Shown here piece by piece: positions 1-36,796 of a stretch of DNA of 36,796 nucleotides. This DNA is from Pseudonocardia sp. (GTDB lineage: Bacteria > Actinomycetota > Actinomycetes > Mycobacteriales > Pseudonocardiaceae). The stretch spans positions 1 to 36,796 of the forward strand of contig JAJCYC010000320.1 of the NCBI GenBank assembly GCA_029263115.1, written 5' to 3'. The translations under genes and the position numbers were made by a program. Position 1 is the stretch's first letter, and the number at the start of each line of letters is the position of its first letter. Under the pieces are notes generated by a model. It searched no databases, was not told the DNA's origin, and worked only from the letters and a program-made list of their open reading frames with translations.

Positions 1-309
1 GCCTTCCCGGTCGCCCCGGCCTGGCCGGACCAGAACGGCGCCGGCGCGCACGCCAACGTCTCCGGGGTCGGGGTGGTGGCCAGCTCGAAGGCGGTGCCCA
101 CCGCCGTGGCGTTGATGGAGTGGCTCACCTCGGCCCCGGCCCAGCGGGAGATCGTCTCCCAGGGCGAGTTCTCCGCGAACCCGGCGGTGGCACCGGCCGC
201 GCACATCAAGGACTGGGCGAACGTCAAGATCGACCCGATCGACGCCGAACGGACCGGCCCGCTGCTCGCTGATGCGGTGGCGATGATGTTGGCGGTCGGG
301 TGGCGTTAG
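1..309 (+). CDS. Fe(III) ABC transporter substrate-binding protein, FutA/FbpA-like (5' partial)
   Basis: Only the last 102 codons are present; the frame is open from base 1 and stops with TAG at 307-309. The segment WPDQNGAGAHANVSGVGV, followed by the helix ALMEWLTSAPAQREIVS and a C-terminal GWR, matches the C-terminal lobe of FutA/FbpA-type periplasmic or lipoprotein iron(III)-binding proteins, which typically end in a GW(K/R) tail after an 'N(I/V)SGAGV' strand. The protein would deliver ferric iron to a membrane permease whose genes are presumably left of the window. A related 2-aminoethylphosphonate- or spermidine-type binding protein is possible but fits less well. A 6-bp inverted repeat (GGCCAG 329-334 / CTGGCC 355-360) lies just downstream and may help terminate transcription. 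The iron theme continues in the next promoter. Confidence 0.8.
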   Translation, partial: AFPVAPAWPDQNGAGAHANVSGVGVVASSKAVPTAVALMEWLTSAPAQREIVSQGEFSANPAVAPAAHIKDWANVKIDPIDAERTGPLLADAVAMMLAVGWR

Positions 310-328
310 CCGGACCGAGACCGGTTCT

Positions 329-360
329 GGCCAGGCGGGCCCGGTGCGGGTGGGCTGGCC
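329..360 (+). terminator. possible hairpin terminator after the FutA-like gene
   Basis: GGCCAG at 329-334 is the inverse complement of CTGGCC at 355-360, enclosing a GC-rich 20-nt interior, starting 20 bases after the stop codon. There is no T-tract. Only the position supports termination. Confidence 0.25.
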
Positions 361-483
361 GCTCAGCTCCCCGGGCGCATCGGAGCCGCGAGTCGCGCTG
401 GTCGGCCCCTGGTAGGCCGGCTGAAGTGCAGTTGGCCTATCCATAGCTGAGAGGTGAACGGCGGTCTTGCTCCACATTCCCCG

Positions 484-522
484 TATGATTAGGTTAGCCA
501 AAGCTAGTTGACGCGAGCCTAA
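484..522 (+). promoter_or_regulatory. iron-box promoter (tandem DtxR/IdeR-type sites) of the EPSPS-like operon
   Basis: TTAGGTTAGCCAAAGCTAG at 489-507 matches the IdeR/DtxR consensus TTAGGTTAGSCTAACCTAA at 16 of 19 positions. A second, weaker and overlapping site at 504-522 (13/19) ends in GCCTAA. A good -10-like hexamer TATGAT lies at 484-489 and overlaps the first base of the box, so a bound repressor would cover the transcription start. No convincing -35 is seen at 16-18 bp spacing. The first start codon downstream is ATG 548, with GGGAG at 533-537. The remaining 310-480 stretch shows nothing else recognisable apart from the hairpin at 329-360. Confidence 0.7.
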
Positions 523-547
523 CTATCGAAGTGGGAGCGATCGCCCG

Positions 548-1870
548 ATGACCCCGACCCAGGATCCCCGCCTGGCTGCCCACGAGGTGTCGGTGCGGAC
601 CGCGACGTCGGTCGATGCGACTGTTCCGGTGCTGGGCTCGAAGAGCTACACCAACCGCCACCTGGCCATCTCCTCCTTCGCGGCCGAGCCGACCGTGATC
701 GACCGGGCGTTGGTGTCGGACGACACCGTGTACCTGGCGCGAGGTATCGAGGCGTTCGGCCACGTTGATGTCGAGATCGACCGGGACGCCGAGCGGATCG
801 TGGTCCGGCCGACGGGGCGGCGGATGCGCGCTCCGGACGACGAGATCTACGTGGGTGGTGCCGGCACGCCGATCCGCTTCCTGATCGCCATGGCCGGGCA
901 CGCCGAGGGTGTGACCGTGCTCAACGGCAACGCCCGCATGCAGGAACGCCCAATGGGTGACCTGCTCGCGGCGTTGCCGGCCCTCGGCGTCACTGCTGAG
1001 GCCGTCCGGGGCAACGGTTCCCCACCGATCCGCGTGCAGGGCGGCTCCTACGCGGGTGGGGCCACCAGGATCAGCGGTCAGGTGTCGAGCCAGTTCACCT
1101 CGAGCCTGATCATCAACTCCGTCGCCGCCCGGTCGGACACCGAGATCACCATCTCCGACGAACTCATCTCCCAGCCTTACGTGGACATGACGCTCACCGC
1201 GCTGGCCGAGCGGGGGATCGAGGTGGAGAGGGAGGACTTCCGACGCTTCCGCATCCCCGCCGGCCAGCGCCCGCGGGGAGGGTCGGTGCTGGTGGAGCCG
1301 GACGCCTCGGGGATGTCCTACTTCCTGGCGGCCGCAGCCGTGCTGGGCGGCCGGGTGACCATCCCGGGTATCGGGACCGGTTCCTGCCAGGGCGACGTCG
1401 GGTTGGTGGGCGTGCTGGAGCGGATGGGCTGCCAGACCGAGAGGGCCGCCGACGCGGTGACGGTCAAGGGCGGGCTGCTGCGCGGCGTCGACGTCGACAT
1501 GGAGGCCATGCCCGACGTGGTCCCGACGCTGGCCGTCGTAGCCGCCCACGCCGAGGGCATGACCCGGATCACCAACATCGCCTCGCTGCGGATCAAGGAG
1601 TGCGACCGGATCAGCGCGGTCACCACCGAGCTGCGCAAGATGGGCATCGAGGTCGAGGAGTTCCCGGACGCGATGCACATCACCGGCGGTCTCCCCGGTC
1701 CGGCTGTCATCGACACCTATGACGACCATCGCATCGCCATGAGCTTCGCGGTCGCCGGACTGGCGACCGACGGTGTGATAATCAACGACCCGGGGTGCGT
1801 GGCGAAGTCCTTCCCGTCGTTCTGGCGGGTGCTCGACGGCATCCACCCCGAGGGGAGCGCCACCCGATGA
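548..1870 (+). CDS. EPSP synthase-family enolpyruvyl (carboxyvinyl) transferase, AroA paralog
   Basis: A 440-residue protein with the full EPSPS/MurA-type two-domain plan. EPSPS active-site elements are visible: GSKSYTNR (Lys32, Ser33, Arg37), [10 protein letters not shown] (Arg110), ERP (Arg134), SSQFTSS near 180, [10 protein letters not shown] near 318 with the catalytic Asp, RIKECDR, YDDHR and [10 protein letters not shown] with the late Lys. It should therefore transfer enolpyruvate from PEP to a hydroxyl acceptor. It does not resemble the typical actinobacterial housekeeping AroA, which has a C-DR-AGT-type loop and a HETDR motif, and here lies next to an iron box and an iPGM-like gene rather than shikimate genes. 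The acceptor may be shikimate-3-phosphate, boosting chorismate for an aromatic siderophore, or another compound. Family is clear; role is inference. The stop overlaps the next start (ATGA). Confidence 0.85.
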
Positions 1871-3378
1871 CCGGCGCGCCGGGCACCCTGCTGGTCATCG
1901 ACGGGTGGGGCGAGGGTCCACCGGAACCGGGCAACGCGCTGGCCGCCGCCGACACCCCGACACTGGACCGGCTCCGGGCGACCTGCCCGAGTGGACTGCT
2001 GGCCGCATCGGGGGAGGACGTCGGGCTGCTGCCCGGGACGGTCGGCAACTCTGAGATCGGGCACCTGGTCATCGGCGCCGGCCGGTCGGTGCCCTACGAC
2101 AGCCTGCTGGTGCAGCGGCGGATCGACAGCGGGCAACTGCGCGCCGACGACGTACTGGGGAGCGCCTGTACCGCGCTGGCCTCCACCGACCGGGCCCTGC
2201 ACCTGATCGGGCTGTGCTCCGACGGGCAGATCCACGCGCACGTCGACCACCTGGGCGAACTGCTCGTGGTGGCCGCCGCACACGGGGTGCCGAGGGTGTG
2301 GGTGCACGCCGTCTGTGATGGGCGGGACGTACCCGACGGTACCTCGCCCGGCTACCTGCGGCGGGTGGAGAAGCTGGCGGCCGAGGCCGGTTGTGGTCGG
2401 GTGGCGACCGTGAGCGGTCGCGGTTACGCGATGGACAAGGCCGGCAACCTGGACCTCACCCGTCAGGCCACACGGGTGATCGCGGATGCGGACGGGGCGA
2501 GGGCCGGGACGCCGGATCTCGCGGTGGCCTCCGGACAGCGCGGCGACGAGTGGATCCCGCCCACCGTGGTGTCCGACGCGTCGACCGCGGTCCGTGACGG
2601 GGACCTGCTGCTGTTCGCCAACTTCCGCAGCGACCGGATCCAGCAGCTGGCGGACTCGCTGCTGGAGCACCTGGCCGTTACCGGTCGCGGGGTGAGCGCG
2701 TTGAGCTTGACCCAGTACGACACCCGCGCGGTGATCCCGGCTCTGGTGGGCCGCGCCGAGGCCACCGGGGGACTGGCCGAGTGCCTCGACTCGGCGGGAT
2801 TGCGCTCGGTGCGGATCGCGGAGACCGAGAAGTTCGAGCACGTCACGTACTACCTGAACGGGCGGGACGCCACCCGCCGGCCGCTGGAGGAGCACCAGCG
2901 GATCCACTCCGAGGGTGTGCCGGACTACCGGGCCCGGCCGGAGATGCACCTCGACCGCGTGGCCGACGGCGTCATCGCCGCCGGCGCCCGCCCGGAGGTG
3001 TCGCTGGTAGTCGCGAATCTGGCGAACATCGACGTCGTCGGGCACACCGGTGACTTCGCTGCCACGGTTCGAGCCGCAGTGGAGACCGACCGGCAGGTCG
3101 CGCGCATCGTCGAGGCCGCCGGACGAGCCGGCCGGTGGGTCCTGATGGTCGGCGATCACGGGAATGCCGAGGAGATGACCAGACCGGGCCCCGACGGGCC
3201 CGTACCGTACGGGGGGCACACGACCAATCCGGTACCGGTCGTGGTGGTACCGGCACCGGGTCACCCGGCCCCGGGCGCACCGGCCGTCACCGGTGGGCTC
3301 GCCGACGTGGCTCCCACCGTCCTCGCCCTGCTCGGTTCGCCGCCCGGCGCGGCGATGACCGGGACGCCGCTCCTGTGA
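1867..3378 (+). CDS. 2,3-bisphosphoglycerate-independent phosphoglycerate mutase-like phosphomutase (GpmI family)
   Basis: The ATG at 1867 overlaps the previous stop (ATGA), giving 503 residues, close to the usual 510. The alkaline-phosphatase-superfamily metal ligands are kept: Asp12 (VIDGWG), nucleophile Ser62 in VGNSEIGH, the NIDVVGHTG motif, GDHGN and GGHTTN. His123, Arg153, Asp154 and Arg185 sit at the same numbers as in the Geobacillus enzyme; NFRSDR and AETEK are also kept. The substrate loop normally reading GRYYAMDRDxRW is [12 protein letters not shown] here: Arg191 is Lys and the following D-x-R-W is lost. It is therefore likely an active phosphotransferase or phosphomutase whose substrate may differ from 3-phosphoglycerate. 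Pairing with a PEP-using enzyme suggests supply or rearrangement of a phospho-acid. A genuine but divergent glycolytic isoenzyme remains possible. Confidence 0.85.
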
Positions 3379-3686
3379 GCACCGCCGGGGGTGCGATGGA
3401 CACCTCGGGCGCCGGGCACGTCGGCCTCGAGGCCGCCAGCATGCAGCTACGGGCCGATGGGCTACGGGTACTCCGCGCCCGGATGACCGACGGCGCGCGC
3501 CTGCTGTGCGTGTACAACACCGGTAGCGACGAGGCCCGATTCGCCCTCGAGGAATTGAGCAACGACGGTCTGCAACCGCGCTTCTCGGGTGGGGCGATGC
3601 GGACCAGTGCGAGTTCCACCGGCGGCATCGTCTGCCACCTCGACGGGGGAGGTCACGTCTGCCTGACGCTCGGCCCCGAGCCCTGA
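3375..3686 (+). CDS. small protein of unknown function, third gene of the iron-box operon
   Basis: The GTG at 3375 overlaps the previous stop (GTGA), giving 103 residues; an in-frame ATG at 3396 is an alternative start. No signal peptide or membrane segment is visible. The middle (VLRARMTDGARLLCVYNTGS, then strand-rich segments ending HVCLTLGPEP) has the alternating look of a small beta-sandwich and vaguely resembles the C-terminal all-beta domain of GH13 amylases. That resemblance is weak and no enzyme residues go with it. Its last 34 bases overlap, tail to tail, the end of the ABC ATPase gene on the other strand. Coding status rests on the coupled start and on codon usage like its neighbours. 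Confidence 0.55.
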   Translation: MSTAGGAMDTSGAGHVGLEAASMQLRADGLRVLRARMTDGARLLCVYNTGSDEARFALEELSNDGLQPRFSGGAMRTSASSTGGIVCHLDGGGHVCLTLGPEP

Positions 3687-4363
3687 GCCGGGGAGGTCGT
3701 AGCCTCGAGGTCCACCTCACGGTCGCACAGCCGGCGCACCTGGTCGTCGTCGTGCGAGACCAGGACCACGGTGCGCCGCCCGAGCAGACCGGCAACCGCG
3801 GCCTCGACCACATCCCGCGAGGCGTTGTCGAGCGCGCTGGTCGGTTCGTCCAGCAGCAACAGTTGCGGGTCCAGCGCGAGGGCCCGGGCCAGGCACAGCC
3901 GCTGGCGCTGGCCGACCGACAGCGTATGTGCCGGGGCGTCGAGGCGGTCGGCGACCTCGTCCCACAGTCCGGCCTCGGCCAGCGCGGCGCACGCCCGTTT
4001 CCGCAGCCCAGCCCGGCCGTACCGGGTGACGTGCCGTAGCCCGAACGCCGCGTTGGCCAGGACCGAGCCGGCGAACACCACCGGAGTCTGGCCGACCAGC
4101 ACCGCTGACCCGCGCAGCTGCGCCCAGCGCCGGTCGTGTCGCTTCCAGCCGTGTACCGCATCGCCCAGCACGTGCAGCTCACCTTCGACGTGCAGTTCGT
4201 CGGGCAGCAGCCCGACCATGGCCCGTAGCAAGGTGGACTTGCCCGCGCCGGACCGGCCGCGCAGTCCGAGGGTCTGCCCGGGTTCGAGGTCCAGGCTCAC
4301 CGGACCCACCAGAACCCGGTCCCGGTGGCGCACGGACGCGCAGCAGAACGAGATGGCTTTCAC
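3653..4363 (-). CDS. ABC transporter ATP-binding protein, PstB-like
   Basis: The GTG start at 4363 overlaps the permease stop (GTGA), giving 236 residues. Walker A is GRSGAGKST, the Q-loop is VGQTPVVFAGSV, the signature is LSVGQRQRL (one change from LSGGQ), Walker B is LLLLDEPTSALD and the H-loop is VLVSHDDD. This is a complete, compact ATPase subunit of an importer. It is somewhat shorter than typical PstB (about 250-260), and lacks the usual PstB N-terminal sequence, so the family assignment leans on the neighbouring PstS-like and PstC/A-like genes. It powers uptake by the fused permease encoded upstream. Confidence 0.85.
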   Translation of the reverse strand: MKAISFCCASVRHRDRVLVGPVSLDLEPGQTLGLRGRSGAGKSTLLRAMVGLLPDELHVEGELHVLGDAVHGWKRHDRRWAQLRGSAVLVGQTPVVFAGSVLANAAFGLRHVTRYGRAGLRKRACAALAEAGLWDEVADRLDAPAHTLSVGQRQRLCLARALALDPQLLLLDEPTSALDNASRDVVEAAVAGLLGRRTVVLVSHDDDQVRRLCDREVDLEATTSPAQGSGPSVRQT

Positions 4364-6147
4364 AGGTCGGCCTCCATGCGGCGACGTGCGGGGACCGCGG
4401 CCAGCAGGAGCAGGGTCGAGATCAGGACGAGCACCAGGGCGGCGCCCCAGGCGGCGTCGAGCGCGGCCGGGTCGGCGGAGTCCTGGGCGAGGGTGAAGAC
4501 GTGCGTGGGCAGGGCCACCACCGGGGAGTGCGCGATGCCGGAGGGCAGCCCGGCCGCACCGGCGAAGACGGTCGCCGCGAACAGCAGGGGCGCGGTCTCG
4601 CCGGCGGCCCGGGCCAGTCCGAGCAGCGACCCGGTCAGCAGCCCGGGCCGGGCCCACGGCACCAGTACCGACCGGACGAACTGGGTGCGGTTCAGCCCGA
4701 GGGCGAGCGCGGCCTCCCGGCGGGCGGGCGGCAGGGCGACGATGCGGGACGCCGTGACCATCGCGGCGACCGGTACGACCAGCACGGCCAGCGCGACCGT
4801 ACCGGCCAGCCAGCTCTTCCCCCAGCCGAGGGTACGCACGACCAGGTCGTAGGTGATCAGCCCGAGCAGGATGGAGGGCACACCGCCGAGGGTCACCGTC
4901 GCGGTGCGCAGCCACACGGCGGCACGGCGACCCGCGTACTCCGCGATCAGCAGCCCGAGGCCCAGCCCGATCGGGGCGGCCAGCGCGGCGGTGCCGATCA
5001 CCAGCACCGCGGTGCCGAGGATCTGGTCACGGACCCCGCCCTCGCCCGACCCGGCGGCCGGGGTGAACCAGAACGCCGGGTTCCAGCCCACCGCCCCGCG
5101 CACCGCCAGCACCCCGAAGACACCGGCCACCAGGAGCAGCGGGACCAGCACCGCCAGCCGGAGCCCGGCGATCCAGGCGCGGTCCCGCAGCTCGCGCGCG
5201 GCCCGCCGCGGCCGCGGCTGCCGGTGTCCGGAGCCGGTCGGAGACCGCCGGAGTCCGGCCAGGGTCATCAGCACGACGAGCGCGAGCAACAGCAGGCCGA
5301 GCGCCGACAACCCGGCCCAGTGCGCACTGCCGGCCCCGGCCAGCACCGCCTCCGGGCCGCCGATCTTGGTGGTGAGCGTCTGCCCCGGGCGCAGCACCGC
5401 GGCGAACACCTCGTGCGGTGCGGGGAGCCGGCCGTCGGCGCGCCCGATCACCAGGAACACGGCGATCGTCTCGCCGAGAGCCCGGGCGAGCCCGAGCAAC
5501 ACCGCTGCGCGCATGCCGGGGGCCGCGTCGGGCAGGACCGCGGCCCGGACCACCTCGGTGCGGGTGAGCCCGAGGGCGGCGGCCGCCTCCCGGGTCTGCG
5601 CCGGCACGGCGGCGAGCGCGTCGATGCTCACCGCGACGATCGTGGGCAGCACCATCACCGCCAGGATGAGCCCGGCGGTCAGCAGCCCGTCCCCGCCCGG
5701 CACCCCGAACACGGCGCTGACCAACGGTCGCAGCAGGGCCAGGCCGACCAGCCCGTAGACGATCGACGGGATGGCGGCCAGCATCTCCACCCCGGCCCGC
5801 AGGGCCTGCGCGGTGCGGGCCGGGGTCAGTTCGGTGAGCCCGATCGCGGCCGCCCAGCCGAGCGGGACCGCCACCAGCAGCGCGACGAGGCACACCGCCG
5901 CAGTGCCCCAGATCATCGCGGCGGCCCCGAACCGCGCGCGCGTCGGGTCCCAGACCGGATCGGTCAGCAAGGTCAGCCAGTCCAGCGGAGCGGAGGTCGC
6001 CCCGTCGAGCAGGAAACCCAGCACGGCCAGCCCGGCGAGTGCCGCCGCCAGACCCGCCGCTACGGCGAGCCCCGCCGGCCAGGGCGTCGAGCGAGGCCGC
6101 CGGGCGTCGGCCGCCCGGTCGGCCTCGGCCGTGAGGAGATCGGTCAA
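4360..6147 (-). CDS. fused PstC-PstA-like phosphate-type ABC permease
   Basis: The 595-residue polypeptide contains two consecutive permease halves. The first spans about residues 25-290 and carries the coupling loop EAAAALGLTRTEVVRAAVLP. After a basic linker near 295-320 (rich in Arg and Pro), a second six-helix half carries EAALALGLNRTQFVRSVLVP. In standard Pst systems these are two proteins, PstC and PstA. The start is TTG at 6147, three bases after the binding-protein stop; no other start fits. It would form the membrane channel with the ATPase encoded at 3653-4363. The substrate is presumably an oxyanion, not necessarily phosphate given the altered binding protein. Confidence 0.85.
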   Translation of the reverse strand: MTDLLTAEADRAADARRPRSTPWPAGLAVAAGLAAALAGLAVLGFLLDGATSAPLDWLTLLTDPVWDPTRARFGAAAMIWGTAAVCLVALLVAVPLGWAAAIGLTELTPARTAQALRAGVEMLAAIPSIVYGLVGLALLRPLVSAVFGVPGGDGLLTAGLILAVMVLPTIVAVSIDALAAVPAQTREAAAALGLTRTEVVRAAVLPDAAPGMRAAVLLGLARALGETIAVFLVIGRADGRLPAPHEVFAAVLRPGQTLTTKIGGPEAVLAGAGSAHWAGLSALGLLLLALVVLMTLAGLRRSPTGSGHRQPRPRRAARELRDRAWIAGLRLAVLVPLLLVAGVFGVLAVRGAVGWNPAFWFTPAAGSGEGGVRDQILGTAVLVIGTAALAAPIGLGLGLLIAEYAGRRAAVWLRTATVTLGGVPSILLGLITYDLVVRTLGWGKSWLAGTVALAVLVVPVAAMVTASRIVALPPARREAALALGLNRTQFVRSVLVPWARPGLLTGSLLGLARAAGETAPLLFAATVFAGAAGLPSGIAHSPVVALPTHVFTLAQDSADPAALDAAWGAALVLVLISTLLLLAAVPARRRMEADL

Positions 6148-6150
6148 GGT

Positions 6151-7014
6151 CTACTGCCCGAGTTGCTCGAGGGTGAGGTACCCGTGCCTGGGTAGGATCT
6201 GCTGGCCCTCGCCGGACGCCACGAAGTCGATGAACTCCTTGGCCCGCCCGGCGGCCGGGCCGTTGGTGACCAGGTAGAGCGGCCGGGACATCGGGTATTT
6301 GCCGGCCGCCACCGACTGGGGCGTCGCCTCGACGCCGTCCAAGGCCACGACGGCGAGTTCGGGGTGGTCGGTGACGAACGAGGTCGACAGCGGAGCCACG
6401 GAGCCCGGGGTGCTCATCAGCTTGGCCCGGGTCTCCTCGTTCCCGCCGACCACGGCGTAGCGGGGCGAGTCGGGCGGCGGCGGGGCCGTCTCCTTGCCGT
6501 ACATGTACTTGTCCAGCGCCTCCCGGGTGCCGCGACCGGGTTCCTTGTCGTAGACGAAGATCCCCAGATCGGGCCCGCCGAGCTCGCGCCAGTTCGTCGT
6601 GCGCGCCTCGAAGATCGCCCGGGCCTGCTCGCGGGTGAGGTTGCGGACACCCGCGTCGTACACGTCACGTCGCACGATGATGCCCACCGCGTCCTCGCCG
6701 ACCTTCGTCGGCTGGTGGTCGCAGTTCGGGAACTGCTGGCGGTCCGAATCGGCGATCGGCTTGGAGGACATCGCGATGGCGATCTCGCCGCCGCACACCT
6801 GCGCGAGCCCGCCGGCCGAGCCGCCCTGGGTGTCGACGGTGATCGGCTTGCCGGAGCGGCCACGCAGCACCTCGGCGGCGTCCACCGCCACCGGGTTCAC
6901 GGTGGTGGAGCCGCTGATCCGCAGCGTGTCGGTGGCGTCACCGCCGGCGCAGGCGCTCAGTGCGAGCAGTGCGCCCAGAGGAAGCGTGCGGATCGTGGAT
7001 CGGAGACAGATCAT
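6151..7014 (-). CDS. PstS-like lipoprotein substrate-binding protein with altered ligand loop
   Basis: The ATG at 7014 overlaps the ATP-grasp stop (ATGA), giving 287 residues. A signal peptide ends in a lipobox LSAC with Cys22, so the protein is predicted to be membrane-anchored outside the cell. PstS-family elements follow: RISGSTTVNPVAV, TQGGSAGGLAQVC, IAMSSKPI and TTNWRELGG. The phosphate loop of PstS (R-x-x-x-S-G-T) reads K-E-P-G-R-G-T here, so the conserved Arg is Lys and the conserved Ser is Arg. This suggests a ligand other than inorganic phosphate, or altered affinity. Together with the fused permease and ATPase it makes a complete importer, co-transcribed with an ATP-grasp enzyme from an iron-box promoter. 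Confidence 0.85.
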   Translation of the reverse strand: MICLRSTIRTLPLGALLALSACAGGDATDTLRISGSTTVNPVAVDAAEVLRGRSGKPITVDTQGGSAGGLAQVCGGEIAIAMSSKPIADSDRQQFPNCDHQPTKVGEDAVGIIVRRDVYDAGVRNLTREQARAIFEARTTNWRELGGPDLGIFVYDKEPGRGTREALDKYMYGKETAPPPPDSPRYAVVGGNEETRAKLMSTPGSVAPLSTSFVTDHPELAVVALDGVEATPQSVAAGKYPMSRPLYLVTNGPAAGRAKEFIDFVASGEGQQILPRHGYLTLEQLGQ

Positions 7015-8354
7015 GGCGTCGTTCCTTCTCGGTGCGCTGAACAGGTGGAGGCACTGCCCTGGCCGGTCGCGGTGGGGCGGTCGGCCAGGGCCGGGGGCCG
7101 TGCCCGCCGGACCCGGCGGGCGATCCGGCGCAGACCAGGTCGCAGGAGATAACACCAGTACGTGACCAGGGTGGGCAGCGGATCGCGCCACGACCAGCTC
7201 AGGTGCACGTCGGCGCAGACAGCGGCTCGACCGATCGCGGCGAGCTCCCGCAAGGCCCCGGCACGGGTCAGCTGGCCCCGGTCTATCGCGTACCGCAACC
7301 CGACCAGGTCGCCGAACGTCCACGCCCAGGTGATCGTGCGGCGTGCCGCGGCGGGGGGAGCTTCGATCGGAAGCCCGGATCCGAGGTCGACCGCCAGGTT
7401 CGCCATGTCCATCCCGGCCCGGTCAGCAATGACATAGCTACCGCTCATCCGCGGGTTGAGCTCGATGAACCCGTCCGGCCGGCCGGGTTCGACCAGGAAC
7501 TGGATGAATCCCACGCCGGTGTAGCGGAGGTACCCGGCGATGGCCGCCAGTTGATCGCGCAGCTGCGGCGTCACGGGACAGGTGCGGCCGGCGACCGCGA
7601 GCCCGGTGCCGTCCAGCCGATCGGTCCGGTCGCACACCACCTCGACGACGTCGAGCAACTCGCCATCCCGGGCGGCGAAGTAGAGGTTGTGCCGAGCCCC
7701 GCGCAGGAGGCGCTGCACCAGCACCCGGTCGTGGCCATCCGGCCATTGCGGGAGCAGACGAGCCAGGTCCTCGGCGTCCAGGCAACGAATGGCCTTGAGG
7801 TCGTTCGGCAGGCGTTCGTGCGGCCACAGCGGCTTGATCACGACGGGGCCCCGACCGGCGATATCGCGCAGCTCCGCATGGTCGCGAACCACCCGCCACT
7901 CCGGTACCGGGAGCCCGGCCTTCTCGGCGGCAGACAGGCAGGATGCCTTGTCGAGGCACGTGGCGATGGTGTCGGTGGCCGGTGCGGCCAGGGAGACCCC
8001 GTCCGGTAGCCTGCCGCGCTCCCGAGCGAGGAGCAGCAGCGATTCCTGGTCGAGGGGCAGGAGGTGCGAACGTCCTCCTCGCCGCGCCAGCTCCGCGAGG
8101 AGCGCGTCGAGGAACGCCTCAGGTGCGTCCCGGACCGAGGGGTGGTCCCACACCTCGGAGCGGTGACGGCTCAGCTCGACCCCGCCGGAGCCCTCGCTGT
8201 GGCGGCGGTCGGGATCGCGGCCCACCACGACCCGCCGACCCCGCTGCACCAGGGCGCGCACCACCGTGACCGACGGCCGGTAGTTGCCCAGGACGAACAC
8301 CGGCACGTCGTCGTGCCGACGCTCTGGGGTGGAGGGGAGCCCGGGCGCGTTCAC
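7011..8354 (-). CDS. ATP-grasp domain protein (carboxylate-amine/thiol ligase type)
   Basis: The GTG at 8354 has GGAG a few bases upstream, giving 447 residues. The N-terminal Rossmann-like part (VFVLGNYRPSVTVVRALVQR) is followed by an ATP-grasp core: PVVIKPLWPHERLPND, VLVQRLLRGARHNLYF, and the metal/ATP motif IELNPRMSGSYVIAD. Such enzymes activate a carboxylate as acyl phosphate and join it to an amine; they occur in peptide-like natural product pathways and in exopolysaccharide clusters, where some may add amino acids. The C-terminal 100 residues are basic and partly amphipathic (SWSWRDPLPTLVTYWCYLL), perhaps membrane-associated. It is the first gene of an iron-box operon and is coupled to the PstS-like gene. 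The substrate is unknown. Confidence 0.8.
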   Translation of the reverse strand: MNAPGLPSTPERRHDDVPVFVLGNYRPSVTVVRALVQRGRRVVVGRDPDRRHSEGSGGVELSRHRSEVWDHPSVRDAPEAFLDALLAELARRGGRSHLLPLDQESLLLLARERGRLPDGVSLAAPATDTIATCLDKASCLSAAEKAGLPVPEWRVVRDHAELRDIAGRGPVVIKPLWPHERLPNDLKAIRCLDAEDLARLLPQWPDGHDRVLVQRLLRGARHNLYFAARDGELLDVVEVVCDRTDRLDGTGLAVAGRTCPVTPQLRDQLAAIAGYLRYTGVGFIQFLVEPGRPDGFIELNPRMSGSYVIADRAGMDMANLAVDLGSGLPIEAPPAAARRTITWAWTFGDLVGLRYAIDRGQLTRAGALRELAAIGRAAVCADVHLSWSWRDPLPTLVTYWCYLLRPGLRRIARRVRRARPPALADRPTATGQGSASTCSAHREGTTP

Positions 8355-8362
8355 TTGACTCC

Positions 8363-8387
8363 TTAGTCGAGGCTTGCCTAATGAATA
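8363..8387 (-). promoter_or_regulatory. iron-box promoter of the ATP-grasp/ABC operon
   Basis: TTAGTCGAGGCTTGCCTAA (8363-8381, + strand reading) matches the IdeR/DtxR consensus at 14 of 19 positions. On the minus strand TATTCA occupies 8387-8382, directly before the box, and TTGATC lies exactly 17 bp further upstream, giving a plausible -35/-10 pair. The box ends about 8 bases before the start codon region, so a bound repressor would cover the transcription start and ribosome site. In the rest of the 8382-8526 gap I see only a 5-bp inverted repeat GATGT/ACATC (8467-8481) that could follow the dehydrogenase gene. Confidence 0.6.
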
Positions 8388-8526
8388 GTGCGCCTAGCTT
8401 TGGTGATCAATGGGCGGGAGACCAGACCCGACCGGGTGGTGTCACTCTTTCGGGCGTCATGCTGATGATGTAGGTCACATCGCTCGATCGTGGATCCCTC
8501 CGAGCTGGCCGCTCGCCGCTCCGGTT

Positions 8527-9507
8527 TCACGGACGCGGTGGCTGAATACTGACCGCCTCCTCGGCGGCGAGCACCTCGTGCAGGACGCCTCGCTCGTACG
8601 CGTCGACCAGTTCGACCACTCGCTCGCCGACAAGTCGTTGGGAGTCGGTGGCCATCGCCGCGATGTGCGGGGTCAGCAGCACATTGGACAGCTCGGCGAA
8701 AGGTGATGCCGTGCCGTCCCCCTCGTGCTCGTGCACGTCCAGGGCCGCGCCCGCGATCCGGCCTCCTGAGGTCAGCTCCCGGTACAGCGCGGCCTCGTCC
8801 AGCACACCGCCGCGTGCGACGTTGATCAGGTGGGAGCCCGGCTTCATCCTCGCAAGCGTCGCGGCGTCGACCAGGCCCCGCGTCCGTGCTGAGAGCGGTA
8901 CGTGCAGGCACAGAAAGTCCGACTCGGCGACGACGGTCTCGAACGGCACCAGGGTCACCTGGCGAGCGGCGAGCCGGTCCCGCGCCGCGGCGGTGTGGCC
9001 GGCCACGCAGCCGATCGCGCGCATGCCCCACGCCGCGCCCATCTCGCCGACTCGGGTCCCGATCCGCCCGGCCCCGACCACGCCGATCGTTCGGCCCGAC
9101 AGTAGCGGCCCGCCCAATTCCGCCTTCGGCCACCGGCGGCGGCGGAGCTCACGGTCGGCGACCACCACCTTGCGGGCCAGCGCGAGCAACAGGGCGAACG
9201 TGAACTCGGCCACCGGTTGCGCGGAGGAGCCGGGCACCCGCACCACGGTCACGCCATGATCGATGGCCGCGTCGACGTCGACGTTGTCCAATCCCGAGCC
9301 GGCGCGGACCAGTAGGCGCAGCTCCGGTGCTGCCTTGATGACCTGCTCGCACACCTGCACCCCGCTCCGGAAGATGATCGCCTCGCGGTCGGCGACCGTC
9401 CGGCGCAGGTGCTCGGGATCCACGTCAACGGCCTGCGTCACGTCGTGTCGCCGAGACAGGGCGGTCGCGGCGTCCGGATCGATCCGGCTGGCCAGCAGGA
9501 TTCTCAT
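8527..9507 (-). CDS. D-isomer-specific 2-hydroxyacid dehydrogenase (SerA/3-phosphoglycerate dehydrogenase-like)
   Basis: The ATG at 9507 is preceded by AGAGGGA, giving 326 residues, the length of a catalytic-plus-NAD-domain enzyme without the regulatory ACT/ASB domains of full SerA. Visible features are LLVRAGSGLDNVD, the NAD-binding GVVGAGRIGTRVGEMG, INVARGGVLDEAAL with the catalytic Arg, and TPHIAAMA with the catalytic His. It should oxidise a D-2-hydroxy acid or reduce a 2-keto acid. In this neighbourhood 3-phosphoglycerate or a related phospho-acid is an attractive substrate, but glycerate, hydroxypyruvate or lactate-type acids cannot be excluded. It has its own upstream region, divergent from the glycan operon, with only a weak iron-box candidate. 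Confidence 0.8.
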   Translation of the reverse strand: MRILLASRIDPDAATALSRRHDVTQAVDVDPEHLRRTVADREAIIFRSGVQVCEQVIKAAPELRLLVRAGSGLDNVDVDAAIDHGVTVVRVPGSSAQPVAEFTFALLLALARKVVVADRELRRRRWPKAELGGPLLSGRTIGVVGAGRIGTRVGEMGAAWGMRAIGCVAGHTAAARDRLAARQVTLVPFETVVAESDFLCLHVPLSARTRGLVDAATLARMKPGSHLINVARGGVLDEAALYRELTSGGRIAGAALDVHEHEGDGTASPFAELSNVLLTPHIAAMATDSQRLVGERVVELVDAYERGVLHEVLAAEEAVSIQPPRP

Positions 9508-9523
9508 GAGTCCCTCTTCCGTG

Positions 9524-9693
9524 TGACGGATGTTGCATCTGCGGTGTTACGCCGTTCGAGTGAAAGCACCCGTTCGGGTCTGGCGCATAGTTCGACGCTG
9601 ATCAAAGCTGACAGCGCTTCAGAGTAAGGCCAGCCTAAACTTCAGTGTTGGAAGGGTTGCCAGGTGCACACGCTCGATCCCCATGACGGATGT
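9524..9693. repeat. 10-bp direct repeat in the divergent intergenic region
   Basis: TGACGGATGT occurs at 9524-9533 and again at 9684-9693, both in the 251-bp gap between the divergent dehydrogenase and glycan operons. It could be a paired regulator site; a chance repeat is also possible. Confidence 0.3.
9620..9638 (+). promoter_or_regulatory. weak iron-box-like site before the glycan operon
   Basis: The stretch around AAGGCCAGCCTAA matches the DtxR/IdeR consensus at only 12 of 19 positions and has no adjacent -10-like hexamer, unlike the three stronger sites. The nearby CTGACAGCGCTTCAG is a separate imperfect palindrome. Functional status is doubtful. Confidence 0.25.
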
Positions 9694-9758
9694 CCTGAGC
9701 GGATGCCGTCAGCGCCCGGGGGCGAGTCGGTCGGCGCCACCGGGAGAATGGAGCGCCG

Positions 9759-11603
9759 GTGAACCCGTCGGTACCTGCGGCTCTTCAGCCGCTGCTGCGT
9801 CGATCCGTCCTGCTGGCGGTGTTCGACGGCTGTGCATGGATGGTCGCCCTGGTCATCGCCGCGCTACTGCGACTCGACGGCGAGCTGAGCCGGTTGGGCT
9901 CGACCCGGCTGCTTGTCGTGTGCACCCTCGCGGTCATCATCCACACCGCGTTGCGGGCGTTGTCCCACCGCTGGCGCGGCCGCCAGCTGGTCGGCTCCAT
10001 CGACGACGCCGTGCACGTGGCAGCGGTCACTGCGGGCACCGGACTGCTCCTCTTCGTCGCCGGGCTCACCCCGTTCCTGCTCGACGCGCCGCGGACGTGG
10101 CCGATCATGGCCACGCTCGTGGCGTTGCCGCTCTCGCTGGGCCCGCGGGTGACGCTGCGGCTGAGCAGGGAGCTGCGTGAGCGTCCCGATGCGGGATCCG
10201 CGCACCGGGTGCTGGTGTTCGGTGCGGGTCGACGCGGGCAGCAGGTCGTGCGGGCGATGCTCTCCGACGCCGACAGCGGGTACCTGCCGGTCGCCGTGCT
10301 GGACGACGACCAGAGAACGCGGGGGGGTCGGATCTCGGGGATACCGGTTCTCGGGGACCGCACACAACTCGTCGGCGCCGCCGCCGACACCAGCGCGACC
10401 CTGCTGGTGATCACACCGGATGTCAGCGCCGCGGACGTCCGGGAGATCAGCCGCGCCGCGACCGCCGCTGGGCTGCGGGTGAAGGTCGTTCCCGGCCTGG
10501 CGGAGATGTTCCGTCCCTGGGTCGGGCTCTCGGACCTGCGCGACCTGGACATCGCAGATCTGATCGGGCGGCGTCCGGTGGAGGTCGACGTCCCGGCCAT
10601 CGCGGGTTACCTGGCAGGCCGGACGGTGCTCGTCACCGGCGCGGGCGGGTCCATCGGAGCTGAGCTGACCCGGCACGTACTGCGTTTCGCGCCGGCGCAG
10701 CTGCTGATGCTCGACCGGGACGAGTCCGGCCTGCACGCCCTGCAACTGTCCATCTGCAACGAGGCGATGCTGAGCAGTCGCGAGGTGGTCCTGGCCGACA
10801 TCCGCGACGCGGCCACGATCGACCGGCTGTTCGCCGAGCTCCGTCCCGACGTCGTCTTCCACGCTGCCGCCCTCAAGCACCTCACCGCGCTGGAGCGGTA
10901 CCCGTACGAGGCGTGGCAAACCAACGTGCTGGGCACGGCCAACGTGCTCGAGGCGGCGCGCCGGTGCGGGGTGGAGCGGTTCGTCAACATCTCCACAGAC
11001 AAGGCGGCGAACCCGACCAGCGTGCTCGGCTACTCGAAGCGGGTGGGGGAGCGGCTGGTCGCGGGCGCGGCGGCGCGCACGGACCGGGGCGCATACCTGT
11101 CCGTGCGGTTCGGGAACGTGGTCGGCAGCCGGGGCTCGGTGCTGTCCACGTTCAGCGAGCAGATCGCCGCCGGTGGTCCGCTCACCGTGACCCACCCCGA
11201 GGTGACCCGGTTCTTCATGAGCATCCCGGAAGCGGTGCGGCTGGTCATCCAGGCCGCTGCCATCGGACGCTGTTGCGAGGCACTGGTACTGGACATGGGC
11301 GAGCCGGTCCGGATCGAGGACATCGCCCGGCAGCTGTGCACGCTGGCCGATCGGCCGGCGGAGATCCGCTACACCGGCCTGCGGGACGGGGAGAAGATGC
11401 ACGAGGAGCTCTTCGGGGCCGGCGAGATCGACCTCCGCCCGGTGCACCCGGCGGTGTCGCACGTGAAGGTTCCGGCCCTGGACGTGGCCGAGGTGCGGCA
11501 GTCGGTGACCGTTGGGGAGGCGGCCGAACTGATGCGGCGACTTGCCGCACCGGGCGTGAGACGCATCGCCGCGTCGGGCAGCAGCGCAGGGAAGCAGGGA
11601 TGA
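9759..11603 (+). CDS. membrane-bound NDP-sugar 4,6-dehydratase (PglF/FlaA1/CapD family)
   Basis: The GTG at 9759 follows GGAG by five bases, giving 614 residues. About four hydrophobic segments occupy residues 10-130. A CoA-binding-like Rossmann domain (VLVFGAGRRGQQVVRAML) follows, then the catalytic SDR domain from about 285: LVTGAGGSIGAELTRHVL, then NISTDKAANPTSVLGYSK with the Lys of the active site. Enzymes of this type convert UDP-GlcNAc to the 4-keto-6-deoxy sugar, the first step to bacillosamine-type 4-amino sugars. The following aminotransferase and phosphoglycosyl transferase fit that pathway exactly. The stop overlaps the next start (ATGA). It heads a seven-gene surface-glycan operon. 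Confidence 0.9.
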   Translation: MNPSVPAALQPLLRRSVLLAVFDGCAWMVALVIAALLRLDGELSRLGSTRLLVVCTLAVIIHTALRALSHRWRGRQLVGSIDDAVHVAAVTAGTGLLLFVAGLTPFLLDAPRTWPIMATLVALPLSLGPRVTLRLSRELRERPDAGSAHRVLVFGAGRRGQQVVRAMLSDADSGYLPVAVLDDDQRTRGGRISGIPVLGDRTQLVGAAADTSATLLVITPDVSAADVREISRAATAAGLRVKVVPGLAEMFRPWVGLSDLRDLDIADLIGRRPVEVDVPAIAGYLAGRTVLVTGAGGSIGAELTRHVLRFAPAQLLMLDRDESGLHALQLSICNEAMLSSREVVLADIRDAATIDRLFAELRPDVVFHAAALKHLTALERYPYEAWQTNVLGTANVLEAARRCGVERFVNISTDKAANPTSVLGYSKRVGERLVAGAAARTDRGAYLSVRFGNVVGSRGSVLSTFSEQIAAGGPLTVTHPEVTRFFMSIPEAVRLVIQAAAIGRCCEALVLDMGEPVRIEDIARQLCTLADRPAEIRYTGLRDGEKMHEELFGAGEIDLRPVHPAVSHVKVPALDVAEVRQSVTVGEAAELMRRLAAPGVRRIAASGSSAGKQG

Positions 11604-12832
11604 ACGGCGAAGACGCCGCTTGCACGGTGACGTCGCGGTTGGCGATCGACGGCGGCGTGCCGGCCGTGCGGACGGACCTGCCCGGCTGGCCGCAGTTCGA
11701 CGAGGGGGACGTGGCCGCCACGGCCGAGGTGCTGCGCTCCGGTCGGGTCAACTACTGGACGGGCGAGCACGGGCGGACGTTCGAGCACGAGTTCGCCGAA
11801 TGGGCCGGGGTCGGACACGCGGTGGCCGTGGCGAACGGAACGCTGGCGCTGGAGATCACGCTGCGAGCGCTCGGGATCGGCCCCGGGGACGAGGTCATCG
11901 TCCCGGCCGCGACCTTCATCGCCACCGCCTCCGCCGTGGCGGCTGTCGGCGCCCGTCCAGTGGTGGTGGACGTTGAACGCGACTCCCGGGCGCTGAGTGC
12001 GCACACCGTGCTGCCCGCGGTCAATGGTCGGACCAAGGCCGTGATCGTGGTGCACGTCGGCGGCTACCCGGCGCCCACCGCCGAGCTCGCGGTCCTCGTC
12101 GGATCGCGTGGCCTCCTCCTGGTGGAGGACTGCGCTCAGGCGCACGGCGCCCGACGGTACGGGCAGGGCGTCGGTCTCCACGGTCACTCCGCGACCTGGT
12201 CGTTCTGCCAGGACAAGATCATGACCACCGGTGGTGAAGGCGGAGCGATCACCACCGCCGACCCGCTGCTGGCCCGCCGTTGCTGGGAGCTCAAGGACCA
12301 CGGCAAGAGCTATGCCGGTGTGCACGAACAGCGGCATCCTCCCGGATTCCGGTGGCTGCACGACAGCTTCGGTAGCAACGCCCGGATGACGGAGATGCAG
12401 GCGGTCATCGGACGGCGTCAGCTGGCCAAGCTTCCGGCCTGGTCGCGGATCCGCCGCAGGAACGCCGATCTCCTCCGCACCGGACTCGGTGAGCTGAGCG
12501 CATTGCGCCTCCCGGAGATCGCCCCGACCGTCGAGCACGCCTACTACCGCTTCTACGGCCACGTCCGGCCGGAACGGCTGGCGGTGGGCTGGGACCGCGA
12601 CCGGATCCTCGCGGCGCTCGCCGCCGAGGGCGTGCCCTGTGGTGTCGGCGGGTGCACGGAGATCTACCGGGAACGTGCCTTCGCTGCGATCGCCCCGCCG
12701 AACGTGCTGCCCACGGCTGAGTGGTTGGGCGCCCATTCGGTGGCCCTGCCCGTGCACCCGACGCTGCAACCGGACGATATCCGGAGCATGTCGGCGGCGA
12801 TCCGCAAGGTGTTCACGGCGGCCGCCGCATGA
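11600..12832 (+). CDS. DegT/DnrJ/EryC1/StrS-family PLP sugar aminotransferase
   Basis: 410 residues, with ATG at 11600 overlapping the dehydratase stop. Typical features are NYWTGEHGRTFEHEFAEW, the cofactor region VEDCAQAHGA and SFCQDKIMTTGGEGG, whose Lys should form the Schiff base with PLP. It should aminate the 4-keto sugar made by the preceding enzyme to a UDP-4-amino-4,6-dideoxy-N-acetylhexosamine (PglE-like). No N-acetyltransferase of the PglD type is in the operon; the GNAT-like and FemAB-like genes near 19.3-21.2 kb could acylate the 4-amino group. The stop overlaps the next start (ATGA). The exact sugar stereochemistry cannot be read from sequence. Confidence 0.9.
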   Translation: MNGEDAACTVTSRLAIDGGVPAVRTDLPGWPQFDEGDVAATAEVLRSGRVNYWTGEHGRTFEHEFAEWAGVGHAVAVANGTLALEITLRALGIGPGDEVIVPAATFIATASAVAAVGARPVVVDVERDSRALSAHTVLPAVNGRTKAVIVVHVGGYPAPTAELAVLVGSRGLLLVEDCAQAHGARRYGQGVGLHGHSATWSFCQDKIMTTGGEGGAITTADPLLARRCWELKDHGKSYAGVHEQRHPPGFRWLHDSFGSNARMTEMQAVIGRRQLAKLPAWSRIRRRNADLLRTGLGELSALRLPEIAPTVEHAYYRFYGHVRPERLAVGWDRDRILAALAAEGVPCGVGGCTEIYRERAFAAIAPPNVLPTAEWLGAHSVALPVHPTLQPDDIRSMSAAIRKVFTAAAA

Positions 12833-14307
12833 GACGAGCGCTGGACGTCCTCTTCGCGGTCGTCGCCGGGGTGCTCGTCGCCCCGGTGGCGCTGGGCGTG
12901 GCCGGGCTCATCGTCGCGGTCATGGGTCGGCCCGTGTTCTTCCGGCAGCACCGCAGCGGCCTGCACGGCGCGGTGTTCTCCGTGTGGAAATTCCGTACCA
13001 TGCGCGCTGAGCGGTGGCCCGGCCAGCCCGATGCGGAACGCATCCCCCGGCTCGGTGCGTTCCTCCGCGTGACCAGCCTCGACGAGCTGCCGCAGCTGTG
13101 GAACATCCTGCGCGGGGACATGAGCCTGATCGGACCGCGCCCGACGCTCCCCTCGCAGGTCGCGCACTACTCGCCGCGGCAGCGTGGCCGGCTGGCGGTA
13201 CGGCCCGGTCTCACCGGCTGGGCACAGGTCAACGGCCGTAACTCCCTCAGCTGGCCGCACCGGATCGAGCTCGACCTGTGGTACATCGAGCACCGGAGCG
13301 TGCGGCTCGAATTCGAGATCCTGCTGCGCACCGTGATGGTCCTGCTCCTGCCCCGGGGGGTCACCGCCGCCGGCGGGACCAACCCCGATTTCCCCGTCCC
13401 GGCGCAGCGGGACACGAGCCCGAACCCGCCGGAGCTGCTGTCGGCAACGGGGTCCCGCGACGGGCCCGCCCGGGCCGGGGAGATCAACGCGCCGGAGATC
13501 GCGACATGCTGCGGCGGAAGAAGCGGCGACTCCTGGGCCTCCCCACCAGCACAGCCGCCGAACCGGCGGACGGACTTCGAAGATCTGGAGGTTTCAATGC
13601 ACAGTTATCGACGGGTACTCACCCGCTACTGGGGGCTGGTCGTGGCCGGGCTGATCGTCGGGTTGACGATCGCGGCCGCGATCACCTTCACCACCGCCTC
13701 GACCTACACCTCACAAGCGGTGTACCTGCTCTCCGTGCCGGGCCGGGACGACCCGTCGAACGCCGAGGACAAGGCCCGGTCCTACGTCAAGCTGCTGACC
13801 CTCGAGAGGGTCGGCGACAACGTTGTGCGGTCGCTGGCGCTGAACGAGAGCGCGGGCGAGTTCACCGAGCGGGTCACCGCGCGTCTCGACACCAACACCA
13901 TGATCGTTCGGGCCCTGGTGACCGATGACTCCCCGGTCGGCGCCCAGCGGATCGCCGAGGCGCTCAGCCAGCAGTTCGTGGCGATCGTCGCGGAGCTCGA
14001 GCAGCCGCCCGGCACGGCACCGGGCTCGGTCCCGGGCGCGCTGACCGTCCGACAGGTGCAGCCGGCCACACTGCCCGTTGAGCGGACCGCCCCGGTGACG
14101 ACGCTCAACTTCGGGCTCGGCGCGATCCTCGGCATCCTGGCGGGGATCGGCCTGGCTCTGGTCGCCGATCGGGCTCGTGGCGACGAGGACGGGACAGCGG
14201 CCACGACGAGCGGTCCGCCATCCGACGAGAACCTGGTCGGCGCGTCAGCCGCCCCGGCCACCTCGCCCGCCGGCACCGGGGACGCCGAGCTCGGCACAGA
14301 GTCCTGA
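12829..14307 (+). CDS. phosphoglycosyl transferase fused in frame to a Wzz-like chain-length domain
   Basis: A single open frame of 492 residues. Residues 1-185 are a monotopic bacterial sugar transferase (WcaJ/PglC type): an N-terminal hydrophobic helix, FFRQHRSGLHG, VWKFRTM, the catalytic Asp-Glu in SLDELPQLWN, and GPRP. It would transfer the sugar phosphate to undecaprenyl phosphate. A Pro/Ser/Gly-rich linker covers about 186-256. Residues 257-492 look like an actinobacterial Wzz/capsule chain-length protein: MHSYRRVLTRYWGLVVAGL opening, a large outside domain, a second hydrophobic segment near 425-445 and a polar tail. The internal ATG at 13597 has GGAGG five bases upstream, so a free Wzz-like protein may also be made. 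It overlaps both neighbours by a few bases. Confidence 0.85.
   Translation: MRRALDVLFAVVAGVLVAPVALGVAGLIVAVMGRPVFFRQHRSGLHGAVFSVWKFRTMRAERWPGQPDAERIPRLGAFLRVTSLDELPQLWNILRGDMSLIGPRPTLPSQVAHYSPRQRGRLAVRPGLTGWAQVNGRNSLSWPHRIELDLWYIEHRSVRLEFEILLRTVMVLLLPRGVTAAGGTNPDFPVPAQRDTSPNPPELLSATGSRDGPARAGEINAPEIATCCGGRSGDSWASPPAQPPNRRTDFEDLEVSMHSYRRVLTRYWGLVVAGLIVGLTIAAAITFTTASTYTSQAVYLLSVPGRDDPSNAEDKARSYVKLLTLERVGDNVVRSLALNESAGEFTERVTARLDTNTMIVRALVTDDSPVGAQRIAEALSQQFVAIVAELEQPPGTAPGSVPGALTVRQVQPATLPVERTAPVTTLNFGLGAILGILAGIGLALVADRARGDEDGTAATTSGPPSDENLVGASAAPATSPAGTGDAELGTES
13587..13599 (+). promoter_or_regulatory. internal Shine-Dalgarno and ATG within the fused gene
   Basis: GGAGG at 13587-13591 lies five bases before the in-frame ATG at 13597, exactly where the Wzz-like domain begins. 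This is one of the best ribosome sites in the operon. It suggests a second translation start yielding a 236-residue Wzz-like protein, or an ancestral gene border where the upstream stop was lost. Confidence 0.55.
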
Positions 14308-15581
14308 TGGCGGGGCCGACCGCCGACGTCGGGCCACCGGGCGCGACGACAACCGCCCGGCTGTCACTCCTGCTGGTCGTGGGGCTGTTCACGGTGGCCC
14401 TGCTCGGCCAGTTCACCTTCGATCGTATCGGGGTGGAGCGGTTCGGCGACCTGGACCCGCGGCTCGTGGTGTTCCCGGTGTTGGCCGCCGCGGTGCTGCT
14501 GTGGCGGTTTCAGCCGGATCTCCGGGACTACCGGCACCCCTGGCCGCAGTCGACGTTGCTGGCGGTCGCGCTGACCGGCTTCCTCGCGCTGAGCGCATTC
14601 TGGGCCCAGCCGGACGCCCGGGTCGGTGAGAGCCTGGCCGATCTGGCGTTCCTGGGGCTGCTCATCGTGCTGGCCACAATGATCTCCGCTCCGGACCCGG
14701 CGCGAGCCCGGCGCCTGGTGCTCATCCTGATGCTGCTGGCGGCGATCGCCTACACGGCTGCCGGCCTCATCGTCGGTGACACCAACGTGCAGGGCCGCGC
14801 CACGGCATTCGCCGGGGGGCCGAACGTGTACGCCCGGGTAGTGTTGCTCGGGGTCGTCGCGGCGGCCGCGCTGGCCGTCATCTACCGCCGCGGGTGGCTG
14901 TTGCTGGGCGTGCCGTTCCTCGCCGCCGCCGCGCTGCTACCGGCCTCCCGTGGTGCGGTCCTGGCCGGCTTGCTGACCGTGCTGCTGTTCGGCGTGCTCA
15001 CCTGGCGGCGATGGACGGTGCGCGGGGTCGGGGTGAGTGTGCTGCTGGCGGCAGGCACCGTGCTGGTGGCCCGGACACTGGTGCCGCCGGCGGCGGCGGA
15101 GGTGGCCCGGACCCGGTTCGTCGAGCTCTTCGAGGAGCGCCTGCTGTCGGGTCGGCCCGAGCTGTTCTCCCAAGCGTGGTCGATCTTCCTGGACGACCCG
15201 CTGCTCGGGGTCGGGGTGGACGGTTTCTTCGTGCTCTACGGCGCATCGGCGAACCTGCAGTACCCGCACAACCTGGTGCTGGAGCTGGCCGTAACCGGTG
15301 GGGTCACCGCGGTGGTGCTCTTCCTGCTGTTCCTCGCCACCCTGGTCCGGGACACCCGGCTGCTGCGGCCGCTCACCGTCGACCAGTTCGCCATGCTGAT
15401 CTCGGCCGGGTTCGTCGGCGCGGCCAGCCTCGTCTCCGGCGGGATCTACGACACCCGGTTCTTCTGGGTGTTCGTGGCGCTCGCGGTGAACCCCCCGGCG
15501 GCCCGCGCGAGGGCCTCCTCCGGTCGAGCCGACGATCGGACGCCGTCCGCACTGGTCTCCGGGGTGGGCGATCGCCGGTGA
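14307..15581 (+). CDS. O-antigen ligase/polymerase-like membrane protein (Wzy family)
   Basis: The ATG at 14307 shares one base with the previous stop (TGATG). The 424 residues are almost entirely hydrophobic segments, about ten to eleven, with one larger loop at about 265-310 containing RFVELFEERLLSGRPELFSQ and LQYPHNLVLELAVTGG, the latter matching the conserved H-N motif of the Wzy_C/WaaL family. It should polymerise or transfer undecaprenyl-linked repeat units outside the membrane, working with the flippase encoded next. Polymerase versus ligase cannot be told from sequence; in a Gram-positive, polymerase is more likely. Confidence 0.8.
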   Translation: MAGPTADVGPPGATTTARLSLLLVVGLFTVALLGQFTFDRIGVERFGDLDPRLVVFPVLAAAVLLWRFQPDLRDYRHPWPQSTLLAVALTGFLALSAFWAQPDARVGESLADLAFLGLLIVLATMISAPDPARARRLVLILMLLAAIAYTAAGLIVGDTNVQGRATAFAGGPNVYARVVLLGVVAAAALAVIYRRGWLLLGVPFLAAAALLPASRGAVLAGLLTVLLFGVLTWRRWTVRGVGVSVLLAAGTVLVARTLVPPAAAEVARTRFVELFEERLLSGRPELFSQAWSIFLDDPLLGVGVDGFFVLYGASANLQYPHNLVLELAVTGGVTAVVLFLLFLATLVRDTRLLRPLTVDQFAMLISAGFVGAASLVSGGIYDTRFFWVFVALAVNPPAARARASSGRADDRTPSALVSGVGDRR

Positions 15582-16858
15582 CTGGTAAGCGGCTCCGAGC
15601 GCGCTGGTCGGGGCCCGTGCAGCTGGTCCGCCGGATGGTGGGTGACGCCGCGGCGTTGCTGCTCGCGGCCCAGCTGGTGGCGGCGGGCGTGGCGTTCGTC
15701 GTCAACATCCTGGCTGCCCGGGTACTCGAGCCCGCCGGGCGCGGCGAGCTGGCGTTGCTGCTGCAGATCGCCTACGTGGGCAGCCTGGGGCTGCTCCTCG
15801 GGGTGAACCGCAGCGTGATCCCGGTGTACGCGGGAGAGCCGGCGCGCACCGTCACCCGGGCGTTCGCCCGCCTGCTGGTCGCGCCCTCGGCGGTCGGGCT
15901 GGCCGTGGCGTTCGGTCTGCTGGCGCTGCCCGCTGTGGGGTCCTGGCGGGTGGCGCTGGCCGTCGCGGTGCTGTTCGCGGTGGTGAACGCCTTCGCCCGC
16001 TCGGTGCGGGCCATCGCCATCGCGGGCGGCCGCCACGCGGACTACCTGCGCCACACGCTGCTCAGCAACGGGCTGCTGATGACCCTGGTCGTGCCGCTGT
16101 TCCTGCTCGAGGTGCGGGACAGCACGGTGTGGCTGCTGGCCTACCTCGTGGTGGGCGCCGTGGCGGCCGCGGCGTGGTTCCTCCGGTGGGCGCTCGCCGG
16201 GAGCGCAGCCGCAGCTCCGGCCGATCCCGCCCGGCTGCACGAGGCGCGCCGCGAGGGGCTGAAGCTGCTGCCCTTCGCGATCGCCCGCAGCGGCGTCATG
16301 CGGTTCGACCGGTTCCTGCTGGCCGGGATCGCCTCCACCGCGGCCCTCGGCATCTACGCCGGCGTGGCGACGATGACCGAGCTGGTGGCCTGGCCGCTGG
16401 TGGCGTACGCGGACTCACGGCTCGGCCGGTGGCGAACCCAGAACGACCTGGGCGAGCTACGCATGCGGACCTTGTTGCTCCCCGCCGCGGCGTACAGCGT
16501 GGTGGCGTCGACGGCGATGGTCGGTGTCACGCACCTGATGCTGCCGCTGCTCGGACCGGCCTACCAACCGGCGGAGACGCTCATCGTGCCGCTCTGCGCC
16601 GCCGCCGGGATCTTCGGCATGACTCACCTGGCGGTCAGCCTGCTGATCGCGCTACGGCGCAGCGTGCTGGCCTCGATCGTGGAAACCGTCGGCTTCGCGG
16701 TGAGCATGATCGGGTACATCGTGTTGATCAGCCGTTACGATGCACTGGGAGCGGCCTACGGATCACTACTGGGTTACCTGAGCTGCCTGGCCGTCGCGGG
16801 AGTGGGACTTGCCGTCGGCCGCCGGAGAACCGGCCCGAACCCGGGAAGTGAGTGGTGA
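15578..16858 (+). CDS. polysaccharide flippase (Wzx/MOP-like)
   Basis: The GTG at 15578 overlaps the polymerase stop (GTGA), giving 426 residues. Twelve or so hydrophobic segments are visible, beginning LLLAAQLVAAGVAFVVNILA with the family-typical AARVLEPAGRGELALLLQ, then LLPFAIARSGVMRFDRFLLA in the middle. It should move the lipid-linked repeat unit across the membrane. With the neighbouring polymerase and chain-length domain it completes a Wzx/Wzy-type assembly line. The protein is slightly shorter than many MOP flippases but has no sign of a break. Confidence 0.8.
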   Translation: MTGKRLRARWSGPVQLVRRMVGDAAALLLAAQLVAAGVAFVVNILAARVLEPAGRGELALLLQIAYVGSLGLLLGVNRSVIPVYAGEPARTVTRAFARLLVAPSAVGLAVAFGLLALPAVGSWRVALAVAVLFAVVNAFARSVRAIAIAGGRHADYLRHTLLSNGLLMTLVVPLFLLEVRDSTVWLLAYLVVGAVAAAAWFLRWALAGSAAAAPADPARLHEARREGLKLLPFAIARSGVMRFDRFLLAGIASTAALGIYAGVATMTELVAWPLVAYADSRLGRWRTQNDLGELRMRTLLLPAAAYSVVASTAMVGVTHLMLPLLGPAYQPAETLIVPLCAAAGIFGMTHLAVSLLIALRRSVLASIVETVGFAVSMIGYIVLISRYDALGAAYGSLLGYLSCLAVAGVGLAVGRRRTGPNPGSEW

Positions 16859-18057
16859 TGTCGAGGTCGTCGGTCCCGCGCCGGCTCGGCCGCATCCGTC
16901 CTGCGGCCGGGGCGGTCGTGCCCCGGTTGCGCCGCGCCGTTACCCGGGCGGTCGCGGTGGCTGCGGTAGTCATGTTGTGCACGGCCGCCGCACCCGATCT
17001 GCGCGAGCCCGCTCCGCCTCCACCGGTTCCGACCGCCGCGCCGCTCCCGGTGAGCCACTGGCAGGGGCTGTTCGACGCCGAGTCGGCCGGCGAACGGCAG
17101 GCCAGCCTGCGGCTCAGTCGCTCGGCCGACAGCTGGGACCACTACAACCTCGCCTACCAGATCGACGCCAACGTCAGCCTGTTCCTGGCCACCGGGCAGG
17201 CGCGGTACGCCGATCTGGGCCTGACCATGGCCGAGAACATGATCGGGTCTGCCCGTCCCTCATCGAGTCTGCCGGCCAGCGGTTTCAAGGACGGTTACCG
17301 GGGTTGGGCCGCCACCCAGCTGAACTCCGGGGGGCAGGAACTGGCGCTGACCGAGAGCTACGCCTGGCGATACGTCACCCACCTCCTGGTGGCCCTGCGG
17401 TCCAGCCCGCTGTACGGCGACCCGTCGTACCTGACCCGCTACCAGCGCGTGCTCGAGTTCAGCGAGAAGCACATCTTCGAGAAGTGGTTCACCCGTGACC
17501 CGGTCAAGTTCATCTACCGCGAGCGGACTCACATGGCCGCGCACTGGGCGTACATCTCGATCGCGCTGGCCAAGGTCACCTCGGACAACGGTCTGCGCAA
17601 GCGCTACCGGGAGGTGGCCGCCAAGATCGATGACGATCTGCCCAACTACCCGTCCTCGCTGCGTGGCCAGTTGATGGCGAGCCGCTCCGAGCCGATGGCG
17701 TACTGGTGGAGCGACGTGTGGGGGCGGAAGACCGGTAACGGTCAGGACATCGCGCACGGCAACGGTGTCATCTCCTATGTGGCGGCCTCGTGCGACTGGG
17801 GTGCCGGCTGGACCAGCGAGGAGATGTCCCGGTTCTCCCGGACGTTGACCGCCTTCGTCCTGGGCCGGGACGGGCGCTACCCGGAGTTCGTGAACGGGCG
17901 AGGCAGCGGCACCGGCTGGTTGGCCGACGGGTTCGTGAAGCTCGGGCGCTACAACCCGGCGGTGCAGCGGGCTCTCGAGCAGCACGGAGTGCAGAACTCG
18001 CAGTTCCACGCCTCGATGGCGTTGAACGCGCACCTCCTCGCCACCGCCCGACCCTGA
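16858..18057 (+). CDS. secreted alpha-helical toroid-like protein of the glycan operon, function unknown
   Basis: The ATG at 16858 shares one base with the flippase stop; in-frame GTG codons at 16852 and 16855 are less likely. 399 residues. An Arg-rich start followed by AVTRAVAVAAVVMLCTAAAP is a signal peptide or anchor, then a Pro-rich spacer. The mature part is helical with aromatic, repeated motifs (SWDHYNLAYQIDANVSLFLA, ESYAWRYVTHLLVAL, HMAAHWAYISIALAKV, PMAYWWSDVWGRK), typical of (alpha/alpha)-toroid carbohydrate-active proteins such as lyases, epimerases or unsaturated glycoside hydrolases. No catalytic residues can be assigned. Placement suggests cutting, editing or binding of the exported polymer. 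Confidence 0.7.
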   Translation: MSRSSVPRRLGRIRPAAGAVVPRLRRAVTRAVAVAAVVMLCTAAAPDLREPAPPPPVPTAAPLPVSHWQGLFDAESAGERQASLRLSRSADSWDHYNLAYQIDANVSLFLATGQARYADLGLTMAENMIGSARPSSSLPASGFKDGYRGWAATQLNSGGQELALTESYAWRYVTHLLVALRSSPLYGDPSYLTRYQRVLEFSEKHIFEKWFTRDPVKFIYRERTHMAAHWAYISIALAKVTSDNGLRKRYREVAAKIDDDLPNYPSSLRGQLMASRSEPMAYWWSDVWGRKTGNGQDIAHGNGVISYVAASCDWGAGWTSEEMSRFSRTLTAFVLGRDGRYPEFVNGRGSGTGWLADGFVKLGRYNPAVQRALEQHGVQNSQFHASMALNAHLLATARP

Positions 18058-18068
18058 CGGGGGATCGC

Positions 18069-19331
18069 GTGGACGTCGTCTACCTCCACCAGTACTACGG
18101 CACGCCGGAGATGCAGGGCGGCACTCGGTCCTACGAGTTCTCCCGCAGGCTGGTGGAGCGCGGGCACCGGGTGCACATGATCACTGCAGCTCCGCTGGAG
18201 GACTCGAACCGGCGCGAGGGCTGCTGGTGGACGACCGAGGCGGCGGGCGTGACCGTGCACTGGTGCGGCGTGCCCTACTCCAACCATATGGGGTTCCGGG
18301 ACCGAATCCGGGCCTTCAGCCGGTTCGCGGTTCGTGCCTCCTTCCGGGCGTCCGGGCTGCCCGCCGACCTGGTGTTCGCCACCAGCACGCCGTTGACCAT
18401 CGCGGTGCCGGGCGGGATCGCGTCGCGGCGGCTGCGGGTCCCCATGGTCTTCGAGGTCCGCGACGTGTGGCCCGAGGTGCCGATCGCCATGGGGGTGCTG
18501 GGGAACCCGACGGCTCGGCGGGCGGCCCTGGCCCTGGAGTCGTGGGCCTACCGCAGCTCTGCGGCCCTGATCGCGCTGTCGCCCGACATGGCCCGCAGCA
18601 TCAGCACGAGGTTCCCGGAGATACCGGTGACCGTCGTGCCGAACTCGTCGGACCTGGACCTGTTCGCCGAGCCGGACGCCGCCATGGTTGCGGCCGTCCG
18701 GGCCGATCGGGCATGGCTGGGGCGTCGCCCACTGCTGCTGTACGCCGGTACCTTCGGCGACGCCAACGACCTGGGGTACCTGGTGCGGGTGGCCGAGGTG
18801 CTGCGCTCCACCGCCCCGGAGGTCCGGATACTGCTGGTGGGGGAGGGAAAGGACGAGGGCGCGTTGGAGCGGCTCGCCCGTGACCGAGGGGTGTGGGAGC
18901 GCAACCTGTTCGTCGAGCCGCCGGTCGCCAAGAACCGGATGCCGGCGCTGTTCGGGGCGGCCGACCTGTGCGCGTCGGTGTTCGCGGACGTTCCGGCGTT
19001 GTCCGCCAACTCGCCCAACAAGGTGTTCGACGCCTTCGCCGCCGGCCGACCCGTGGTCATCAACAACGGTGGCTGGCTCGAGGAGGTCCTCGACGAGTCC
19101 GGCGCGGGCTTCGCCGTTCCAGCTAGGGACCCCGCCGCGGCGGCTGAACTGATCGCTCGTCGGATCACCGATCCGAATTGGCTCGCGGGGGCCGGTTCAG
19201 CCGCGGCGGAGCTGGCCGAAGGCCGGTTCAACCGCGATCGCTTGTTCGAGGCGTGGGAGCGGGTGTTGCTCGACGCCGCCGCCGCTGGTCGACCCCGGGA
19301 GAGCCGTCGAGTAGTCAGCCGCGGCCGGTGA
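18069..19331 (+). CDS. family 4 glycosyltransferase (WbuB-like)
   Basis: The GTG at 18069 follows GGGGGAT; 420 residues. The N-terminal VDVVYLHQYYGTPEMQGGTR and the Asp-rich donor domain containing LLYAGTFGDANDLGYLVR, LLVGEGKDEGALERLA and SPNKVFDAFAAGRPVVI are typical of GT4 GT-B enzymes, closest in look to WbuB-type aminosugar transferases. It should add a sugar to the lipid-linked unit on the cytoplasmic face. It is the only clear glycosyltransferase in the operon apart from the initiating enzyme, so the repeat unit made here may be as small as a disaccharide unless further transferases lie elsewhere. The end overlaps the opposing GNAT-like gene by 17 bases. Confidence 0.88.
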   Translation: MDVVYLHQYYGTPEMQGGTRSYEFSRRLVERGHRVHMITAAPLEDSNRREGCWWTTEAAGVTVHWCGVPYSNHMGFRDRIRAFSRFAVRASFRASGLPADLVFATSTPLTIAVPGGIASRRLRVPMVFEVRDVWPEVPIAMGVLGNPTARRAALALESWAYRSSAALIALSPDMARSISTRFPEIPVTVVPNSSDLDLFAEPDAAMVAAVRADRAWLGRRPLLLYAGTFGDANDLGYLVRVAEVLRSTAPEVRILLVGEGKDEGALERLARDRGVWERNLFVEPPVAKNRMPALFGAADLCASVFADVPALSANSPNKVFDAFAAGRPVVINNGGWLEEVLDESGAGFAVPARDPAAAAELIARRITDPNWLAGAGSAAAELAEGRFNRDRLFEAWERVLLDAAAAGRPRESRRVVSRGR

Positions 19332-20169
19332 ACCGGTAGTACTGGTGCGGCCGAACCCGACGGAGGAACTGGTCTGGGCCCGGGGCGAACCAAGCCCTGG
19401 CCGGTAGCGGCGACACGACGAGGCCGATCCGCCGCTTGAACTCGTTGAGCCCGAGGTCGTCGCGCACGTGCAACCCGTGCATCACCTCGACCAGGGCGGG
19501 CTGGCGAGAGACCAGGGTGGCGAACGCGTGGAACAGGCAGATCGAGGCCCGGGCAGCCAACCCTTCGTTGTTGACGTACACCATGTCGTGGTAGGCCGCG
19601 CGGTCGACCGCGAAGGTCATCGAGAAGCCGAGCAGGCGCTGGTCACGTACCGCGGCCAGGATCACCCCCCGCCCAGGGAAGTAGGACTCGATGTTGCGTT
19701 TGAACTGCGCGATGGGCGGCAGGCCGATGCCCGGATCGCGGGCGTGTGCGGCCGAGGCCACCTCATAGCCCTGGTCCAGGATGAGGTCGGGGCTCTCCAG
19801 CGCGACGATGTCCACCGCGCGCATGCCCTGCCGGAGGTACCGTCGCGGCGTCTGGCTCAGCCGCGACATGTCGTAGCTCTGCGGATCGGGCAACGTGTGC
19901 GCTGGCAGGCAGGCATCGGATCGATCCGCTGCGTCGTCGATCAGCCGAGCGCGAAACCCGATACAGCGCCGGGCCGGCCGGGTCGCCTCGTCGGGGGTGA
20001 GCCTTGCGAGGTGGTGAACGGGCTGGAAGACGAACGGCCGCGATTCCATCCACCACCGGCCGAGGTGCTCGACCGGCCTCCGCCCGCGTATGTCCTGCCA
20101 CTCCGCGCACTGCGCCTCGGTGAGTTCCGGCAGTCGCGCGGCGTCCCAACTGATGGCGCACAGGGTCAT
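19315..20169 (-). CDS. GNAT-like/FemAB-like acyltransferase
   Basis: 284 residues from ATG 20169, preceded by GAGGTGG. The segment RGVILAAVRDQRLLGFSMTF is a GNAT-type strand-turn, followed by VDRAAYHDMVYVNNEGLAARASICLFHAFATLV and EVMHGLHVRDDLGLNEFKRRIG. The last resembles the 'GL...K..lG/F' C-terminal helix of GNAT and FemAB-type transferases that N-acylate amino sugars or lipid-linked substrates. The N-terminal half is rich in Arg and Trp and not recognised. It is divergent from the FemAB-like gene and shares its iron-box region. It could acylate the 4-amino sugar of the glycan. Confidence is fair for the fold, low for the substrate. Confidence 0.55.
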   Translation of the reverse strand: MTLCAISWDAARLPELTEAQCAEWQDIRGRRPVEHLGRWWMESRPFVFQPVHHLARLTPDEATRPARRCIGFRARLIDDAADRSDACLPAHTLPDPQSYDMSRLSQTPRRYLRQGMRAVDIVALESPDLILDQGYEVASAAHARDPGIGLPPIAQFKRNIESYFPGRGVILAAVRDQRLLGFSMTFAVDRAAYHDMVYVNNEGLAARASICLFHAFATLVSRQPALVEVMHGLHVRDDLGLNEFKRRIGLVVSPLPARAWFAPGPDQFLRRVRPHQYYRFTGRG

Positions 20170-20235
20170 CTCGGCACCACCTCAACCTCGCCAACCCACT
20201 CTCGCGGCGGCCGCCTGAGAGTTCGATCCACTCGC

Positions 20236-20258
20236 TATAGTAGCTGAGGCAAACCTAA
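20236..20258 (+). promoter_or_regulatory. iron-box promoter of the FemAB-like gene
   Basis: GTAGCTGAGGCAAACCTAA at 20240-20258 matches the DtxR/IdeR consensus at 15 of 19 positions. The near-consensus -10 TATAGT lies at 20236-20241, overlapping the box by two bases, the same layout as at 484-507. No clear -35 is seen. The box lies in the 120-bp gap between divergent genes and could also affect the GNAT-like gene starting at 20169. Confidence 0.65.
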
Positions 20259-20289
20259 CTTATTCGAGTCGTGAGAAGGGCTACACGAC

Positions 20290-21228
20290 ATGGGGCGAAT
20301 GCCCGCGCACCTGCTTCCCGACCGAGGGGCGGCCGCCACCGGTCCCGACTTCTTCCGCTGTGCCCAGTTCCTCCAGGCGGAGAGCGTCACCCATTCCCTG
20401 GTGGTCGCGGACGGCCTGGTCGCGTTACCGGTCATCGTGCGTGACGTCGATGACCATGGGCGCGATGCCGTATCGCCCTACGGGTACCCCGGCGGCGAGC
20501 TGAACGCCGAACCACCGCATGCGGCGGACATCGACTTCGCCGCTACCGGGCTGATCAGCCTCTTCGTCCGGGAGCGGCTCGGCGCGCCCGCGCTGCTCGG
20601 CGGCACCGTGCAATCCGTCGTCCGGGTGCACGAGCCGACCAGGCCGCGTGCGGTGACCTCCCGGATCCGGACCAAGGCGCGTAGCAACGAGCGGCTCGGT
20701 TACCGGTTCGAATGGGTGCCCGGCGGTGAGATCCCCGAGGAAAAGGTGCGAGCCTTCGAGCGGGCCTACGCCGAGTCGATGAACCGCGTAGGCGCCGCCG
20801 AGCGCTACTACTTCGGCCTGGACTACTTGCGGACCTGCCTCGCTTCGCCGGCGGCCAACCTGGCGATGGTGACCGGCCCGGACGGCGACCTCGCGGCGGC
20901 CGCCATCGCGGTGATCAGTGACGGCTGCCTGCACTCCTACCTGACGGGCACCTCCGCGGCGCATCTGGCCACCTCGCCGCACAAGAACGTGGTGCTCGGG
21001 CTGATGGACGTGGCCGACGAGCAGGGGTTGCCGCTCAACCTCGGCGGAGGGGTGGGCGGCCAGGACTCGCTGGACCATTACAAGAGCCGGTTCGCGAACT
21101 CAAGCTGGGACTTCGTCACCCACCGGGTGGTGTGCGATCCGGAGGCCTACGCCCGACGCTCCACCGGGCGCGCGGCTGGTGACTACTTCCCGGCCTACCG
21201 TGCGCCACTCGGCTCAGCCCTCGGGTAG
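20290..21228 (+). CDS. FemAB/GNAT-superfamily acyl- or aminoacyl-transferase-like protein
   Basis: 312 residues from ATG 20290, ten bases after GAGAAGGG. The N-terminal half holds a first GNAT-like module (GLVALPVIVRDV, AVSPYGYPGG). The second half carries YYFGLDYLRTCLAS, DGDLAAAAIAVISDGCLHSYLTG and the ending GGGVGGQDSLDHYKSRFANSSWDF, close to the 'G..GL..FK..F' terminal motif of FemAB/BioF2-like (Acetyltransf_6) proteins. Members transfer amino acids from tRNA onto lipid II or acyl groups onto sugars, often in polysaccharide clusters. Here an iron box controls it directly. It overlaps the end of the opposing M1 peptidase gene by 15 bases. Confidence 0.7.
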   Translation: MGRMPAHLLPDRGAAATGPDFFRCAQFLQAESVTHSLVVADGLVALPVIVRDVDDHGRDAVSPYGYPGGELNAEPPHAADIDFAATGLISLFVRERLGAPALLGGTVQSVVRVHEPTRPRAVTSRIRTKARSNERLGYRFEWVPGGEIPEEKVRAFERAYAESMNRVGAAERYYFGLDYLRTCLASPAANLAMVTGPDGDLAAAAIAVISDGCLHSYLTGTSAAHLATSPHKNVVLGLMDVADEQGLPLNLGGGVGGQDSLDHYKSRFANSSWDFVTHRVVCDPEAYARRSTGRAAGDYFPAYRAPLGSALG

Positions 21229-22644
21229 AGCGCCGTACTCGCGGAGGCGGGCCAGCACCAGCGGTTGGTCGGTGAACGCGGCGGCCAGGTCGGCGGGGGC
21301 GGCCACCCGGTGCGCGTTGTCCACCAGATACCCGCGCAGGTTGGCGTCGAAGGCCGGGCCGAGCTCGGCTCGCAGTTCGGTGAGCACCGCCCCGCCCTGC
21401 TGGTACACCGCCTCGTTGTACAGCGGCCGCCCACCATGGCGCGCCCAGTGCGACATCGGTCGCCCCAGCTGACCGCGCAGTTGCGGCCGGATGTCCGGCA
21501 GCCGGTAGGCGTACTTCTCGCCGAGCACCACGGCCTCGCCGAGCGTCGCGAACGACTCGTCCAGCCACGGGTCCCGGGCCTGGTTGTTGCCGACCAGGCC
21601 GTGGAAATACTGGTGGGCCAGCTCGTGCGCGACCAGCACCGCGGGCCCGGCCCGGTCGCCCAGCTGCACCGCGCCCGGGAACTCCCAGCCGCCACTGTGC
21701 CCTGGCACGACCGTCGCCCACAGGTCCGCGTACGGGAACGGCCCGAAGGTTCCCACCAGCTTGTCGATCGAGGTCGACAGCGCAGCGGTCCACTCCGCCG
21801 CGGCGGCCTTCGTGCCGGAGCTCGGGACGGCCAGGTGCACCCGGACGCCGTTCACCCCGGTCTCGCTGATCTGGTAGCGACCCACGCTGACCGTCACGTC
21901 GCGGACCGCGTCGGCCTGGAACCGGTGCACGGTGGTTCCGGGCGTACTGCCGGAGATCTGGCTCACCCGGCGGCCCACCCCCGCGACCTGCAGCCCCGTC
22001 GGGACGGTCACGTCGAGGGCGGTCAGGGTGAAGGCCTCGCTGGTCGCCGTCTCGCCATAGACCGGCTCAGCCGGGTCCCGGGTCCACCCGTGACCCCGCA
22101 CCCAGGACAGCAGTGGGAAGGCCGAGCCGAACCAGGCCGTCCCGGTGTCCGGGTCATGGCCGACCCGCTCGGAGGAGTTGCGCCCCAGCCGCAGCTCGAA
22201 GCCCAGGCCGGCGCGCACCGACTGACCGGGCGCCAGGCACCTGGACAGCGGCAACTCGACGAGGGTACCCGGAGCGCCGGTGTGGGCACCCGCCGCCTGC
22301 ACGTTCGGCACCACCGGCGCGCCGTCCACCGAAGCGGTGGTGACGGTCAGCGAGCTGCCGGTCCTGCCCATCGGGGGGTTGTTCGGCCAGGCCCGGAACA
22401 CCAGCTCGCAGGTCGGCGCGTCCGGCGTGAACCGGACGGACACGTCCCCGGTGGCGGTGGCCAGGTCCGGAGCCACCGTGTACCGCAGCTCCACCTGCGG
22501 GCGCTGAGCCCACAGCCGCTCGTCGTAGTCGGAGATGGATCGGGCCGGATGGCGGGTGTCGCCGGGAGGTTCGGAGCCGGTGGACAGCCCGCACCCGGAC
22601 AGCCCCAGCGACATGAGCATCGCGAGCGGGAGCGCGGCTCTCAC
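21214..22644 (-). CDS. M1-family zinc metallopeptidase lipoprotein
   Basis: 476 residues from GTG 22644. A signal peptide with lipobox LSGC (Cys18) predicts an extracellular lipoprotein. The zinc site HELAH at 340-344 is followed 18 residues later by Glu363 in DESFA, the exact HExxH-x18-E spacing of gluzincin aminopeptidases. The substrate-side GxMEN motif is replaced by GGWEFPG, keeping the Glu but not Met or Asn. The N-terminal beta domain of M1 enzymes is present (VELRYTVAPDLATATGDVSV). The protein is far shorter than aminopeptidase N (about 850) because the C-terminal helical domain is missing, as in other secreted short M1 proteins. It probably trims extracellular peptides. It lies at the right edge of the accessory island. 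Confidence 0.85.
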   Translation of the reverse strand: MRAALPLAMLMSLGLSGCGLSTGSEPPGDTRHPARSISDYDERLWAQRPQVELRYTVAPDLATATGDVSVRFTPDAPTCELVFRAWPNNPPMGRTGSSLTVTTASVDGAPVVPNVQAAGAHTGAPGTLVELPLSRCLAPGQSVRAGLGFELRLGRNSSERVGHDPDTGTAWFGSAFPLLSWVRGHGWTRDPAEPVYGETATSEAFTLTALDVTVPTGLQVAGVGRRVSQISGSTPGTTVHRFQADAVRDVTVSVGRYQISETGVNGVRVHLAVPSSGTKAAAAEWTAALSTSIDKLVGTFGPFPYADLWATVVPGHSGGWEFPGAVQLGDRAGPAVLVAHELAHQYFHGLVGNNQARDPWLDESFATLGEAVVLGEKYAYRLPDIRPQLRGQLGRPMSHWARHGGRPLYNEAVYQQGGAVLTELRAELGPAFDANLRGYLVDNAHRVAAPADLAAAFTDQPLVLARLREYGALPEG

Positions 22645-22733
22645 CCGCCCGCCGCCCTGTGATCAAGCATGCTTGCGAAAGTAGTCGGTCCGCACCGACC
22701 GCGGAGACGATCGCCCGCCTTCAGCCGGCCCAC

Positions 22734-23435
22734 TCAGATGCGGTGTTGCAGGGCGTCGGCGGCTGCCAGCAGGTTGGCTGCCCAGCGGGCGCCAGGTCGG
22801 CGGCCGATCCGGTCGACCGGGCCGGACACCGACACCGCCGCGATCACCTGGCCGGTGCCATTGCGCACCGGCGCGGACACGCTGGCCACCCCGGACTCGC
22901 GCTCGGCCACGCTCTGCGCCCAGCCCCGGCGCCGCACGTCCAGCAGCGTGCGCTCGGTGAAGGCGGCCTCGGTCAGCACCGCCCGCTGGGTGGCGGGGTC
23001 GGCCCACGCGACCAGCACCTTCGCTCCCGAGCCGGCGGTCATCGGTAGCCGGCTGCCCACCGGGACCGTGTCGCGCAACCCGCTGGACTGTTCCGAGGCG
23101 GCCACGCAGACCCGTTGCATGCCGTCGCGGCGGTAGAGCTGCACGCTCTCTCCGGTGAGGTCGCGCAGCCGGGGGAGCACGGCGGCGGCGGCCTCCAGCA
23201 GCGCATCGCCGGAGCGCGCGGCCAGCTCGCCCAGCGTGGGTCCGGGCCGCCAGCGACCGTCCGCGCCCCGGTGCAGCAGCCCGTGGGTCTCCAGGCCGAC
23301 CGCGAGCCGGTGCGCGGTGGCCCGGGGCAGCCCGGTGCGCTCGCACAGCTCGGCCAGCCCGCACGGCTCGGCCGCAGTGGCCCAGAGAACCCCGACTGCC
23401 TTGTCCAGCACGCCGATACCGCTATGCTGTCTCAC
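22734..23435 (-). CDS. IclR-family transcriptional regulator of leuCD (LeuR/NdgR type)
   Basis: 233 residues from GTG 23435. An N-terminal winged helix-turn-helix (GLAELCERTGLPRATAHRLA) is followed by an IclR effector domain (GSRLPMTAGSGAKVLVAWA, ASVSAPVRNGTGQVIAAVSV). It is divergent from leuC, the same order as in mycobacteria and Streptomyces, where the ortholog (NdgR) controls leucine and other amino acid genes. No ribosome site precedes the start; a minus-strand -10 TAGTAT (23447-23442) ends six bases before it, so the transcript is probably leaderless. It likely regulates leuCD and itself through the dyad at 23448-23468. Confidence 0.88.
   Translation of the reverse strand: MRQHSGIGVLDKAVGVLWATAAEPCGLAELCERTGLPRATAHRLAVGLETHGLLHRGADGRWRPGPTLGELAARSGDALLEAAAAVLPRLRDLTGESVQLYRRDGMQRVCVAASEQSSGLRDTVPVGSRLPMTAGSGAKVLVAWADPATQRAVLTEAAFTERTLLDVRRRGWAQSVAERESGVASVSAPVRNGTGQVIAAVSVSGPVDRIGRRPGARWAANLLAAADALQHRI
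23401..23428 (+). promoter_or_regulatory. leuC promoter
   Basis: TTGTCC at 23401-23406 and TATGCT at 23423-23428 are separated by 16 bp, a good -35/-10 pair for transcription starting near 23435. The promoter lies within the 5' end of the divergent regulator gene. The operator dyad falls downstream of the start. Confidence 0.5.
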
Positions 23436-23447
23436 AAGCCGATACTA

Positions 23448-23468
23448 ACTTCCCGAAATGTGGGAAGT
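23448..23468. promoter_or_regulatory. dyad operator between leuR and leuC
   Basis: ACTTCCC (23448-23454) and GGGAAGT (23462-23468) form a perfect 7-bp inverted repeat around seven bases. It sits upstream of and next to the TAGTAT -10 element of the regulator gene and downstream of the leuC start point, so one bound IclR-type dimer could repress both. A direct repeat GCCGATAC at 23412-23419 and 23438-23445 is a further candidate site. Confidence 0.6.
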
Positions 23469-23496
23469 CCAGGCCGTCCGGAGACGAGGAGGCGAG

Positions 23497-24909
23497 ATGG
23501 GCAAGACGCTCGCGGAGAAGGTGTGGGACTCCCACCTGGTGCGCCGGGGCGAGGGTGCCGAGCCGGACCTGCTGTACATAGACCTGCACCTGGTGCACGA
23601 GGTCACCAGCCCGCAGGCGTTCGACGGGCTGCGGCTGGCCGGCCGTCCGGTGCGCCGGCCCGACCTGACCCTGGCCACCGAGGACCACAACGTCCCGACC
23701 ACGGACGTGCTGCTGCCGATCGCCGACGAGGTGTCGCGCACCCAGGTGGAGACGCTGCGCCGCAACTGCGCGGAGTTCGGCGTCACGCTGTACCCGATGA
23801 ACCACGCCGAGCAGGGCATCGTGCACGTGGTCGGCCCGCAGCTGGGGCTCACCCAGCCCGGGATGACCGTGGTCTGCGGCGACAGTCACACCTCCACGCA
23901 CGGGGCGTTCGGCGCGATGGCGTTCGGCATCGGCACCTCCGAGGTGGAGCACGTGCTGGCCACTCAGACCCTGCCGCTGCGGCCGTTCAAGACCATGGCG
24001 ATCAACGTCAACAGCGCCGACGGCCGGCTGCGGTCGGGGGTGACCAGCAAGGACGTCGTGCTGGCCATCATCGCCCAGATCGGCACCGGCGGCGGCCAGG
24101 GCTACGTGCTGGAGTACCGGGGCAACGTCATCGAGAACCTCTCGATGGAGGCCCGGATGACGGTCTGCAACATGTCCATCGAGGCCGGTGCCCGGGCCGG
24201 GATGATCGCCCCGGACGAGGTCACCTTCGACTACCTCCAGGGCCGTGACCACGCCCCGAGGGGCGCCGACTGGGACGAGGCGGTCGAGGCCTGGCGTGAG
24301 CTGCGCACCGACGACGACGCCGGGTTCGACGCCGTCGTCGACATCGACGGCGACACGCTGACCCCGTTCGTCACCTGGGGCACCAATCCCGGCCAGGGCC
24401 TGCCGCTCAGCGAGCGGGTGCCCGACCCGGCCCGGATCGCGGACGAGAACGAGCGGTTCGCCGCCGAGAGGGCGCTGACCTACATGGGGCTGACCGCCGG
24501 CATGCCGTTGCGCGAGGTGCCGGTGGACACCGTCTTCGTCGGGTCCTGCACCAACGGCCGGATCGAGGACCTGCGCGCGGTCGCGGACGTGCTCAAGGGC
24601 CGCAAGGTCGCGGACAGCGTGCGGATGCTGGTGGTGCCCGGATCGATGCGGGTGCTGCACCAGGCCGAGGACGAAGGGCTGAACAAGATCTTCACCGACG
24701 CCGGCGCGGAGTGGCGTTCGGCCGGGTGCTCGATGTGCCTGGCGATGAACCCGGACAAGCTGGCCCCGGGGGAGCGCAGCGCGTCCACCTCGAACCGTAA
24801 CTTCGAGGGCCGCCAGGGCAAGGGCGGCCGCACCCACCTGGTGTCCCCGCTGGTCGCCGCCGCGACCGCCGTGCGCGGCACCCTGAGCAGCCCGGAGGAT
24901 CTGGACTGA
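23497..24909 (+). CDS. leuC: 3-isopropylmalate dehydratase large subunit
   Basis: The start at ATG 23497 is chosen over an upstream ATG at 23458 because AGGAGG lies at 23487-23492 and the protein then begins [15 protein letters not shown] as in LeuC orthologs; 470 residues. It carries the aconitase-family 4Fe-4S ligands in VGSCTNGR and [10 protein letters not shown], and the motifs [20 protein letters not shown] and [18 protein letters not shown]. With LeuD it isomerises 2-isopropylmalate to 3-isopropylmalate in leucine synthesis. The next start shares one base with its stop (TGATG). Regulation is most likely by the divergent IclR-type protein. Confidence 0.98.
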
Positions 24910-25496
24910 TGGAACCGTTCAGCACGCACACCGGCATCGGCGTCCCGCTGCGCCGCTCCAACGTGGACACCGACCAGATCATCCCGGCGGCCTACCTCAA
25001 GCGGGTCACCCGCACCGGCTTCGAGGACGGACTGTTCTCCGCCTGGCGGTCCGACGAGAGCTTCATCCTCAACAAGCCGCCGTTCGACCGGGGCACGGTG
25101 CTGGTCGCCGGGCCGGACTTCGGCACCGGGTCGTCCCGCGAGCATGCCGTGTGGGCGCTGTCCGACTACGGGTTCCGGGTGGTGATCTCGTCCCGGTTCG
25201 CCGACATCTTCCGCGGCAACTCCGCCAAGCAGGGGCTGCTGGCCGCGCAGGTGGCCCAATCGGACGTGGAGCTGCTGTGGAAGCTGCTGGAGAACGAGCC
25301 GGGCACCCGGGTCGCCGTCGACCTCGCCGCGAAGACGATCGTCGCGAAGGACCTCACGGTGGCGTTCGAGATCGACGACTACACCCGCTGGCGGCTGCTC
25401 GAAGGGCTCGACGACATCGGGCTCACCCTGCGCAGCGCCGAGCTGATCGACCGGTTCGAGGCCGCCCGCCCCGGCCGACTGCCGTCCACCGGCTGA
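24909..25496 (+). CDS. leuD: 3-isopropylmalate dehydratase small subunit
   Basis: 195 residues, start coupled to the leuC stop. Hallmarks of the swivelling aconitase domain are [17 protein letters not shown] near the start, [21 protein letters not shown] for substrate binding, and [17 protein letters not shown]. It forms the heterodimer with LeuC. A 6-bp hairpin (CCGCCG/CGGCGG, 25517-25532) follows. Confidence 0.97.
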
Positions 25497-25516
25497 CCCG
25501 CACCCCCGGGCAACGA

Positions 25517-25532
25517 CCGCCGGCATCGGCGG
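25517..25532 (+). terminator. possible leuCD terminator hairpin
   Basis: CCGCCG at 25517-25522 and CGGCGG at 25527-25532 pair perfectly around a four-base loop, 20 bases after the leuD stop. No T-tract follows. Confidence 0.4.
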
Positions 25533-25673
25533 CAGACCCGAACCGAGGAGACCATCGTGCCGACCTCCGACCGGTCGCACCCCGGCGGGTGATCTCCCAC
25601 GGCGTGGGCGCTGGCAGCTGACCAGCGCAGACCTCTACGGTAGGGCTCCTCGCGGAACAGAGGAGAATTCCGG

Positions 25674-26246
25674 ATGAACAAAGCCGAGCTGATCACTGCG
25701 CTCGCCGAGCGGTTGGACGGTGACCGCAGGGTCGCCAGCACCGCGGTGGACGGATTGCTCGAGATCGTGGTGGGCACGGTTCGGGCCGGCGAGTCGGTCT
25801 CCATTCTCGGGTTCGGCGTGTTCGAGCAGCGGCAGCGCGCGGCGCGCACGGCCCGCAACCCACGCACCGGGGAGCCGATCGAGGTGGCGGCGGCCGCACT
25901 GCCGGCATTCCGTCCCGGTGCCGGTTTCCGCAACGCGGTCAACGGCACCCAGAGCGTCACCGGGTCCGCGGCCGGGCGCGGTCGGGCCCGGCCGGTCAGC
26001 GTGGCCGCGGCCACCGCACCGGTGGCGGCCACCGAGAACGCGCCGGTCGACGCCGCGCCCGCGGCGAAGCCGGCCAGGTCGACCCGGCCCACGAAGCCGG
26101 CGAAGGACGACAAGCCGGCCAAGCCCGCCAAGGCCAAGGACGAGAAGCCGGCGAAGGCGGCCAAGGGTGGCAAGCCCGCGTCGAAGCCGGCACCGGTCAA
26201 GGCCGAGGCGCCGGCCAAGGCGGGGAAGAAGAAGGGCAGGAAGTAG
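25674..26246 (+). CDS. hupB: DNA-binding protein HU with Lys/Ala/Pro-rich C-terminal tail
   Basis: 190 residues from ATG 25674, preceded by AGAGGAGAA. Residues 1-95 are a standard HU fold (MNKAELITALAERLDGD, GFGVFEQRQRAARTARNPRTG, PAFRPGAGFRNAVNG). Residues 100-190 form an eukaryotic-H1-like basic tail with repeated KPAK/AKAGK-type units, as in mycobacterial HupB. HU dimers bend and compact DNA; the tail adds non-specific binding. HupB of mycobacteria has been linked to iron and siderophore control, worth noting here although this copy belongs to the conserved block. It is convergent with mutT1, only four bases separating the two ends. Confidence 0.96.
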   Translation: MNKAELITALAERLDGDRRVASTAVDGLLEIVVGTVRAGESVSILGFGVFEQRQRAARTARNPRTGEPIEVAAAALPAFRPGAGFRNAVNGTQSVTGSAAGRGRARPVSVAAATAPVAATENAPVDAAPAAKPARSTRPTKPAKDDKPAKPAKAKDEKPAKAAKGGKPASKPAPVKAEAPAKAGKKKGRK

Positions 26247-26250
26247 CGGC

Positions 26251-27168
26251 TCAGCCCGGCGGCGGGTAGTGGTCGGCGCTGAGCGCCCGCCCGCCGACCA
26301 GCCCCAGCACCCAGGTGCTGGCCTTGGGTGCGGCCATCTGCCCGACACCGGTGAGCCGGCGCACCAGGTCCGGGATCACCGCGCCCTGGGAGCACACCAC
26401 CGCCACGTCGGGGTCCTCGGTCAGCTCGAGCAGCCGGGCCAGCCCGGTACAGGGGTCGGCCGGGTAGCGGTGGTCCCCGAGCAGCGGCTCGATCACGACC
26501 GGGACGTCGAGCCGGCGGGCCAGTGGCTCGACGGTCTGCACACAGCGCAGCGGCGGGGCGGCGTGCACCCGGCGCGGCCCGAACAACGCCAGGAGCGCCG
26601 CCAACCGCTCGGCCTGCACCCGGCCCCGCTCGGAGAGCGGACGATCGGTGTCGTCGCCGGTCCAGGCCTCCCGGCTGCCGGCCTTGGCGTGGCGCACCAG
26701 TAGTACCGGCACCGGTGCGACGGTGAGCCGGACGAACCGGCGTAGCACCTCCCGGTCATGCGGATAGCTGACCAGCGAGTGCGCCGCGCCGGGCTCGAGC
26801 CAGCGCAACCGGTCGACCTCGTCGCCCGGGGTGAACCCGCCGTCCCCGGCGCGCGCGGACCAGTAGTGCACCACCTTCCGGCCCTCCGGCACTTGGTAGT
26901 GCACCTCGCCCAACCGCGGACCCAGCTGGGCGGCGAATCCCGTCTCCTCGGCCAGCTCGCGCACCGCCGCGGCCGGCGGGGTCTCGCCCCGGTCCAGCTT
27001 GCCCTTCGGCAGCGACCAGTCGTCGTAACGCGGTCGGTGCGCGATGGCGACCTCCGGGCGGCCGTCCGGCCCCGGGCGCCACAGCACCGCACCGGCGGCC
27101 ACCACGTCGGGCGCCGGCCCGTCCGGCCCGTTCACGACCGGCGCCCACTCCGGCGTCGTGCGTTCCAC
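26251..27168 (-). CDS. mutT1: Nudix hydrolase fused to histidine phosphatase, MutT1-like
   Basis: 305 residues from GTG 27168, seven bases after the ppk stop. The N-terminal Nudix domain has the box GKLDRGETPPAAAVRELAEE and the C-terminal half is a histidine phosphatase (VPVLLVRHAKAG, RPLSERGRVQAERL, later VVCSQGAVI). This two-domain layout and its position between hupB and ppk match mycobacterial MutT1, which removes 8-oxo-dGTP and hydrolyses diadenosine polyphosphates. In the last motif the usual SHG/THG reads SQGA, so the second catalytic His of the phosphatase half appears to be Gln, a pattern I recall for MutT1-like proteins but have not verified. Confidence 0.9.
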   Translation of the reverse strand: MERTTPEWAPVVNGPDGPAPDVVAAGAVLWRPGPDGRPEVAIAHRPRYDDWSLPKGKLDRGETPPAAAVRELAEETGFAAQLGPRLGEVHYQVPEGRKVVHYWSARAGDGGFTPGDEVDRLRWLEPGAAHSLVSYPHDREVLRRFVRLTVAPVPVLLVRHAKAGSREAWTGDDTDRPLSERGRVQAERLAALLALFGPRRVHAAPPLRCVQTVEPLARRLDVPVVIEPLLGDHRYPADPCTGLARLLELTEDPDVAVVCSQGAVIPDLVRRLTGVGQMAAPKASTWVLGLVGGRALSADHYPPPG

Positions 27169-27175
27169 CGACGGG

Positions 27176-29617
27176 TCACTCCGATGGTACGAACCGGGGC
27201 AGCGAGCCGGCCTGGTGGTCGCGCACCGCGTCGACCTGGGCGTCCGGGGCCGGCGAGGGCGACCACAGACCGTCCGGTCCGAGCACCCAGCACCGGGTCG
27301 ACTCGTCGAGCGCGGAGTCGAACAGGTGGCCGAGCTGGTCGCACAGCGAGGGGTTGACCCGCAGCAGCACCTCGACGCGACGGTCCAGGTTGCGGTGCAT
27401 GATGTCGGCGCTGCCGATCCAGTACTCGTCGGCGCCGGCGAAGTGGAAGATCCGGGAGTGCTCCAGGAACCGGCCGAGGATGGACCGGACCTCGATGTGC
27501 TCGCTCAGCCCCGGCCGCCCCGGGGTGAGTGCGCAGATGCCGCGGACCACGATCCGGATCGGCACTCCCGCCTGCGAGGCCCGGTACAGCCCGTCGATCA
27601 CCTGTTCGTCGACCAGCGAGTTCATCTTGAACCGCACACCGGCCGGGCGACCCGCGCGGTGGTGCTCGACCTCGTCCTCGAGGCGCTGCAGCAGCCCCCG
27701 CCGGACCCCGTGTGGGGCCACGAGCAGGCTGCGGTAGCTGCTTTTGCGCGCGTACCCGGTGAGGGTGTTGAACAGGTTGGCCACGTCCGCGCCGATCTCC
27801 GGGTCGGCGGTGAGCACGCCGAGGTCCTCGTAGAGCCGCGCGGTCTTCGGGTTGTAGTTGCCGGTGCCGACGTGGCAGTAGCGGCGGATCCGAGAGCCCT
27901 CCTGGCGGACCACCAGCGAGGTCTTGCAGTGCGTCTTGAGGCCCACCAGGCCGTACACCACGTGCACGCCGGCCTTCTCCAGCTCGCGCGCCCAGCGGAT
28001 GTTGGCCTTCTCGTCGAACCGGGCCTTCAGCTCGACCAGGGCGACCACTTGCTTGCCGGCCTCGGCCGCGCTGACCAGGGCGTCCACGATCGGCGAGTCA
28101 CCGGAGGTGCGGTACAGGGTCTGTTTGATGGCCAGCACCGACGGGTCGGCGGCGGCCTGCTCGATGAACCGCTGAACGCTGGTGGAGAACGAGTCGTAGG
28201 GGTGGTGCACCAGCACGTCGCCCTGGCGCAACGTGGCGAACACGCTCTTGGGCGTCTCGCCCTCGGCGAACGCCGGGTGGGTGGCCGGGACGAACGGGGC
28301 ATCCTTCAGCTCGGGGCGGTCCACCCCGTAGATCCGCCACAGCATGGTCAGATCGAGCAGGCCGGGCACCACCATCACGTCGTGCGGGTCGACGTCGAGC
28401 TCGCGCAGCAACAGCTCCAGCACGTGCTCGCTCATGTCGTCGGTGACCTCCAGGCGCACCGGTGGCCCGAACCGGCGGCGGGCCAGCTCGCGCTCCAGCG
28501 CTTGCAGCAGGTCCTCGTCGCGGTCCTCCTCGACGTCCAGGTCGGCGTTGCGGGTGACCCGGAACGCGTGGTGCTCGGCGACCTCCATGCCGGTGAACAG
28601 CTCGCCGAGGTGTGCCGCGATCAGGTCCTCGACCGGCAGGAACACCGCATCGGTCTCGGCGACGCCGGTGACGATCGGCACCAGCCGGGGCACGTTGTTG
28701 GGCACCTTCACCCGGGCGAACCGCTCGGTGTGCGCCTCCGGATCGCGCACGGTCACCGCCAGGTTCAGCGACAGCCCGGAGATGTAGGGGAACGGGTGCG
28801 CCGGGTCGACCGCGAGCGGGGTGAGCACCGGGAACACCTGGTCGTAGAAGTAGCTGGTCACCTGGTCGCGCTGCTCCGCGGTCAGGTCCGACCAGCGCAG
28901 GACCCGGATGCGGTGCTCGACCAGCGCCGGCATCACCGAGTCCTGGAACACCCGGGCGTGCCGGTCGGCCAGGGCCTGGCAGCGCTCGGAGATGCGGGCC
29001 AGCTGCTCGCGCGGGGTCAGTCCGTCGGCCGAGCGGACCGCCAGCCCGGTGTCGTCGCGCCGCTTCAGCCCGGCCACCCGGACCATGAAGAACTCGTCGA
29101 GGTTGGAGGCGAAGATCGCCAGGAACTTGGCCCGCTCCAGCAGCGGCTGGCTGGTGTCCTCGGCCAGCGCCAGCACCCGGGCGTTGAAGTCCAGCCAGGA
29201 CAGCTCCCGGTTGAGGTAGCGGTCGTCCGGCAGGTCGGTGGACGCCTCCTCGGGGGTCGGCGCCGGCGGGGCCACCGGGTCGGTGACCGGCGGCACCGGT
29301 GGCCGGGCGGGCCGCAGACCGGTGGCCGCCTCGGGTGAGGTCGAGGTGCTCGGCGGAACCACCCCGGCCGGGCTCACCGGGGTGGTGTCGGCCTGCGCGG
29401 TGTCGGTGGTCGCGGTGTCGATGTCGGTGGGGTCCGCGACGGTGGGTGCGCTCGCGGCGGGCGTGCGACCGGCACCCGAGCGTCGGCCCGTGGCATGCGG
29501 AGTCAACGCCGCGCGGGCGGCGGCCGCCGTGCGCGGCGGGGGCGCGGTCCGGGCCGAGTTGGTGCGGGTACGTCTGCCGGTCTGTCCCTCGGAAGCCACC
29601 CGGCCATTCTTCCGCAC
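27176..29617 (-). CDS. ppk: polyphosphate kinase 1
   Basis: 813 residues from GTG 29617; an in-frame GTG at 29599 is an equal candidate. The core begins at about residue 125 with [20 protein letters not shown] and shows the N-terminal [13 protein letters not shown], the phospholipase-D-like repeats [11 protein letters not shown] with the catalytic His and [20 protein letters not shown], and [20 protein letters not shown]. It makes long-chain polyphosphate from ATP. About 120 Ala/Pro/Thr/Val-rich residues precede the core, longer than in most homologs and probably disordered. It is the start of a two-gene unit with mutT1. The neighbouring cofC gene is co-directional 98 bases upstream. Confidence 0.95.
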
Positions 29618-29715
29618 GCGCGGCCCGGAAAGCGCGCACCGTGACCCGGGAAGCAGATGAACAGCAGGTCAAGGCCGGCGGGTTTCCCCCGGATGGCGGC
29701 GTGCCGCGGGCGTGC

Positions 29716-30447
29716 TCAGGGGCGGAGGGGAGCCATGGTGCCCGTGGTGTGCAGAGCCGCCCGGGTCGCCGGTCCGAGGCCGAGATCCACGGCGTGCCGG
29801 AGGTCCTCGACGGTGTCGACGTCGCGGCGCAGACCGGGCCACGGACCGTCCAGCGGGGCGGCGCCGGCGGCGGCGTGCGCGGCGGCCGACCGCCCGCCGA
29901 ACCGGGGTCGCAGCTCGGTGTGCGCGGCGCAGACGAGCAGCGTGGTCCCGGCACCGACGGCGTCGGGGCAGTAGGCGCGGTAGGCCCGCCCGGCGGCGAA
30001 CACCGCCAGCGCGTCGGCGAGGGCGGCGTCGAGCTCCCCGGGGCGCAGCGCGGGCAGGTCGGCCTGCAACGCGCCGACCGGTCTGTCCGACCCGGCGCGG
30101 CGCACCAGCCACGCGGCCCGCCGCAGGGCTGAGTTGAGGCCGCGCTCGGGCCCCTCAGGCAGGACGACCGCCCCCTCAAGGGTGAGCACCTCGCCGACCC
30201 GGGGGTCGGAACTGATCACCAGCACCCGGGCCACCCGTCGGGCGGCACCGGCCGCCGCGACGGTGTCCCGGGCCAGGGCCAGGGTCAGCCGGGCGTGCGC
30301 CACCGGGTCGCCCAGCCCGTCGTCGGCTGCCCCGCGCAGCCGCGACTTCGCCCGGGTCAGGGACTTCACCGGGACGATCAGGTCCACGGCGGGTTCCGGG
30401 GCGAGCGTCCCGGAGCAGGTCGTCGCCCTCGTCACCGCAGCCGTCAC
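29716..30447 (-). CDS. cofC: 2-phospho-L-lactate/phosphoenolpyruvate guanylyltransferase
   Basis: 243 residues from GTG 30447 (a few start codons nearby are possible). The nucleotide-binding start DLIVPVKSLTRAKSRLRG, GLNSALRRAAW, GALQADLPALRPGEL and DVDTVEDLRHAVDLGLG match the CofC/FbiD family, which activates 2-phospholactate or PEP with GTP for coenzyme F420. The position next to ppk is that of mycobacterial fbiD. It shares a divergent promoter region with plsC; no strong ribosome site precedes it. Confidence 0.92.
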   Translation of the reverse strand: MTAAVTRATTCSGTLAPEPAVDLIVPVKSLTRAKSRLRGAADDGLGDPVAHARLTLALARDTVAAAGAARRVARVLVISSDPRVGEVLTLEGAVVLPEGPERGLNSALRRAAWLVRRAGSDRPVGALQADLPALRPGELDAALADALAVFAAGRAYRAYCPDAVGAGTTLLVCAAHTELRPRFGGRSAAAHAAAGAAPLDGPWPGLRRDVDTVEDLRHAVDLGLGPATRAALHTTGTMAPLRP

Positions 30448-30575
30448 CCCACCATGGTCGCATTCGCCACACCGCGGTGGCTGGACCGGCGTGGCCCTGT
30501 TCCGGGAGACTCGTGCCCCGGATCGTTCGCCGAACCCGTGCCGGGGCCGGAGCGGCCGATGAGCGAGGAGGTCGA

Positions 30576-31355
30576 GTGGCGCGCGAGAAGAGTGGCTTCT
30601 GGGTCTGGCTGACGGCGGCCATCGTCTATCCGGCGACGTGGCTGCTCGGGCGGTGGCGGGTGCAGGGCATGGACCGGGTGCCGGTCACCGGGCCGGCGCT
30701 GATCGTGGCCAACCACATCTCCTACCTCGACCCGGTGTTCTCGATGGTGTTCGTGCACCGGGCGCGCCGGGTGCCCCGGTTCCTGGCCAAGCACACCCTG
30801 TGGAAGGTCCCGGTGCTCGGCAACATCCTGCGCGGCAGCGGGCAGATTCCGGTGTACCGGGAGTCGATCGACGCGCAGCGCAGCCTGCGCGCCGGCACCG
30901 AGGCGTTGGACGACGGCAAGACGGTGGTGATCTACCCCGAGGGCACCATCACCCGGGACCCGGACGGCTGGCCGATGCACTCCCGCACCGGCGTGGCCCG
31001 GCTGGCGCTGGGCAGCGACGTCCCGGTGCTGCCGATGGTGCACTGGGGAACCCGGGAGGTCTACGACCGCTACGGCAAGAAGTTCCGACCGCTGCCCCGC
31101 AAGGAGATCGTGGTCCGGGTCGGTGACCCGATCGACATGTCGGCCTTCCGCGGCCGGGGGCTGGACGCCGCGCTGCTGCGTGAGGTCACCGACCACCTGA
31201 TGGCGGTGGTCCGCGAGCTGCTGGCCGAGGTCCGTGACGAGCCGGCGCCGGCCGGGTTCTACCGGCGGGGCCGGGCGGTCGGCGACCCGGTGGGTGATCC
31301 GGGGGCCGGTCCGGTGGAGGCCGGTGGTCCGCCGGAGGGGAACCCGGCTCCGTGA
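30576..31355 (+). CDS. plsC: 1-acyl-sn-glycerol-3-phosphate acyltransferase
   Basis: The start GTG 30576 is preferred because GAGGAGG lies at 30565-30571; the 259-residue protein starts VAREKSGFW. It has the acyltransferase motifs NHISYLDPV (HX4D), [18 protein letters not shown] and VLPMVHWGT, plus one N-terminal hydrophobic segment near 7-22. It makes phosphatidic acid at the inner face of the membrane. gpsA follows after ten bases, giving a glycerolipid precursor pair. The last 35 residues are a Pro/Gly-rich tail. Confidence 0.93.
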
Positions 31356-31365
31356 GCGGGCTGGC

Positions 31366-32379
31366 GTGACCGCTCGACCGGTGCACCGGGTCGCGGTGCT
31401 CGGTGCCGGCTCGTGGGGTACCACGTTCGCCAAGGTGCTGACCGACTCGGGTCGGGAGGTCACCCTGTGGGCCCGCCGGCCCGAGGTGGCGGAGGCGGTC
31501 AACGGCGGTCACGGCAACCCGGGCTACCTGCCCGGCATCGCCCTGCCGCCGAACCTGCGGGCGACCGTACGGGCCGACGAGGCGATAGCCGGTTCGGACG
31601 CCGTGGTGTTCGCGGTGCCGTCGCAGACGCTGCGACCCAATCTGGTGAGCTGGCGGGACGTGCTACCGCCGGAGGCCACCCTGGTGAGCCTGGCCAAGGG
31701 CGTCGAGCTGGGCACCTGGATGCGGATGAGCGAGGTCATCGCCGAGGTAACCGGCGCGTCGCCGGACCGGATCGCGGTGCTCACCGGCCCCAACCTGGCC
31801 CGGGAGATCGCCGAGGGCCAGCCCACCGCCGCGGTGGTGGCCTGCCGTGACGCCGGGCGCGCGGTGGCCCTGCAGGTGGCGTGCACCACCGGCTACTTGC
31901 GGGTGTACACCAACACCGACGTGGTCGGCTCCGAGCTGGGTGGCGCGGGCAAGAACGTCATCGCGCTGGCCTGCGGTATCGCGGCCGGGATGGGATTCGG
32001 CGACAACACCCGGGCCTCGCTGATCACCCGGGGGCTGGCCGAGACCGCCCGGCTGGGAGTGGCGCTCGGCGCGGACCCGCTGACCTTCGCCGGGTTGGCC
32101 GGCCTCGGCGACCTGGTGGCCACCTGCTCCTCCAGGCTGTCGCGCAACCGGACGTTCGGTGAGCACCTGGGCCGGGGCGCGACGCTGGCCGAGGCCGAGT
32201 CGGCCAACCACGGCCAGGTCGCCGAGGGGGTGAAGTCCTGCCTGTCGATCTGCGAGCTGGGGGCCCGGCACGGGGTGGACCTACCCATCGCGGACGGCGT
32301 GCGGCGGGTGTGTCACGAAGGGTTGTCGGCCGCCGCGATGGCCAAGGAACTGATCACCCGAGACCTGAAACCGGAGTAG
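31366..32379 (+). CDS. gpsA: NAD(P)-dependent glycerol-3-phosphate dehydrogenase
   Basis: 337 residues from GTG 31366 (GTG 31381 is possible). The dinucleotide site is [17 protein letters not shown]; further motifs are [49 protein letters not shown] with the catalytic Lys, and [14 protein letters not shown]. It reduces dihydroxyacetone phosphate to sn-glycerol-3-phosphate for phospholipids, feeding the PlsC step encoded just before. It overlaps the end of the opposing flavin-protein gene by 26 bases. Confidence 0.96.
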
Positions 32380-33061
32380 CCGTGTCCCGGCCGGCCACGT
32401 GCGCCGGGACGACGGTGGCGGCGGGCAGCAGGGAGCACGGCTCGGGCGTGCCGAGCACGGTGCGTACCGGCAGGACACCGGCCCAGGCCGACCCGGTACC
32501 CAGGTCGGCGTCGGCGTCGCCGGGTGGCCCGCCGCGCACCTTCACGCTCGCCTCCGCGAGATCCAGCGCGAGCACCGCGGTGGCGGCCAGCTCGCGGCGG
32601 TCGGGCCGGCGCGCATGGTCCCAGGAGCCGGGGGTGGTGTGTTCCACGATCGCCCGCAGCGCGCGCAGTTTGCCTGCCTCGTCGATGACCGGGCGCGGCA
32701 CCCCGTGCACCACCGCGCAGCGGTAGTTGGCCGAGTGGGCGAAGACGGAGCGGGCGTAGACCAGGCCGTCCAGCAGGGTCACCGTCACACACACCGGCTG
32801 CCCGGGGCCGGCCCGCATGCTGCTCGCGCCGGTGGAGCCGTGCAGGTAGAGGGTGTCCGCCAGCCGGCCGTAGCAGGTCGGCAGCACCACGGGTGCGCCG
32901 TCGAGCAGCACCCCGAGGTGGCAGACCAGTCCCTCGTCGAGCACCGCGTACAGCTCGGCGCGGTCGGTGCGGGCCCGCTCACGATGCCGGCCCAGCGTGC
33001 TGCGGGGGGTGCCGGACAGGGGCGCGCCGGACTCATGCCGGGTGGGTGAGGCAGTGTCCAT
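32354..33061 (-). CDS. FMN-binding split-barrel protein (pyridoxamine 5'-phosphate oxidase-like)
   Basis: 235 residues from ATG 33061, chosen over GTG 33082 because GGGGAGGA lies seven bases upstream. The fold is seen in [57 protein letters not shown] and a C-terminal Trp/His region. These proteins often bind FMN or heme and can be oxidases, reductases or nitroreductase-like. It is divergent from a MocR regulator, a common pairing in which the regulator controls vitamin B6-related or detoxification genes. The precise reaction is unknown. Confidence 0.82.
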
Positions 33062-33090
33062 GGTGGCATCCTCCCCGGACAAGTGGCATT

Positions 33091-33118
33091 GTTACATGGC
33101 CAATTCCATACAGTTACA
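33091..33118. promoter_or_regulatory. direct-repeat operator candidate between the MocR and flavin-protein genes
   Basis: GTTACA occurs at 33091-33096 and 33113-33118, 22 bp apart, in the 80-bp divergent gap; MocR/PdxR regulators are known to use such direct repeats about two helical turns apart. This is the only AT-richer stretch around and should contain both promoters. Confidence 0.45.
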
Positions 33119-33141
33119 GCAGTCCACTGGGAGGTTCGGCA

Positions 33142-34575
33142 GTGCTCGTCGAGGATCTGCCGCTCGTGCTGGACCGCGACCGCGCCGAGCCGCTGGCCGT
33201 CCAGCTGGCCGACGCCCTGCGCGCCGCGGCGGGCGCGGGCGCGCTGCGGGTCGGCGACCGGCTCGGCTCGACCCGGAGGCTGGCCGTCCGGCTCGGGGTC
33301 AGTCGCGCGGTGACCGCGGCGGCGTACGACCAGCTGACCGCCGAGGGATGGCTGGTGGCACGCCGGGGATCCGGAACCTACGTCGGAGCCATCCCCGCGG
33401 CCACGAACGCAACCCAGTACCGGCCCACGAACCGGCCCACGAACAGGGGAGCCGGCGACGCGGACCCACCGCCGGTCCACGAACCGGTCGGGGCACCCCT
33501 GATCGACCTGACCGCCGGCCGGCCGTGTCTCGACGTGCTGGACCGCGCGGCCTGGCGACGAGCCTGGCGCGCGGCGGCGGACCCGCCGCCGGCGAGCGGG
33601 CCCTGCTATCCGGGACTGCTCCGGTTCCGGGCCGCCGTGGTCGAGCACTTGCTGCGCCACCGGGGTCTGGCGCTCGGACCGGAGTCGGTGCTCGCCACCG
33701 CCGGCAGCACCGCCGCCGTCGCCGAGCTGGCCGCCGTGTTGCCGCCCGGCGCCCGGGTGGCCCTCGAGGAACCGGGCTACCAACGGGCGGCCGGCGCGCT
33801 GGCCGCGGCCGGGCTGCGGGTGGTGCCCGCCGAGGTCGACCGGGACGGCCTGCGGGTCGACCGGTTGCCCGGCGATCTCGCGGCCGTCTACTGCACCCCG
33901 GCGCACCAGTTCCCGCTCGGCTCCCGGCTGGCCGCGACCCGCCGGGTGGACCTGGTGCGGCGGGCGCGCGCGGACGGATTCCTGGTGGTGGAGGACGACT
34001 ACGACGGCGAGTTGCGCTACGACGTCGCGCCGCTGCCGCTGCTGGCGGCGCTCGGCCCGGATGTGGTGGCCCACCTCGGCACCGCGAGCAAGCTGCTCAC
34101 CCCGACCCTGGGCGTGGGCTGGCTGGTGGCCCCGCCCTCGGTGGCGGCGCGGGTGCTGACTCGGCGGGTGCGGACCGGCAGCCGCCCCGCGCCGGCCGGC
34201 CAGCTGGTCTTCACCGCGCTCGCCGAGCATGGAGACCTGGCCCGGCACCTGCGGCGGTTGCGCCGCGAGCTGGCCGCCCGCCGGTCACTGGTGGTGGCCG
34301 GGCTGGCCGCGCACGGGCTGGCGGTCCGGGGCGACGCGGCCGGTGCGCACGTGCTGCTCGAGCTGTCCTCGGCCCGCGCGGAAGCCGAGCTGGTGTCCAC
34401 CGCCGGTGCCCACGGTCTGCGGGTCGGCGGCCTGCGCGACTGCCACCGGGGTCCGGCGTCGACCCACGGGCTGCTGGTCGGATACGCCGGGGTGGACCAG
34501 ACGGCCCTGCGTCCGTCCGTGGATCTGCTCGGCCGGCTCGCGAGCCGGGGCACACGGTCGGCATGCGATGCATGA
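33142..34575 (+). CDS. MocR-type regulator (GntR wHTH plus aminotransferase fold; PdxR/GabR-like)
   Basis: 477 residues from GTG 33142 with GGGAGG at 33129-33134. The N-terminal GntR winged helix is LADALRAAAGAGALRVGDRL, GVSRAVTAAAYDQLTAEGWL and ARRGSGTYV. A linker rich in Asn, Pro and Thr follows, then a fold-type-I aminotransferase domain with LEEPGYQRAAGAL, VVEDDYDGELRY and HLGTASKLLTPTLGVGWL, whose Lys should bind PLP. It probably senses PLP or an amino-compound and controls the divergent flavin-protein gene. The gene ends inside a long hairpin. Confidence 0.9.
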   Translation: MLVEDLPLVLDRDRAEPLAVQLADALRAAAGAGALRVGDRLGSTRRLAVRLGVSRAVTAAAYDQLTAEGWLVARRGSGTYVGAIPAATNATQYRPTNRPTNRGAGDADPPPVHEPVGAPLIDLTAGRPCLDVLDRAAWRRAWRAAADPPPASGPCYPGLLRFRAAVVEHLLRHRGLALGPESVLATAGSTAAVAELAAVLPPGARVALEEPGYQRAAGALAAAGLRVVPAEVDRDGLRVDRLPGDLAAVYCTPAHQFPLGSRLAATRRVDLVRRARADGFLVVEDDYDGELRYDVAPLPLLAALGPDVVAHLGTASKLLTPTLGVGWLVAPPSVAARVLTRRVRTGSRPAPAGQLVFTALAEHGDLARHLRRLRRELAARRSLVVAGLAAHGLAVRGDAAGAHVLLELSSARAEAELVSTAGAHGLRVGGLRDCHRGPASTHGLLVGYAGVDQTALRPSVDLLGRLASRGTRSACDA

Positions 34576-34591
34576 GGACCGTGTGCCCCGG
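34545..34591. terminator. strong bidirectional hairpin at the MocR gene end
   Basis: A perfect 15-bp inverted repeat (CCGGGGCACACGGTC at 34545-34559, complement at 34577-34591) encloses 17 bases that themselves contain CATGC/GCATG. The MocR stop codon lies inside the loop (34573-34575). The gene for the secreted Asp-rich protein ends 47 bases further, so it likely ends transcription from both sides. Confidence 0.75.
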
Positions 34592-34637
34592 GTGCCGGGA
34601 GGAGGAGGTTCCGGCAAGCGGTCGGGCCGCGGGTGGA

Positions 34638-34997
34638 TCAGTTGTTGCGCAGGTCCTTCGACAGGATGCCCAGCACGCCGCTGAGGATGTCGACGTCGCA
34701 CAGCTGCACCGGCACCTGCACGTCGATGTCGGAGACATTGATCAGCCCGCCACCGCCGCCGCGACCGTCGCGCTCGGAGCTGTTGTCCTGCTCGCAGCTG
34801 GTGCTGGCGTCACCATCGTCGTCGCTGTCGTCATCGTCGTCGTCATCGCGGTCGTCATCGCGGTCGTTGTCCCACTTGCTGTGGTGGTCACGATCGTTGT
34901 CGTTGTCGTGGTCCCCGCCGCCGGCGAACGCGAGCGGGCTCACGGCGAGCAGGGCGGCGACGGTTGCGGTGACGACAACTCCGGCCTTGGCGAACAT
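34638..34997 (-). CDS. small secreted Asp-rich protein with rodlin/chaplin-like C-terminus
   Basis: 119 residues from ATG 34997 with AAGGAGTGA six bases upstream. A signal peptide (about 1-25) is followed by an extraordinary acidic stretch (about 30-65: Asp mixed with Arg, Asn, His, including a run of seven Asp), then a glycine run and a hydrophobic end VSDIDVQVPVQLCDVDILSG. The end resembles the small secreted hydrophobic proteins (rodlin/chaplin-like, with NVS and VQVPVQ repeats) on aerial hyphae of actinomycetes. Two Cys residues could form a disulfide. A minus-strand -10 TACCCT (35018-35013) precedes it. The acidic part may bind Ca2+ or metal. Function is unknown. Confidence 0.75.
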   Translation of the reverse strand: MFAKAGVVVTATVAALLAVSPLAFAGGGDHDNDNDRDHHSKWDNDRDDDRDDDDDDDSDDDGDASTSCEQDNSSERDGRGGGGGLINVSDIDVQVPVQLCDVDILSGVLGILSKDLRNN

Positions 34998-35126
34998 TCA
35001 GGTCACTCCTTCAGGGTACGGGTGAGCGACGCGGATTTCGGGGTCCGGCGTCTCGACTCCGGTCTCTGGCTGGGATTTCGGCGGGTGGGGCCCGCCGTGC
35101 GTCCCGGACAGCCGGTTCAACGGAGC

Positions 35127-35159
35127 CACTCGAAAGTGGTGATGCACCACCGAAGAGTG
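35127..35159. promoter_or_regulatory. extended dyad in the 34,998-35,301 intergenic region
   Basis: An inner inverted repeat GTGGTG/CACCAC (35136-35141 / 35145-35150) is flanked symmetrically, after four unpaired bases each side, by CACTC (35127-35131) and GAGTG (35155-35159). A regulator dyad or RNA hairpin is possible. Apart from this dyad and the two -10-like elements noted at either end, I see no gene or other structure in this 304-base gap. Confidence 0.4.
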
Positions 35160-35287
35160 TCACCGAAATGGCGTAACGGCCACGGGGCGTTCATGTCGCG
35201 CGCCGGGCTCGCCGCCCAGGGCCGGTCACCTGCTGTCGCCGCACGTCCGTGGGCTGGGCGAGTCGTCCGGTGCCCCGGCGATGCGGC

Positions 35288-35304
35288 TACGCTCGCCGGC
35301 CATG
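35288..35304 (+). promoter_or_regulatory. -10 element for leaderless ddlA
   Basis: TACGCT at 35288-35293 ends eight bases before ATG 35302, and no ribosome site precedes that ATG. This layout is typical of leaderless transcripts in actinobacteria and decides the start. Confidence 0.5.
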
Positions 35305-36423
35305 GAGCGGGGCGGATCGGACCGGATCAGAGTCGCGGTCGTGTTCGGTGGCCGCAGCAGCGAGCACGCGATCTCGTGTGTGTCCGCCGGCAGCGTGCTC
35401 GCCCACCTGGACCGGGAGCGGTTCGAGGTGCTGCCGGTCGGCATCACCGGGGCGGGTGCCTGGGTGCTCGGCGTAGACGATCCGGCGGCGCTGCGGATCA
35501 GCGGGCGCAGGCTGCCGGCGGTGGACGACGGCGGCGCGCCGCTGGCGCTGCCCGGCGATCCCACGGTCGGCGGGCTGGTCCGGCTGGGTCCGGACCGGGC
35601 CGGTGAGCTGCTGGGCGAGGTGGACGTGGTGTTCCCCGTGCTGCACGGTCCGTTCGGCGAGGACGGCACGATCCAGGGGCTGCTGGAGCTGGCCGGGGTG
35701 CCCTACGTCGGTGCCGGGGTGCTGGCCAGCGCCGCCGGGATGGACAAGGAGTTCACCAAGAAGCTGCTGGCCGCCGACGGGCTGCCGGTCGGTCGGGCGG
35801 TGGTGCTGCGGCCGGGCACCGCCACCCTCACCCCCGTGCAGCGCGCGGGGCTGGGGCTGCCGGTGTTCGTCAAGCCGGCCCGGGCCGGGTCCTCGGTCGG
35901 CATCACCCGGGTCACCGCGTGGCCGGAACTCGACGCGGCGATCGGGGTGGCCCGGCAGCACGACCCGAAGGTGCTGGTCGAGGCAGCGGTGGTCGGCCGG
36001 GAGATCGAGTGCGGGGTGCTGGAACATCCCGACGGCTCGGTGCACGCCAGCCTGCCCGCCGAGATCAGGCTGGTCGGCGCCGGAGCGTCCGGTACGGTGC
36101 CGGATTTCTACGACTTCGAGGCCAAGTACCTCGATGACGTCTGCGAGTTCGACATCCCGGCGAAACTCGACGATCGGCTGGCCGAACGGGTCCGCGAGAT
36201 GGCGGTCGCCGCCTTCACCGCGCTGGACTGCCAGGGGCTGGCCCGGGTCGACTTCTTCGTCGCCCCGGACGGCGCCGTCGTGGTGAACGAGGTGAACACG
36301 ATGCCCGGGTTCACCCCGATCTCGATGTTCCCCCGGATGTGGGCGGTGACCGGGGTGGACTACCCGGCGCTGCTGGCCACCCTGGTGGACACCGCCCTGG
36401 CCCGGGGCACCGGGCTGCGCTGA
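35302..36423 (+). CDS. ddlA: D-alanine-D-alanine ligase
   Basis: 373 residues from ATG 35302; ATG 35281 is less likely as it precedes the -10 element. ATP-grasp ligase motifs: [17 protein letters not shown] at the start, [54 protein letters not shown] and [11 protein letters not shown]. It joins two D-alanines for peptidoglycan. The position before the DUF3515 gene is conserved in actinobacteria. Confidence 0.97.
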
Positions 36424-36446
36424 CGTCGCGGCCCGGGGCGCGGCCG

Positions 36447-36796
36447 TCAGCCGGCGGGCAGGGCGGTGCGCAGGTTTTGCGACACGGTCTGCAGCGGGCC
36501 GCTGCCCAGGCCGCGAGGCACCGTCAGCGCCACGTACACCGCCCGGTCGACGCTGATGAACGTGTCCCGGTCGGGCTGGGACAGGGTCAGCCATGCGACC
36601 CCGTCCACCTGGAGCAACGCGGCGCCGGGAACCAGCTCGGCCGGCCGGGGCAGCCCGCAGCGCAGCACCACCGGGCTGCCGGCGCGGTCGCCCGACCAGG
36701 CGAGGGCGCCGGGCGGCGCGGGGTCGGCGAGGGAGACGCGAGGCAGCGGCCTCGGGTCGGCGGACAGCTCGGCGGGCAGGGCGGCGACCAGCCGGG
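36447..36796 (-). CDS. DUF3515 family protein (5' end beyond the window)
   Basis: The frame is open from the last base to the stop at 36447, giving 116 codons. The part visible contains LVAALPAELS at the edge, then SPVVLRCGLPRPAEL and VDGVAWLTLS, the conserved cysteine-containing centre of DUF3515, a predicted lipoprotein family found next to ddlA and thiL in actinobacteria. The start and any lipobox lie outside. Its role is not established. Confidence 0.85.
   Translation of the reverse strand, partial: RLVAALPAELSADPRPLPRVSLADPAPPGALAWSGDRAGSPVVLRCGLPRPAELVPGAALLQVDGVAWLTLSQPDRDTFISVDRAVYVALTVPRGLGSGPLQTVSQNLRTALPAG

Follow-up and report, generated by a model that had tools for sequence, protein, structure and literature searches.

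A predicted IdeR-controlled arsonate biosynthesis island with a putative arsenate importer in Pseudonocardia sp.

The window, by which is meant the whole stretch of 36,796 nucleotides of Pseudonocardia sp. DNA that was analysed, begins within a gene for a FutA/FbpA-type iron-binding protein (Table 1). The initial annotation had placed such a gene beside the island and phmmer confirmed it at the left end; a search for its other half with PF13343 found none. It is followed by adjacent homologues of bsnM and bsnN, members of the EPSP-synthase (EPSPS) and iPGM families, and by a gene for a small protein with no Pfam match. On the opposite strand an ATP-grasp gene heads an operon for a transporter that shares PstS-like, PstC-PstA and PstB-like parts with the PstSCAB phosphate importer, but differs from it in that PstC and PstA are fused and the PstS-like protein falls under its family cut-off (TIGR02136, 150.6 bits versus 206.6). 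The true start of the PstS-like gene is probably nearer 7050. A SerA-like dehydrogenase gene, an exopolysaccharide locus and a FemAB/GNAT-like gene lie beyond. Rfam gave no window match at gathering score.

Table 1. Coordinates of genes and predicted sites in the window, with the evidence for each.
Feature	Position	Strand	Details	Basis
FutA/FbpA-type iron-binding protein gene, C-terminal part	1..309	+	cut by contig end	phmmer: iron-binding 2pt1, 7li0, 2voz; also 6g7n
-10-like hexamer TATGAT	484-489	+	1-base overlap with iron box 1	sequence
Iron box 1	489-507	+	24.3 bits, 16/19, TTAGGTTAGCCAAAGCTAG	consensus match, matrix
Degenerate second box beside box 1	504-522	+	8.9 bits	matrix
bsnM homologue, EPSP-synthase family, predicted arsenoenolpyruvate synthase	548..1870	+	TIGR01356 417 bits	profile, tree
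bsnN homologue, iPGM family, predicted arsonopyruvate mutase	1867..3378	+	TIGR01307 398 bits; K191 motif	profile, tree, motif
Small protein downstream of bsnN	3375..3686	+	about 103 aa	weak 37-38% to a stretch in 2/40 relatives
PstB-like ATPase	3653..4363	-	Walker A, signature and Walker B motifs	readable in translation
Fused PstC-PstA-like permease	4360..6147	-	TIGR02138 290.2 vs 196.45; TIGR00974 289.7 vs 193.45	profile
PstS-like substrate-binding protein	6151..7323	-	PF12849 6.5e-30	profile; PDB phosphate-binding proteins
ATP-grasp ligase, head of Pst-like operon	7011..8354	-	PF02786	profile; hhalign to arsonate-locus ATP-grasps, probability 96.8
Iron box 2	8363-8381	-	15.3 bits, 14/19, TTAGTCGAGGCTTGCCTAA	consensus match, matrix
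-10-like hexamer TATTCA	8387-8382	-	abuts iron box 2	sequence
Short SerA-like D-2-hydroxyacid dehydrogenase	8527..9507	-	PF02826 7.9e-50	profile
Weak fourth iron-box-like site	9625-9643	.	11.5 bits, between divergent genes	matrix
Exopolysaccharide locus	9759..19331	+	Polysacc_synt_2, DegT, Bac_transf, Wzy_C, two frames without Pfam match, glycosyltransferase	Pfam
-10-like hexamer TATAGT	20236-20241	+	2-base overlap with iron box 3	sequence
Iron box 3	20240-20258	+	21.4 bits, 15/19, GTAGCTGAGGCAAACCTAA	consensus match, matrix
FemAB/GNAT-like gene of polysaccharide locus	20290..21228	+	PF13480	profile

Match counts for the three iron boxes refer to TTAGGTTAGSCTAACCTAA, which we take to be the 19-bp consensus. 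The positions and counts given by the initial annotation were re-read in the sequence and all agree, as do the coordinates of the three -10-like hexamers, which touch or overlap the boxes and are oriented toward their respective downstream genes. Two further sites, absent from that annotation, were seen at 9625-9643 and 504-522; the score of the former was reached in 42 of 40,000 local simulations. With a scoring matrix built on 67 different box strings taken from other congeners, boxes 1, 2 and 3 were the three top-scoring non-overlapping sites of the window, box 2 being weak. Simulation of 30.0 million positions with a first-order Markov model gave 4 that reached 15 bits, an expectation of 0.005 per window; from the same genome (1 of 242,553 positions in contigs C1-C20, 243 kb) the expectation is about 0.15. 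Simulation of each intergenic region with its own composition met the observed maximum in 1, 10 and 2 of 40,000 runs for boxes 1 to 3. Weight-matrix scoring, of the kind proposed at the outset for the whole genome, set all three far above background, and the earlier argument that chance was unlikely has held.

Five sites genome-wide lie within three mismatches of the consensus, box 1 among them, against none for the reversed pattern. The string TAGNNNNGGCNNNCCTAA, common to boxes 1-3, has four exact occurrences in 5.1 Mb, namely these boxes and one strong box on contig C228, and with one mismatch there were 16 matches versus 50 for the reversed control; since the string was derived from the boxes themselves, only the rarity of other matches is informative. 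Strong boxes also occur 11 bp before a DUF2470 protein gene and about 40 bp before a flavodoxin-type reductase gene. A clear promoter position is absent for two of the four other strong boxes of the genome: that on C373, of 27.8 bits, runs into the 3' end of an MFS_3 gene, and that on C217, of 19.9 bits, stands some 0.5 kb upstream of a pyruvate carboxylase-like gene. A high box score therefore does not always mark a promoter site.

The genome encodes an IdeR orthologue on contig C201 (337 bits to 7b1v, 283 bits to IdeR 1fx7), whose stretch SGPTVSQTVARMERDGL, presumably the DNA-reading helix region, has the same residues throughout as 7b1v, a DtxR-family repressor of solved structure. Additional DtxR-family matches were found on C230 and C248. 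An IdeR-type regulon is likely at the boxes, as predicted from sequence. In common with the IdeR, DmdR1 and DtxR regulons there are boxes of 19 bp that cover the -10/start region, an adjacent FutA-type gene and, in the genome, an IdeR orthologue, but those regulons contain siderophore genes whereas the predicted targets here comprise genes for arsonate synthesis and for a Pst-like importer, besides a polysaccharide gene. The proposal that the boxed units form one iron-starvation regulon was upheld in part: the IdeR orthologue, the scores above background, the other boxed genes and the FutA/FbpA-type gene at the left end speak for it, whereas the FemAB-like gene goes with the neighbouring polysaccharide genes, box 2 is weak and no box is conserved in the relatives examined. 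In the S. coelicolor DmdR1 regulon paper (PMC12161575), DmdR1 sites under the refined threshold, on another matrix scale, showed no mean anti-correlation with dmdR1, and 'arsen' is absent from the main text.

The initial annotation knew of no described system with this gene set, a view that had to be given up. The EPSPS and iPGM genes represent the bsnMN arsonopyruvate module, which often adjoins the same Pst-like transporter; genetic evidence from S. lividans shows that the arsonate part of bisenarsan depends on bsnM, bsnN and bsnJ, the bsnM-bsnN route leading from arsenate to arsonopyruvate (PMC12159101). In a tree of BsnM-type and AroA rows, S. lividans BsnM itself not included, the window EPSPS fell inside a 44-row BsnM-type clade separate from the 20 AroA rows (FastTree local support 100). 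The window iPGM belongs to a 41-row clade with K191 throughout (41/41), versus R in 10/10 ordinary GpmI. Homologues of both lie side by side in all 40 bacterial loci compared, at 58-73% (EPSPS) and 49-68% (iPGM) identity to the window, and tblastn found the pair in three further Pseudonocardiaceae genomes. The full set comprised 43 loci; three archaeal rows (L146-L148), two with R and one with a gap in the iPGM motif listing, were excluded from the counts of 40. A phosphonate pathway was considered and rejected, the best PEP mutase match in the genome reaching 25.2 bits against a cut-off of 31.5.

Gene content around the pair was counted with a rough gene caller, and the genes were grouped by single linkage, each cluster taking its name from the one or few members that were scanned. 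The flanks covered measured at most 10 kb on either side and were shorter in four loci. On this basis ArsR-type genes were found near bsnMN in 34/40 relatives, SBF/ACR3-type genes in 12, ArsP in 11 and a TPP enzyme in 11. The gene caller missed iPGM in three loci and EPSPS in one, where tblastn found them, PstCA in one of 25, and iPGM in one of the three extra Pseudonocardiaceae genomes. All three TPP enzymes scanned exceed the phosphonopyruvate decarboxylase cut-off. PstS, PstCA and PstB accompany bsnMN in 25/40 loci (tblastn), and their ATPases are 59-66% identical to the PstB-like ATPase of the window. ATP-grasp genes adjoin bsnMN in 11 of the 40 and FemAB-family genes occur in 20, none of which has a TPP decarboxylase within the flanks covered. 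A PKS-type gene cluster was present in two loci (domains read in L142), with homologues in the three extra Pseudonocardiaceae genomes. No iron box was found in front of bsnM in any of the 40; L110 alone had a site of at least 15 bits in the flanks covered, about 4 kb from bsnM. In the three extra Pseudonocardiaceae no box stood before bsnM and the best score was 5.8 bits, and none of the FemAB orthologues of four congeners had a box. No relative examined keeps any of the three boxes.

Compared with the bsn (bisenarsan) cluster of Streptomyces lividans/coelicolor, the window shares the adjacent bsnM and bsnN homologues and the predicted conversion of arsenate to arsonopyruvate, but other parts of that cluster were not found. 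No phosphonopyruvate decarboxylase (bsnJ) was found in the window and the best match in the genome has 26.6 bits against a cut-off of 312.5; the 30 window frames scanned with Pfam yielded no PKS, and no ArsR, arsenic resistance or efflux gene was found among the frames scanned. With the assembly, of 377 contigs, 94.6% complete and the contig truncated on the left, a missing decarboxylase or ArsR may sit in a gap. The window has in addition IdeR-type boxes and an extra ATP-grasp gene, whereas bsn is reported to be under arsenate-responsive control. A search at E 1e-20 that covered 396 other genomes of the order found no counterpart of the ATP-grasp beyond a 37% paralogue on contig C300 of the host itself, and neither a pattern-based scan of genome contigs nor a search of plasmids found an orthologue. 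The arsinothricin cluster (arsQML) resembles the island as a bacterial organoarsenic biosynthesis system, but its C-As bond is made by a radical SAM enzyme rather than an EPSPS/mutase pair (as described in PMC12159101).

On balance, and with moderate confidence, we read the island as a decarboxylase-free module for arsonate (organoarsenic) biosynthesis that is controlled by the iron repressor IdeR, with its own predicted arsenate importer and ATP-grasp ligase. Judged by their relatives, the boxed genes probably make an arsenic-carbon compound from arsenate, and an organoarsenic pathway thus appears to be under iron rather than arsenic control; this control is the unusual feature, the gene pair itself having already been described. 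Fe(II)-loaded IdeR would occupy the boxes, which cover the -10/start regions of three units (bsnMN, the ATP-grasp-pstS-pstCA-pstB operon and the polysaccharide gene), and would leave them when iron is scarce. The PstSCAB-like transporter, probably an arsenate importer, would then take up arsenate, the EPSP-synthase homologue would transfer an enolpyruvyl group onto it to give arsenoenolpyruvate, and the iPGM-like mutase would convert this to arsonopyruvate with its C-As bond. No match in the genome reached the cut-off for phosphonopyruvate decarboxylase, so the decarboxylation that arsonopyruvate undergoes on the way to bisenarsan probably does not take place here; arsonopyruvate may be reduced by the SerA-like dehydrogenase, a candidate arsonopyruvate reductase, or coupled to an amine by the ATP-grasp ligase, or both. 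The product may be useful in iron starvation or shield against arsenate freed as iron minerals dissolve. A more specific version remains tentative: an organoarsenical deliberately made in iron starvation, with dedicated arsenate import, a decarboxylase-free arsonate (arsonolactate or an amide), IdeR control and an iron-linked chelator or antibiotic role.

Were the boxes functional and the EPSPS and iPGM ordinary isozymes feeding chorismate to siderophores, with phosphate as the imported substrate, it would be understandable that the two proteins score above the equivalog cut-offs for ordinary aroA and iPGM and that what we take to be the EPSPS motifs look intact in the window translation. However, the best identity of the EPSPS is at most 39% in 59 relatives (56 with a match) but 58-73% to the BsnM-type proteins of loci with many arsenic genes, the iPGM carries the K191 change of the BsnN-type clade and the genome has its own separate aroA on C23; after the EPSPS tree an aromatic-pathway isozyme was judged unlikely. 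Manganese control, with an MntR-like DtxR-family protein using the boxes instead of IdeR, is very improbable. Enzymes of the iPGM type use Mn and the matches on C230 and C248 offer candidates, but the boxes fit the IdeR/DtxR consensus, and the matrix that scores them also picks out the strong boxes close upstream of the DUF2470 and flavodoxin-type reductase genes. The lack of conservation, the weakness of box 2 and the 27.8-bit box at the 3' end of a gene would suit chance or decayed sites, the operons being driven by other means. The window has three sites, however, against an expectation of 0.005 to 0.15, each on a correctly oriented -10-like element, and local simulation reached their scores in 1, 10 and 2 of 40,000 runs; we regard this reading as unlikely.

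A reading that keeps both arsenic and iron is a distinct, if lesser, possibility, namely iron-timed protection in which IdeR de-repression starts detoxification of arsenate to arsonate and the product has no role in iron metabolism. Siderophores would dissolve ferric minerals and so free arsenate, which would tie detoxification to IdeR de-repression. Bisenarsan is significantly less toxic than arsenate (PMC12159101), metabolites including siderophores have been proposed to dissolve arsenic-bearing sand, although siderophore makers were scarce among the isolates (PMC4370401), and arsenic and iron control interact, from the ArsR side, in Agrobacterium (PMC7965956). A dedicated Pst-like importer would be odd for detoxification, however, and no ArsR or arsenic efflux gene was found in the window. 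The three boxes might instead unite one pathway in which the ATP-grasp and FemAB-like proteins tailor arsonopyruvate into an arsono-peptide, as the 20/40 bsnMN loci with FemAB-family genes, 0/20 with a TPP decarboxylase in the flanks, and the 11/40 with ATP-grasps would suggest. The FemAB ligase was at one stage favoured from this co-occurrence and then rejected, because the gene is linked to the same polysaccharide genes in two of the three congeners examined and the window protein, as a single query, has no profile match to the FemAB groups of bsnMN loci; the arsono-peptide is accordingly doubtful.

That bsnMN can form a C-As bond without SAM has only recently been described, and what bisenarsan does for its producer is unclear (PMC12159101). 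In the open-access literature searched no pathway joining iron limitation to new C-As bond formation was found, nor any report of iron control of an arsonate cluster. A bsnMN copy apparently rewired from arsenic to iron, which keeps an arsenate-type importer and for which no decarboxylase was found, would point to a use other than detoxification and to a new product, and the island may serve as a testable model for iron-linked arsonate synthesis.

The EPSPS and iPGM genes of the window both exceed ordinary equivalog cut-offs, passes that mask their true nature. The best identity of the EPSPS among 59 relatives (56 with a match) was ≤39%, a separate aroA lies on host contig C23, and in a tree the protein fell within a 44-row clade with BsnM-type rows, separate from 20 AroA rows. 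The iPGM grouped within a clade of 41 rows characterised by the motif GR[GN]xxx[DE]K, and its position 191 is K in all 41 rows of that clade and R in 10/10 ordinary GpmI. A relative of this iPGM at E 1e-60 was found in six of 390 Pseudonocardiaceae genomes, host counted, and a sample of the phylum (396 genomes) held a single close relative (63%), the other matches listed being ≤45%. That relative is from Streptomyces aureus NRRL B-1941, where homologues of the EPSPS, iPGM, PstS, fused PstC-PstA (PstCA) and PstB lie within ~8 kb at 66.5, 61.7, 57.5, 55.1 and 62.0% identity. PMC12159101 reports that S. lividans requires bsnM (EPSPS), bsnN (phosphoglycerate mutase) and bsnJ (decarboxylase) to make the (2-hydroxyethyl)arsonic acid moiety of bisenarsan, that the proposed route passes arsenoenolpyruvate and arsonopyruvate, and that bsnMN occur widely among actinobacterial genomes, in differing gene neighbourhoods. 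The initial annotation knew of no described system with this gene set; comparison of loci together with that paper identifies it as the known, bsn-type arsonate module. The pair and its surroundings are assigned to the bsn gene kit by their gene content and by synteny with the loci compared, a set without the S. lividans proteins themselves.

Scanning genome contigs with two iPGMs as queries gave 43 loci, 40 of them bacterial. By tblastn an EPSPS homologue adjoins the iPGM in 40/40 bacterial loci and PstS, PstCA and PstB occur together in 25/40, with a PHO4-type phosphate transporter cluster in seven others. Neighbours were counted as gene clusters named from scanned representatives, which placed ArsR near bsnMN in 34/40 loci, molybdopterin oxidoreductase in 23/40, SBF/ACR3-type proteins in 12/40, and ArsP and a TPP enzyme each in 11/40; all three TPP enzymes scanned exceeded the phosphonopyruvate decarboxylase cut-off. 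ATP-grasp genes accompany bsnMN in 11/40 loci (30 proteins, 20 scanned, all 20 ATP-grasp) and FemAB-family genes in 20/40, none of the latter with a TPP decarboxylase in the flanks examined. One locus is from Kutzneria sp. 744, of the same family as the host; another, L142, has PKS domains, with homologues in three further Pseudonocardiaceae loci. Within the flanks examined the tailoring sets were mutually exclusive: TPP decarboxylase (11 loci), aminotransferase with FemAB (10) and FemAB accompanied by two or three ATP-grasps (10). This pattern hints at two classes of arsonate product that are still unexplored and may be arsono-peptides. A Cys-Cys C-terminus was common among the tailoring enzymes, being found in 67 of the 781 proteins called (a total that counts those of the window), spread over 32/40 loci: both FemAB groups (10/10 and 10/10), ATP-grasps (22/30), a CMD-type group (9/9) and a redox group (9/21). 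It ended 1/443 proteins in sampled host contigs, called with a slightly different gene caller; neither the window nor the three extra Pseudonocardiaceae loci had a protein with this end. It is possibly an arsenic-binding tail, and nothing evidently about such a tail came up in one search of open-access literature. The bsnM and bsnN of Microtetraspora glauca and Streptomyces roseolus (L116 and L137) are almost identical, reflecting either recent inter-family transfer or a mislabelled strain.

The window frames scanned yielded neither ArsR nor arsenic efflux genes, and neither a decarboxylase nor a PKS. Phosphonopyruvate decarboxylase was absent above noise from the host genome (26.6 bits against a 312.5 cut-off), a negative limited by the draft assembly (377 contigs, 94.6% complete) and by the cut left end of the window contig. 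What the island has instead is a short SerA-like dehydrogenase, iron boxes and an ATP-grasp gene as the first gene of the Pst-like operon. The ATP-grasp protein is a distant relative of those in bsnMN loci (hhalign probability 96.8%, with 231 columns aligned at 23% identity); a 37% paralogue also exists in the host.

Coordinates of boxes, genes and frames (simulations: number of 40,000 local-composition simulations matching the observed maximum)
Feature	Position	Strand	Bits	Simulations	Setting
Box 1	489-507	+	24.3	1	before bsnM homologue; 16/19 consensus matches
Box 2	8363-8381	-	15.3	10	before ATP-grasp/Pst-like operon; 14/19
Box 3	20240-20258	+	21.4	2	before FemAB-like gene; 15/19
Fourth, weaker box-like site	9625-9643		11.5	42	between SerA-like gene and polysaccharide genes
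bsnM homologue	548..1870	+			
bsnN homologue	1867..3378	+			
SerA-like gene	8527..9507	-			
Frame without Pfam match	14894-16858				polysaccharide locus (span 14894-20169)
Frame without Pfam match	16852-18057				same locus
Frame without Pfam match	19315-20169				same locus
ATP-grasp paralogue	L033:4578-5939				host C300, beside AAA/VWA gene
Host box, C228					11 bp upstream of DUF2470 gene
Host box, C317					~40 bp upstream of flavodoxin-type reductase gene
Host box, C217	10143-10161 (L036)		19.9		~0.5 kb upstream of pyruvate carboxylase-like gene at 10677
Host box, C373	2504-2522 (L037)		27.8		overlaps 3' end of MFS_3 gene (2514-3776, -)
Far weaker site, C373	3778		8.7		start of MFS_3 gene
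Herbidospora L110 site	4635-4653		16.8		~300 bp upstream of M28 peptidase gene, 4 kb from bsnM
Herbidospora L120 site	5215-5233		9.9		few kb before bsnM; next gene similar in size to L110's
Cys-Cys end	L110:15252-16391				
Cys-Cys end	L110:13988-15271				
Cys-Cys end	L126:4450-6465				

Direct reading of the sequence bore out what had been claimed of the three boxes: their positions, their matches to the 19-bp IdeR/DmdR1 consensus, and a correctly oriented -10-like hexamer touching each. Boxes within three mismatches of this consensus were collected from 40 congeneric genomes including the host; 34 of the 40 had a match, and a reversed control pattern gave one match overall. A matrix of 67 distinct congener strings, host rows excluded, is independent of the earlier score and biased towards the consensus, since its source boxes were picked by closeness to it. 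Scored with this matrix, the three boxes were the top non-overlapping sites of the window. Far fewer sites of at least 15 bits are expected per window: 0.005 under a first-order Markov model (4 positions in 30.0 million), or ~0.15 from host contigs C1-C20 (243 kb), where the single such position among 242,553 may be a genuine box.

A functional IdeR regulon in the host is likely from its sequence. There are four PF01325 matches, three above the cut-off. The best is a C201 protein whose alignment over 235 residues scores 337 bits with the DtxR-family repressor 7b1v and 283 bits with IdeR 1fx7, its stretch SGPTVSQTVARMERDGL being identical in 7b1v. The host also has four further strong boxes outside the window, two of which are outside a clear promoter position because one (C217) is ~0.5 kb off and the other (C373) lies at a gene's 3' end.

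Co-occurrence first suggested that the FemAB-like gene behind box 3 belongs to the arsonate pathway, and the profile and synteny results opposed this. Queried as a single sequence, its protein matched the profiles of neither FemAB group from the bsnMN loci. Orthologues are present in four congeners, and two of the three examined adjoin Polysacc_synt_2, DegT and Bac_transf homologues; the 20-kb stretches examined held no EPSPS or iPGM homologues, and no iron boxes were found at the orthologues. Given the missing FemAB-group match and the polysaccharide neighbours, box 3 most likely subjects a polysaccharide gene to iron control.

Before bsnM, an iron box is absent from all 40 relatives. Within the flanks examined, a site of at least 15 bits occurs in Herbidospora L110 alone; that locus and a second Herbidospora one, L120, are of the FemAB/ATP-grasp type. 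The best score in the three extra Pseudonocardiaceae was 5.8 bits. Since boxes are lacking in these relatives, iron control of bsnMN looks like a rewiring specific to this lineage. The single iron regulon first proposed for the window boxes is plausible, with good sequence support, and the boxes are not conserved in relatives. What appears new here is an arsonate module placed under iron boxes, and a make-up with an ATP-grasp gene and no decarboxylase.

The likely chain would begin with IdeR leaving the boxes when iron is low; the Pst-like system would then import arsenate, BsnM would make arsenoenolpyruvate and BsnN would convert this to arsonopyruvate. As no decarboxylase was found, we infer for all steps past arsonopyruvate that it may be reduced by the SerA-like enzyme and/or made into an amide by the ATP-grasp protein. 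The link to iron can be read in two ways. The route may be a guard against arsenate released as iron minerals dissolve, a reading slightly favoured by the lower toxicity of bisenarsan, or its product may serve in iron starvation, which the dedicated importer slightly favours. PMC12159101 mentions a proposed Trojan-horse antibiotic role and reports that the arsonate part of bisenarsan is more active against Staphylococcus aureus than arsenate, a role and activity that would suit a competition product.
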